A DNA stretch of 64,000 nucleotides from Daucus carota subsp. sativus (lineage: Eukaryota; Streptophyta; Magnoliopsida; Apiales; Apiaceae). Below are positions 1 through 64,000 of this stretch, one piece after another; the first letter of the stretch is position 1, and every line of letters starts with the position of its first letter. The DNA lies in assembly GCF_001625215.2 (NCBI RefSeq), contig NC_030383.2:60502949-60566948 (forward strand). Direction: 5' to 3'. The notes beneath the pieces are model-generated. The model saw nothing but the letters and a program-made list of their open reading frames with translations. It was not told where the DNA came from and ran no database searches. The translations under genes were made by a program, and so were the position numbers.

Positions 1-483
1 AATTATCATGATTGAATTCTGCAGTAAGTCATAAAATGCAAGACGGTAAACCTTCAACTTCTTAGATTCTTGATTCGCAAATTAAATATATATTGAAGAG
101 GAAAAGTACTGCCAAGATAGAAGTAGGCACCCAAATTTTTTTGTTACTTTACATTTGACTTTTCACAAAAATATCATGAATATCGTTTTAATGAAATTAT
201 CATGATTGAATTCTGCAGTATAATATATCTGATAATCTAAGACTTAGAATGGATTGATAATCTGTAAGAGTTTCTCGAAAATATGTCTTTTTAATTTTTA
301 ATAAAGAACTTATTTTTTAAGCTTAATTTTGTTTGTGTGGAAAAATTGTATTGGGAACTATACTGAAATAGTTCTCAAGTTGCTGGCATGAACTAGAACT
401 GGCTATCAAATTGCATTGCTTAATAATTTTTTTTTGCTTTTTATCTCTTCTTGGTTTCTTATTTTCTTTAAATCTTTCTACAG
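1..483 (+). other. Intron (and unseen upstream part) of the receptor-like kinase gene
   Basis: No coding exon is convincing here. The stretch ends in a T-rich tract and a CAG acceptor just before the first kinase exon. A 26-bp perfect direct repeat (1-26 and 195-220), containing GAATTCTGCAG, is the only structure seen. The extracellular and membrane exons expected for this kinase family must lie left of the window. Confidence 0.55.
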
Positions 484-2069
484 AAACAGCGAAGACAATT
501 ACTAGTAATGCTCCTCCGTCAGCAGGACCAGTTCCCCACCCAACCAGCACACGTTTTCTTGCATATGAAGAGCTTAAAGAAGCAACAAATAACTTTGATA
601 GTAGCTCTATACTTGGAGAGGGTGGATTTGGGAAAGTTTTTAAGGGGATATTAAGTGACGGTACACAGGTAGCAATAAAGCGGCTTACTAGTGGTGGGCA
701 GCAAGGGGGTAAAGAGTTTTTAGTAGAGGTTGAGATGCTTAGTAGGTTGCATCACCGTAACCTTGTTAAACTTGTTGGTTATTACAGCAATCGCGACTCT
801 TCACAAAACCTGCTTTGTTACGAGCTGGTTCCTAATGGAAGTCTGGAGCAGTGGCTCCACGGTAATTACCATTCATCAATCCTTTTTAACATCCTTTGTT
901 TATTTGGTTTTGCTTAGTTACATTATTCTTTAATCCTGATGTTTATTGATTGGAGGATTTACAGCTTAAAAAAGGAATTACTTTTTTTTTTCGAAAGAAA
1001 AAAAGAAGGAATTACTTAGACTAAGGCATTCCAAAATAATTGTCAACAAATGTTTATGTTGATGCAGGTCCTTTGGGACTGAACTGTCCTCTTGATTGGG
1101 ATACCAGGATGAAGATTGCCCTTGATGCCGCACGTGGCCTTGCTTACCTGCATGAGGATTCACAACCTTGTGTCATCCATAGAGATTTCAAGGCATCCAA
1201 TATCTTGCTTGAGAACAATTTTCATGCTAAAGTTGCTGATTTTGGCCTCGCGAAACAGGCACCTGAAGGCAGAGTAAACTACCTGTCTACTCGTGTTATG
1301 GGTACATTTGGGTCAGTCCTCATCTTCAACTTTGTTACCTTATTAAGAAAGAAACAGCACTATGATAAGACCATGGAAAGTATTAGTTTGGTTGCTATTA
1401 TTATGACATATGCATCCTTACCAATAAAATATTAATTAATTAGGTATGTAGCTCCTGAATATGCCATGACTGGCCATCTTCTGGTCAAAAGTGATGTGTA
1501 TAGCTACGGGGTTGTTCTCCTTGAGTTGTTGACGGGTAAGAGGCCAGTGGATATGTCACAACCATCAGGACAAGAAAATCTTGTTACATGGGTCAGTACT
1601 AATATTCATCGACCCCTTGGATAGATTTTTCTTTTGTTCAGATTATTTGCTGTTGAACTAAATGTGCAAATATACTACTACATCTTGGTTTCAGGCTAGG
1701 CCAATGCTTAGAGATAAGGATAGCTTGAATGAGCTTGCTGATCCGAGGCTTGAAGGGAAGTATCCAAAAGAAGATTTTGTAAGAGTTTGCACAATCGCAG
1801 CAGCTTGTGCTGCCCCAGAGGCAAACCAACGACCCACCATGGGAGAAGTGGTACAGTCGCTTAAGATGGTACAGCGTACTATGGAGTATCAAGATTCTGT
1901 ATCAACGTCAAACAATCGCCCTACGATTCGGCAGTCATGTACCACCTTTGAGTCAGATGGGACGTCTTCAATATTTTCTTCTGGACCTTACTCTGGCCTT
2001 AGCGCATTTGATAATGAAACCATCTCTCGGACGGCTGTATTTTCTGAAGATCTTCATGAAGGAAGGTGA
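484..2069 (+). CDS. Receptor-like Ser/Thr protein kinase, At4g02010-type (3' part, four exons)
   Basis: Exons 484-861, 1068-1311, 1444-1591 and 1695-2069 join in frame through GT-AG introns. The product phosphorylates protein substrates on Ser/Thr at the plasma membrane. Visible kinase motifs are the glycine loop GEGGFGKVF, the VAIK lysine, the catalytic [14 protein letters not shown], and APEYAM split across an intron. The juxtamembrane segment [20 protein letters not shown] and the tail [13 protein letters not shown]...FSEDLHEGR are near-identical, from memory, to Arabidopsis At4g02010, so this is a confident family call. The ectodomain, transmembrane segment and first exons are missing because the window starts inside an intron, not because the gene is broken. 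The HRDF variant (instead of HRDL) is normal for this subfamily. Stop codon TGA at 2067-2069. The ligand is unknown. Confidence 0.93.
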
Positions 2070-2780
2070 TCATAATCACAACTTAGCCGGAGTGCTTCAC
2101 ACATTGAAAAGGGCTGTCCATTCAAACCACTTGGTACTCTTGCCAATTGACAGCAAAGAATATTGCCTGCTGGTGCTGGATTTTTCTGGCAGTGATTTTG
2201 TGCCTTTGGTTGATTGGGGCTGAGAATGTTAGTGTTGTGCTTGTAGTCCCATTGTAGAGACCTGTCGTTCAGTTTTCGCAATGCAGTGAGGTGATCGTTC
2301 TCTACATGTCGGACTCTGATTTATGTACATGTGTGCTTTGTTGTATCTAGTTTTGTTTCAGTGGACGTAGCTGGGTTTCAAGTAAGGAAATTCAAATCCT
2401 TCTTTCATCATTTTACCCTTATCCACATTGCCTAGTATTATCCCTTCATCAACTCCTTTATCTAGTTGTGGTAAGCATAGTCGGTTATAGAATTAAACTA
2501 AGTACACCCAGGTCATCAGTTTGCAAGCTCCACAAAATATTAGCACTTGTTGGATTCCACAAGGGAGTCCAGATGTAATACAAGCCTATGTTCAAGAGTC
2601 AGGTACCTCGTAAGCGTTGCCAGCGTTTATTAAGTGCAAATTTAGTGGCAATATCACCTTTTTTGACGGGGAAAGGTATGTTATGGCAAATGGCAATCAT
2701 CAGTCTGACACCCGCAATCAGACCTGAATCCATTTTGAAGTAGGTCAAGCATGATGAAAAAAGATGGTTAGAAACTTATT
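2070..2780 (+). other. 3' UTR and spacer after the kinase gene
   Basis: T/G-rich sequence typical of a plant 3' UTR follows the stop for roughly 300 bases. No gene or repeat was recognised in the remainder. Confidence 0.4.
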
Positions 2781-2783
2781 TAG

Positions 2784-3079
2784 TGTTTGGTTGGGGTGAA
2801 TGAAAATGGAAGGAATGGAATGAGATTTGAATTATAATTTAGTTGAATGTATAGTAACCATTCTATTCTTATCACCTCTAATTAGAGCTCAAACTCTTCA
2901 TTTCGTGAAGGAATGATCCATTCCTTATCATACTTATTTTCTACCCAAATTTTATCATACAAAATTTGCTATCATTCATTTTTTTTCTAAGTCCTCCCTC
3001 CTACACTCAATTAATTTCTTTTATTTTTACTCATTGCATTCCTTTCCATTCCATTCATCCCAACCAAGCACAACATTAG
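2784..3079. mobile_element. MITE family 1, copy a (hAT-like TIRs)
   Basis: The left end reads GTTTGGTTGGGGTGAATGAA and the right end is its imperfect reverse complement (TTCATCCCAACCAAGCAC). The inside is AT-rich with GGAATGGAAT-type motifs mirrored on both sides. It has no coding capacity. Copies b (4510-4809) and c (9040-9331) are in the window. Confidence 0.75.
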
Positions 3080-3133
3080 AACTTAGAAGTGATAAAAGGG
3101 CGAATAGACGTGCTATGATATTCAAAGTAAATA

Positions 3134-3718
3134 CTCCCTCCCCGTTTCTCTTTTTCACGCTTGCCAACACATCTTTTTGATCGTTAATATATTTAATTTC
3201 GTATTAGTATTAAATATGAAAACCTCACCGTATTAAAGTACCGGTAAATACGAATCTAACAATATCACAAGATCATTATGACTATATTAAGGGTCTGTTT
3301 GGAGTGTTGTTAAAATTTGCGGCGCGGTCAGAAAAAGTGCTGGTAAAAAAGTGCTGTTGTAGAAATCAGATAACTGTTTGGTAATTTTTTTGATATATGC
3401 TAATTTTGAGTTATAATATTAAAAAAATTATTTTTTTTGGTGAGGTTTGATATTGAAATTTATAACAGCTTCCTGCAAAAGCTGAAAACAGCTTTTTCCA
3501 AAAGCATGAGAGGACTTGCTTTTTCGAAAAGCAGCTTTTCAGCTAAAAGCTGCTTTTAGATTTACCAAACAGTTTTTCACCTGCTTTTCAGCAAATAGCT
3601 GTTGTTGCTGTCTGCAACAGCAACCCCAAACAGTACCTTAGTCTTATGATTAAACGTAAATTAGTGATTTGTCTCATGTTATTAATAGTCCCGACATATC
3701 AAATTGTCACGGAGGGTG
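3134..3718. mobile_element. Stowaway-like MITE, interrupted by another MITE
   Basis: It starts at a TA with CTCCCTCCCCGTTTCTC and ends with CACGGAGGG, the classic Stowaway terminal signature in inverted orientation. The two halves (3134-3290 and 3645-3718) flank a different TIR element. This matches a widespread plant element; the end at about 3718 is slightly degenerate. Confidence 0.65.
3291..3644. mobile_element. hAT-type MITE nested in a Stowaway MITE
   Basis: The terminal inverted repeats are GGGTCTGTTTGG at the left and CCAAACAGTACC at the right. The interior carries GCTGAAAAGCAGCTTTT hairpin-prone blocks. It sits inside the Stowaway element, so it is the younger insertion. Confidence 0.7.
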
Positions 3719-3746
3719 CACCGGATAGTATCAACAACATATTGGG

Positions 3747-3973
3747 GCCGTTTGGGTTAGCTTAAAAGAAGTGACTTCTTGCTTATAGTAAAGAAGTGGA
3801 GTAGAAGTGAGAAGTAAATAAGTTAATAAAATGTTTGGAAAAGAAGCAGAAGCTGTGAGAGAGAAGCTAGCATTCTCAGCTTCTTAAAAGTGCTTCTACT
3901 TTTTTGCACAAACGGGTCAAGAGAAGCAGAAGCCAGAAGCAGCTTCCGCTTCTCTCGGCCAAACAGGCCCATT
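3747..3973. mobile_element. hAT-type MITE
   Basis: Left end GGGGCCGTTTGGGTTAGC, right end GCCAAACAGGCCCA in inverted orientation, with AGAAGCAGAAGC-rich interior. It is about 225 bp and non-coding. Confidence 0.7.
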
Positions 3974-4509
3974 GTTTTCGGAATTTCATCATCAACCAGT
4001 TGAATAAGTTTCGTTTATGGTAGGGTTGTATATATGTCGCTTTCCAGCATCACGTACAGACGTACTGTTGAGATATACACAGGATTGATTGATTGAATAT
4101 CTGTGGTCGCCTCACAACCAGCAAACTTTATGTGCAAATCGCAAGGTGTAATGTGTAAAGTGTGTACTTTGCCATATCTCCCAAGTCATTCCACCGGCCA
4201 CGGACCACCATAATATAAACGGATAACTTGTTTTTATTGGCTAAGCTAGTTTCTTGGACTTCACTAATACTCTAAAGTGTTTTACTCCTATCATGTTAGC
4301 CACATATGTTACTATCAAAGCAATCAAATCTCTCTGTAAACTAATACTCGCCCATAAAGGTTGTCGAATGGCGAACATAATTTATTTTTAAAATAATACA
4401 CGCCAATGAATATCACTACATCGAGTGCTTGGTAAAGCCCTTGCAGACCAATTAATTAGTGCAAACCCCAAGTGGTACTAGACTTGCTATGCCTGCGTAT
4501 CACTAAGGT

Positions 4510-4809
4510 TGTGTTAAATGAATGAAATGGAAGGAGAATGGAATGAATTGATCATAGAAAATGTGAATAATTTTCATTCCTTCGGTCATTTCAATCTTAT
4601 TATTTTAACAATAACTTTAACTCACATGTTTTGGAATAAATGCTCATTTCTTTTCTACATCATATTTCTTTACCATCTTTCTCGTAAGCAATTTAACTAC
4701 ATTCATATTTTATCATTATTATTTCATACTTTCTTCTTTCTCCTTACTTCTATATAATTTTTTATTCTATTCTCCCCCTATTTCATTCAATGAAATGAAC
4801 ACAACCCAA
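4510..4809. mobile_element. MITE family 1, copy b (divergent)
   Basis: Left AGGTTGTGTTAAATGAATGAA and right TTCATTCAATGAAATGAACACAACCC are inverted relatives. The interior resembles copies a and c (ATGGAAGGAGAATGG blocks). It is more diverged than the others and therefore probably older. Confidence 0.6.
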
Positions 4810-5840
4810 GAATCACGCAAATATGAAGAGCTGATAATCGGCAGAGACAATTTGGCTAGCCATTTTCGCCCGGAACAAATAGTACAGCTGGGGGTGAGCA
4901 AATCAAAAATCGTCCAGCCTAAATAATGGGGGCGAGAACAGTTGAATTGGAAGTGATAAATCGAAACCGGTTTCTAAAAAAATATTGCAATGGGTCCGAA
5001 TTAGACTGTAAACGAATAATATATATTATTAAATTAGATATATTATATATATATATCTTATCAGTTACAAGTATAGTATTTAATATATAAATTTAATTAA
5101 ATATATCTTGACGATATCGGGGTGATTAATTGATTTTTATGCTTTTTCTTTATTAATAATATAAATACTTTTTCAAAATATATCCAATTTTCTTGGACTG
5201 AACCGGATTATTTTAGTTGATCGTCCATAACATAACTTCGGCGGTTCAGTTTGATCACAAAAAAGATGACATTTAGAAATTTATTTATATTTTAAACGTA
5301 AAATTTAAATATTTATCATCTAAAATTATATATTTATCATTTTTTTTACCTGCAACCGTTCTTTCCTCTGTAAATCGAGATTGCTGAAAACAGAACTTTT
5401 TACAGAAAATACTATTTTCAATAGAAGAACATAATACAATCAGAACCGAAAAATAAACTTTTTCCAAAATTTAAATAATTTCTTGGTTAGAAGAAAAAGG
5501 AATCAGAATAAGACATACTTTTTTTTTTTTTTTTTTTTTGATGGAGAATAAGACATACTTATTCAAAAAGTAAAATATAATTTTTGCTCAAATAAAAATT
5601 CAATAAAGAAACCGCAACAATAACCAATCCACGTCACAGCTCTAACATAAACACCCAGTGCGCACGCCAGCTAACCTACACCCAACCCTGCATCATAACA
5701 AACCCACGAGAAGAAGAGGGAAACAAAAATTAAAATCAAAAATCGAAAAAGGAAAGCAGCGACTCTCGAGCGAGTCACTCCGAGTCGACTCAGTGAGTCG
5801 AAATCACAAAAATTAACGGACGGGATAAACAAAAATACAA
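4810..5840. other. AT-rich spacer upstream of the INO80B-type gene
   Basis: It holds AT microsatellite-like runs near 5020-5065, a T run at 5519-5539, and a possible relic of a repeat with GAACCGG motifs between about 4885 and 5245. An imperfect palindrome rich in GAGTC/GACTC lies at 5771-5800. No gene was seen. Confidence 0.4.
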
Positions 5841-5930
5841 TGAAGAAGATTGTCCGTAGTAGTCGTAGTAGAAGTACAAGTCTTCGTTTTATCACACCTA
5901 TACATACACCTATACGTACAACTATTTTAG

Positions 5931-5969
5931 AAACCCTAGCTTTGATTTACAAACACCTTTTTTTATATA
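5931..5969 (+). promoter_or_regulatory. Putative core promoter of the INO80B-type gene: telo-box and TATA-like motif
   Basis: AAACCCTAG (5931-5939) is the plant telo-box found in promoters of many ribosomal and chromatin genes. TATATA at 5964-5969 lies about 25 bases after it. The transcription start would be near 5990-6000. This is inferred from motifs only. Confidence 0.4.
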
Positions 5970-6050
5970 CACACAAAATTAGATATAAGTATATATTAAT
6001 TGATCATGATTTTCGAGATCGGTTATTTTTATTGAAGTTTTTTTGGTGAT

Positions 6051-6125
6051 TTTCGCGGGAAAATTGAGGTTCGTGTGTGGTTGTTTGGGGCGGGAAAATT
6101 GAGGTTCGTGTGTGGTTGTTTGGGG
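6051..6125 (+). promoter_or_regulatory. Two E2F-like sites in a 35-bp tandem duplication, INO80B leader
   Basis: TTTCGCGGGAAA (6051-6062) and GGCGGGAAA (6089-6097) fit the E2F/DP consensus (TTTSSCGC and its complement). A 35-bp unit from 6056 to 6090 is repeated exactly at 6091-6125, which brings a second CGGGAAA core. E2F sites are common upstream of S-phase and chromatin genes; function here is inferred. Confidence 0.5.
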
Positions 6126-6160
6126 AGATTGAGGCTCGGAGAGGCGCGATCGAGGAGAAG

Positions 6161-7054
6161 GTGAGTGAATTTTGTGTGTGTGTGTGTGTTTTGATTGAGT
6201 GGATTGTGGTTTGATTTGATTTGAATTTGATCAAATTTGATTTGAATGTGATGTGGATTTGAGGTGATTTTGGTGTGTGTGTGTGAGGATTGGGGTTTGA
6301 TTTGATGTGAATTGAGGCGATTTTGGTGAATGTGATTGGTTATCGAGATCGGGGAATTAGTGTTTGTAGATGTGTGGATTGTACTAATGTGTGTATCTGT
6401 ATAAGTATTATAAGGCATATTTTTTTTGTTTGATTTTGAGGTGTTCGTGTGTGTGTGTGTGGTGATTTATGGGGAGAGTGTAGGTCTGGGTTTGATTCGA
6501 GGTTTTTTTTGTATGGATGTATGTAGCAGGAGTTTTCGAGTTTATTGTGTGTGTATGGTTTTGTTTTTGAGTGTTAATGATTTTGTAGAGATTCGGATAT
6601 TAGACTTATGGCGTGAGTGTTAGGGTTTTTTGTTGGTTGTATAGTAGAATTCGACTCTACGGACTGATTAATGCGGTGTAGATAATTTTATTGTGAATTG
6701 ATTGGTAGCATTTCATGATCTATGATCATCTATTTGTCGGTATCTTGTGAATATACGATTTGATTGTGTATACAACAAGTGCATTTATGTTGAATTTTAA
6801 TCTTTGCGGTATGATTTTTTTTGCGCTTTGATATGTGTTTAACGTTTATGCATTAATGGCATTTTTAGGGCCTTTGCATGATGCTTTCTTATAGTTAAGC
6901 TATCTTTGCAATGTGGTTGTGATTATTTGTCTGTGTAAAACGCACTTTGTGGATTTTGCCAGATGATAGTTATCAATAATGTTTTATGATGCATATGGCT
7001 GTCAAACTAATACAAATTAATGTAATCAGCTGACCCTTTCTGTATATGATGCAG
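6161..7054 (+). other. 5' UTR intron of the INO80B-type gene
   Basis: A GAAG/GTGAGT donor at 6160/6161 and a TGATGCAG acceptor at 7053-7054 enclose T- and G-rich sequence with several GTGTGT runs. This is the usual long leader intron of a plant housekeeping gene. Open frames in it on the minus strand are low-complexity artefacts. Confidence 0.6.
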
Positions 7055-7092
7055 CCTTTTCAAACCCACCTGGGGGTTTTGTTACTTGTCAT

Positions 7093-7116
7093 ATGATCGC
7101 TCTTGGTGGACTTTAA
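7093..7116 (+). CDS. Possible upstream ORF (7 codons) before the INO80B start
   Basis: ATG at 7093 opens a frame of seven codons closed by TAA at 7114-7116, ending 13 bases before the main start codon at 7130. It could reduce translation of the main frame. It might be non-functional. Confidence 0.35.
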   Translation: MIALGGL

Positions 7117-7129
7117 TATCATTGTTACG

Positions 7130-10100
7130 ATGGATGAGTCTGGTGCTCGGTTTGAAGGTATTGCAAGCACTGCAAGGAAAAAGAGAAGCCAAACTTCTCG
7201 TCGACCTAAGCCTGAATCACAACCATTAGCGGAGGGTCGTAATAAGTCAACTTTATTGGCACAACAGCTTCCAGATGATAAAGCCAAAATCTCCAGTGAT
7301 GAGAAGTCTGGTTATGGTGGTAGCTCAAAGAGAAAGAAAGTGTTTAACCTTAATCTATGTGCTTCACGGGATTCTTCAGTTACTAAAGATGAAGGTGAGC
7401 ATGCTCATAAGAAGTTGAAAAAAGATAGTGGTTCAAGTACATTGCATAACAACAGTGGTTTGAAAGTTGATAATGAGAAGGGAGGTGGTTCGAACCAAAA
7501 TCATCATAATGGTGGTCTTGCCTCTAGTAGGAACTCAGGATCGCTTGGTGATGCAAAGGAGGGTAAGTTAAAAAAGGTTAAGCTAAAGGTTGGTGGTGTG
7601 ACACGCACCATTCAGACAAAGCCCACTTCTCATGCTACGAAGCCCACTTCTCATGCTACGAAGCCCACTTCTCACTCTGCATCGGGCAATGGATCTTCTA
7701 CAAAGAGTGCTAAAACATCGACTGCTCCTAGGCCACGGCCAAAACTAATTCTCCAGGTCTGCTGCTATATGATATATGAGAAAGTTATATAGTTTGATTT
7801 GTTAAATATATTCAAGTAATAAATATTTTTGATTGATTTGTCTTTTCCTTTTATCTCTGCAATGCAATAATGCTTACCTTATTAGGGGTGTTTTCATCTC
7901 AGAAGGAAAGAAAACTCTTCGGTTATTTGGACAGTGTGAAATTGTAAAGGAAAAATTTTATTTTATAATTTCTTCCATTTTGGTCCCGAACTCAGAACTA
8001 CTAAAATCACTTGCTATATATTTTGTCTTCAGTCCAACGCAGTATATTGTTTTTCTAGAGCATATGGATATATTTCCGACTGAAACACGTGGTATTCATT
8101 TTGTTGGACATGACTTGGGTCGTGTGCTGCTTGTTTGGGAATTAATCTTTAGTTCTTATTCCATTTTAATTTCCTTCCATACTTTTTCTTATTTTATTGT
8201 TTCTAATTGTTCAAAATAATCTTTAATTCTTTTTTGGGTATTTCAGGACGATTCTGATGAAGACAATTCTCCACCTCTAGACAAAAAATCAGGCTTGCAA
8301 GGAACCCCGTGTAAGGATTTCTCAAACGGGGACAATAATCACAGTAAAGAGGAAATTACTAGCGGTCAGATGTCTGGGAGAAATGGCTCCAGAAAGCAAG
8401 CAGAAAGGTCGGACCGGGTTCGCAAGAGTAGGAGGATGCCAAAGAAACGTGATTTAAATGGAGAATCTGATGATGAGGACGATGATGAGATCCGGTACCT
8501 GGAGAAACTCCGAACTTCTAAAGTTGCAGCTGGGTACAAAGATGCTGGGGAAGAATCTGGCATCAAACAACGAAGTCTATCTAGGGATTTAAGAGGTGGG
8601 AATGTCAAAGATTTTGGTCCTTCAAAGTTAGGCAAAGATGGTAAGAAGGCCAAATCAGAGAGAGGTTCACAGGACACAGATTATGAAGAGGAGGAAGAAG
8701 TAATGTCTGAAGGGGAGCCTGAAGCTAAAAAGAAGTTAGCAAAGGATGTTACTGATTCTCCAGCTGAAGGTAGAAAGGAAATAGCTCTTACAACTCGTCA
8801 ACGAGCTCTTCTGTCCGGCAAAGATGCTTCTTCCGTGTCAATTGAGTTTCCAAATGGTTTACCACCACCTCCACCTCGAAGTATGTTGTATGAAATGGTC
8901 TTTTCTTCCTGTTTAATAAGCTTAAGATCTTTTGCCTAGTAAAATGTTGCTGCAATTTGGTTAGCTTCTCTGTGAATAATTTGTAATAAGTAATAACTGT
9001 TTAGATATACTTATATCTGATTTATATGAAACTGTTTATGTTGTGTTTGGTTGGGGTGAATGAATTTAGAAGGAAAGGAATGGAATTTGAACTATGTTGT
9101 GAGCAATTATTTATAAATTTCATTCCTTCCTCCATTCCATTCTTTGCCCCCTATACTAGAGATCACATCCCAAATTTGAGAAGGAATGCTCCATTCCCTC
9201 TATTCAATTTCTTTTCAAATCTCATCCTAACAATTTTGCACTCACTCAATTTATTAAAAAACTTCCTTCCTATGTCTATTATATTTATTTAATTTTGGTC
9301 ATTTCATTCTCCCCAACCAAACACAACATTAGTTCTAGTTAAGGCTTTCATTTAGTCGCTCCACAGGTAACATGGATAAAAAAATATTCTTGGGGTTTGT
9401 TGTTGCAGATTTCTCAGCTCTGATTATACATTATATAGACAAAATCTGCATTTCTGACTTGTGATACTCCCTCCATCCCAATTTAGATGAGCCTTTTTGT
9501 AAAAGAAATTTATCCCAAATTAGTTAATCTTTTTCTTCTTTCAGTGTATAATTATCAATAATCTTCCAACATTACCCCTTACTATTTATCATTTCCAATA
9601 CAGCAGCCTCTCTATACGTTAATATAATAAATATGGGTAGATGAGGAAAAGTTGCAAACATTTAAAGCTTCTTAATATGTGTGAAATCTGCAAAAGGCTC
9701 ATCTAAATTGGGATTATGAGTCTGGAAATTAGTGTATGGATATATAGTTCATCACTTTTTTAGCATTTACACATATGTACACTAAGCTTTTTGAATGCAC
9801 AAGAAACTGTAATTTAATAGCCACTTATGATTGAACTAAAACCGCGGTTTTGATCTGTCCAGAACAAAAGGAGAAACTGACGGAAGTGGAGCAGCAGCTG
9901 AAGAAAGCTGAGGCTGCTGAGAGGCGTAAATTGCAGAATGAGAAGGCGGCTCGTGAGTCAGAGGTTTGCTTTTATTCAATTACTTCTTGAGCATATAATT
10001 GTTATGTGGTCTTCATATTATCGATGTAGTAATGATTTTATATGATAACTGATCATAGGCTGAGGCAATCAGAAAAATACTTGGTCAAGATTCTAGTAGA

Positions 10101-11154
10101 AAGAAGCGAGAAGATAAAATAAAGAAGCGTCAGGAAGAGTTGGCTGAGGTATTGTGAAGTTTGCGACTTGTGCAAAATAATATTTTAGAGAGTTTAAGCT
10201 GAGATTGTTATCCATATATTGTGCAGGAGAGGGCTGCTAATGCACGAACGCTTCCTCCGAATACTATTAGATGTGTTATGGGCCCTACCGGAACCACAGT
10301 CACCTTTTCAGAGGACATGGGTTTACCTTGCATCTTTGACACTAGAACCTGCAGGTTTTGTTTCTTTTCTGAACATCCTTTTGTTAAATACGTGATTTAA
10401 GCTTCAGAGTTTAGAACACTATATTGCATGCCTATTGGGTTATACTATTCAGGCTTGTTCAGTTTATGCAGTATTTCTATTTCGTTTCTTAGATTCTTTC
10501 TTGAAGTTAGAATAAAGTGTTATGCTAAGGGGTTGGCTTTATGTCTGGTTTATTACTTCTGCACATATAGTACCCATGTGTTCATTCTTTGCCTATCAAT
10601 GAATGTTTGGCAGGCCCTTTTTTTTGTGTCTGATTAAACAACCCCAGCCATCCACTTTACTTTTGACAAGGGTTGAACCCTCAACGTCCGTAGAGCGGTG
10701 AGGGTGAGGGAAATACCCTTTGGTATTAGGCCTTTTTTTCTATACTTTAGAACAAATTTTGCTGGAAAGAGGTCTTAGCTAACCAATTTTTATATTATAT
10801 ATACTGTCGATTTCAGTAAGAACTGTTCCTTATCAGTTTTTGGCTAGTTTGATACGTATAAATTTTACATTGTTTCTCATGAGAAATTTGGTAAAGTAGC
10901 TGAGATAAAACCATGCCTAATAAAAGTGACAAGACACTAGTTGAGCCGGTTGTTTTTCTAGTTTTAGCTAATGGTGTGAAATTCACGTGCTATTGATTTT
11001 CAGTTATCCACCTCCGCGTGAAAAATGTGCTGGTCCATCTTGTAACAACCCCTACAAGTATCGAGATTCAGCGACAAAAGCTCCTCTTTGCAGTCTTCAG
11101 TGCTACAAGGCAATTCATGAAAAGATGGATGGTGGCAACAGTAGTGGCAGTTGA
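7130..11154 (+). CDS. INO80 complex subunit B-like protein (PAPA-1 and HIT-type zinc finger)
   Basis: Six coding exons: 7130-7756, 8247-8880, 9863-9963, 10059-10148, 10227-10354 and 11004-11154; 1731 nt and 576 residues with all phases matching. The start is ATG 7130 (MDESGARFEG, then TARKKRSQTSRRP); an earlier ATG at 7093 is not in this frame. The N-terminal two-thirds is basic and acidic low-complexity. Residues about 390-480 (TTRQRALLSGKD to KKRQEELAEER) form the PAPA-1-like helical region. The last 55 residues hold a HIT-type zinc finger with CAGPSC, CSLQC and a following His. The family (yeast Ies2, human INO80B, Arabidopsis At2g47350 and At3g06660) belongs to the nuclear INO80 ATP-dependent nucleosome remodeller. 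A 21-bp minisatellite encodes KPTSHAT repeats near residues 163-184. Confidence 0.92.
7618..7680 (+). repeat. In-frame 21-bp minisatellite in INO80B exon
   Basis: AAGCCCACTTCTCATGCTACG occurs twice, followed by a third partial unit. It encodes (KPTSHAT)n. The unit is a multiple of three, so copy-number change keeps the frame. Confidence 0.85.
9040..9331. mobile_element. MITE family 1, copy c, in INO80B intron
   Basis: TIRs TGTTGTGTTTGGTTGGGG and its complement CCCCAACCAAACACAACA are almost perfect. It lies in the third coding intron (8881-9862). It is the best-preserved of the three copies, so probably the youngest. Confidence 0.8.
9477..9716. mobile_element. Stowaway-like MITE in INO80B intron
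   Basis: It starts CTCCCTCCATCCCAATTTAG after a TA. The right arm AAAGGCTCATCTAAATTGGGA mirrors it, but the terminal GGAGGGAG is lost or degraded. It shares the intron with MITE family 1 copy c. Confidence 0.7.
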
Positions 11155-11450
11155 CAGTATTTGTATTAGTCTCTTCTGTTCTATGCATGCAGGTATTCCT
11201 GCACAATTGTCTAAGAGCATATAGATTTTGATGATTTTTTGGTAATTACCATAGCTGATGATGTTAGGAGATGGGAATGTTGAAATCCATCAAGCACTTT
11301 TGTGGAATTTAAAACTCTTTTTTTTTTCCTATAAAAATATTTAGATCATTATCGAACAATCACCATTTTTCCTACTTATGGGACTCTTGAAGCTGATAAG
11401 CACCGTTCCATAATTACAGCTTAGAGAAGTCATGTGTTCAGCTAACTAGA

Positions 11451-11800
11451 TTAGAACCAAACTTACTTTCTTTTCGGCCTAAATTCTGTGCATCCTTTGC
11501 TTAAACCGGTCCCTGAAACTGGCCAGGTTTTGTCACTATAACCTTACAGTTTTGAGAATTACAATCTTATATAGTTTCTTACACACGCTCTTTGACGAAT
11601 AATTAGAACCAAACTTGCTTTCTTTTCGGCCTAAAATCTTATATAGTTTCTTACACACACTCTTTGACGAATAATTAGAACCAAACTTGCTTTCTTTTCG
11701 GCCTAAGGTTCTGTGCATCTTTTACTTAAACCGGTCCCTGAAACTGGCCAGTTTTCTTCACCATAACCTTACAGTCTTGAGAATGACGATCTTATATATC
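11451..11800. repeat. Imperfect tandem duplications downstream of INO80B
   Basis: The block AGAACCAAACTTGCTTTCTT...CGGCCTAA appears three times (from about 11453, 11605 and 11679). The adjoining block with CTTAAACCGGTCCCTGAAAC appears twice. The arrangement shows at least two rounds of slippage or unequal exchange. No gene is present. Confidence 0.8.
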
Positions 11801-12790
11801 GTCTCTCGGGTGATCAAGTTTTAAACTTCAAAATCCTCTTGAATTACCACCTAGCCTCTTCTGAAATAAGTCTATGAATGGTCAGCCTGGGCATAACCTT
11901 TAGAATGTGAAAGACTGGTGAAGATGATTGAATGTAGGTATCTATATACCTATCTTCTTATGACCCTTAAAATCCCAGTCCGTGCGAGAACTTGATTGTG
12001 GGTGGTTAGGGCGTTCTAGTAGGGACATTTGGTGAATGCTGTTGACATTTGATAAAGAAAGATGCACTGCATTATATTCTCTCATAGTTTTACACTGGTA
12101 ATGTCTAAATACGAAAGAGTTCATGTCTCAGGTTGAATCACGTGTGCGTGGATTTGTATAGTATATGGAGATTTCATCATTCATATTTTCAGAGGTTAAG
12201 ATCATTACATTTTCATGTTACTATAAACATAATTATTTGATGAATTATGCTTATAAAATATCAAATTGCACTAGACCATTTTGTTTATGCACGTCTAATA
12301 TTCTTAAATTTATACACGTAAGATATTAGAGTATACTAATTATTAAAATAAATTTTAATGTGTTCTGATTCGATAAATATGCTAGTAATTTAAATGGTCT
12401 GCAATTATAAAGTGATTATACTTGTTATGTTATGTATCATTGTTTCTTAGTTTATCATTTCGCAGAAGTAAAAAAAAGGAAATGACATCTGAATCAATTT
12501 CGCAAATTTTTAAAAAAAATAGCATTCTACAAATTTTTCTCTAGGAGAAAGAAATGAATGTTTGGTAAAAAAGTCCCCCGACTTTTATATGACTTTTTAT
12601 CAAATGAGAAGTTTTGAGTCCTAACGGCTCATCCGTTTCATCTTTTTACATTTCAGATTTATAATAAATTTTATATATCTATAGATATCATTTTTGTTAA
12701 ATTAAATATATTCTTCCAACCTTAAAAAAATATATATATTATTTCCAACACTTAATCAAATATATTTCTTAACGCAATTACTCATCCCAA
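11801..12790. other. AT-rich spacer
   Basis: Nothing coding or repeat-structured was recognised in this stretch. Confidence 0.35.
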
Positions 12791-12797
12791 ACAACAC

Positions 12798-13569
12798 TTA
12801 GGGCAAATCCGAAAGTGACCTAAAAGTCCAAATTTGGACCGGCCTAAATCTTCTCAACTGTGGTCTAAATCTTGGTCCAAATTTAGGCCGGTGAATTTAG
12901 CCCGGCACTATTCACCGACCTAAATCTTTTTACTAATATAATAATAGCTTTTTATCTTTTATATATTTAGTTAATTGAATGATTATATATTAATATAATT
13001 ATTAAATAGTTATAAATTATTTTTAATATATTTTACTTAAATAATTATATATATTAATTTTGAAATATAATAAAATTAAACACTTTTAAAATAATCCAAA
13101 TTAACAATACATTAAACATAAGATAAAGATTATATTCGATAAAGCTAAATTACAAATACACTTTACACCAAAACATAATAACTAAAACTTCAAAAACATA
13201 ACACAAACTAAAACTTCGACTTAATCAAATAAAAAATTGAGCATGGAACAATATATTAATTCGGAGTTGTATTGAATCTTTATCATTTTTATTTTAATTA
13301 ATTAAGTAAAATGTAGAATTTTCTTTTATTTTTTTGTTTAAATATAATGTTTTTCGAGTTTAATGAATTTATTGGGTTTAATATTAATATGAAATCTTAT
13401 ATTATTGGTAAAAAATTAGAATAATAATATAAATATAATTAGAAAAATAAAATATTTTTATATAAATTTGGATCAAAATTTAAGTCAAACTAGAATGAAA
13501 AAATGATTCGGTTAAAATTTGGATCAAGATTTAAGCTAAAATCTGGTCCTACTGTTGGAGATGGCCTTG
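12798..13569. mobile_element. Large MITE, family 2 copy a
   Basis: The left end has GGGCAAATCCGAAAG followed by CCAAATTTGGACC; the right end has TGGTCCTACTGTTGGAGATGG. The interior is extremely AT-rich. A related element at 52017-52688 has better-preserved ends (GGGCATCTCTAACC and GGTTGGAGTTGGTC). Superfamily is uncertain, perhaps Tourist/Harbinger. Confidence 0.6.
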
Positions 13570-14335
13570 TAGCTCACCTCTGGACTATAAATATAGCACA
13601 CCGACAGTGTATTTTTCAGCAAATCCAACATACAGAATTGTGATATAACTCCCTCAACTGCACTCCACCTGCTCAACCACTTGCAAGTAAAATAAACAAC
13701 AAAACCTCATCACCATCATTATCATCATGCATTGCATTTGCACCTCTGAGCACAACTAGGCTCGTGACCCTCGTGCTCACTTTCTCATATTGTAACCTCC
13801 ACTCTCTCTCTCTGTTGTTATCTTCTTTGATTTTTGCAAGAGTGTGGAGTCCCACTTAACCCAACCAGTAAAGCTACTACACTAGTCCTTGTTCCAATGG
13901 ACAAGATTCCCTCTAGTTGAGGAAGAGTCATATAAACAAACACCCTTATCTTAAGTACCCCACATTCTCCTCATTAACAATAAAGACAAAATCAGGCATA
14001 AAAATAATAATATCTCTCCGGTTTTCTTTACACTAACCATTTAATCGTGATACGGATACGAAAGTTCTCTAAACAGATACGAATGATATTTGGATATAAA
14101 TACTATCTCTCCCGTTTTTTTAACATCGATCATTTAATCTTTTCTACTAGATACGGGTATGAGAGTTGTCTAAGACAGATGACACTCGAATAAGGGTATG
14201 AGAATGTGTTTAATTATTATATAGAAGAAAGGGAGGATATAATTTACTGCTGCTATTCTAGTAAAACTTATGTATTATATGAACAATCAGGTACATTTCC
14301 TAAAGATGCAATAACAACAAAAAGCAGTTTTATTT
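13570..14335. other. Spacer between MITE and WRKY 3' end, with an unassigned less AT-rich segment
   Basis: A TATAAATA motif near 13587 is followed by sequence of higher complexity to about 13880. A 60-codon minus-strand frame (13673-13855) has no recognised similarity. It may be a relic or a non-coding transcript; the rest is plain spacer. Confidence 0.3.
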
Positions 14336-15771
14336 CTAAGACAAGTGAATAAGAATCCTGTCCTCAAAGAAATTCCCCCTCCAGAAGCTGGTGAAAGAGG
14401 ATGATGTGGGCAGTTCTCCAAGCTCATCAAAGAAGTCATTTTCCTCTGATTTTGGTGTGGCAAAGGTCATCAGATGAGGATAACAGAGTGGCTTCTCCTT
14501 CTCATCAAACAAAATATTCTCGAAATTCTCCGTAAACTGGATCCCTTCTTCCTGCTTGATATCAGAAATGATACCTTGATGCTCAGAGCCACTCAATGGA
14601 GAATGTATGTAGTGAAAATCACTAGTAATTTTCTCACTACCAACATTTTCATCAAATGAGTACCCTTGATCCTTCACTTCTACTTCTTTTCGATCTTCTG
14701 GTTCCTCAAGACTGTCGATTTTAACTTCTTCTTCCTGCTCTTCTTCCTTCTCTTGTTCCAGTTCTTCTTTTAGCTCTTTAGGATTTGGATGGTTATGACT
14801 AGAAGTGTAAGTGATAATAAGAAGTGAAGCATCAGTTCTGCATCTTTCCACTTGTTTTTTGGCTAAACAACCTTTTGAAGTGCTACATCTATAATATCCC
14901 CTGCAGAGAATCAGGTGCCAAAAGATCTAGTCAGAAAGGAATATAATCTGTTGAGTTAGTTACATGACAGGGCTTAGATCAAGTTACAGTTAGGATTTAT
15001 ACTGTTTTGTAATAGAAACTTTTTACAAGCTTTTACCATACCATTATGTTGTACATACATGAATTCGGAAAAAGGACAAAACTTTCTGGCTACTTGTAAA
15101 AACTTGAGGTTATAAGAGAACAAGAAAATCCAGTCTCATCTTGGTCAGGTGACATAAAATTACCAAAAAGAAATTACTTATTTCTCTCAGAAAATAAGTG
15201 TAGGAGGGCTAATGACCTTGCTCGATTGGAGAGGCCGTTTCCAGAAAATGACCCCGGACACGAAAAAACTTATAATTATGATATATCGGTAGGAGAGGCC
15301 GTTTCCAGAAAACGACCCTGAACACGAAAAAACTTATAATTATGATATACCGGGACTCCGGGAGAGGCTGTTTCCGAGAAATACCAGAGACGGAGAAACT
15401 TATATGTATGTTATATTGAGGATGAAGGGTAGGACTTAGGAGTACCTGGGATAAGGGGATCCTTTGATGGGTTTTTGCCCATATTTTCTCCAAGACCAAG
15501 AATCAGAAGGTGGCCCTTCATTCTTGTGTTTCTTGTTTTCATTGGCCTCTATCTTCACTGTCACAACAGTCTTCTCTGACATTTTCCTGTGAGAAAAACA
15601 AGGGGAAGAAATGAAGAAAGAGTTTCTGCATGTTGGCAAATTTCAAGAAACTGCAGAGTTTTAAGGAGTTGAACAACCAATGAACCAAACCAACCTTTTC
15701 TTTGAAGTCTGAGTATCTGATTTTTCTTCTGAAATCTTGAGGTCCAGGCTTGGAGAGGGAGAGCAATCCAT
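14336..15771 (-). CDS. Group IIe WRKY transcription factor (WRKY65/69-like)
   Basis: Three exons on the minus strand: 15771-15695, 15586-15446 and 14900-14336; 783 nt and 260 residues. The start is [12 protein letters not shown]. The DNA-binding domain carries WRKYGQK at residues 58-64 and a zinc site C78-x5-C84-x23-H108-x-H110, the C2H2 pattern of group II. It would bind W-boxes (TTGACY) in promoters. The second intron falls between YPR and GYYRC, the conserved R-type intron position of WRKY domains. [25 protein letters not shown] matches the IIe subgroup. Deviations from the usual GCPARKQVERSR are Leu for Pro and Cys for Ser ([12 protein letters not shown]). The C-terminal half is acidic ([15 protein letters not shown]), a possible activation region. 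Confidence 0.93.
15226..15420. repeat. Tandem repeat of about 65 bp in WRKY intron 2
   Basis: Two close units and one divergent unit begin GAGAGGCCGTTTCC and contain GAAAAAACTTATAATTATGA. They sit inside the second intron, close to the exon 2 donor. Confidence 0.85.
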
Positions 15772-15863
15772 GCTATTGGCTGGCTAGAGAGAGATGCAAT
15801 ACAAAAGTTGCAGAATCAAGAAGCAAGATGGATCAAGATCAGAGCTCAGTTAAATGATTGATT

Positions 15864-15926
15864 GAGAGAGGGAGAGATTGAGAGAGAGAGAGAGAGAGAG
15901 TTGAGTGTGTGTGTGAGAGTGTGTGT
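15864..15926 (-). repeat. GA/GT microsatellite in the WRKY 5' leader
   Basis: On the gene's sense strand this is an (AC)n tract followed by a (TC)n tract, roughly 95-155 bases upstream of the start codon. CT-rich tracts near the transcription start are frequent in plant genes. Likely polymorphic. Confidence 0.75.
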
Positions 15927-16612
15927 AGATAAGCAAGAAAGATGACAAAGCCACGAGTTGCTTTCTTTATTTCTTTTCTTCTCACTCATTAATTATACCC
16001 CATCTACAAACAACTTTGCATTTCACCACCCCCACCTTCCAACTTCACAAAGCATACAAATTATAATATCCCAGGCATTTTAATTAATTTAGTAATATAG
16101 GATGTATTCATTAAAATATCTGCATGATCATTAAGATTTGCAATCAGACATGTTTGATGACCCTTTCTTATTTTAAATCAAAAAAATATTTATAAAAGCA
16201 AATAATAGTACGTAGTTTTTGAAAATTATTTTCTAAATTTTATGTAATAAAAATAATATCATCTAAATTAAATAATTCATCAAATTTTATTTTTATTATT
16301 ATATTTTTAATAACTCAAAAAAATTGATGATATCTTATTACGCTAAATTAAAATTAATTTTTTTTATTATGATTTAAATAATTTTAAGTTATCCTCTAAT
16401 CTCTGATTAAAATATTTTACCAATTCATTATTGATTTATCAAAACTTCAAATTATACTCTTATATTATTAAAATTTGTAATTTGTCAGATAATACTCTCC
16501 ATACATCCTAAATCGATGAATCAATTTACTATTTCTGCTTATTAAACTTGTAATCATGTAATGGTAATGGACGGTATTTGTACTTTGATAGTTGCCCGGG
16601 GATTTACATTCC

Positions 16613-16850
16613 ATCACTTCCTTCTATATCTCATAATAAGATTCATTTTCATTTATTCACGTAATTTGAGATGTAAAAAAAATATATTTCGATATATTAA
16701 TTTTTCAATTTTTTTTTCTAAATAACAGTTTAACATATGTATTTTTATTTAGAAAAAAATTTGAAAAATAATATGTAGAACCATATTTTTTTTACAACTC
16801 AAATTACGTGTTAAAAATTAAAGCCACTCTTATTATAGCGAAAGAGGGAG
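16613..16850. mobile_element. Degenerate Stowaway-like MITE
   Basis: Arms contain TCACGTAATTTGAG on the left and CTCAAATTACGTG on the right, in a larger inverted repeat ending AGAGGGAGTA. The left terminus is worn. Confidence 0.55.
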
Positions 16851-17823
16851 TAACATTTATGTGCACGTGTCGATGACCGGTAATATACAAGATAAAACTA
16901 ACCGTTAGAGAAAAAGAAAAAAAATTGTGCAGCAATATCCAGGATAAAACTAATCTTTATGTATCCGTTACTGTATCTGGTTACCTGCTTTCACGCTTTT
17001 TTCTCGAAAAAAATTTGTGAGTGATTCTGGTGGGTTGGATAGAAAGTGATGTGTTTGCCATTTCAAAGTCTAAATTCACCTAATCCGATAGTAGTATCTT
17101 TGTTCGGTTTCATTTTTCAAACATGTTTGTTATTGCCAACTTCCAAACACAAACACATCTGGGCTGCTGTTGCAACCAACGTTCACTTACGTTAGTCGTT
17201 ACTCCATTCAGTGAGAGCTGGTTCATGTTGTGTTCTAGAGACTGTTCCGCGAGATTTGGGTGCTTTAAAAAATTATTTGAATTGATATCCTATTTTTAAG
17301 ATCGTAAAAATATATTTGTATATGTATATTTAAATCAAAAAATTCGACTAATTATGTATAATATAAAATTTAAAAAAAATTATATCTAAATACAACTAAA
17401 ATCTGTGTCTTCTGCAATGTTCTAAAAATCCCCGATTTATTAAAGCATCCCCGATTAATTTTAATAATTTACTGATTACATTTCGATTTGATTAAAATTC
17501 TCTAATCTATTGATAAAAATTCTGATAAATCTCCGATAAATCACGAATTCATGTTAATTTACGGACATGATCTTTTGTCAAAATGGTGTCGTCTACACAC
17601 ATTATGATATTTTATTCGAAAGGGAACCTGTTAGCAGTACATAATCTAATATAAATTGATAAATTTATAGACGCAGCACATGATTTATATAAACTCCCGT
17701 ACGAAAAATACTCGAGTCAAACTTGTGATCATTTGATTATGATTTACACATTTTTTTTTGTCAGGGATTATGATTTACACATTTAAACCACCGCACCAAA
17801 TCGGATTTTTCACTAAATAATAC

Positions 17824-18066
17824 TACTCCTTCCGTTTCACCAGATTCTTTACAATTTTTTTTTTAGACTATTCATTCATTTTTTTACATTACAAAACTTT
17901 TTCAGAATAGTTAATAGATCCCATCACTTTTTCTTCTTTTTCACACTATAATAGATCCCACCAATTCACCTACGTTTCTTTATCTTTTTCACTATTTTAT
18001 ACATATTTTTCTTAACGTTCATGTCCAAACCCAATGTAAACAATTGGGTAGGACGGACGAAGTACG
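17824..18066. mobile_element. Stowaway-like MITE, degenerate
   Basis: It begins ACTCCTTCCGTTTCACCAGA and ends with GGTAGGACGGACGAAGTA, an inverted relative. Interior is AT-rich and non-coding. Confidence 0.55.
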
Positions 18067-18790
18067 GGCAACTTTAGTTCTTTGGTAAATCATACTCTAA
18101 ACGGATAATATCGTTCGTAAATACTTATTTATTTTCCAAACGAATATTCGACTCAACTAGCAGCCTAGTCTATTGTAAACTCCGTTGAGAAGACGGACGT
18201 ATATAAACTCGTTGATGCATAATTTTGATGGACATTTCGATAAGAACGTGTGGATAAGGGCCCCAAACATGTGGGCCCAATCTTGAAAAATTAATTGTTA
18301 GCCCAAATTTTGGAGCAGATGGGTTTTATTTTTGGAATGAACCTGTCATGTCTATCTGTTTCAATGAAACTAATTGGATTTACAAGTTGGTTGCCTAATT
18401 ACAAAGGCTGCTCCTTGCTTGTTGAAATATCCAACTCTTTTCTCTCAATGATTATTGGACGGAAAAGATAACTTGAAATGAATTAGGATAGGGAAGTGAG
18501 TAGGATGGATTTGTATCAACGTCGGTTAGGGTATTGAGAGCCTCACTAATAACGAAGAATTTTTAATAAAAAATTATTATTTTATTATAAATAAAAAATT
18601 ATATAAATTATGGTAGAGAAATTGAATCCTAATAATACATTCTTTTTAGCTAAAAATTTAACCTCCGATTATATTTGTCGAATTTCTGGTCCTCTAGTGA
18701 TAGTGAAAAATTTATAAGAGATTCCACGTTATTTATTAACATAATAAAATGATTATATTCTATTTATAACACCCTAAATATAAATAATAT
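18067..18790. other. Intergenic AT-rich spacer
   Basis: No gene or clear repeat was recognised between the flanking MITEs. Confidence 0.35.
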
Positions 18791-18792
18791 GG

Positions 18793-19290
18793 TGGTGTTT
18801 GGCTACGGCTTTTAAGCCGACTTCTGGGCTTATAAGTTAGAAGTACTTATTTCGTACTGTTTGTGTAATAAGTCAAGAAGCACTTATAAAAAGCTAGGAA
18901 TGCTAGCTTTTGTTTCAGGACTTCTGCTTATTTCCCAAACACTTTAATCACTTATAAAGTCTTGTCTGGCTTCTAACTTCTACTCCACTTTTTTATTTTA
19001 AGCAAGAAGCACTTATTTTAAGCTTAGCCAAACGGCCCCTATATAGGGGCTGTTTGGGTGAACTTAAAATAAGTGCTTCTTGCTTAAAATACAAAAGTGG
19101 AGTAGAAGTTAGAAACAAGATAAGACTTATAAGTGATTAAAGTGTTTAGGAAATAAGCAGAAACCCGAAACAAAAGCTAAGTATTCCTAACTTTTTATAA
19201 CTGCTTCTTGACTTATTAAATGCTCCTAACTTATAATGTATAATATAGAAGCTGGACTTATAAGTTTTAAACAAACACCCACATAATTTT
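18793..19290. mobile_element. Two hAT-type MITEs in inverted orientation forming a 0.5-kb palindrome
   Basis: Copy 1 (18793-19041) starts TGTTTGGCTACGGC and ends GCCAAACGGCCCC. Copy 2 (19046-19290) starts GGGGCTGTTTGGGTG and runs back through the same sequence in reverse complement. They meet at CCCCTATATAGGGG. Both carry AAGCAAGAAGCACTTATTTT next to the centre. The whole can fold into one long hairpin. Confidence 0.85.
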
Positions 19291-19602
19291 CAAATATAGC
19301 TAATCAAAACAGTTAATGGAATTGAAGCACTAATTTTTTTTACTAATACTTTTATGTGTTTACTTCATTGAATATTTAAAAATATTGACCAAATTTTTTT
19401 ATCCAATCAATGTGTTTTAAGAGTGTATTTGCTGGTTTCGTCCTAGATATCCCGTTTTGTGCATGCGTGTATGAGTAATAGCAATATGCTGTCAAGTGTC
19501 AACATATAAGCTTAAAAACTCGTTTCTTTTTATAGAATTTTAGGGGTGAAGTTGTCAAAAAATATTTTAAATTAAAAATATCACCTGTTTCAAGCAGGAA
19601 TG

Positions 19603-19789
19603 GATCTAAGATTCAAATTGTAAGAGACACCAAACAAATTTTCGAAAAATACATATATATATTTAAATTTTGTGAGCGTACTTAAATAATTTTGTAAAAT
19701 TTACAATGATGAAAAAATATAAAAAAAAAATTTAGCGGAAACACGTATCCCCACGTGCCTCTTCTTAGATCCACCCTGGTATTAAGACA
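19603..19789. mobile_element. Small TIR element, family 3 copy a
   Basis: GGAATGGATCTAAGATTCAAA at the left and CTTAGATCCACCCTGG at the right are inverted relatives. ACACCAAACAAATTTT and TTTTGTAAAATTTA in the interior match copy b at 29577-29742. Confidence 0.6.
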
Positions 19790-20315
19790 GGTGTATGTAA
19801 TTTACGTTCCGTACCTTCGTTAGAAGAATTATTACTCCAGCTAACTACTAGCTAGAGTACCCACTAACCAGTATTCACAGTATGAACTAGGTCATCAATC
19901 ATGCCTATCCTCCAGATTTGAGCCCATGCTACTTGATGGACCACCTCAAATCCAAACAGAAAAGCCCAAAAAATACTACGGCTTGGGCTTAATAACATGT
20001 ACAGTATTCGTAAATTAAAGATGAGAATGGAATTTGCATTTATATTCTAGGCTTAGATTAGAAGTAGATACCTGAGCTCAGCGTTCGGTTTATAGTTTAT
20101 ACAGTCCTGCAATAGAGTAATTACCCCAAATTTAAATCTACAAAGTTGTGGCAGCTTTCTTACTATTTATTCGTGATCAATGGATTTATAATTAAAAAAT
20201 CTCAATTTAAATATTTTAAATAAAATTCAGTTTCCCTCTTTCTGCTACTTCTTTTATTCAACTTTTGATATAAAAAGTTCCACGAACAAAATTGAAAATA
20301 TCGTGCAATCTGTGT
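19790..20315. other. Spacer
   Basis: Nothing recognised. Confidence 0.3.
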
Positions 20316-20317
20316 CA

Positions 20318-20732
20318 GGGGTGATCGCGGTCCGGTTTGGTTCGGATTGGAGGTAGAACCGGAACCAAACCGTACATTAGCGGTTTTTTAAAATCTCAAA
20401 CCAACCCGTGAACCGCAAACCAATTAACCCGGACCATGCGGTGCGGTTTTTGATGGTTCGGTTAAACGGATTGATCGGTTTATGACTAAGGCTTATAATC
20501 AGAGATGAGAATTTATGAATAATACTAGAAAATAACGTATCATTTTGTCTCCATTTGCACAATTTCACATAGTTAAATTAAAATACAAACTTTAGTCTAA
20601 TAAAATGTATAAACTTGAATCGAAGTCGTGGATCAATGAATTGATATGGCTTGTAGTTTGTATTGATAAGGTAACTAATTAAACAACAACCTCAGCAAGT
20701 ATAAACTAAAAAGGTAATATATTTATATAAAA

Positions 20733-20767
<35 letters not shown>

Positions 20768-20972
20768 AAAAATTATATTGTATATATATAAATATGCGGT
20801 TCGGGTTATAACGGGTTGGTTTAATATAAAACCAAAACCAATCCACAAACCACGGTTTTTAAATTAGTCGAACCGAAACCGTAAACCTCATCTCGGTTTC
20901 GGTTTGGATCGGATTAATATCGGATTGGTTTATGCGGATTTTGCGGTTTAAACCAGACCGTGATCACCCCTA
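20318..20972. mobile_element. MITE with GGTTCGG-rich arms
   Basis: Left end AGGGGTGATCGCGGTCCGG and right end CCAGACCGTGATCACCCCT are inverted repeats. The arms are rich in CCAAACCG/CGGTTTGG motifs. An (AT)n microsatellite lies at about 20738-20763. Confidence 0.75.
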
Positions 20973-20993
20973 ATCTGTGTTACAAAGTCTTAG

Positions 20994-21830
20994 GGGTCAT
21001 TTGTTAAATCTGAACGGTAAATTCTGAACAGTTAATTTTCTGAATGATTGATAATCTGGATGCTGGATGAATGGTATTATTTGATAACTAAATTTTTTAG
21101 TTTCTGAATGAAATGCTTGTTTATTTTACATTTATATTATAATGATACACTATTCATGAATTCATTTAAAATGAATATATATAATAATATCTTGTATGTT
21201 TATTCCTATATTCTAATATAATAATTGTTTTTAATTTTTAAACCTAATTTTAGGTAATAAATAATGGTATGGAAAAAAATGATACATATGAATATTATTT
21301 TTTTTCACACAACAAAATATATTTCGAAATATATCTTTGATTAATTCTTAAAAAATATTTGATCAAATCGATTTTTAAAATTTGATTAGCGGTATGATTT
21401 TTTTAATAGTATATTACACTGTAAATACGACTAACATATTAAAATTTATTAGAATGTTAATAAACTTTTACTTATTCATTTAATTAAGCATTTTAACTAG
21501 TCTCCTTGTTTTTAAATTAATTTGTTATACGTACCTCTTAATTTTTATTTTTAATTAATAAATAAATAAGAATGGGTAGTTGATAGTTTTTAATATAGAA
21601 CTCTCGAAGGAGTAGTAAAAAGCATCAGTATTCCACTCAAAAAAAAAACATCAGTATACTGCATAATCATCCCCTGGACCATCCAACTTCCTTTTTATGC
21701 CTCAGTCGTCCAGACAAATTTTTTTTGTCGTCCAGAATTTTGTTTTGTGTCGTCCAGCTGTGTCAATTTAACAAACAGTGTGAACAAGAGGTATGGTTCA
21801 GATTGGTGGGTGTTAACAAATGAGGCCTAA
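20994..21830. mobile_element. 837-bp TIR element, tandem unit 1
   Basis: It starts GGGTCATTTGTTAAATCTGA and ends GTTAACAAATGAGGCC, inverted termini. TTA, TAA and TAA trinucleotides lie at the left edge, the junction and the right edge of the pair, which suits a Tourist/PIF-Harbinger element. The inside has no transposase frame. Confidence 0.8.
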
Positions 21831-22669
21831 GGGTCATTTGTTAAATCTGAACGGTAAATTCTGAACAGTTAATTTTCTGAATGATTGATAATCTGGATGC
21901 TGGATGAATGGTATCATTTGATAACTAAATTTTTTAGTTTCTGAATGAAATGCTTGTTTATTTTACATTTATATTATAATGATACACTATTCATGAATTC
22001 ATTTAAAATGAATATATATAATAATATCTTGTATGTTTATTCCTATATTCTAATATAATAATTGTTTTTAATTTTTAAACCTAATTTTAGGTAATAAATA
22101 ATGGTATGGAAAAAAATGATACATATGAATATTATTTTTTTTCACACAACAAAATATATTTCGAAATATATCTTTGATTAATTCTTAAAAAATATTTGAC
22201 CAAATCGATTTTTAAAATTTGATTAGCGGTATGATTTTTTTAATAGTATATTACACTGTAAATACGACTAACATATTAAAATTTATTAGAATGTTAATAA
22301 ACTTTTACTTATTCATTTAATTAAGCATTTTAACTAGTCTCCTTGTTTTTAAATTAATTTGTTATACGTACCTCTTAATTTTTATTTTTAATTAATAAAT
22401 AAATAAGAATGGGTAGTTGATAGTTTTTAATATAGAACTCTCGAAGGGGTAGTAAAAAGTATCAGTATTCCACTAAAAAAAAAACATCAGTATACTGCAT
22501 AATCATCCCCTGGACCATCCAACTTCCTTTTTATGCCTCAGTCGTCTAGACAAATTTTTTTTGTCGTCCAGAATTTTTTTTGTGTCGTCCAGCTGTGTCA
22601 ATTTAACAAACGGTGTGAATAAGAGGTATGGTTCAGATTGGTGTCATTCAGGTGTTAACAAATGAGACC
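21831..22669. mobile_element. 837-bp TIR element, tandem unit 2
   Basis: It repeats unit 1 almost base for base, abutting it head to tail at GGCCTAA/GGGTCATTTG. By eye only about ten substitutions or small indels differ, plus the last 40 bases, where unit 2 keeps TGTCATTCAGGTGTTAAC and unit 1 is shortened. Confidence 0.85.
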
Positions 22670-23380
22670 TAATAAAAAGAATCTAACAACTAAAATCTCA
22701 AATATAAGCATTTCCAATAAGATTGGTTAAAATTGGTGGGTTAAATGAACACGCAGGACATTCTCTATAGCTAATCAAAACAGTCAATGGAATTGAAGCA
22801 CTAGGTTCTTTCAATATTTTTTGTAAGAGCCAAACATATTTTATAGCGACCAAATATTATATTTATATAAATATGAAAATTAAGATACGATTTTAAAAAA
22901 AATTATAATATATACGTATATACCACAATATAGCGACAACCTGAGATTGCCTTGTGCCATGCCTGATGTAATCTAAGTATCTAGCCTTGTGCCTGCGGTA
23001 TTAATCACCCAAACAACAAAGTCTCCTCTAATTTAATTTGGAAGGATTTGTTGCCACGAGCTCATCCTAAGCACTAAGTTTCATATATTTTGAATATTTG
23101 ATTAGTGTGATTGTTGTTATATATATCCATCATTATTAAAAAACAAGAGATCAGAATGAGTCAAATTTATAATTTTTAATATTAATCATTCGTTCATGAG
23201 CACACAATAGAAAAAACGATTAAACTAAATTAAAAGTACAGGTAGAAAGTTGTGGTGGACTAAATTCTTTTGGAAAAAGGTAGAGGCCGACTTAATCCGA
23301 CTTTGATCACTTTCTAATATCCAATCAAGTAAAAGCCTACATGGAATTTCAGGTATTCATATATTCCCCATAAAATTTAT
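22670..23380. other. Spacer
   Basis: AT-rich. The string CTAATCAAAACAGT(T/C)AATGG around 22775 also occurs near 19303, so a repeat fragment is shared. No gene. Confidence 0.35.
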
Positions 23381-23381
23381 A

Positions 23382-23602
23382 CTCCCTCCGTCCCATTTTA
23401 ACTGCTTTTGACTTTTTTACACGTATTTTAAGGTGTTAAAAAAATATTATTCTTTATAAAATTTATATCAAATAAAAGTTTAGAATCTAAACTTTTATTT
23501 GATATAAGAATTGAATTTTTTTATTAACCGTAGACATTGTCTTTTTACACCTCAATATACGTGTTAAAAAGTCAAACATCACTTAAAATGGGACAGAGGG
23601 AG
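23382..23602. mobile_element. Stowaway MITE, well preserved
   Basis: CTCCCTCCGTCCCATTTTAA at the left and TTAAAATGGGACAGAGGGAG at the right, flanked by TA on both sides. 221 bp and strongly palindromic. Confidence 0.9.
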
Positions 23603-23738
23603 TAACATGCTTCACCAGAAACAGAGGATCCACTTAAAAAGATATGCATTATTTCAGAAGTTGTCTCACCTCGATTGTAGAATAGATAAATAGCTAGAAT
23701 ATAAACAGTTAGGTGTCTAAAAACAAAACGAGATTTAC

Positions 23739-24199
23739 GGGGTGTATTCGATTGGGATTTTAATGGATTGTTTTTAGTCTATGGATTTTAATGGATTGTA
23801 TGGGATTTTGATTTTGTGCGGATTCTTGATAAAATGTCGTAGAGTTGATAGGATTTAGGTACAATACTTCAAAATCCCATTGATTTTGGTGGGATTTCAA
23901 AAAACTTAAAATACACTGAAGAATGCCACAAAATCCATCCTTTTATGAAATGAAAAAAAATCCATCAGCATTTGAATACCATCAGATTTTAATGGATTTT
24001 AAACAATCCCAATTGAATACCATCAGATTTTAAAGCATAATTTAAAATCTCAATTGAATACCACCAGATTTTATAGCATAATTTGAAATCCGAATTGAAT
24101 ACCTCAAGATTTTAATGGATTTAAAACAATCCCAATCGAATACCCTCGGATTTCATGAATGCAAAAAAATACTTTAAAATTCCAATCCAATACACCCCT
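23739..24199. mobile_element. MITE with iterated interior, in the promoter of the membrane protein gene
   Basis: Termini GGGGTGTATTCGATTGGGAT and ATTCCAATCCAATACACCCC are inverted repeats. The right half repeats a roughly 40-bp motif (AATTGAATACCATCAGATTTTA and variants) about four times. It ends about 120 bp before the start codon at 24318. Confidence 0.8.
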
Positions 24200-24317
24200 C
24201 TTAACCTCAAATCGGATAATATCATTCACATTTTATTAAAAATGCAGGAAAGTACTTGAACAGGCTTCCTCTCACACATTAAGCACAACCAGTTTCTGTT
24301 CTTGCATTTTTAAACAA

Positions 24318-25166
24318 ATGGCTCTGAACATATGGCAACACAATGAGAAGAAAACAATGGATTCTACAGCCTTAAAAAGACATCCTTTTCGGATTATCAC
24401 CACAGCCCTTCTCAGCCTCCTACTCCCACTCTCATTTCTTCATCTTGCCAGGCTCACAACAGCACGGTATCTGCTAGATATCGACTCGAATTCGGCCCCT
24501 GCATCTTTGTCTTTACTACCATATCTTTTCTTACACACCAATTTAACTCTTCTGCATGGCCTTGTTTCAATTGTTTGTGTTTTATCTCTTGTTCATGGTT
24601 TGAGTAGTGCTCGGATCATGCCTTTAGGCCTACCTTTGGAGCTCATTCTACCTTCGCGGTTAAACACAGTCTGCATTTTTCTATGCACATTGCAAGTTAT
24701 GGTGGGCTTGGGGATGGAGGGAGGTGTAGAGTCAGGAGCTGAAGGTTTTAATTTTGGTTACGAGAGAAATTTGTTGAGTAAGCTTCTGTTCTTCATCGGA
24801 TTGCACGAGACAATGCTTTACTGGTCTAGAAAAGTTGTTAAGCCTGTGGTTGATGACGCGTTTTTTGGTTCTAGAAGGGAAGAAAGGTGGATTGAGAGAA
24901 TGATCATGGCGGCTAGCCTTAGTACATTGTGGTGGTGGAGGTTGAAGGACGAGGTGGAGTCGCTGGTGGTAGTAGCTGAGGTTAAGACAGAGCTGCTGAT
25001 TAGTGTTAGCTTAACTGATTTTTTGAGCTGGTGGTTGTATTACCTGACAGTTACAACTGGAATAGTTAGGGTGATTAAGAGTCTTCTTTGGGTCGGGTTC
25101 GTGTTGGTTTCTAGTAAGGTGGAAAACATTGCTAATGACTTCTGTGTGAATGAGGAGGTGGTCTAA
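24318..25166 (+). CDS. Plant multi-pass transmembrane protein of unknown function (intronless)
   Basis: One uninterrupted frame of 282 codons. Hydrophobic segments lie at about residues 25-45, 68-95, 115-133, 153-170, 193-206 and 224-262, so roughly six membrane passes. I remember plant proteins with the same core (HETMLYWSRKVVKPVVDD, then WWWRLKDEVESLVVVAE, then LSWWLYYLTV), annotated only as transmembrane protein; no function is known to me. The ATG at 24318 is the first; MDSTALKRHPF at 24357 is a plausible alternative start with A at -3 and G at +4. The upstream MITE at 23739-24199 may supply part of the promoter. The stop TAA is at 25164-25166. Confidence 0.8.
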   Translation: MALNIWQHNEKKTMDSTALKRHPFRIITTALLSLLLPLSFLHLARLTTARYLLDIDSNSAPASLSLLPYLFLHTNLTLLHGLVSIVCVLSLVHGLSSARIMPLGLPLELILPSRLNTVCIFLCTLQVMVGLGMEGGVESGAEGFNFGYERNLLSKLLFFIGLHETMLYWSRKVVKPVVDDAFFGSRREERWIERMIMAASLSTLWWWRLKDEVESLVVVAEVKTELLISVSLTDFLSWWLYYLTVTTGIVRVIKSLLWVGFVLVSSKVENIANDFCVNEEVV

Positions 25167-25925
25167 AATTTCAGACAGTTTCTCAACTTCTGGATAAGGG
25201 TAAGGCTGCGTACATTCTACCCCCTTCAAAGCCCGCTCTAAACAGAATAACTGACTACGTCCTTCGTCTTACATTGTTTTTTTAATTGTATAGAACAAGT
25301 GGAAGATGTAGCATGACTGACTATGTAAACACGAAAGTTACAGAGTCATGTCCTCAATGTATATAGAAAAAACAATAATGAAAGTTATCAGTACACAGAG
25401 TTGATTACACATTGCACCTTCGCACCTTAAGTTAAGTTTAATAAGATGTTCTGAAATAAGTTGAAAATCTTCTTGGTCATAAAATTTATGAATTGAACTG
25501 GACTGGTCCATAGCCCTGCCCTCGAAGATTAAAACTGCATGCTACTGTTATATAGCCAAAATTTAATATGAATTGAAGACATAACTGTGGACTGCCATTT
25601 GGACCAAGACTAAGATTGAGTGATGTTGGGCATGCCTACCTTGGTGTAGGAAGGCCTCCATCTTGGCGCGTCCCAGGTTAAGGAAAAGTTCGGAATCCCA
25701 TACCAGAAGACTTGAAGGCCCGTAGAAGTCATTTTATATACTCAGGAGGATGCCCTTGGTTGTAAAATGATCTCTGTCGCCAATATGCAGAGATCCTATT
25801 ATGTATTCTGGTGAGTCATTCTCATTTTCACTGGGGAGTAGTGGAAGCAGATTGGAAAAGGCCTTACTCTGTATTTGAGAGGGTTGTTCTCGTTGGAGAG
25901 CTAGGGCCTAGGATCTTCTCAAAGA
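25167..25925. other. Spacer with an unassigned GC-richer block
   Basis: From about 25615 to 25925 the base composition is much less AT-rich than its surroundings (for example CTTGGCGCGTCCCAGG). I found no frame, no terminal repeats and no second copy in the window. It could be an old transposon fragment or a non-coding transcript. Confidence 0.3.
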
Positions 25926-25926
25926 C

Positions 25927-26635
25927 ATTTTCCGGAAGATTTTCTTCCTCTGCAGATTTTACTTAAAAAGCATCATAATGTCATCATTCAGCAGAAAAAA
26001 TGCTAGCCAATCATCAGAATATATTCATTAACATATTGGAATCCAGATTTTATTTGAATGGTCAGAGTCTTCGTAATAATTAGTAGAAAACATCTTACAA
26101 TAATATTCATATTGCTTAGATGCTACCAAAATTCAGAATGATGGTCCAAAAGTACCAGAACACAGTATCTAGTTGATACGTCACACCACGCACATCTTCC
26201 AAATGAGCTATATATGATGCACAACTGATGTAATCTTGACGACCAACCATTGTGCAATTGTTTATATACATTTTCTATTTTTCTCCGAAAAACAGTCATC
26301 TTCTATCCCGTCCAGTTTCCATAAGCCAAATCACGAACCTTCGTGGAATTACTGATAATGAAAAGCCTATCAGACAAAGGTCATCTGTTCCTAGTTTAAA
26401 ACTTGTATTGTACTTTATTCTGTCGGCCATCAGGTTGATTACTGAATAAACTAAGAGTTTGTTTCCAATGATTTTTAGTTTTGATGAAATTTATCATAAT
26501 CTAGTAGATACTTATTTGTCTGTTTACAGTTCAACTCCTAGTGTAAAGAGAATGATTACTGGTAAAAGGCACAACTATAAAGCTGGTTTTAGAACTCTAT
26601 CTATTTAACAAAACAAGTACTTCAGCTTGATAGAT
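25927..26635 (+). repeat. GRAS-A upstream block, duplicated at 36280-36960
   Basis: Shared landmarks in the same order are ATCATTCAGCA...GCTAGCCAATCATCAG, GATGCACAACTGATGTAAT, TACATTTTCTATTTTTCTCC and AAGCCTATCAGACAAAGGT. This shows that GRAS units were duplicated together with at least 0.7 kb of promoter. Confidence 0.8.
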
Positions 26636-28387
26636 ATGGCTGATGATTTCTCTTTAAACAGAGTGTTTGATACTCGAGGTTTTTATAAGCCTCCTGAAGA
26701 TCTTCTAAATGAGGCATTAATGGCTCAGCCAAAACAAATGGGAGTAGCTATTTCTGAGATCGACAAACCTGCAGGGGATGATCCTTCCACCACTGTTGTT
26801 AGGTCCGGCAGGCATCCAATAAACGTATCAGATAGGGGACTCCATCCATCTGGAGACCAACAAAAACTTGTCTTCAATCACTGGATGGATATTTATCTAA
26901 AAAGCCACAATGTCAATGCCATGCAACTGGATCAGTCGATACCTGAAGGCCAAAACCAGGAGCTAAGATCTGGAGACATTGGCTCTATCAATCTTAAACC
27001 CAATCCGGTTTCTAAAGAGTCTTTTCGGGTCCTTGGCAACTACAGGAATGAGAAGGCACTATTGAGGGAAGGTATATTAAGCAATCAAAATAGCAACAGT
27101 AGAGTGAGTGGCAAAAAGTTGTCGACAGAAGATGTAATTAGGTTGGCTGGAGAAAGATTCATTCACTTTTCAAGCAAAAAGCGTGATGGATTCACCAACT
27201 TTACCAATCCATATGATCCAGCTCTCATAAGTTTAACAGTAGAAGACGCGAAAATGGTGGACCTTGCCCACCTTCTTCTAGCTTCAGCTGAAAAAGTAGG
27301 CTACAAGCAGTTTGAAGCTGCAGACAAATTACTTGTGCATTGTGAAGCTATGGTATCTGAACGAGGTCATCCGGTTGAAAGAATCGCCTTTCATTTTTCC
27401 AAAGCTCTAAGAGAAAGAATCAAAACAGAACGAGAACATAATTTTCATAATTTAGGAAATGATCAGGGAAGATCTATTCGCGGACTCCCCACAGGTGTCG
27501 ATATCATTACTGCAGTGCTACATCAAGAAGTTCCATTCAGTAAGGTGATGCAATTTGCATCAATTCAAATGATACTAGAAAACCTTTCAATGGCAAAAAA
27601 AATCCATTTAATTGATTTTCAGCTTAGAAATGGAGTTCAGTGGACCCTTTTAATCCAAGCTCTCTCGGAAAGGAAAACCTTTCCAGTCAAGCTTCTCAAG
27701 ATAACTGCTATTCAGACATCAGACAAAGAGAGGACTGAGGATATCGGCAAGAAGTTGCAAAGCTATGCCAATTCCATGAATATTTCTTTTAAATTCAAGG
27801 TAGTTTCCGTGTTAAACATGAAAGATCTCAAGGTAGAGTTATTCGACATTAGGCCTGGTGAAGCTGTGGCTGTTTACTCTCCAGTTGTACTGATGACCAT
27901 GATTGGAAGGCCTCAAAACCTTCACACTGTATTAAAAGTAATACAAAGGCTGAGACCAGTAGTCATGATAGTCATGGAAGTAGAGGCAAATACTAACTCA
28001 CCAGCATTTGTAAATCGTTTTATTGAAGCACTTTTCTGGTACAGTGCATGGTTTGATTCCTTAGAAGACTGCATAGACCGAGACAATCAATGTAGAACGG
28101 AGGTTGAGAGAAGTTACTTTGGCCAAGGGATCAAGAACATTGTTGCGGCTGAGGGAGAGGACAGAACCACAAGGAGCGTGAAAATTGGCGTGTGGAGGAC
28201 ATTCTTTCAAAGGTTTAAAATGGTGGAAATTGACATCAGCAAGGCATCTGTGGATCAAGCCAACATGGTTCTTAAGCAGAAATTTTCTTGTGGAAGCTCA
28301 TGCACTATATCTAAGAATAGAAAGTGCCTAATGGTTGAATGGAAGGGAACGCCGTTACATTCTGTTTCAGCTTGGAGGTTCAAGTAA
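26636..28387 (+). CDS. GRAS family transcriptional regulator A (subtype MADDFSL)
   Basis: Intronless, 583 residues. The start is ATG 26636 (MADDFSLNRVFD); the frame is open a little further upstream but has no earlier ATG. The first 200 residues are variable. The GRAS domain begins near residue 208 with leucine heptad repeat I (VDLAHLLLASAEKV). The VHIID-type core is IHLIDFQ at 323-329, followed by the second leucine-rich region, a PFYRE-like block (RFIEALFWYSAWFD, 461-474) and the SAW motif WKGTPLHSVSAWRF at the C-terminus. There is no DELLA or TVHYNP motif. The canonical RVER is replaced (RTTRS). Genes of this kind are often labelled DELLA RGL1-like in asterids, but the clade function is unknown to me. 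Nuclear co-regulator expected. First of five tandem paralogues, closest to D. Confidence 0.92.
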   Translation: MADDFSLNRVFDTRGFYKPPEDLLNEALMAQPKQMGVAISEIDKPAGDDPSTTVVRSGRHPINVSDRGLHPSGDQQKLVFNHWMDIYLKSHNVNAMQLDQSIPEGQNQELRSGDIGSINLKPNPVSKESFRVLGNYRNEKALLREGILSNQNSNSRVSGKKLSTEDVIRLAGERFIHFSSKKRDGFTNFTNPYDPALISLTVEDAKMVDLAHLLLASAEKVGYKQFEAADKLLVHCEAMVSERGHPVERIAFHFSKALRERIKTEREHNFHNLGNDQGRSIRGLPTGVDIITAVLHQEVPFSKVMQFASIQMILENLSMAKKIHLIDFQLRNGVQWTLLIQALSERKTFPVKLLKITAIQTSDKERTEDIGKKLQSYANSMNISFKFKVVSVLNMKDLKVELFDIRPGEAVAVYSPVVLMTMIGRPQNLHTVLKVIQRLRPVVMIVMEVEANTNSPAFVNRFIEALFWYSAWFDSLEDCIDRDNQCRTEVERSYFGQGIKNIVAAEGEDRTTRSVKIGVWRTFFQRFKMVEIDISKASVDQANMVLKQKFSCGSSCTISKNRKCLMVEWKGTPLHSVSAWRFK

Positions 28388-29570
28388 GAAAACCCGAATC
28401 TCAGAAAGTAGTGTGCCTGTTTCTCTCTTATTTTACCATACTGCTGATCCTTAATTTGGTTTCGAAGTTCTTATGTATTTCTCAGGAGCTTCTATGGTAT
28501 CTGTTTTTAGAGTCACCACCAAATAAATGTACTTTGTAGCAGAAAATTAATCCAGTTCTTTACTGTATCAGATCAAATTAACGGGGTCTCGAGGCAGCAT
28601 GTAAAGTAAATTTAGTTTTACATCATAATCCAGTCGCAGGACTATCCATTTCACAACTTGATAAAAACAGTATGCATCCTGTTAATCAGAGATCATCAGA
28701 AACAACAATGAGTATATTTAGCCGATGAGCAAGTTAATGAAGCCACGCTACATAACATCATAAGTTTCTGCTGCATAAGAATATAGCAATAAGTTAATGA
28801 AGCCACACAACATAACATCATAAGTTTCTGCTGCATAGAATATAGCAATCTAGACATGGTCGATCAAACAAAATGTACACAGGTAAAATCAATTTTCTTG
28901 ACTCTCTGTTTTTTTTTTGGTAAGCACAAGTCTTGAATCCAGTAATATTATACACTCTGGTAGTTTCATATGAAATTCTTCTATTCTAGTCTTCTCTTAT
29001 AATTAGAGTTTGTCGATAACATTTATGTCGAGCTCCTAAAATCTGCAGTATACCCCTCTGTGGCGTAAACTAGTGTACATGTAAAAAAGTGACTTCGCAA
29101 AATATAACTGATTTAAATTATCAATTTTTCTGCGTAAAATTTAATAGAACTGTTTTGCCCAAATATCAACTCCTCCAAGTCGCTAACATGTCTCGCAGAG
29201 GTGGTATGAATGGGATTTTGCATAGGTAGAAAGCACAACTGCTGCAAATTGCAATCTTATCAAGTCCCAGTTATACTGGTGCTATTTAGGATCTCCTGAT
29301 ATGAAATTGAGCCATTTTATACATATTCAGTGAAAATCATTCCGCTTGAATCCTAGTTCAGTTTACTCGGCCAAGATTTTCTCATTGTGGAATCAATGAA
29401 AACGGCAAGCCTATCAAACAAAAGTCTCGTTGTTGATCTTTTATTCAAAAATATTTTGAATTTCTGGCTTGGGCCTAAAATGCTCCAATAAAAACAAGTC
29501 CAAGATGGAAAAGTTAAAAATACTTAGCGATGCCATGATAGCAATGCTTTTAAATTCATCTTATGCTGGT
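28388..29570. other. GRAS A-B spacer and 3' flank
   Basis: The first 300 bases match the 3' flank of GRAS-D at 39199-39470 (shared GCATGTAAAGTAAA and TACATCATAAT...CA). A 60-bp direct duplication lies at 28731-28849. The rest is plain spacer. Confidence 0.6.
28731..28849. repeat. 60-bp tandem duplication
   Basis: AAGTTAATGAAGCCAC...ATATAGCAAT occupies 28731-28790 and is repeated at 28791-28849 with two or three differences. Confidence 0.9.
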
Positions 29571-29576
29571 CGGGAC

Positions 29577-29743
29577 GGATTTAGGGTTCAAATGTGGGGA
29601 CACCAAACAAATTTTTGGAAAGCACCTATATTTTTAAGGGACATTTTTATAATTTTGTAAAATTTAGAATGTTGGGAAGATGTTAAAATTATTTTTAGAA
29701 GGGACACATGTCCCGTGCCTCTTACTAGATTCGTCCCTGATGG
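29577..29743. mobile_element. Small TIR element, family 3 copy b
   Basis: Ends GGGACGGATTTAGGGTTCAAA and ACTAGATTCGTCCCTG are inverted relatives. The interior (ACACCAAACAAATTTTTGG, TTTTGTAAAATTTAGAATG) matches copy a at 19603-19789. It lies in the GRAS-B upstream region. Confidence 0.65.
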
Positions 29744-29749
29744 TCGTGA

Positions 29750-30145
29750 CCTCAAATTTTTGTGAATGCTTGCTCATATCTTGGCATTGACAATATAGTT
29801 GCTATAAATATGTTATTCAGCTACATCAAACACTTTCATTCCGGCTGCATGTTTTGTTTCTAATGTTTGTCTAGACTAGTTTGCTAATATTATTGGGCAT
29901 TCTGAAGCACAATTTGGGTGATGAACCCATTAAACAATGTTCCATTGTCCTCATCAAAATTGGAGATATCACCAGCTACATCAATACAAATATTTTTCGA
30001 TGTTATTTTGACAGACATTGTTCTGGTGTTCAGAATATCACAACTTCTATCCCTCAAATCTCTGACACTAACTAATGTTTTTTTAAATCTCCTGAAACGG
30101 TCTCTGCAGTCATTTTATTAAGTAAACAGGGAATTCTGCTTCAAA
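29750..30145 (+). promoter_or_regulatory. Conserved upstream block of GRAS B, C and E (B copy)
   Basis: Landmarks ATATCTTGGCA, GATGA(A/G)CCCATTAAACA, GTCCTCATC and GATATC(A/G)CCA recur in the same order before B, C (33415-34053) and E (44075-44511). It holds the shared promoter and leader of this subtype. Elements inside are not resolved. Confidence 0.65.
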
Positions 30146-31873
30146 ATGTCCGATGATTTTGGGTTACCAAGTTCTCCTATCATTCAAACTGATTATAGGC
30201 CACCTGAGGTCCTTGAGAACGAATTTTATACTCGAGTAGAACAGATACCTACATCCACAGTGAACGAGCCTAGTGAGAAGAATCCAGTTTGCTCAGACCT
30301 TGGGTATGGGATTTACAAAGGAAAAATGACAGACACAGGACTAAGTGTTTTGGAGTATGATATGGAGAACTGGAACAAAGCTGATACATCAGAACACTAT
30401 GCTGGTGCATATTGTGAGCAACCTTCCAGCCTAGCTCCGGAATTAGACTTGCCAGTCCAGCAGAAGCCTGATTTTAGTTCTGCGACATTGTTTGAGAACC
30501 TCAGCAAATATGAAAGAGCGGGTAAAAAGTTGAAAGATGAACAATCAAGCAATCTAAGCGAAATTGCATCAGTTAATCAAAAATTGTCAACAGAAGAAAT
30601 CATAAGGGCGGCTGCAGAGAGGTACATCCAGTTCCCTAACAAAGATCCTGAATGTATCACCACTTTTATCCACCCACATGGTTCTGTTCTGTCAAGTCTG
30701 TCAAAGGAAGAATCAAGTGGCGTAGACCTAGCACACCTTCTTTTAGCCGCGGCTGATAAATTTTGGGATGGGGAATTTGATTCTGCTAGGAGATTGCTTA
30801 CCTGTTGTGAGTGCAAGGCCTCTAAATCAGGCAATCCAATTGAAAGGCTTACGTCATATTTTTCTGAAGCTTTGCAAGAAAGAATCCGTAGAGAAACAGG
30901 AACCAGAAAAATACTGATGGTGAGTGAGAACGACAGAGCCCCCAATAATGGCCTCTCAACAGGTGTTGACCAAACAGTTTTGGCAACCCATATGAAGATT
31001 CCATTCAGTAAGGCTTTGCACTTTGCATCAACGCAAACAATCTTAGAACATGTCGCGAGGGAAACCAAAATACACGTCATTGATCTTCATATTAGGAGTG
31101 GAATTCACTGGTCACCCTTGATACAAGGCCTTTCAGAACGGAAAGTTCATCCAGTTCAGCTCCTTAAGATAACAGCTCTCGATACAGAAGATAAGCAAAA
31201 GGTTGAGGACATTGGCAAGAGGTTAGAAAGCTTAGCCGACTCATTAAACATCACTTTTTCATTTGACGTAGTAACTGTAGATGACATGAGCCATCTAAAA
31301 AAAGAATTATTTGATGTTCAATCTGGTGAAGCGGTGGTTATCTCTGCTCCAACAATACTAAGGTCAATGATCCCGAGGCCTGATAAACTGGAAAATTTAA
31401 TGAGAGTAATCAGAGAACTCAGTCCCCTAATTATGATCATCTCTGAAGTAGAGGCAAATGATAACTCACCTTCTTTTATCAATCGCTTTGTAGAGGCACT
31501 TTTTTTCTATAGTTCATGGTTTGACTGCTTGGAAGATTGCCTGGACCGCGATAATCAGTACAGGATGAACCTTGAAAAATATTACTTTGGTTGTGGAATT
31601 ATGAATTCTATTGCAACTGAGGGAGAAGAAAGGATCACAAGAAGTGTGAAAATCGACGTGTGGAGATCATACTTTTCAAGGTTTCAAATGCTGGAAGTTC
31701 AAGTCCCAAAATCATCTTTCCATCTAGCTGAAATGGTTCTTGAGATGGAATTTTCTTGTGCAAGGTTCTGCACTCTCAGTAACGACGGCAAGTGTTTGAT
31801 GATCAGATGGAAAGGAACCCCAATGTTTTCACTTTCAACTTGGAAGTTTCAACAACCTCTAATATACTTTTGA
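30146..31873 (+). CDS. GRAS family transcriptional regulator B (subtype MSDDFGL)
   Basis: Intronless, 575 residues, starting MSDDFGLPSSPIIQTDYRPPEV. The order of parts is the same as in A: variable N-terminus, a helix-rich LSTEEIIRAAAERYIQF segment, heptad repeat I (VDLAHLLLAAADKFW), IHVIDLH core, ALFFYSSWFDCLEDCLDRDNQ and C-terminal WKGTPMFSLSTWKF (a STW version of SAW). A CECKASKSGNPIERL segment separates it from subtype A. Closest relatives are C and E, which share more than subtype A along the full length and in the promoter. Protein-protein regulator role in the nucleus is inferred from the family. Confidence 0.92.
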   Translation: MSDDFGLPSSPIIQTDYRPPEVLENEFYTRVEQIPTSTVNEPSEKNPVCSDLGYGIYKGKMTDTGLSVLEYDMENWNKADTSEHYAGAYCEQPSSLAPELDLPVQQKPDFSSATLFENLSKYERAGKKLKDEQSSNLSEIASVNQKLSTEEIIRAAAERYIQFPNKDPECITTFIHPHGSVLSSLSKEESSGVDLAHLLLAAADKFWDGEFDSARRLLTCCECKASKSGNPIERLTSYFSEALQERIRRETGTRKILMVSENDRAPNNGLSTGVDQTVLATHMKIPFSKALHFASTQTILEHVARETKIHVIDLHIRSGIHWSPLIQGLSERKVHPVQLLKITALDTEDKQKVEDIGKRLESLADSLNITFSFDVVTVDDMSHLKKELFDVQSGEAVVISAPTILRSMIPRPDKLENLMRVIRELSPLIMIISEVEANDNSPSFINRFVEALFFYSSWFDCLEDCLDRDNQYRMNLEKYYFGCGIMNSIATEGEERITRSVKIDVWRSYFSRFQMLEVQVPKSSFHLAEMVLEMEFSCARFCTLSNDGKCLMIRWKGTPMFSLSTWKFQQPLIYF

Positions 31874-33415
31874 TTGATTAAAACTCACCTCTTGTTCTAC
31901 CCCGATTCTCAGGGTATGCTGTACGCCTATTCTCATTTGTTTATCGTCTGTATCTTTTCTTTATTAACACAAAAGGAACTTAAAGATAAACCAAGCTGTT
32001 ATAGAATGACTGAGACATATATGTACAAGCTTTGGAGAAGCAGTTGCAGCTGGAGATAGTAAAAAAGATTTGCTAAGTGCTCACAAGATTTTTTTTTTTG
32101 GCGCTAAACAGATAGTGAATATTTTTGCTGACAAGTAGAACTCAAGTAGGCATGGTATTTGCAATAAAGGAACTAGGTTATTTCAAATTTCAATTCTCCA
32201 GACAGGAAACAGTAGTCATGAGGAAGATTACTCAACATTGTTCTATCTCTTCTGGCGGAAATTAGGATTTTATCCAATACTGTACTCAGTTCCTCCTGAT
32301 GAGATTCAAGTTTATATTCAGTTTTTTATCGAGATTTTTTAAGAACAGGATAAGATCTCAGCTCGGCGGGTTGGGGTGGGCTTGGCTTTCGCAAAAAATA
32401 CATGAGCAGTTTAGACTCTCGGCTGAGCGGTTTTGGGTTGGATCGGACTGACTTTTCCAATTCGGAATTTTTGCATTTATGAGTACTAGTAGAAGTCTAA
32501 CTATCGCACAATATACAGTTAACGTTGTAAACAAACCTAGACTGTCGATGAGAAACTCGATTCAATAAGCAACTAGATCTGAAATTACTCGGTTCGTTAA
32601 TGAACTCGAGTTGGAGCAATGAAGTTTAATATGCTTATCGAGTTGAACCGAGTTTAATTATTATATGATTTGACTTGACTCTATCAACTTGAACTTGTTT
32701 CAATGTCTTAAACTCAGCTCAACTTGATAAGCTATATTTAAAATAGGGTGCTCGTCCCCAGCAGTCATATGTTGGGGAGCCCGTAACCAACACACCGGTT
32801 TTCTAGCGTTTGATTAGCAAGCCGATGGTCGAGATTAAAAGTTGATTCCGCACCGTCCAACGCTTAAAACCACTGGATGTCACCTGTCCAATAGTTTTTA
32901 ATTGCTGGGTGTGTAAATTCTTTTTACTTGTTCACCAGTCCAACACTTTTTAACTGTTGGGTGTGTAAATTCTTTTTACTTGTCAAGCGCTTAAAAAGCG
33001 CCGGAAGCACGGTCACCATTTTTTATCGGATATAAACCACTCTTATCGGTCAAGTTTGACTTGACTCGAACTTAGCATCGACTCGACTCGATTCATGAAT
33101 AACTCATACATGACTCGGTCGATAATGATAAGCTAACCGAGTTTAGCTCGAGTCGGTAAGAAAAACTCGACTTGAACTCGATAAAGTGTTATTCTGTTCA
33201 GTTAACACATGCAGTTCACATATGCTCAAAAAATTCTAAACAGTGACACACTATGACATTTGCCGAAGGAATGTAGTACACAAGATAGTTGATTCTTACC
33301 TTTATATATTCAGAGAACTTCAGTTTTACGGAGAAATGTTAAAAACTAGCCTGTAAAAGCATATTGCGTAAGGTGGCTGGTTGGAAGCTGGTTCCACACA
33401 TAATACTGTTTTCTC
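31874..33415. other. GRAS B-C spacer with repeat relics
   Basis: The 3' flank is shared with C and E (TTCTCAGGGTATGCT-type sequence). From about 32340 to 33200 lie degenerate repeats rich in CTCGAGTT and CGTCCAACGCTTAAAA motifs; similar motifs recur at 46500-47580. Bases 33230-33300 resemble 41165-41235, an upstream part of the B/C/E unit. No gene. Confidence 0.5.
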
Positions 33416-33439
33416 GATATCTTGGCACCATTGACTATA

Positions 33440-33611
33440 GGCGTTTGATTCATGCTTAATGAGCCCGGTTAACGAGAATCGGAATATCAAACACACGTGT
33501 TGGTATTTGGATTAGCAACTTGTGACATGGAACGGGAACCTACTTGGAGGGTAAATCATTCCTTGCACTATCCTTGGGATACCCATTCCCATTCAAGATC
33601 CAAACGGCCCC
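33440..33611. mobile_element. MITE in the GRAS-C promoter
   Basis: GGCGTTTGATTCATGCTTAA at the left and CAAGATCCAAACGGCCCC at the right are inverted relatives. It interrupts ATATCTTGGCACCATTG...ATATATTTGC, a sequence that is continuous before B and E, so it is specific to C. Confidence 0.7.
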
Positions 33612-34053
33612 AATATATTTGCTATAAATTTTTTGTTCTGCTACATCAGGTACGTTCTTTGGGCGGTGTATTTTTATACTTGCTAAATATTCTTGAAAAG
33701 TCTAAAGCACTATTAGAGTATTAGGGTGATGAGCCCATTAAACATTAATCTTTCATTGTCCTCATCTCAAGATTGAAGATATCGTCAACTGCACTATACT
33801 AATATGTTGTTCGATGTTAGATTTAACCAGCATTGTTGCCGTGTTCAGAATATTCCTCAATCGATCTCTGAACACCAAGTCAGCTTCTGTCCTCTTACTA
33901 GTGTGTCCTATATAAATCTGCTTACATGTATCCACTGCATATGTTTTTTTTTAAAAGCTTCGCAGTAGAAACTTACTAGCATCTGAAAGCTGTGGTCTCC
34001 AGAGACAGTCTTTGCAGTCAATTTATCAAGAGAACAAAGAACCCTGCATCCAA

Positions 34054-35781
34054 ATGTCAGATGATTTCGGGTTATCAAGTCCTAATATTATTCAAACTGA
34101 TAATAGGCCACTTGAAGTGCTGGAAAACGATATTTATACTCGAGTAGAACATATATCTACATCCAAAGTGAAAGAACCTAGTGAGAGGAATCCGCTTTGC
34201 TCAGGCATTATGCATGGAATTAATGAAGGAAAGATGGAAGACAAAGGACTCATTGTTTCAGAAAATGGCATGAACAACAGAAACAAAGCCATCAGAGCAC
34301 AACACTACGTTGGTGCATACGGTGAGCAGCCTTCCAGCCGAGCTCCAGAAGTATACTTTCCAGTCAAGAACAAGGCTGATTTTAATTCTGCATCATTGTT
34401 TGAACTCCTCAGCCGATATGAAAGAGGGGGTAAAAAGTTGAAAGATGAAAATTTAAGCAATCGAAGCAAAATTGCAACAAGTGACCAGAAGCTGACAACA
34501 GAAGAAATCATAAGGGTGGCTGCTGAGAGATACATCCAGTTCCAAAACAAAGATCTAGAAGGTATCACCACTTTTATCCACCCACGCGGTTCTGTCCTGT
34601 CAAGTCTGTCAGTGGAAGAGACAAGAGGCGCAAACCTTGCGCACCTTCTTTTAGCCGCGGCTGATAAAATTTTGGATGGAAATTTTGATTCTGCAAGGAG
34701 ATTGCTTACAAATTGTGATTGCAAGGCCTCTAAATCAGGTAATCCAATTGAAAGACTTGCATCATATATTTCTGAAGCTCTGCAAGAAAGAATTCATAGA
34801 GAAAAGGGGAGCAGAAAAATAGGGATTGCGAGTGAGAAGGACAGAGCCCCTAATAATGGCCTCTCAACAGGTCTTGACCAAACAGTTTTGGCAGCCCACA
34901 TGAAGATTCCATTCAGTAAGGCTTTGCACTTTGCATCAACACAAACAATCTTAGAACATGTCACGACGGAAACCAGTATACACATTATTGATCTACATAT
35001 TAGGAGTGGAATACACTGGCCACCCATGATACAAGCCCTTTCAGAAAGGAAAGTTCATCAAGTTCAGCTCCTTAAGATAACTGCTTTAGATACAGAAGAT
35101 AAGCAGAAGGTTGAGGATATTGGCAAGAGGTTAGAAAGCTTTGCGGACTCATTGAAAATCCCTTTTTCATTTGACGTAGTAACTGTAGATGACATGAGCT
35201 ATCTAAGAAAAGAGTTATTTGATATTCAATCTGGTGAAGCGGTGGTTATCTTTGCTCCAACATTACTAAGGACAATGATCCCGAGACCTGATAAATTGGA
35301 AACTTTAATGAGAGTAATCAGAGAACTCAATCCTCTGATTATGATTATATATGAAGTAGATGCAAATGATAACTCAACTTCTTTTATCAATCGCTTTGTA
35401 GATTCACTTTTTTTCTACAGTACATGGTTTGACTGCTTGGAAGATTGCTTGGACCGTGATGATCAGTACAGGATGAATCTTGAAAAATATTACTTTGGCA
35501 GCGGAATTATGAATTCTATTGCAAATGAGGGAGAAGAAAGGATTACAAGAAGTGTGAAGATCGACGTGTGGAGATCATACTTTGCAAGGTTTCAAATGGT
35601 GGAAGTTGAAGTTCCAGGATCATCTTTTCATCAAGCTGAAATGGTTCTTAAGAAGGAATTTTCTTGTGCAAGGTTCTGCACTCTCAGTACTGACAGCAAG
35701 TGTTTTATAATTGGATGGAAAGGAACACCGATGTTTTCACTATCGACATGGAAGTTTAAACAAGCTCCATCATACTTTTGA
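34054..35781 (+). CDS. GRAS family transcriptional regulator C (subtype MSDDFGL)
   Basis: Intronless, 575 residues, the same length as B. The start is ATG 34054, matching the position in B and E; the frame is open upstream but has no ATG there. Motifs: LTTEEIIRVAAERYIQF, heptad repeat I ANLAHLLLAAADKIL, IHIIDLHIRSGIHW core, SLFFYSTWFDCLEDCLDRDDQ, EGEERITRSVKIDVW, and WKGTPMFSLSTWKF. Very similar to B and E by eye through the GRAS domain, less so in the first 150 residues. Leader sequence CATTTATCAAGAGAACAAAGAACCC is nearly identical to E. Its promoter alone carries the MITE at 33440-33611. Confidence 0.92.
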   Translation: MSDDFGLSSPNIIQTDNRPLEVLENDIYTRVEHISTSKVKEPSERNPLCSGIMHGINEGKMEDKGLIVSENGMNNRNKAIRAQHYVGAYGEQPSSRAPEVYFPVKNKADFNSASLFELLSRYERGGKKLKDENLSNRSKIATSDQKLTTEEIIRVAAERYIQFQNKDLEGITTFIHPRGSVLSSLSVEETRGANLAHLLLAAADKILDGNFDSARRLLTNCDCKASKSGNPIERLASYISEALQERIHREKGSRKIGIASEKDRAPNNGLSTGLDQTVLAAHMKIPFSKALHFASTQTILEHVTTETSIHIIDLHIRSGIHWPPMIQALSERKVHQVQLLKITALDTEDKQKVEDIGKRLESFADSLKIPFSFDVVTVDDMSYLRKELFDIQSGEAVVIFAPTLLRTMIPRPDKLETLMRVIRELNPLIMIIYEVDANDNSTSFINRFVDSLFFYSTWFDCLEDCLDRDDQYRMNLEKYYFGSGIMNSIANEGEERITRSVKIDVWRSYFARFQMVEVEVPGSSFHQAEMVLKKEFSCARFCTLSTDSKCFIIGWKGTPMFSLSTWKFKQAPSYF

Positions 35782-36279
35782 TTGTTTGATTAAAACATAC
35801 CTCTTGCTCTACCCCTTTTTCAGGCTCTGCTATACTACTATACTCATTTGTTTACCGTCTGTATTTTTCCTATATAAATGAAAGGAACCTAAAGATAAAC
35901 CAAAATGTTATAGAACAACTGAGACATCTATGTATAAACTCCATATATGTCCTACATTGTTTGTAATCTCATCATCTCAAGATGAGGAGGAATCGTCGTT
36001 TACGTCGTTTAACAACTATAAGCAAAAGGATTAATTAATTGAAGGGCAGTCTGTTAAATCAAATTCCTTGTTTCTTTTACCTAGTTCAATGGTACCAAAT
36101 CTTAGGTTATAGTGCTTCCACATTGTGATCATAATTCTGATGAATAATATATGATCCTATTGGACCCTTTCTCTAACACCTTATGATTTTAGATGGCCGG
36201 TTACTTAACATGAAATACCAAGAACCGTTGATAAATCAATAGAAGATTGAAGTACTAATTTAACTCAGTAATCTAATTT
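35782..36279. other. GRAS-C 3' flank and spacer
   Basis: The first 100 bases parallel the 3' flanks of B and E. Nothing else recognised. Confidence 0.45.
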
Positions 36280-37260
36280 TTTTTTTGTCTTCTGCAGTTT
36301 ATATTATACCATCATATTCCATCATTCAGCAAAAAAAAGCGCTAGCCAATCATCAGCAATTTGGGAATACTCTGCAGGTTCCGTTTGAATTCTCAGATTT
36401 TTTATCATAATCAGTAGAAAGCATAAGACTATGATATTCATATTTCTTTGATACTTGCATCCATCAAAAGTAAGAATGGTAGTCCTAAAGTGCCAAAAAC
36501 TAGTATCTAAGAGACTGATATTTGACCCTTTACATTTCAACGGTAGCACATATAGGCACATTCTGTAATAATACGTCAGACTATTTTAACATGTCGCCAT
36601 CTCCCTTAAAAGCTACGTATGATGCACAACTGATGTAATATTCAAGACCAACTATTGTGCGGTTGATTTTATACATTTTCTATTTTTCTCCGGAAACCTG
36701 TCATCTTCTATCCTCTGCAGTTTTCAGAAGCCAAATTACAATCCTTTGTGGAATTATTGGTAATGACAAGCCTATCAGACAAAGGTTTCCTGTTCCTTGT
36801 TTTATAAATTGTATTGTACTTGTATTCTGTCCGTCATCGGGGTGATTACTGAAATAAACTAAGATCTGTGTTTCCTATGATCTTTAGTACTAGTAAACAA
36901 TATTATAGCAAGATGTATAATTAGTTAGATACTTGTTTGTCTGTTTACGATCACACTCATAGTGTACCGAGAACAAGTACTTTGGCAGATGACTTCTCCT
37001 TAAATGATGTTTTGATACTCAAGGTGTCTATAAGCCTAATGCAGATCTTCTGAAAACCATTAATGAAAATAGATATTTTGGGATCAACAAACCTGCAGGG
37101 GATAACCCTTTCACCACTGTTATTAGGTCTGGCAGGCATCCAATAAACGTAGCAGGTGCAAGAGTCCCCCGTTTAGAGCCCAAGAAAAATGTGTTTTCAA
37201 TAACTGAATGGATTTTTATCTAAAAAACAACAGTGATAATACCATAAAACTAGATAAACT
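36280..37260 (+). pseudogene. Truncated GRAS subtype-A copy: promoter plus broken 5' coding end
   Basis: Bases 36280-36960 repeat the promoter of A. From 36980 the sequence follows the start of an A-type gene (GCAGATGACTTCTCCTTAAA, later GGCAGGCATCCAATAAACGT and GGATTTTTATCTAAAAA), but it lacks the ATG, carries frame breaks and stops, and ends after about 270 bases. The GRAS domain itself is absent. Then a second leader-like segment (37260-37470) leads into gene D. This is the remnant of a duplication in which D kept its own coding sequence beside a dead A-like 5' end. Confidence 0.8.
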
Positions 37261-37473
37261 AATATCTCTGTGTTTCCAATGGTTTTTAGCGGCAATGAGA
37301 CATATCATAGTCCATAAATCCAACAGCAATCAGTATAAACAGTTAGATCCTAGTTTGTCTGTTTGTAGGTGAACTTGTACTGTGAAGAGAACAATTGCAA
37401 TAAAAGACATGGTTATAAATCTACTCTCTGAACTCTAGTTCGATAAGAAAACAGGTAATTCTGCTATATAAAA

Positions 37474-39198
37474 ATGGCAGATGATTTCTCTTTATTCAGC
37501 GTGTTTGATTCTCAAGATGTTCATAAGCCTCTTGAAGGTCTTTTAAATGATATGTTAGTCACTCAACAAACGCAAGTATCCAGTTTTGGGAGTGACATAC
37601 CTGGAGGGGTTGATCATTCCACCACTGGCATTAGGTCGGGAAGGCATCCAATAATCATTGAAGAGCCAAGAGTCCATCCTTCTGGAGACCAAGAAAAATG
37701 TATTTTCAGCAATAGCAATGTCAGTACTATACCAGAACCTGATCAGTTGATATTAAAAGGTCAAAAGTATGAGCAAAGTTCAAAAGATAGTGATTTCATT
37801 CATCTTATGCCTCATAAAAATTGTACAGAATCTTTTCGAGTCCTTGGCAACTATGGAAAAGGGAAGGAAAGATGCAGGGAAGATATATTTAGCGGTCACA
37901 GTAGCAAAAATACCGTGACCGACCACAAATTAACAACAGAAGAAATAATGAGGGTGGCTGGAGAAAGATTCATCCACTTCTCTAACAAAAGGTTTGACGG
38001 GATCACCAGCTTTATCCATCCAGATGGTTCAGCTCTGTCATGTTTGTCGTCAGAGGACACCAGAATGGTGGACCTTGCCCACCTCCTTTTAGATTCAGCT
38101 GAAAAAGTGGGAAATAAGCAATTTGATGCTGCCAACAAATTGCTTCTGCATTCTGAAGGTAAGGTAACTGACTCAGGTCATCCAGTCGAAAGAATAACTT
38201 ATCATTTTTCTAAAGCTCTACGAGAAAGGATTACAGCAGAAACAAGAACCAGTGTAAATCAGAGAGAAACTGATCAAGGAAGAGATTACAGCGGACTCTT
38301 CTCAGGTGTTGAGAACACTTGTTTGGTACTTCATCAAGCAGTTCCGTTCAGTCAAGTGATGCAATTTGCATCAATACAAATGATACTGGAACATGTTGCA
38401 ACAAGAAAAAAAATCCATTTAATTGATCTTCAACTTAGAATTGGAGTTCAGTGGGCACCTTTAATACAAGCTCTTTCGGAAAGGGAAACCTTTCCAGTTC
38501 AGCTCCTTAAATTAACTGCTCTTCAGACGACAGACAAAGAGAAGGCTGAGAATATTGGCAAGAGGTTGCAAGACTATGCCAAGTCTTTGAACATTTGTTT
38601 TATTTTCAAGGCAGTGTCCATTGTAAACATGAAAGATCTCAAGGTAGAATTATTTAACATTAGACCAGGTGAAGCTGTGGTAGTTTACTCTCCGATTGTA
38701 CTGAGAGCTATGATCCCAAAACCTGAGAACCTGCAAATTTTACTAAGAGTGATACAGAGGATGAGACCTAAAATCATGGTAGTCAATGAAGTAGAGGCAA
38801 ATCATAATTCACCATCATTTGTTAATCGTTTCACAGAAGCACTTTTCTTTTTCAGCGCTTGGTTTGATGCACTGGAAGACTGCATAGACCGAGACAATCA
38901 GTACAGAATGAATATTGAGAGAAGTTACTTTGGCCGAGGAATCCAGAACATTCTTGCAACTGAGGGCGAGGGCAGAATCATAAGGTGTGTGACTATGAAT
39001 GTGTGGAGGGTATTCTTTCAAAGATTTAAAATGGTAGAAATTGACATCAGCAAAGCATCTATAAATCAGGCCAACTTGGTCCTTGAGAAGAAATTCTGTT
39101 GTGGAAACTCCTGCAATATATATAAGAATGGAAAGTGCCTAATTGTTGGATGGAAGGGAACCCCATTGCATTCTGTTTCAGCTTGGAAGTTCAAGTAA
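37474..39198 (+). CDS. GRAS family transcriptional regulator D (subtype MADDFSL)
   Basis: Intronless, 574 residues, start MADDFSLFSVFDSQDVHKP. It pairs with A: shared GRHPI, ESFRVLGNY, EEIMRVAGERFIHFSNK, VDLAHLLLDSAEKV, IHLIDLQ core, ALFFFSAWFDALEDCIDRDNQ, and C-terminal GWKGTPLHSVSAWKF with a canonical SAW. A TATATAAAAATGG context surrounds the start, so the TATA-like string at 37466-37471 is in the leader and not a promoter. The 3' flank is homologous to that of A and carries a Mutator-type insertion. Nuclear regulatory role is inferred from the family only. Confidence 0.92.
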   Translation: MADDFSLFSVFDSQDVHKPLEGLLNDMLVTQQTQVSSFGSDIPGGVDHSTTGIRSGRHPIIIEEPRVHPSGDQEKCIFSNSNVSTIPEPDQLILKGQKYEQSSKDSDFIHLMPHKNCTESFRVLGNYGKGKERCREDIFSGHSSKNTVTDHKLTTEEIMRVAGERFIHFSNKRFDGITSFIHPDGSALSCLSSEDTRMVDLAHLLLDSAEKVGNKQFDAANKLLLHSEGKVTDSGHPVERITYHFSKALRERITAETRTSVNQRETDQGRDYSGLFSGVENTCLVLHQAVPFSQVMQFASIQMILEHVATRKKIHLIDLQLRIGVQWAPLIQALSERETFPVQLLKLTALQTTDKEKAENIGKRLQDYAKSLNICFIFKAVSIVNMKDLKVELFNIRPGEAVVVYSPIVLRAMIPKPENLQILLRVIQRMRPKIMVVNEVEANHNSPSFVNRFTEALFFFSAWFDALEDCIDRDNQYRMNIERSYFGRGIQNILATEGEGRIIRCVTMNVWRVFFQRFKMVEIDISKASINQANLVLEKKFCCGNSCNIYKNGKCLIVGWKGTPLHSVSAWKFK

Positions 39199-39471
39199 GA
39201 GAAGCCAGCACTTCTGAAAGTTGTGATCTCAAATTTTTCTTACAACTGTTGATATATTCTTATGCAATTCTCGCGGTCTGCTGTGTTTTCTTCAAATTTC
39301 TCTTTATATAGTCACCAACAAATATATTATGCCCTTTGCGGCAGAAGTAAATCCAAGGTCTATATTATATCAGATCAAATCGCTGGGATCTTAAGGTAGC
39401 ATGTAAAGTAAAACTATCATTACATCATAATTCAACACAGGGCTATCTGTTCTGTAGCTTAATAATAACTA

Positions 39472-40384
39472 GAGTAAATTACAAGGGTGTGGCTATAGTT
39501 TACACCGATTTACAAAATTGTGACTGAATTTTAAAAATAACAAAAATGTGGCTGACATTCGACTCAGCCTTTCAAAATGTTGGCGGATCATAACGGAGCA
39601 GAGGATATTTATGTATTTTCTGAAAAAATTCTCCTCCCAATGTAAAAACTTTGAACATCCTAATTAATACCTGCAGCCTTGCAGGTTAACATACTCAATT
39701 CAAGAAATGTTTGTAAGGCTCATGTTCGTCATTGTGCGGCTGGCTGGCTCGTCGAGCTCATTGACGACGGTGCCCACGGGGGTATCCAGTGGCGAAACTC
39801 GCCAAAATCGGGTGTTAACTCCAATATCAATCATCAATCACTTTTTTCATATCCAAAACCTCGAAACCCCCTCTTCACCCAGACCCTAATCATGGCTTTA
39901 TACATACGGTCACGTATGTACACGCACTGGGTGAGATGAGAAAAACAGAGGAAAATACAGATGTTAATTTGGTGATACCAATAAGTCCATGCAACAACTG
40001 ATGTAGATTAATACACAGATGTTCTTGCTAATTGCTAACCGAGGGTTGCATATGTCAGACCAAACCCACGCTCTGGAGAAGCAAGTTTGTTGTTGCAATG
40101 GTGAAGATGGGTCAAATCGGTGTACTCACCGGCTCTGCCGCATGGGAGAATAAATATGAAAAGAAACAAAAGGGAGATGAAAGGGTGGAGAAGAGGAAGA
40201 GACGTAAATACCCTTTCAGTTTTTGTTTTTTTAATTAAGTTAACGGTTCAAAATTAATGTCTTTAACGGCGGCCAACATTTTAAAAGATGGATTCGAATG
40301 TTAGCCACATTTATGCTATTTTTAAAATTCAGTCACAATTTTATAAATTCGTATAAACTATAGCCACAACCCTGTAATTTACTC
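39472..40384. mobile_element. Mutator-like (MULE) non-autonomous element with 9-bp target duplication
   Basis: The termini GAGTAAATTACA and TGTAATTTACTC belong to inverted repeats of about 110 bp. TAATAACTA flanks both sides exactly (39463-39471 and 40385-40393), the 9-bp duplication expected of Mutator elements. The interior includes a GC-richer piece at about 39715-39830 with open frames on both strands but no recognised protein; it could be a captured gene fragment. No transposase. Confidence 0.92.
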
Positions 40385-40393
40385 TAATAACTA

Positions 40394-41610
40394 TGTACAT
40401 AATATTATACAGAATTAACAAGAAGAATAATAATGACTATGTCTAGCTGAAGAGTAAGTTTTTGGTGCATTTCATCTAAAAACTTAAGGTGTTAGAGGAA
40501 AGTCCCAACATAATCAAGACTTCCCCTCAATTGTCTGATTGAATAACAACTACCAATACCAACAACTACCCGGTACCCATACCTATATATATATTCAAAT
40601 TATATAAATGGAGGTGGAGACATGGAGGGACTTGGACCCATCCTAAACCTAGCTCAGATACCATGTCAAGTGATCAGTATCCTAAAACCTCAAAGTATTA
40701 GGGAAAGGCTTTTTACCAGGATCATTATATTCTGAAATGCTGCATAACATCTGCCAAGATAGACACAGAGGTAGTTAATTTTATTTATTTAATAGGCTGT
40801 GTTTGAGAGAATGAACTTGAAGGGGATATTGGTTAGATATAACACAGAAGTGTCGATCCTTATAAATTCATTTCAGTATGTACTGCATGTTTATCAGCAA
40901 ACTTATAATTAAATTTTACAAAAGATAATGTCAGGCTAGGTTCAATGGAAAATGTCAGGTGTATGTTATATTAGAACGTTCAAGGGCGAGATTATAACAA
41001 ACTACAGCAGAGTTGATATTTGGGCATAACACATATCGCAGTACTACTAGGACTCTAGGAGTCAAGTACAACATGATAAACAGACAAATGGCAATTTCAG
41101 CATAATATAAAGTGAGATGCTGGATCAAGGGAACAGGCTAACAGATAACAAAGCGGTGACGCACTGTCACATTAGGCGAGGGAGTGCAGTACAGAATACA
41201 AAAGACGATTGATTTTTACTTTAATATATCTAAAGGACGTCACTTATATGAAGGCGGAACGGCAGACATAATCTGTGAAAGCTTGTGGAAAAAACTGAAA
41301 AAAAATGCAGGCGCCTGCACAATCTTTCAGTGTAGCATCATGCTAACAAAGTTCGCGGTGTTAAACTAATACCACTCTAGTTCAGAGAGGGACAAGTTCA
41401 AGACAATGTTTTTTCATAATAATTTATACGAGTACATAATCAAATCAAATATCACCATATATACATGTCGGGCAACACCTACTAAACGATGTTGCAATAG
41501 GTCGAAGTCAAGCACTTCAATTGCGACATTCAGGACCATGCCGGGGTGCGCGACGGAACATTACCCATATTTTTGAGGGGCACATTGTGTATGTACGTGT
41601 TCTTTGAAAA
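40394..41610. other. Spacer between GRAS D and E
   Basis: Bases about 41150-41300 resemble the far upstream region of C (33230-33330), part of the B/C/E duplication unit. The remainder shows nothing clear. Bases near 41540-41590 (GGGGTGCGCGACGG) may be the edge of an old insertion whose other edge is near 43140. Confidence 0.4.
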
Positions 41611-41615
41611 AAATA

Positions 41616-41907
41616 CTCCCTCCGTCTCAATTTATAGGTCCATTTTGGAATAAACACACATATTTGGTTAGATGAAATTTTATCTCATGTATCATTAATT
41701 AGTGCATTGATAGGTGAGAATATTGTTGAGTTTCAAAAAAATCACAATAAATATAAGGATTTAGTGCATTGAGAAATGAGAATAATGTTGAGTTTCAAAA
41801 AAATCACAATCAATATGTAGATAAATTTGTATTGAAAGGAGAGAGAGACAAGTATTTTGGGACAAATTTTTTTCCCAAACTGGACCTATAAATTGAGACG
41901 GAGGGAG
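41616..41907. mobile_element. Stowaway MITE, well preserved
   Basis: CTCCCTCCGTCTCAATTTAT and ATAAATTGAGACGGAGGGAG, flanked by TA. The interior has a doubled GAGTTTCAAAAAAATCACAA motif. Confidence 0.9.
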
Positions 41908-42496
41908 TATTATCTTAGCAAAATTAAAAAATGTTATATTAGTCTTAATGATAAAGTAATTTATAATTTTTTCTTTAAATAAAATTAATAAGAAAAATAT
42001 GTAATATGAATATTAATCTATTTGATTAATAATTTAGACTACTAATTTAAATAATTAAATACAACGGTCAACACTAGTTTTCGTTTAGACAACTTGTACA
42101 TTATATTATTTTTAATAATTCAATGTTTGGATATTTAATTTATTTTAAATTAGATTTCTATTTAATGTTTATATATTCAATGAAAATGTTGAATTAGAAT
42201 TAATTAATCAGTTAGTTAAAGTTTTACATCAAAGTTTAATAAATTTTACATTTAAATTAGTTTTTGTATCATTATATTTTATTATTATTATTATATCTTA
42301 CTATTTTTGTACTTGTTTTTCTAGTTTTTTAATTTTTTATAATTATGTCAAAATAATAAAAAAAATGATTGATTTTTATTATTTTATATAATTACTGTTA
42401 TTTTTTTGTTGTTGGGACACATCTATACTATACTATAAAATGCCAACATGGTATAATTTGTAACTAAAAGTCTACATGTAGATATCTATTAAACAG

Positions 42497-42688
42497 TTTC
42501 ATATACTAAAAACACTTGTTATATATATTAATATCTTTTTAAATATAATTTATAATTGGTTGAAAAAAGGTGAAACTACTGTTAATAACATATTTCATAT
42601 ACTAAAAACACTTCTTATGTATATTAATATCTTTTTAAATATAATTTATAATTAATTGAAAAAAGGTGAAACTACTGTTAATAACATA
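42497..42688. repeat. 96-bp tandem duplication
   Basis: TTTCATATACTAAAAACACTT through AAACTACTGTTAATAACATA is repeated once with a few changes. It lies in an AT-rich zone (41910-43420) where nothing else is recognised. Confidence 0.85.
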
Positions 42689-43424
42689 TATTAATATTAA
42701 AAAAATACTTATAGATAAATGTATAGCTAATTATAAATATACAATTTTGAATATCTTTTGTCTAAAATACATATAAATAATTGGAGACGCTACTTTTTAA
42801 TTATAGCGTATTCTACTCGAAATTTAACTCTAACGTGTCATTACAAACATGAACCATTACGTAACATATGAAGATATATGAAATATGAAAATTTGATTTA
42901 AAATTAATTGAATAATAAACTGTCACATATTAATATCAGAAAAATATTTATAAATAGATAATAAATTGTGAAAGCTAAATTTCCGTTAGAAGATATAATC
43001 AGTTGGTTAATATAATTCAATTAAAATTCAATTCATTAATACTAAAATACTAATAAAATAATGTTAAGATTTAAATTATAATTAATAAATTATGAATTAT
43101 ATAACCGCCCACAGGTTAAAAGGCTAGTATTTTTAATTTTGCGCGGGGCACCTGCCTAGAATCTCACATACTGCCCTGACGACATTGCGGTGGTGGCAAG
43201 CCTGGCCAAAAGCTTTAATTAGGACATTATAGTGGCAAGAAACCACAACGATGAGGCATCCTACAACAATGATATAGTATTCTACACTGGAATCAAATTC
43301 TGTTCATTCAAACCGTAAATATTGTTAGTTCAAACGTTATAATCAAGGGTGATCTCTTGAACTCTATATAAGAGGGTCTATATGGAACAATGCCTTATAT
43401 TTATTTGTCTTATTATAAATAAAA

Positions 43425-43615
43425 GAGTAAAATGCAAAGTGATGACGAGCTTTATAGGGCCACTTTTTTTTGGAAAAAACTAATTGTTTTCTCAAAAGAA
43501 GTGGCCATTAGCCACCTTTTTAATGTATTAAAAGAATATATGATCACCGTATTGCAAATTTGAAATTCTGGCCACCAAAATGAAAAAAGATAAAATTCGG
43601 CTTTATACTTTACTC
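43425..43615. mobile_element. Small Mutator-type MITE with 9-bp target duplication
   Basis: Termini GAGTAAAATGCAAAG and CTTTATACTTTACTC are inverted. TAAATAAAA flanks both sides (43416-43424 and 43616-43624). 191 bp, non-coding. Confidence 0.85.
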
Positions 43616-43624
43616 TAAATAAAA

Positions 43625-44511
43625 TCTATATAATTATTCAAAATATAAATGTACAAGTAGATTGTGGAACTGAGAATATTGCAACTCAATCAGGATGCCA
43701 TGTTTTTTCCCCAAGTGCCAAGACACAAGAAGCCATAAGACAATGCTTTTATATTCATCAGCTCTCTGTCTTCTTCCTTGTGTGCACCTCAATCAAATTC
43801 TTTTTAGTACCTATCAATTTTCATAGACAGGAGTTATATAATATTCATCTGCCAACATGCATGCCTGCTACATCTACAAAAACTTAGCCTGGAACTAATG
43901 AGGATTACTTAAAATTCTTACAATGAGAAAGAGACATGCAGCCTAAAGAGAAAGGAATGATCAAAAATCCAGACAATAGTACAAGGATTGTTATATTTTA
44001 TTTCTAAACTATACAAATAATTCTCCAATCATTAGAAAATCTGGGAATGTCCCTAGACCATATCAGAGATTTCTCGATATCTTGGCACCATTGCCAATAT
44101 ATTAATTTGTTGTCTTTCCGGCTGTATGTTTGTCTGTAATGTTTGTTGAAATCAGTTTGCTGATATCCCTGTGCGACTAGAACACTATTAGGATGATGAA
44201 TCTATTAAACAATGTTCCATGGTCCTCATCTCGAAATCGAAGATATCACCAACTAGATTTATAAATCTTTTTCCCCAATGTTAGATTTGACCAGCATTGT
44301 TGCCGGGTTCAGAATATTTCTCAATCTCTGAACACTGAGTCAACTTCTGTCTCCTTACTAGTGTGTCCTATAAATCTGTTTGTTTGTATCCAATGTATAT
44401 GTTTGTTTTAAGGCTTTGCAGTATAAACTTATTATTATAATCTGAAAGCTGTGGTCTCCAGAGACAGTCTCTGCAGTCATTTATCAAGAGAACAAAGAAC
44501 CCTGCATCCAA
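43625..44511 (+). promoter_or_regulatory. Upstream region of GRAS E
   Basis: From about 44065 it contains the B/C/E block (TCTCGATATCTTGGCACCAT, TTGTTGCCG(T/G)GTTCAGAATAT and ACTAGTGTGTCCTAT(A)TAAATCTG shared with C). Before that there is plain spacer. Confidence 0.6.
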
Positions 44512-46194
44512 ATGTCCGATGATTTTGGGTTATCAAGTCCTAATCTTATTCAAACTGAATATAGGCCACTTGAAGTGCTTGAAAAAGAAATTTATACTCA
44601 AGCAGAACAAGCATCTATATCCAAAATAAATGTACCTGAAGAGCGGAATCTAGTTTCCATAGACCTTGGGCATGATATAAACAAAGGAAAAGAAGCAGAC
44701 ATGGGATTTGGAGGTGCACATCATGAGCTCCCATGCAGCCTCTCTCCAGAAATAGACTTCCCACTAAAGAATAAGCCTGATTCAAATTCTGCGTCATTGT
44801 TTGAGCTCCTCGGCAGATATGAAAAAAGGGGTAAGAATTTGGCAGATGAACATTGCAATCCAAGCAGCGAGATTACCACAAGTAGCCGGAAGCTGTCAAC
44901 AGAAGAAATCATAAGGGTGGCTGCAGAAAGATACATCGAGTTCCCTGGCAAAGATCTTGACTGTGTCACCACTTTTATCCACCCATATGGTTCTGCCTTG
45001 TCAAGTCTGTCACTGGAAGAAACAAGAGGCGCAGACCTAGCACACCTTCTATTAGCTGCAGCTGATAAAATTTGGGATGGGAAAATTGATTCTGCAAGGA
45101 GATTGCTTATGCGGTGTGAGTGCAAGGCCTCTAAATCAGGCAATCCAGTTGAAAGACTAGCATCATATTTTTCAGAAGCTCTGCAAGAAAGAATCTTCAG
45201 AGAAACAGGAAGCAGAAGAATTAAGATGGTGAGTTACGAGGCTAGAACCCCCAATAATGGCCTCTCAACAGGTGTTGACAAGACAGTTTTGGCAACCCAT
45301 GATGACATTCCATTTAGTAAGGTGATGCAATTTGCAACAACGCAAACAATTTTAGATCATGTCGCAATGGAAACCAATATACACATCATTGATCTTCATA
45401 TTAGGAGTGGAATTCACTGGCCACCGATGATACAAGCCCTTTCAGAGCGGAAAGCTCATCCAATTCAGCACCTTAAGATAACTGCTCTCGATACAGAAGA
45501 TAAGCAAAAGGTTGAGGATATCTGCAAGAGGCTAGAAAGCTTTGCCAACCCACTGAACATCGCTTTTTCATTCAATGTGGTGACTGTAGATGACATTCGT
45601 GACCTAAAGAAAGAACTATTTGGTATTCAAGCTGGTGAAGCGGTGGTTATCTATGCACCAACAATACTAAGGACAATGATCCCATGGCCTGATAAACTGG
45701 AAACTCTAATGAGGGTAATTGGAGATATTCGTCCCCTACTTATGATCGTACAAGAAGTAGATGCAAACGACAACTCACCTTCATTTATCAATCGCTTTGT
45801 TGAGGCACTTTTCTTTTATAGTACATGGTTTGACTGCTTGGAAGATTGCCTGGACCGCAGTAATCAGTACAGGATGACTCTTGAGAACAATTATTTTGGC
45901 AGAGGAATTATAAACTGTATTTCAACTGAGGGAGAAGAAAGGATCACAAGAAGTGTGAAGATCGACGTGTGGAGATCATACTTTGCAAGGTTTCAAATGG
46001 TGGAAGTTGAAGTCCCAAAATCATCTCTTCGTCAAGCAGAAATGGTTCTTAAGAAGGAATTTCCTTGTGCAAGGTTCTGCACTCTGAATAATGACGGCAA
46101 GTGTCTAATAATCAGATGGAAAGGAACACCGATGTTTTCACTTTCGACCTGGAAGTTTCAAGAAGCTCCATTATACGTTGAATTGTTTGATTAA
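44512..46194 (+). CDS. GRAS family transcriptional regulator E (subtype MSDDFGL)
   Basis: Intronless, 560 residues, start MSDDFGLSSPNLIQTEYRPLEV. The N-terminal variable region is about 18 residues shorter than in C, through loss of the segment around INEGKMEDKGLIVSENGMNN. The rest follows C: LSTEEIIRVAAERYIEF, ADLAHLLLAAADKIW, IHIIDLHIRSGIHW, ALFFYSTWFDCLEDCLDRSNQ, WKGTPMFSLSTWKF. The C-terminus differs: the TGA of C (TACTTTTGA) is out of frame here, so the protein continues with VELFD to a TAA at 46192-46194. Last gene of the array. Confidence 0.92.
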   Translation: MSDDFGLSSPNLIQTEYRPLEVLEKEIYTQAEQASISKINVPEERNLVSIDLGHDINKGKEADMGFGGAHHELPCSLSPEIDFPLKNKPDSNSASLFELLGRYEKRGKNLADEHCNPSSEITTSSRKLSTEEIIRVAAERYIEFPGKDLDCVTTFIHPYGSALSSLSLEETRGADLAHLLLAAADKIWDGKIDSARRLLMRCECKASKSGNPVERLASYFSEALQERIFRETGSRRIKMVSYEARTPNNGLSTGVDKTVLATHDDIPFSKVMQFATTQTILDHVAMETNIHIIDLHIRSGIHWPPMIQALSERKAHPIQHLKITALDTEDKQKVEDICKRLESFANPLNIAFSFNVVTVDDIRDLKKELFGIQAGEAVVIYAPTILRTMIPWPDKLETLMRVIGDIRPLLMIVQEVDANDNSPSFINRFVEALFFYSTWFDCLEDCLDRSNQYRMTLENNYFGRGIINCISTEGEERITRSVKIDVWRSYFARFQMVEVEVPKSSLRQAEMVLKKEFPCARFCTLNNDGKCLIIRWKGTPMFSLSTWKFQEAPLYVELFD

Positions 46195-48609
46195 GACATA
46201 CCAATTGCTCTCCCCCGTTTCTCAGGGTATGCTATACACCTATATTCATTTGTTTACTGTCTGCATTTTCTTTTTCCTGTTAAATTGATTTCATGTTTCT
46301 ACCATTATGAGCCATGCAGAGAAACACTATATTCTCTTTTAAGTTTTTACCTAGTTCACTGTCTGCCAAATCCAAAATTATAGGGCACTCAGAATTTGTG
46401 GTCATAACACGAATTGTTATACAAGATCTAAGCCCCTCATACTTGAATCAGCTGATTAGGTTTCTCTCCGGCCACCGGATCACAAAAGAATCGAGTCAAA
46501 GTTTTTATGTATCAAGTTCGGTTTTGCTAAACGACACGAGTTTGATCGTTAAGCTTATCGAGAACTTTTTGTTGTTCGAACTCGAGTTCGTTAAGAATCG
46601 AGCCTAGTTCAAATGTTTCATGAACAAATCGAGTTGATTCGAGTTCGAGTTAAGTTATTCACGATTTTTTTCCTTGAAAATTCAATTAATATTTAGATTT
46701 AAAAAAAATATATTTCTTGAAGATCCAACAATGCAGATGTTGGGATATACCTATTTTAGTGATGTTACAAAAATATTTAAACATAAAAAAAAATATTTAC
46801 TCATTTTAGCGATGTTACAAAAATATTTAAACATGAAAAAATATTTGATATGAACTTATAATGGTCAACAAGTGAAACTACTACTACTTCAAACATACTA
46901 CTTCAAACATGTCTAGTCCCAAATAATTTTTTTTTTTAAATTGATATTTTTTTCCAAAATATTTCTTGATAACTCAACCATGTAGATGTTAGGATTTACT
47001 TATTTTGATGATGTTCAGAAAATATTAAAAAATAAAAAATAAATTTGATGTGAAATTTTAATGAAGTTTTTAAAGATTTAACTTCATCAAAAATCATGTA
47101 GATAATGCAGATATGTTAATAAGTTGTTTTCAAACCATTAGATGAATATCCAACGACCAGGATTATAACAATTTTTTACTACGTTCAGCATTTTTTAATC
47201 ATCAGGGACGCGTCCGGCGCTTAAAAATCAGCTTTGGACGAGGTCATCTTCCCCATCCTGCAGGTAAAGAACCATCAAAAGTCGAACTGATTCATCTTTC
47301 TTGGATTCTGGTCCCAACTTCTTGGATTCTGGTCCCAACTATCGATGGTCAGAGACATGTTAACTAGCCAACTATTTCTAGGCCGCTATATATAGATGGT
47401 TGGGGATGTGTAAACTGGTCAACTAATTCTAGGTCGTTGGATGAATATTCAGCGGTCACGATTATAACATTTTTTTGACACGTCCAACGCTTTTAACCAC
47501 TTGATGGGGACTCGTCCAACGCTTAAAAAGTGTTAGGGTCATTTTCTCCGTCCAGCGATTAAAAAACGCTAGACATTAAAATTTTGTTATAATAATGGCC
47601 TTGGATATTCATCAACGTGTTTAAAAACATATGCCAGTTAACACGTACCACAATCGGTTGCTAACCAGGACCCATCTTTCTTTAGCCAGAATACCATCCT
47701 GTCAAACTAATAATTAAAAATCCAACCCTGCTAAACACCTAATTTATCCGCAAAACAAGCATTTGAAGAGGATTCGAAAGTCATATTTCTAACATATTAT
47801 GAATCATTACAATGTACAAATTAGCCAAGTTAAACCAACCAACTCTTCTATATCTGAACACAGTTAAAATTCGGATAAAGCTCAAACCTTTTATCAGACA
47901 TACCGAAAGCCATCTTGAAATCTCCTGCCGCAGAGCATTCTGGGAGAAAATCAAAATTCAGGGCACATATCTTGCCGCAACAATGGAATTAGCCAAAATC
48001 ACCTGAATTTTATGGGACCAGAATTTGAGCACCCTTAGCAAAACCATCAAAGTTCAACACCATACCTATCTCAATGCACCTATGAGGCTCTGACAACTTG
48101 AGTAGCCACCAATAACAGAATTTGGAGCAACAGTCTTCCAGCGCCCATAAGTCATTATTCTCCAACGTCACACAAATTGAAAGGGCTCGAGGGCATCTGT
48201 CTATATTCTGTCACTGCGATGCAAATTACCAACAGAATAGGTTCTAGTCTATTTGCAAAGGCAAAAATTTACGAAGACGAAATACTGAAAAAATTTAAGA
48301 GTGATAACAGATTCCTCTTGCAAGTAAATTGAACGCAAAAATGCACTTACTGGCAGCCCACTGCCCTCAGAAATGTTACCTTCTAATCTACTGCTGAGGC
48401 AAAAAGTCTACCAAGAAGAGAAACTGAAGAGAATACATCTGTGGTTAGATATTTGTACACGAGGAAGAGTGATTAAAGGTTCCTCTTACAATGAAACTGA
48501 ATGAGAGACTACACCTTATAGGTAGTCCGCAACACGAAGAAAGGAGAAAATATACAAGAAATGAAGGCTGTGTAATTTTTTAACTTAAAAGTCATTTTAC
48601 TAACTAAAA
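46195..48609. other. Spacer between GRAS E and the TBL gene with repeat relics
   Basis: 46500-46680 holds CTCGAGTTCG-type motifs and 46700-47600 holds diverged copies of GATGTTACAAAAATATTTAA and CGTCCAACGCTTAAAA motifs, also seen at 32800-33010. A 21-bp unit (CTTGGATTCTGGTCCCAACTT) is doubled at about 47298-47340. Bases 48235-48365 and 48395-48530 look like a diverged duplication. No gene. Confidence 0.45.
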
Positions 48610-50876
48610 CTATGTATGTCGTGTGTTAGACTGCAAGTAGAAATACAAGAGCTCATTCCACGTATCTGGAACCCCAGGAAGACACCAATGACTGCAATCT
48701 TGACCACCAGAAGAACTTTTCCCAGGTCTTCTTCCATATACAGATGGGTGGCCATCTACTCGATAATCTGACAAACCAGTTATATTCAAAATAGTAACAG
48801 GTATTTTCATCTGTTTTAAGACTTCTTCCAAAATGATATTCTTTTCATAGTAGGTGGTTCTTGAAGTTTCATTTACTGGCTGAGAAGCTTCTCGGCAGTG
48901 GCCACCAGCATTCCATTGACCTCCTCTATTTGAACGAAACCAAAAAGTTACTCAAATGTGACATAATGTGGGGAAATATATAAATTCTACTCTATAGCAG
49001 TAAAAGGCCAAACCTGAAGTGTGAAGGCGCAGAATTTCGAAAGAAAACTTGTGTTTTTTGCGGATTGATATACTTATCTAGCCATGATCCCCATGTCATC
49101 AATGCTTTTTGGAAAGCTGTTGAGACATCAAGACGAGGATAAACTTGTTGTCCTTCTTGATAATAATTAACCCTGTTACAGGGACTCGGGGAGTAAGAAC
49201 TTGGGACAATGGAAAGTTATAGGTTAGTAACAACAAATTAAGATCAGATTACTTGCTAGCTTTGCATGATTTGGTGGAGGGGTTCTATGCTCTATCATCA
49301 ACATCATGCAAGGCTTCCATCATCTCACACGGTCACACCACTTAGTTATTCAACTTCTTTTACTAATTTTTCATTCTTTTGTTTCATCATTATACTTAGT
49401 GACTTGCACAGTTACACTCATATATGCTGAGAAACTCATATAAATAAGAGTAACTCATATATGCCGAGAGACTCACATAAATAAGAGTTATGAACAAGTT
49501 TCTTCTTAAATCCATCTAATACATCCTATACACTATGCATTGATAAGCCAAAGAGCATGATCGAAAATGCAGAGTAAAAATAAGCAGCACTGGGAACCAA
49601 TTTGTAGACCTGACAAGTAAAAACTAACCCAGATTTTGTTTTGTAATGACTCCACCAATGAGCAGTATTAAAGACAATGATGTCAGCTCCTTTCCATCTC
49701 GATGCACCCCTATCCATAGTATCAATACGCAATGTCTGCAATCTTTTTTTCCCAACCCTTGCCTTACCCTCATGCACCAAATAATGGCTCACATAGAATT
49801 CAACTGTACACTTATAATCCTACAAGAGTAATAAAAGTTTTAAATTCTCAATTTTCCACAAACAAAAATTTAAAGCCTTATAAAACTTGCTACTCACCAG
49901 AAACTTGAAACAATAGTTTCCCTTCTCTTTAGTTATTCGCCGCCCATGAGCCTCATAAACCCTCTTAGGATCTTTAATGGCTCCCACCAACAAGCATAAC
50001 ATTGATTCCCATTGATTCCTGTTAATCGAATCACCCACAAAAACAAGTCTCTTCCCTCTAATTAGGTTCAGCATTGCTGTCGCATTGAACCTAAAGGGCC
50101 ACACAACCAATTACGCTTCAAAATATACTCACTTTGATTTCAAGTAACATACACGGTTTCACAGACACACAAATCACAACTGAAAACAGTTAAACAATGT
50201 ATCACTACCTGGGAATGTCACAATGTTGTGGCTGCCACCTCCATTTCATATAATCCTTGTCCAATCTCCCATTAGATTGACAACTAAAACCTTCATCTAT
50301 AAATGGACATGTAACATTTGTATACAAAGGATAACTATCATCAAAAACCCACTTCCCTTTAGTAACATCACATAACTTTTTACTACTTTCTTGGATTTCA
50401 CTATTTTTAGAAACCTCCACTTTCCCTGATAAAGACTCAGATCCATTCTCATGGGCATTTAATGCATTTCCACTTATAACCACCCCATCAAAATCCAAAT
50501 TACTCTGCTTCGGAGCAATCAAAACTGAACTAATCAACTCACTCACTGAACCATTCAGATGACTTAAAGAATCTTGAGTGTCATTCAAATCACTACCAGT
50601 TCTTGAAAAATTTGAAAACCCAGATGTATTAACAGAACCTATCAACTGGGTACCAATGAAAATTGCATTTTTCACTTCATGTGATGAATTAGAACTAAAA
50701 TCACCAACCGGGTCATGACCCGACCCGAGGTCAAAGTGAGGTTCTTGATGAAGAATGGGAGTAGAATGAATGACCCAGATGGAGAAAAAGGCTAAAAGAG
50801 TCAAAGAAAATGAGACGGTGAAAGAAAACACCATAAATCTTGTGGGCTTTATAGAGAAACTTCTTTGCTTCTCCAT
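48610..50876 (-). CDS. Trichome birefringence-like (TBL) O-acetyltransferase
   Basis: Five exons on the minus strand: 50876-50209, 50090-49898, 49819-49629, 49172-49014 and 48925-48610; 1527 nt and 508 residues. The start is [14 protein letters not shown] signal anchor lies at about residues 14-36, followed by a Ser/Asn-rich stem with several N-glycosylation sites. The PMR5N start is [17 protein letters not shown]. The catalytic GDSINR is at residues 242-247, and the DxxH motif DCSHWCLPG places Asp480 and His483. These two motifs form the Ser-His-Asp triad of the family. TBL proteins acetylate wall polysaccharides (xylan, mannan, pectin or xyloglucan) in the Golgi; the substrate cannot be told here. 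It resembles the TBR/TBL5/6 group. Splice sites were placed by hand. Confidence 0.92.
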
Positions 50877-52010
50877 GATACATGTACAGTATAATCTGTG
50901 TAGCAAAGAAGTAGCAGTGTTTTATGGGCTAGTTCTAACTTCAAGGCAGTTGAGATGAGGAAATACAATAGTAGAAAAACAGGGAGCAGGTTTGTCATAA
51001 TCTTGCATCCTTGACCTCAAATTGTGTGGCCTTGTTGGAGTATAACTTACAAATAGATACAGTGCATCCCTCCATAAAATAGTACTTTCTCCCGCATTGT
51101 TTGAACCATTTTGAGATTCGTATAAAATATGTTTCGTAACTTTTAAATTTTTTTTTAATAAAAATTTAAACATCAAAATTTTATTCAGAGATTTTTTTTT
51201 TAAAATATATGACGGAACTATACTTTAAATGAGCGTGAAAAAACGTGCCAAAAAGTAAGGTAAAAAAAATGAGGGAGATAGAGAGATTAAAGATTCAGAA
51301 TAAATGATTTTTCTGTAAAAAAAATAAAATGATAACATGTATTTTCATGCCAGTGTTATTTAATAAAGAAAATCATAAATAATATATTGTATCATAGATA
51401 TCTCAGGGACTGCCAGATTATGCAGGTATACACTGGAATATTTACTTTTAGAGAAAAAGGGTGCGGTGATTGTTATGTAAAGGTTGGCATCACATTATTC
51501 TTGACTTTGGCTTAATCGGACAGATCATGCACATCGTCTCTCCGCTCTGTAACTGGTGTATATTATTGTTACTCCATAAAATATATAAAACATAAATTTC
51601 AGACAATGAGATTTTATAAAATTCAAGGAAGTATCAGATATGGGTAAACAATTTTAGACACTCACTTCTTTACTATTTATAACTATTTCATTTTTTTTTG
51701 CTGATTCCAGATTTTTAAATGCTAGCATGTCAAATTCCACAAATTTTGTCGCTACTTTGACACCTTAAAATATAATATTGAATGTGTCATTGGCCTAAAG
51801 TTATTAATTTACTACAAACTTAGTTTCATAAGTCTAAAATCTATTATTTTCTAACAGAAAGGAAGTAGTTATTTTTGGAATTTTATTTGTTAAATTTTTC
51901 TTCCTCAACAATAATCAGAGGTTTAGAGTATCTCCAACTCCTTTCGTTAGTGCATGTGACAGATTAAAGATAAAATTAATAGATAAGCCACTTCAGTGAT
52001 ACAAAGAGAA
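50877..52010. other. TBL upstream spacer with a degenerate Stowaway-like element
   Basis: A CT-poor leader region precedes the TBL start. About 51083-51285 begins TACTTTCTCCCGCATTG and ends ATGAGGGAGATAG with ATATATGACGGAAC and CGTGCCAAAAAG inside, like the MITE arms at 61 kb. The rest is plain AT-rich DNA. Confidence 0.45.
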
Positions 52011-52016
52011 ATGCTT

Positions 52017-52688
52017 AGGGCATCTCTAACCGTGATCTAAAAATTTAAATTTGGGGCAGTTTTGGCTCAGACCACTCCAATTGTGGACTAAAAAGTGTGG
52101 ACTAAAAAGTGATCCAAATTTGAATCAGTGAATAGCAGTGATCCAAAACTATTCTGATCCAAATCTTTTTAACATTAAAATATTATACTTTTTATTATTT
52201 GATGATTTTGTTAATGTTATTAAAGACTGATTAATGAAGATTAGAATATAAATAAAACAACGATTAATTATAAATTAAAATTTCAAAATAAATAAAATTT
52301 CAACAATTTATCAATCGATACAGAAAAATCAAAGATAAATATTGTCCATCTTCAACTTCGAAATGCACTAATTGAGCATTTGTGGGAGAAATATACTAAT
52401 TCTGAGAATTAGTATTTTAATATTATTAATTTATTTTTATGTACCGTTTTAACATTTTCGAATTAATTTGTAATATTTTATCTTTGTCTAGTCATTAATT
52501 ATATTATTATAATTAATGATGAAATTAGTTAATCATTTTTTAAAATATTTAAAATCAAAATATATGAATATTATAAGGATGGATGAATTTGGATTTATAT
52601 TTGGATCGAATAAGATTTGGATCCCGCCCTAAATTTGGATCATTTGGTGGATCCAAATTTGGATATATGGTTGGAGTTGGTCTTAGAG
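52017..52688. mobile_element. Large MITE, family 2 copy b
   Basis: Termini TTAGGGCATCTCTAACCGTG and ATATGGTTGGAGTTGGTCTTA are inverted relatives, and TTA occurs at both edges. The subterminal CCAAATTTG(A/G)A(T/C)C matches copy a at 12798-13569. No transposase frame. Confidence 0.7.
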
Positions 52689-52876
52689 CAGAAACAAAAG
52701 AAATAAACAAAATAACCCAACGGAACATCTTCATTTCATATATCAGTGTCACCGGAAAAATAAAAGATATAAACAAAATGAACAGAATAATGAACAGTTT
52801 AATTTATAGTATATCAGTTCACATACAATAACTTATGCATTAAGTGCACCAGAGATCCAAAAGCGGCGTTTGAATT

Positions 52877-55007
52877 TCATAAAAGTGCCCTCTGTTTCTC
52901 GCCCAGGAGTTTGGCGGTGCAGTTTGAACATGCAAGAAACCCACAGCCATCACATTCGTAGAAGAATCTGGGGAGTAGGAAAGTAGTTGAACAATGGGAA
53001 CAAGAGCATGCGGACTTCTTTCTTGTAGACCTCTTCAAAACTAATGCAAGTGTGTGCGGTTTATCCGCAATTAAAACTTTTATTGTCCCAGCTCCTAACT
53101 TGATAGTGTTAAGCCAAAACCCGCAATAAAAGTGATAAGAATGTTCAGATTCAGTGCAATGGTAGAGCAACTCTTGGTTGTTAACTCGTTCTTCACAGCT
53201 TTCACAGTAGAATACTCCCTCATAGAAAAATGGCGGATATCTCAGAGTTATGGGGTGGATCTCATATTTGTGTTCCAGGCTACTTGGAAGAAATACACAT
53301 TTTAGATGAATCTGGAAATTACTGCAACTTTCACATGCATATGCCATATCATTTTTCGTAGTAAATTTCAACCCACTTATACTACACCTGGAATTAAAAA
53401 ATGGACGCTGAACAAGGGAGTGGTGGTTGTGAGATTTGTGTTTAATCCTGCTTGGTAAGAATGCACAACGGATATCAACATAGATATCACAAGTCTGGCA
53501 GTGATAGTAGAATCCATTTGTCGAATAGTTGCAAACTCCACAAACCACAAAATCATAAAATTTATCCTTCATCTGAAGCAAGAGAGAATGGTTGGGGTGA
53601 AAGTGGGATGCTCCTACAGGCAACTTCTGGGGCAACTTAGTCGCACAAAAGGAATGGAGAAAGAAATCACATTGTATACAACCGTAGTAAGACGGATGGG
53701 AAACAGTAATGGGTTGAATACAGCCATTGCATATCAGCACTTCGTTATCATCATCACTGTCGTCGTCACAATTCTGACTGATGGTAAACTTAAGCTGTTG
53801 TAATGGATGCTTCTTGTGGCTCCAATGTTTTTCAATTATAAAGGGATCATTAGGTATTGTTGTGATAGTATCACTGTTTTCACCTTTGCCTTGAAAGTCA
53901 ACTTTGAGCTTGCCGCACTGAGCTACAATGATATCAAACATTGATTCTCGGCTAGGCAGAGGAAATTGTACCAGATCAGATTCATTATCACTGTCATCTG
54001 CTTCATCCTTATTTCTGAAAAGAACAAATAATATAAACTTAGAGATGACACTAGTAAACACAAGACAAACTATAAAACAGATAGATGGTCTGTATAGCCC
54101 AAATTGAACACATATAGGGTACTCACCCCATGGATACTGTGGATGTAGAACATTTCATGTGTACAAAATATGTGCATTTATGGCAATAATACACCCAATA
54201 GCTTTTGTACACCTTTTTGTGGCAGATACCACAGTATTGCTTGAAATAGCGATGAATGTCGGGAATAGAGTAGACGAGAGTGAGGGGGTGATGGTGATAC
54301 GTAGGATTTGGTATAATGGAGGGGGATAAGGCACAACTCTTGTGGATCCAAAAATCACATGTTGTGCAAACGTAAGAATAGTCTTTGGCTTCCTCATGAC
54401 ACGCATCACAATCAGATAAGGCTTTCTTCTTCATTAATATGAGTGAGTGCTCCTTGTGTCCTTGATGATGAAGCACTCTCTGTTCGAAAGCACAAAACAC
54501 ACACACATCAAACTCACACTCAACACAAGCATAAGAGACCTTCACATCCCGGGTACAAATATCACAAGTGTAATTATCTTGGCGTGGTAGGAGAGAAAGG
54601 GGATGTATCTTGTGCTTATTGTGGTCTATTTGTGTTGGCAATTGATCTACACAAATTTTATGAAGGTAGAAATTTTGACAATGAACATCGACATCATGAC
54701 TCATACATGAATAAGTAGGAGAGCCTACAATTGGTTTGTTGCAAATATGACATGCAGCATTCTTTTCAATACTAAAATTTTCTTTTAAACATAATGGGTG
54801 CTCATGTAAATAAACTGATATGTGTAATTTTGAACAAGTATTGTGCAGGTAGAAATATTGAAAATCACTAAGCGTAGTATCTTGAAAGAAATATGCAGCA
54901 GAGCCTTCAACTGATTTGTTGCACATATGGCAACTAGCATCGGATAAAATATTATACTTTTTGAATGAGTACCCAGAATTTCTGAAGTACTCGAACACTG
55001 AATTCAT
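52877..55007 (-). CDS. DC1-domain (divergent C1) Cys/His-rich protein 1
   Basis: Two exons, 55007-54127 and 54014-52877, joined in phase by a 112-bp intron; 2019 nt and 672 residues. The start is MNSVFEYFRNSGYSF. Exon 1 holds about six zinc-binding modules (for example HICNKPIVGSP, HKIHPLSLLP, YTCDICTRDVKVSYACVECEFDVCVFCAF, HKEHSLIL, CDACHEEAKDYSYVCTTCDFWIHKSCA). A short acidic linker (NKDEADDSDNESDL) opens exon 2, which carries four or five more (HPLQQLKF, HPSYYGCIQCDFFLHSFCA, FYYHCQTCDIYVDIRCAF, HEIHPITL-type). DC1 proteins are a large plant family with links to stress and hormone responses; biochemical role unknown. Tandem paralogue of the gene at 56439-58890. Confidence 0.9.
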
Positions 55008-55480
55008 TTCTGTGTTGAGGAAGAGATTTTGAAAGAGGATTTAAATTTCTCAGAAATACTACTGGATAATCTGGTGCTGGGATCAAATATATATTTGCAG
55101 TAATCAAGAACCTGAAGCATCAAACTTTATCTTTTACTTTAAATTTACCAGGGAATGTCGGAATAAACTTTGTATTTGAATCTTTGAGTAGCCTTATACC
55201 ACAAGTGAGCACAGATTCGCACTCACCATTCAGACCATCAAGATGCTACTCCCATTCTCAAGTAACCTAAAGTATCAAAAACTTTCTTTTACTTTAATTA
55301 GGAGTGAATTTCGAATGGAACTTTAATTTTTACTTTATTTTCAAGAACTTATACCACAAGTCATTGCAGATACACACTCACCATTGACAAGCTGTTCCCA
55401 TGCATTCTACAGTAAACTGCATTCTTAAACTTCATTCTTCCTAATTGCTTATAATTTTAGCCAAGTTGTAAAACCAGGAT
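55008..55480. other. Upstream DNA of DC1 gene 1
   Basis: Contains two copies of a CAAACTTT(A)TCTTTTACTTTAA motif (near 55117 and 55282) and CTCCCATTCTCAAG/CTGTTCCCATGCATTCTA variants. These recur at 56030, 59380, 60380, 61825 and 63440 and mark duplicated DC1 promoter DNA. Confidence 0.5.
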
Positions 55481-55885
55481 TTACAGCCGCATGCATAAAC
55501 ACATACCAATCTTGAAACTACTGCAGGTTTCGCATCCATATTCGACCCCAACCTCATTTCGATACCTGGTTACACTGCAGGTAGAATTCGAGGCTGGCCG
55601 TTGAACAAGGGAGTGATGCTTGTGTAATTTGTATTTTATTCTTGTTGGTAAGAATGCACAACGGATATCAACATATATATCACAAGTGGGGCAGTGATAG
55701 TAGAATCCATTTGTCAAACTGTTGCAAACTCCACAACATACAAGATCATAAAATCATTAATGGGAGCTCATGTAAATAAACTGATATATGGGAAGCTCTG
55801 AACAATTAGTCGTTTGAATATCGATATGCCCAGACTTAAATATTTGCAACAATACTCAAATATGGAATTCTTTTTTGTGTGAGGA
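55481..55885 (-). pseudogene. Broken DC1 gene fragment between the two intact copies
   Basis: The minus strand reads TNGFYYHCPTCDIYVDIRCAFLP and HKHHSLVQRPASNS, equal to the middle of exon 2 of the neighbours. Upstream it joins directly to a short relic of the exon 1 beginning (CSELPIYQF, compare CSKLPISVYL), so most of the coding sequence was deleted. In-frame stops are present, and the tail after ETCSSFKI diverges. Confidence 0.8.
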
Positions 55886-56438
55886 AAAGCGATTTAGAAA
55901 TGGAATTCATAAAAATTTTACAGTCTCACTGACCGGAGAATCTGGTATCAGGGTTGAACATACTTTAAAAATGACAGCAAGTCGTCATATATGCACCATC
56001 CTTTAATTTACACCGAAATCAAGAATCCAAACTATCAAAGTTTTTCTTCTGCTTTAAATTATCACAAGCCATCATCACAGGGTTGCAGTGCTCGTCATTC
56101 TCATGATGTTTCCATTCTTAAGTAAACTGCAGAGTTAAATTCATTCCTCCTTGTACTCATCTTAATCTAGTTTTAATTATCATATGACGTTATTCTTTTC
56201 GTTCTACCAAAATTCTAAAAACAAATTCTGTTATAGTGCACTGCAAAAAAAATAATATATATGAACAGAACAATTACATAATAAGAAAATAATATATATG
56301 AATTCTAACTATTACATGATAAAAAAAATGGTGATTCAAGTATAAAGAACGGCGTATTGACATCGTGAACAAACAAAAGAAATAAAAATAAAATATATGA
56401 ACAGAACAATGAACATCGTAAAGAGGAGTACAACAATT
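55886..56438. other. Spacer between the DC1 relic and DC1 gene 2
   Basis: The part next to the relic resembles the leader of DC1 gene 1. About 56240-56410 has a repeated AATATATATGAA(C/T) motif. No gene. Confidence 0.4.
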
Positions 56439-58890
56439 TTATTGAAGTGCACTCGGTTTTAACTCGCTCCAGAGTTTCCTGGCACACCTTAAGCATGCGA
56501 GAAGTCCACAGCCATCACATTCGAAAAGAAAAGAGACAGTCTGGAAAAGAGAGAAGCACTGGGAACAAACGTATGTGGACTTCTTTCTCGTTGGCCTCTT
56601 CAAAACTAAAGCAAGTGTGTGTGGTTTATCCGCAATAAAAACTTTAATGCTCCCCCCTGATTTGACATTTTTGAGAGAAAGGCCACAATAATAGTGATAA
56701 GAACGTTCAGATTCGCTGCAATGGTAGAGCAACTTTTGGTTGTTAACTCGTTCTTCACATATTTCACAGTAAAATGCTCCCTCGTAGAAGAATGGTGGAT
56801 ATCTCAAGGTTATTGGGTGAATTTCATATTTATGTTCCAGGCTACTCGGAAGGAATAAACAATATTTATGAATCTGGAAATTACTGCAACTTTCACATGC
56901 ATATGCCATATCATTTTTTTTAAATTTCAACCCACTTACACTACACCTGGAATTAGAAGATGGACGCTGAACAAGGGAGTGGTGCTTGTGAGATTCGTGT
57001 TTTATACTGTTTGGTAAGAATGCACAACGGATGTCAACAAAGATATCACAAGTCTGGCAGTGATAGTAGAATCCATTTGTGTGAAAATTGCAAATTCCAC
57101 AACGCACAAAATTATAAAATTTACCAGTCTCCTGAAGCAAGAGAGAATGGTCGGGGTGAAAATGCGATTCTCCTGCAGGCAACTCTTGTGGCAACATAGT
57201 CGCACAGAAGGAATGGAGAAAGAAACCACACTGGATACAAGCGTAGTAAGAGGGATGGGAAATGGTTATAGGTTGAATACACCCGTCGCATATCAGCTCT
57301 CTCCTATCATCATCACTGTCGTCGCTATCGTTGTCACAGATAGTAAACTGGAGCAGTTGTAATGGATGGATCTGGTGACTCCAGTGTTTTTCAATAATGT
57401 GTGAATCATTAGATGTTACTGACATAGCAACACTGGTTTCACCTCCACCTGTAAAGTTGACTCGGAACTTGCAACACAGAGTTACAATGAGATCAAATAT
57501 TGATTCCTGGCTTAGCAGAGGAAAGAGTACCAGATCAGGTTCATTATTGATGTCATCCGCTTCATTCTCGCTTCTGAAAACAACAAATTAAATCAAATTC
57601 AGAGAAGAAAAGATGTGAATAGAAAAGTAAAAAAATAAAGAGTAAACTTCATAGTTGTGGACAAAGTTTACGCTGATTTTCAAAATGTTGGTCAGAGTTC
57701 CAAATTCTCAGAAAGTTGGCCAAACTTTGGCTCCTTTTTTTTAAAAGTGTGGCTCCCGTTAAATGCCATTAACGGGAGTAATGGACAGAGGGTAAAAATG
57801 GGTTTCAAATTCTCAAAAATGTGGTCAAATTTTGCTCCGTTTTTCAAAAATGTGGCTGCCGTTAAGTGCTATTTAACGGGTGCCACACTTTTAAAAAGTG
57901 GAGCCAAAGTTTGGTCACCTTTCTGAGAATTTGGAACATTGGGCAATATTTTCAAAATCGGTGTAAACTTTGATCATAACTCTGGAGTTTACTCAAAAAT
58001 AAATTAAAAGGAACTTACACCATGGATATTGTGGATGTAGAACATTTCATGTGCACAAAATACGTGCACTTGCGGCAATAGTACACCCAGCAGTTGCGGT
58101 AAACAAATCGGTTGCAGATACCACAGAATTGCTTAAAGAAGATATGAATGTTAGGAACAGAGTAGACGAGAGTGAGAGGGTGAGGGTGAAAAGTAGGCGA
58201 TGGAATAGTGTAGGGGAAAAAGGCACAAGTCTTGTGAATCCAGAACTCACAGGTGGTGCAAACATATGAAGAGTCTTTAGCTTTCACATGACAGGCATCG
58301 CATTGAAAAGAGGATACCTTCTTCATTAACGTCAGCGCATGCTCCTTGTGTCCTTGATGATGAAGCACCCTCTGTTCCAAACCACAAAACACACACACAT
58401 TAAAGTTACACTCAACACACCCATAAGAGACCTTTATATGACGACGACAAATATCACAGGTTAAACGATCAGGGCGTGGAAGGAGAGAAAGAGGATGGAT
58501 GGTGTGTTTATGGTGGTTAATTTGCTGCGGGATTTCTGCACAAGTCTTATGCAAGTAGAAATTTTGACAATTAACATCGTCATTTCGACTAACACAAGTA
58601 TATGTAGGAGAGCCTACGACTCTTTTGTTGCAAATAATGCAAGCAGCATCCTCTGCAAAAATAAAATCTTTTTGTAAACATAATGAATGCTCATGTAGAT
58701 AAACAGATATGGGTAATTTTGAACAAGTCTTGTGCAGGCAGAAACTTCGACGATCATTGTGTCTAGTACACAAATATGCACCAGAGCCTTTCGCTGATTT
58801 GTTGCACGTATGGCATATATCGTCTCTCGCAGCAATAATCTTTATAAATGTGTACCCCGAATTGCTGAAGAACTCGAACACTGAAATCAT
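56439..58890 (-). CDS. DC1-domain (divergent C1) Cys/His-rich protein 2
   Basis: Two exons, 58890-58019 and 57573-56439, in phase; 2007 nt and 668 residues. The start is MISVFEFFSNSGYTF. Module order is the same as in DC1 protein 1 (HTCNKSAKGSG, IICNKRVVGSP, HTIHPLSLLP, CDICRRHIKVSYGCVECNFNVCVFCGL, HKEHALTL, CDACHVKAKDSSYVCTTCEFWIHKTCA; then exon 2 with HPSYYACIQCGFFLHSFCA and FYYHCQTCDIFVDIRCAF). The acidic linker is NEADDINNEPDL. The intron is 445 bp instead of 112 bp because it holds a Mutator-type MITE. Both paralogues are intact, so both may be functional. Confidence 0.9.
57640..57994. mobile_element. Mutator-type MITE inside the DC1-2 intron
   Basis: Termini GAGTAAACTTCA and GAGTTTACTC form arms of about 110 bp or more (GTTTACGCTGATTTTCAAAAT against ATTTTCAAAATCGGTGTAAAC). 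AAAAATAAA flanks it exactly at 57631-57639 and 57995-58003. 355 bp, with a CCGTTAA(A/G)TG palindromic centre. Confidence 0.9.
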
Positions 58891-59190
58891 TTTTGGCTGA
58901 GAGAAAAAGATTTAAAAAAGGGTTCCTTCTTTCTTCCTGTCTTAGTGGCCTAACAACTTGGTGCTTGGGGTTCAAGGTTCCAACATATATATATTAATTA
59001 AAACAGGAGTAAGATCATATAATAATCCCCGAATAAGATCATATGATAATACCTTATGTAAACATACCCCTTGGTCTAGCCCCGTTTCTTTATAAATGGG
59101 TTGGCCACGGAAGTTTAAGAAAAGTGTGGAAAATAATGAAAAAGAAGTGAAAAAAATGGGTAAAAAAAATAATCTAAGTTTTGCCGGAAC
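58891..59190. other. DC1-2 upstream region
   Basis: Promoter and leader of DC1 gene 2. AAGATCATAT is doubled at about 59011-59045. No specific element identified. Confidence 0.35.
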
Positions 59191-59420
59191 TCCTCCTTTA
59201 ACTTTTACTTGTGCTTCGGATTGGTTGTCCAATTTCAACAAAAATAATCTAATTCGACGTTGTGTCAAATCACATCCTAGCTAAAATTTTAACTACATTT
59301 CTAAAAAATATAATATAAGAAAACAATAAAACAAAATAAGAAAGCAGAAGCTTTATCTTTATCAAAATCAAAGAACCTAAAGTATCAAACTTTACCTTTT
59401 ACTTTAAATTTTCGAAAAAA
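59191..59420. repeat. DC1 upstream segmental duplication, copy without MITE
   Basis: CCGGAACTCCTCC...GGTTGTCCAATTTCAACAAA...GAAAGCAGAAGCTTTATCTTT parallels 62850-63440. In the second copy a MITE splits GAAGCTTT from ATCTTT. Confidence 0.75.
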
Positions 59421-59433
59421 ATTTGGTGAAATT

Positions 59434-60306
59434 TGGCGGGCTTAAAAGTTCAGCTCCCTGATTTATAAGTTAAAAACACTTATTTGTATCATTGTGTAAA
59501 AACAAGAATACTGATAAGAAGTTGTGAATACTATTTTTGTTTTATATATGATTTTACTTTTTTCCCAAATAATTTAATCACTTATAAATCTTAACTTCCA
59601 TTTAACTTATACTTCACTTTTTTTTTTTTTTTTGACAAATGTAGGAAGATTTTATTAACTTGAATATGATACAGCCGGGACAAACCCCCAACTGTCGATA
59701 CAACCAGGTGGTAAAACAAATAACATACTAAAAACAATTAGATGATTTGTTTCCTGATCGTTTAACACATAGAATTTAAAAATTCTTGAAACTAAAAACG
59801 AAATCAAAGACATCACAATTGACATCACAAATAACATACTAAAAACAATTAGATGATTGACAATGAACAATCTTTGATTGTGAAAGGTGAGCTCTTGTAA
59901 TAATCACCACCGTCCCAATATCGATATAGTCTTTGCAGATCGCCAAAAATATCAATAAACTCGTTTTCAACAGATCCAACACCAAATAAACCCAATCACA
60001 ACTAGACAAAAACATAACAGAACACTCCAAAAGGAGAGACAAAACACACACTCCAAAAGAAGAGACACACAAACACCCAAAAGATTGGGTTTTATTGAAA
60101 GGAAATTAACGAGAATAAAGGATAAACGAAGGGGTTGGGGCTTTCCACCGGAGAAAACCAGTGGAAGCCCCTTGATTTACTTGAAAATGGACAAACCCTA
60201 GATGAGAGGAGAGGAGGGAAGCTCAGCAGGGCAAGATTCTACTCTATACTTCACTTTTTTACTTTAAGTAAGATTCACTTATATTAAACTCATCCAAACA
60301 GTCCCC
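59434..60306. mobile_element. hAT-type MITE split by a LINE insertion
   Basis: The left part (from about 59434, GCGGGCTTAAAAGTTCAGC) and right part (60245-60306, ending CATCCAAACAGTCCCC) are halves of one TIR element related to those at 19 kb and 63 kb. The LINE lies between them. Confidence 0.6.
59608..60260 (-). mobile_element. LINE, internally deleted, minus strand, with target duplication
   Basis: TATACTTCACTTTTTT occurs at both edges (59608-59623 and 60245-60260). The T run up to 59633 is the poly(A) tail of a minus-strand insertion, preceded in sense by GTTAATAAAATCTTCC, a typical plant LINE 3' end. The 5' part (sense CATCTAGGGTTTGTCC...) reaches about 60244. Only about 0.6 kb remains, so the open reading frames are gone. 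CAAATAACATACTAAAAACA is doubled at about 59718 and 59828. Confidence 0.75.
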
Positions 60307-60975
60307 TTACCTTTGAGTTTTTTAAGTATATTTGAGTAACGTTATAGCAGAGGGAGCCTGTACTTACTGGATGCTATCCCATTCTCAAGCAAACTGCATT
60401 GTAAGACTTCATTACTCCTTGTTCGTCTTGATCTAGGTGATTATTTTATAAGACTTTAAACTTTTTTGTTTTGCGAAAATGAGTTCGGCTGAGCACGGTT
60501 GGAAAATTCAGTGGTTAACAGTTTATTTTTAATTATTTTTAATTGTCTCAGGTTTTGGTTTCGACCATGACTTACGCCGAAAATTTATTAGAACAGATAA
60601 TATTTACTTGTAAAACTATAAGCCATATTTGTCAGGAAAACAAAAAAGAAAAAGAGTTCGGTTATCATTTGGGCAGCATGGATAAATTCAGTCCATATTT
60701 GTAATAAATTAGATTCAGAATAATATATTTTTCAATTTTATAATTGAAAATCACTATCACATTCAGTCGGTTCATTTTTGAAACCATCAATCCAGAGAAA
60801 GTCCAATTTCGTAAAATTAAAATCGGTTTTTCTAGTGTGTGCCCATGGGCACACACTAAGCACCAAATTTTATAAGTTTGGTGGTTTTTGATTGGCTCAT
60901 GCTTCATTATAATGGTGGACACCCTGCAAATTCACCAACCACACCAATCAAAATCCACCAAAATTATAGAATTTG
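60307..60975. other. DC1 upstream relic and spacer
   Basis: 60330-60450 is a DC1 upstream fragment (CTGTACTTACTGGATGCTAT) repeated at 61780-61899. Downstream is AT-rich DNA with a short palindrome GTGTGCCCATGGGCACACAC near 60837. Confidence 0.45.
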
Positions 60976-60977
60976 GT

Positions 60978-62077
60978 ACTCTCTCTGTTTTTTAATATAT
61001 GACGTTTGACTTTTTGGCACACATTTTTAAGTGCTTTGACCGGGTAGTTAGAAGTATTATTTTTAAAAAAAAATTTCTCTGAATAAAAATATGTAATCAA
61101 AATTTTAATTCACAAAAAAAAATCAATTAAAAATAATAATTTTTACTACTCGTTAGCCCAATGTTCAAAAACACCAATCGCATAAATTGAGATTGGAGAA
61201 GCGGCACCACAACTATCTACATGCCGGTCACCAACTATAGACATGCCGAAGGCACCCCAGCTATCTACATGCCGGATACCAGCTATAGACATGCCGAAAG
61301 TGTAAATCCGTGACGGATGAACAATCTTTGATTGTGAAAGGTGAGCTCTTGTAATAATCACCACCGTCCCAATATCGATATAGTCTTTGCAGATCGCCAA
61401 AAATATCAATAAACTCGTTTTCAACAGATCCAACACCAAATAAACCCAATCACAACTAGACAAAAACATAACAGAACACTCCAAAAGGAGAGACAAAACA
61501 CACACTCCAAAAGGAGAGACACAAACACCCAAAAGATTGGGTTTTATTGAAAAGAAATTAACGAGAATAAAGGATAAACGAAGGGGTTGGGGCTTTCCAC
61601 CGGAGAAAACCAGTGGAAGCCCCTTGATTTACTTTAAAATGGACAAACCCTAGATGAGAGGAGAGGAGGGAAGCTCAGCAGGGCAAGATTCTACTCTATA
61701 CTTCACTTTTTTACTTTAAATAAGATTCACTTATATTAAACTCATCCAAACAGTCCCCTTATCCTTTGAGTTTTTTAAGTATATTTGAGTAACGTTATAG
61801 CAGAGGGAGCCTGTACTTACTGGATGCTATCCCATTCTCAAGCAAACTGCATTGTAAGACTTCATTACTCCTTGTTCGTCTTAGGTGATTATTTTAGTAC
61901 CTTTAGGTGGGTTGACCGGATAGTAAAAATTATTATTTTTAATTGATTTTTTTTGTGAATTAAAATTTTATTTACATATTTTTGTTTAAAAAAAGAAAAT
62001 TTCAAAAATAATACTTTTAACTACCCGATCAAAACATGTGCCAAAAAATCAAACGTCATATATTAAAAAACAGAGGC
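60978..62077. mobile_element. Inverted pair of Stowaway-like MITE arms enclosing captured DNA
   Basis: Left arm (60978-61148) and right arm (61900-62076) are inverted copies over about 165 bp (TGTTTTTTAATATATGACGT and its complement). TA lies at both outer edges. The enclosed 0.75 kb is a near-identical copy of 59868-60450 extended by further LINE sequence (61149-61316). It thus includes LINE, MITE and DC1 upstream pieces in the same order as the neighbouring copy. Confidence 0.75.
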
Positions 62078-62360
62078 ACTAGATATACTCGCAATCAAAA
62101 CCACCCCACCTCACTGCTGTCCTAAAACCAATTCTCAAAAACAACTAAGCAAGCATCTTAGTCTTTATTAATCATGCTTTTCCAATATCAAAACATTATT
62201 CAATATCAATGAATTATCAATTACTTCCGCTTTTTCCATGAAATTATGTATTTGTATAATTTTAATTTAAAAATATTTTTATATGACTAATTAATATTTA
62301 TTATTTTAATTTAAGTTAAATATATTTACATTTCGTTATATAAAAACTTCACTAAAATTT
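62078..62360. other. AT-rich spacer
   Basis: Nothing recognised. Confidence 0.3.
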
Positions 62361-62364
62361 AGAG

Positions 62365-62722
62365 CCTGTTTGCCAGGGTTTTTAAACCATTTTCGACTAT
62401 AAGCTGAAAAAGTCTTTTTGTGTAATAAGTTAGAAGTTGACTTAAAATTAAAAATAAGTTAGAATTGACTTGAGCCAAAAATTAGTTTGAAATATTTTTT
62501 TGAGTGACCTAATGTTTTTAAACTTTTTTTTAATTAAAGCTTACACATAAGTTATCACAAAATCACTTTTATTTTTATTATTATATTTTAGTAACTCATA
62601 AATAATTAATAAGATAAAATTATCCAAACAGACGTTTTAAACTCCGAACTTATAACATAAGTCATCTTAAGTCATAAGTCATCTTAAGTTATAAGTTATA
62701 AACTCCGCCAAACGGGTATTTA
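62365..62722. mobile_element. hAT-type MITE, degenerate
   Basis: GAGCCTGTTTGCCAGGG at the left and CCGCCAAACGGG at the right, with mirrored ACTTATAAC/GTTATAAGT-type interior. ATAAGTCATCTTAAGT is doubled near the right end. Confidence 0.55.
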
Positions 62723-62849
62723 TCATAATATCACAAATAACCCTAACCTATACAATTAAACACTCCAAATTTACAATTCCTACAAAAATTTAGCTTAAAG
62801 ATTATTTTTACTTGGAATGTTGCAGTGAATTTTTGGCAGAATGACTCCT

Positions 62850-63470
62850 CCTAACTTACACTTTTGCTTCATATTGGTTGTCCAATTTCAACAAAAATAA
62901 TCTAATTCTACATTTTGCCAAAATCACACCCTAGCTACCTAAAAAGTTTAACTATATTTTTTTAAAAATTTAATACAAGAAAAGCAGTAAAACAAAATAT
63001 GAAAGCAGAAGCTTTGGGGCCGTTTGGCTTAACTTAAAAGAAGTTACTTATTGTTTTTAAGTGATTTCTTGATTAAAAGTGATAAGTAATTTTGTACTTA
63101 TAAGCTGTTTAAGTGTTTGGATAAATTCATTAAAATTCACGACTTATTAGGTATAAAAATTGCAAAAATAATAATAAAATATTATAAACTATCTTTTAGA
63201 ATGATCATACACATCGTTGTGAAGTTAAATTTCGAAAAAAAAATACGTCAAGAAAAAAGCTAGCATTTCTAACTTCCAAAACTCCAGCTTATAAGTCGCC
63301 AGAAGTGCTTATAATTTCTTTACCCAAACACTACGAAATAAATAGAAGTTGACTTATAAGCTAGAAGCTGGGCTTAAAAGCCCAGCCAAACACCCCCTTT
63401 ATCTTTGCCAAAATCAAGAAACTAACTAAAGTACAGTATCAAACTTTATCTTTTACATTAATTTACAAAA
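62850..63470. repeat. DC1 upstream segmental duplication, copy interrupted by a MITE
   Basis: Matches 59191-59420 on both sides of the MITE (GGTTGTCCAATTTCAACAAA, GAAAGCAGAAGCTTT, then ATCTTTGCCAAAATCA and GTATCAAACTTTATCTTTTA). Confidence 0.75.
63017..63398. mobile_element. hAT-type MITE, with empty site in the paralogous segment
   Basis: Starts GGGGCCGTTTGGCTTAAC and ends AGCCCAGCCAAACACCCCC. It separates GAAGCTTT from TTTATCTTT, which are joined in the copy at about 59365. Confidence 0.8.
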
Positions 63471-63509
63471 CTTTGTCTTTTTAACTGTACTTGAGTGACG
63501 TTACAGCAG

Positions 63510-64000
63510 AGCCAGATAGGGCTGAGCACGGGTCTGGAGATTCCCGTACTGTCCCAAATAACTGAACCGAAAGTTCCGAAAAATTGAAATTCCGTTGACT
63601 TTTGACTATATCTGTATTGAACTGTACCGAATTTTAAAATATGGGATGATTCTGGTTTATATATAAGAACTGTACCGAGAATTGTACCAAACTGTATTGA
63701 ACTGTACCGAACCGAATAGATGAAAATTTGATTGATATATAAAAAATATATAATATATATAGAATAATAATAATAATATATATTATATATTATGACATAG
63801 TTTGATATACATATTGTTTTCTTTTTATTTTTGTGTTTAATAACTAATATCAAATTTCACAAATATGATGTAATAGCACAATATTTGTGATTTTAATCAC
63901 TTTTGTGATATAATATATATCATGTAATTGAAATTCATATATCAATGATATAATTATTTATTGACTTTTTAGATATATTGATTAAATATCATTCATCAAT
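63510..64000. mobile_element. Left end of a repeat with GGTTCGG/CCGAACC arms, cut by the window edge
   Basis: AGGGCTGAGCACGGGTCTGG starts a stretch rich in AACTGTACCGAA motifs, followed by ATAATAAT microsatellite DNA. It resembles the element at 20318-20972 in style. The other end is beyond the window. Confidence 0.45.

Follow-up and report, generated by a model that had tools for sequence, protein, structure and literature searches.

A tandem array of five GRAS genes in carrot and its probable place in the SCLB/Pt20/MIG subfamily

We found a tandem array of five intact single-exon GRAS genes of two subtypes, A/D and B/C/E, all on the plus strand at positions 26636-46194 of the 64-kb carrot window (the whole stretch of DNA that was analysed). 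The five genes likely make up a tandem SCLB/Pt20/MIG cluster, in which an old A-B pair has been enlarged locally and whose members would have a MIG-like function. The array adds a good new case to a plant gene group whose tandem copies, and whose link to root cells that house beneficial fungi, are already known. A set of genes first described without a role is now tied to a symbiosis gene group and, with two A-type genes, three B-type genes and one relic, it provides a compact case for asking why the SCLB/MIG group duplicates repeatedly in tandem.

Gene A (26636..28387, 583 aa) and gene D (37474..39198, 574 aa) are of the A-type, and gene B (30146..31873, 575 aa), its sister gene C (34054..35781, 575 aa) and gene E (44512..46194, 560 aa), the outgroup to B and C, are of the B-type. 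Each of the five proteins is encoded by a single open frame and spans positions 2-374 of the 374 positions of the Pfam GRAS profile (PF03514), with scores of 267-292 bits against a cut-off of 27 and E-values of 8.4e-87 for A, 2.5e-79 for B, 1.2e-81 for C, 2.1e-83 for D and 6.8e-80 for E. The open reading frames and these full-length matches bear out the original prediction of five intact, intronless GRAS genes at this place on one strand. Protein identity is 61 % between A and D, 79 % between B and C, 70 % between B and E and 71 % between C and E, compared to 41-53 % between an A-type and a B-type protein. The alignment likewise confirms the predicted signatures of the two subtypes, which are MADDFSL, IHLID and SAW in A and D, and MSDDFGL and STW in B, C and E together with IHVIDLH in B and IHIIDLH in C and E. 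Searching both strands of the window with the five proteins (tblastn) revealed no further GRAS pieces at E<=1e-3. A single AlphaFold prediction from the five-sequence alignment had a mean pLDDT of 40 and was left out of fold searches. The array sits among kinase, WRKY, TBL and DC1 genes, in the order kinase-WRKY-GRAS-TBL-DC1, and the DC1 genes lie in an X Y X' Y' order with an additional fragment, as the GRAS genes do.

The subfamily assignment is based on the SCLB motif, a 50-aa N-terminal consensus (PMC5332381, Table 2) that we scored by z and by 300 shuffles per protein. All five N-termini match it, with z of 8.8 for A, 6.7 for B, 6.0 for C, 5.9 for D and 6.2 for E, and 0/300 shuffles in each case. 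The match is mainly through an LSTEEVIRIAG-like half that sits directly before the GRAS domain in these proteins; 42 consensus residues are aligned in B and 16-22 in A, C, D and E, the placement being the one given by this single consensus. Of 25 further GRAS motif strings from the literature, not one matches all five proteins, and this holds for the N-terminal strings of RAM1, RAD1, SCL3, SCR-1, SCLA, PAT, SHR-1, SCL4/7, NSP2-1, DLT and SCL32-1. Isolated matches were those of E to the DLT string (z 3.8, 0/300) and of D to the SHR-1 string (z 3.5, 1/300). The HAM-I motif is unmatched (z 0.2-1.2), and the miR171 site of the HAM subfamily has no match in the window with up to 3 mismatches. The original prediction knew of no role for this clade; the five genes match the OG-SCLB motif, and SCLB, described as an AM-host-exclusive clade, includes MIG1. 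A literature text search for five sequence signatures found no mention of them. Protein B had no match in the plasmid collection (tblastn), and among the matches to two short peptide patterns in each of genome_contigs (86) and viral_contigs (171) no relative was confirmed.

Tandem arrangement is reported for several relatives. Medicago truncatula MIG1-MIG3 and the petunia Pt20/MIG genes are likewise tandem GRAS genes of one subfamily, with repeated and reportedly species-specific duplication; mycorrhizal induction (9 of the 11 petunia Pt20/MIG genes) and a role for MIG1 are reported there, while the carrot array is known from its sequence and is likened to them by description (PMC5549340). In cassava, MeGRAS22/23 and MeGRAS29/30/31 of the Pt20 subfamily are also described as tandem (PMC6990482). 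The original prediction held that GRAS genes are usually dispersed, but tandem arrays of this clade are on record, although birch carries just one SCLB gene and the GRAS genes of Poncirus include no tandem ones. In mycorrhizal Poncirus MIG1 showed no up-regulation, a point against the MIG-like reading. In the petunia paper MIG is said to be specific to dicots (PMC5549340), whereas Amborella and date palm are also reported to have SCLB genes, so the two names may cover different sets. From these published relatives we infer the partners, tissue and process of the carrot proteins. They would most likely act like the reported MIG proteins, as regulators that join DELLA or SCL3-type proteins in complexes. 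Such complexes may adjust how cortical cells grow in roots that host arbuscular mycorrhizal fungi, with some members promoting this growth and others opposing it.

Synonymous divergence is 1.1-1.4 between the two types compared to 0.25-0.5 within them. The A-B split thus appears to be old: it approaches synonymous saturation and is probably earlier than the split of rosids and asterids. Two dicot SCLB sub-clusters are reported as a tandem pair older than that split, with the two subtypes adjoining in Theobroma cacao (TCM_021350/TCM_021351) and Coffea canephora (Cc03) (PMC5332381, PMC9858872). This pair is likely the ancestor of A and B; cacao has one pair and the carrot array two A-type genes, three B-type genes and an A-type relic. 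Since such an ancestor would predate the rosid/asterid split, the five genes need not be one lineage-specific clade, and the single lineage-specific expansion originally predicted is probably not upheld.

The broken A-type copy that had been noted between C and D is real and small. It lies at about 36983..37255 on the plus strand, carries deletions and is homologous to approximately the first 90-100 codons of A only, with TTG in place of the ATG of A. Its 5' flank (36282..36981, plus strand) is A-type as well and homologous to the 5' flank of A at 25940-26560. The fragment is the relic of a third A-type gene, and one A-type copy is therefore already dead. Over 268 columns the coding part has a p of 0.209 to A and of 0.328 to D; over 82 columns of the proximal 5' part the values of 0.341 to A and 0.354 to D do not separate the two. 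An origin of the relic as an internal duplication of D is ruled out on the coding part, which is nearer to A, and by the non-overlapping intervals. Gene D has an A-homologous 5' flank of its own of just about 200 bp, starting at about 37249.

It is conceivable, though quite improbable, that the five genes belong to some other GRAS subfamily, such as LISCL or a DELLA-like offshoot, and have only a general pre-GRAS motif in common with SCLB. DELLA proteins share the GRAS domain and are the best matches among solved structures in PDB (173 bits for A, 153 for B), and LISCL, the neighbour of SCLB in the PMC5332381 tree and known from published work for tandem arrays, has no motif in the table of that paper. 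The carrot proteins are nevertheless without the DELLA or TVHYNP motif, as the four DELLA strings including TVHYNP gave z of -1.0 to 2.2 over the five, and the absence of a HAM-type miR171 site also argues against another subfamily. The SCLB string matched none of the 177,635 PDB sequences at E<=10, DELLA chains with their N-terminus included; as a control the DELLA-1 string recovered 6 DELLA sequences and, weakly, 3 that are unrelated (E 0.18-1.2), a control that is only partial because the N-terminus is missing from many PDB GRAS chains. For a cluster of the SCLB/MIG group, the favoured history is that an old adjacent A-B pair would have been enlarged by local duplication, giving D and E as a second pair and C as an extra B copy, and that a third A-type copy would have arisen and later been truncated to the relic before D. 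The maximum likelihood topology ((A,D),(E,(B,C))), with both B-group alternatives worse by 21 log units, agrees with the original scheme of a duplicated A-B pair plus an extra B, but the relic requires one more A-type copy that was absent from that scheme. We consider it possible, with less confidence, that the five arose by independent single-gene duplications and that the alternating order is due to chance or later rearrangement, a history compatible with SCLB/MIG membership. The homologous units are indeed gene-sized (B-C about 29791-32031, B-E about 29836-31962, A-D about 26441-28668), dS(A,D) is 0.49 and lies 0.13 above the average of dS(B,E) and dS(C,E) (95 % CI 0.008-0.271), and the D-E spacer contains nothing that matches the central part of the A-B spacer (28669-29835). 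However, the A-B...D-E order and the topology take fewer events under pair duplication, and since the D-E spacer is 5.3 kb long and contains an AT-rich stretch, the matching part could have been deleted there or given way to other sequence. Gene conversion between copies, assessed by the longest runs of matching sites in 20 tests, was rejected: the lowest p values were 0.022 (C-E) and 0.027 (A-C) at all sites and at least 0.386 at third positions.

Another reading, also compatible with SCLB/MIG membership, is that the cluster reflects a duplication-prone region and drift, with extra copies, B, D and E especially, that are relaxed, partly redundant and heading to loss like the relic. We regard this as possible but less likely. 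Free-ratio omega is 0.70 for B, 0.57 for E and 0.54 for D, and, tested one by one, D (p 0.09), E (p 0.15) and B (p 0.23) do not depart significantly from omega = 1, so relaxed constraint is possible; an overall omega of 0.655 in the N-terminal part, the duplication pattern of the adjoining DC1 genes and the dead A-type copy point in the same direction. On the other hand, no stops are observed where 6.0 (B) to 19.2 (A) are expected per terminal branch under neutrality (P 0.0026 or less per gene), omega in the GRAS domain is 0.352 overall, with omega = 1 rejected there for A (p 0.016), C (4e-6) and D (0.023), uncorrected, and letting omega vary from branch to branch gives no significant improvement (free ratio versus one ratio, p 0.15). 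The selection for retention originally predicted, for which a dN/dS test had been suggested, thus stands on the missing stops and on an omega below 1 for the terminal branches jointly (LR 54.9), but not for D, E and B taken singly.

An element of about 103 bp lies upstream of both subtypes. It is found by nhmmer, blastn and shuffles at 26281..26384, ending 252 bp before the ATG of A, by nhmmer at 36691..36792 upstream of the relic, where it matches A at 82 of 99 aligned bases, and at 29325..29428, ending 718 bp before the ATG of B, where it matches A at 70 of 101; all three are on the plus strand. Single-sequence nhmmer comparisons of the B copy with that of A or the relic gave E-values of 1.1e-5 to 4.9e-5. 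The element is undetected upstream of C and at most weak upstream of E. Between A and B it is somewhat more conserved than fourfold sites, and the start codon of a short upstream reading frame of A and the relic is present in B too. The element is a concrete candidate for control common to two old subtypes. A more speculative and very unlikely extension would cast A and B as a module of two parts, retained over a long time and with opposing members, as reported for MIG1/MIG3, under an ancient common upstream element, maybe with a short conserved upstream frame. C and E would have escaped this common control because they lack the element, to become separately regulated B-types that set the size of the fungus-housing cells.

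We scanned 1.5 kb upstream of the five genes and the relic for nine patterns (CTTC core, MYCS, P1BS, AW-box, GCC-box, CYC-like core, W-box, MYB-type site and AATTT), using first-order resampling as control. The CTTC core, present in 0 of the 6 regions, MYCS, P1BS and AW-box showed no enrichment in any of them, which speaks against the MIG-like reading. W-boxes were in excess upstream of C, with 7 found compared to 2.1 expected (P 0.01, one of 54 tests).

The + strand carries five GRAS genes, each a single exon, at 26636-46194: A (26636-28387), B (30146-31873), C (34054-35781), D (37474-39198) and E (44512-46194), with a broken A-type start, the relic, between C and D. Protein identity is 61 % between A and D, 70-79 % among B, C and E, and 41-53 % between these A-type and B-type proteins. 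The open reading frames and identities agree with the original prediction of five intact, intronless genes of two subtypes on one strand. No additional GRAS pieces were found in the 64-kb window by tblastn (E<=1e-3).

We aligned 26 of the 29 GRAS orthogroup motif strings (Cenci and Rouard, PMC5332381 Table 2) to residues 1-210 of the five proteins. The string of SCLB (the OG-SCLB/Pt20/MIG subfamily, whose names may differ in coverage) matches all five (z 5.9-8.8, 0/300 shuffles each), and every other string exceeds z 3 in at most one protein (DLT with E, SHR-1 with D); LISCL and several further orthogroups have no string in this table, which does not exclude them. As a control, the DELLA-1 string picks up six DELLA sequences in PDB plus three weak unrelated ones. 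The SCLB string finds 0 of 177,635 PDB sequences at E<=10, a control that is only partial because the N-terminus is missing from many PDB GRAS chains. The best solved relatives of the five are DELLA proteins, from which they differ by the absence of DELLA motifs; the structure model was too poor for use. Collections of plasmids (protein B only), genome_contigs and viral_contigs, which cover no plant genome or protein set, yielded no relatives.

The SCLB match, together with published MIG roles in mycorrhizal roots (PMC6429219, PMC5549340, PMC8996055), corrects the earlier statement that no role is known for this clade. A tomato study describes SCLB, MIG1 included, as exclusive to AM hosts (PMC6429219). 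Nine of 11 Pt20/MIG genes are reported as induced in mycorrhizal petunia roots, and the group is described as missing in Arabidopsis (PMC5549340); carnivorous plants are reported to lack MIG1 among other orthogroups (PMC12529035). According to a review, MIG1 and MIG3 act in opposite directions on cortical cell expansion: MIG1 promotes it together with DELLA, MIG3 opposes it together with SCL3 (PMC8996055). The Medicago genes MtGRAS4 and MtGRAS7, assigned to the MIG1 family, are reported to have promoter activity mainly in arbuscule-containing cells (PMC6399340). However, a report on mycorrhizal Poncirus, with two MIG1 orthologues, gives MIG1 as not up-regulated (PMC6184448). In cassava, the 12 genes reported as unexpressed in all tissues tested are spread over five subfamilies, Pt20 among them (PMC6990482). 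Pt20/MIG has been termed dicot-specific (PMC5549340), but SCLB is reported also from Amborella and date palm (PMC5332381).

The assumption that GRAS genes are usually dispersed holds only in part. Pt20/MIG genes are described in tandem in Medicago and petunia (PMC5549340), Pt20 genes form tandem groups in cassava (PMC6990482), SCLB expansion in Amborella and date palm is attributed mainly to tandem duplication (PMC5332381), and TCM_021350/351 on cacao chromosome 4 are recorded as tandem genes (PMC9858872). On the other side, a Poncirus GRAS study reports no tandem GRAS genes (PMC11900033) and a study of birch finds just one SCLB gene (PMC9638169).

An origin by duplication of an A-B pair plus an extra copy of B was predicted. 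Nei-Gojobori dS is 1.1-1.4 between types and, within types, 0.49-0.51 for A-D, 0.25-0.28 for B-C, 0.32-0.33 for B-E and 0.40 for C-E; the best codon ML topology is ((A,D),(E,(B,C))), with lnL -6503.4 vs -6524.6 and -6524.9. Both fit an old A-B pair that would have given rise to a second pair (D, E), B being later copied into B and C. Duplication of the pair in a single event fits less well: dS(A,D) lies 0.13 above the mean of dS(B,E) and dS(C,E) (CI 0.008-0.271), and the A-B spacer (28669-29835) has no counterpart in the D-E spacer. No gene conversion among the copies was detected at third positions. In cacao and coffee, two dicot SCLB sub-clusters are reported to sit in tandem as a pair older than the rosid/asterid split (PMC5332381), and the A-B split probably corresponds to that between these sub-clusters.

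The relic (36983-37255, + strand) retains A-type 5' flank and about 90-100 codons from the start of the gene; it carries deletions and has TTG in place of A's ATG. Over 268 columns, the p-distance of its coding part is 0.209 (CI 0.164-0.257) against A and 0.328 (CI 0.272-0.392) against D; the relic would therefore most simply be the remnant of a third A-type gene, sited just ahead of D. The proximal 5' sequence (82 columns) does not discriminate A from D as the closer relative.

A conserved element of ~103 bp was found by nhmmer on the + strand upstream of A (26281-26384), B (29325-29428) and the relic (36691-36792). Single-sequence nhmmer E values are 1.4e-26 and 9.4e-34 for A vs relic and 1.1e-5 to 4.9e-5 for B vs the A-type copies; among shuffled B spacers yielding any alignment, none scored as high (0/319 and 0/400, 500 shuffles each). 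A-B identity is 70/101 in the element vs 49/93 at fourfold sites (Fisher p 0.019), a comparison biased in favour because the element was picked for its match. Upstream of C there is no above-chance match, and a weak match of the relic flank to AT-rich DNA upstream of E (36.8 bits, 2/485 shuffles as high) was not counted. C and E are homologous to B only from about 310-355 bp before the B start codon onwards, and may thus have lacked the element from their origin; the 5' flank of D is homologous to A over only about 200 bp. Short frames lie in or over the element at A (26358-26399, 13 aa, MKSLSDKGHLFLV), the relic (36763-36807, 14 aa, MTSLSDKGFLFLVL) and B (29396-29491, 31 aa, beginning MKTASLSNKSLVV). 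They have in common an SLS-D/N-K core after the start and could possibly represent a conserved upstream ORF. Upstream of the genes, known mycorrhizal promoter motifs show no enrichment. The 1.5 kb upstream of C (32554-34053) holds 7 W-box (TTGACY) matches vs 2.1 expected, in one of 54 tests.

Omega is 0.432 overall, lower in the GRAS domain (0.352) and higher in the N-terminus (0.655). For the terminal branches omega=1 is rejected jointly (LR 54.9) and singly for A (p 0.003) and C (p 5e-7), but not singly for D (p 0.09), E (0.15) or B (0.23). Differences among branches (p 0.15) and between terminal (0.48) and internal (0.35) branches (p 0.057) are non-significant. Without selection, the ML branch lengths predict between 6.0 (B) and 19.2 (A) changes to a stop codon on the terminal branches; none is observed. 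This means that no gene has been a pseudogene drifting freely over its entire branch, but constraint on B, D and E may have loosened.

The array is flanked on one side by pieces of kinase and WRKY genes, along with an unnamed 282-aa ORF, and on the other by a TBL/PMR5-like gene and four DC1/C1_2 (PF03107) genes (52873-58913, - strand). The latter are a pair present in two copies, X Y X' Y' (52873-54048 matching 56435-57608 at 81 %, 54118-55029 matching 58010-58913 at 78 %) with an additional fragment at 55508-55754, a pair-block pattern as in the GRAS array. Since pairs were duplicated nearby without GRAS genes, the form of the array need not be due to selection. The WRKY piece is the C-terminal part of the domain (14339-14926, - strand, PF03106, E 1.5e-12). 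Two ~580-bp direct repeats, 98 % identical and spaced about 870 bp (59863-61896), look like a small LTR-type element, with no target-site duplication seen in 10 flanking bases. Within an AT-rich stretch, a segment of about 840 bp is directly repeated in tandem at 20991-22672, the copies being 98 % identical.
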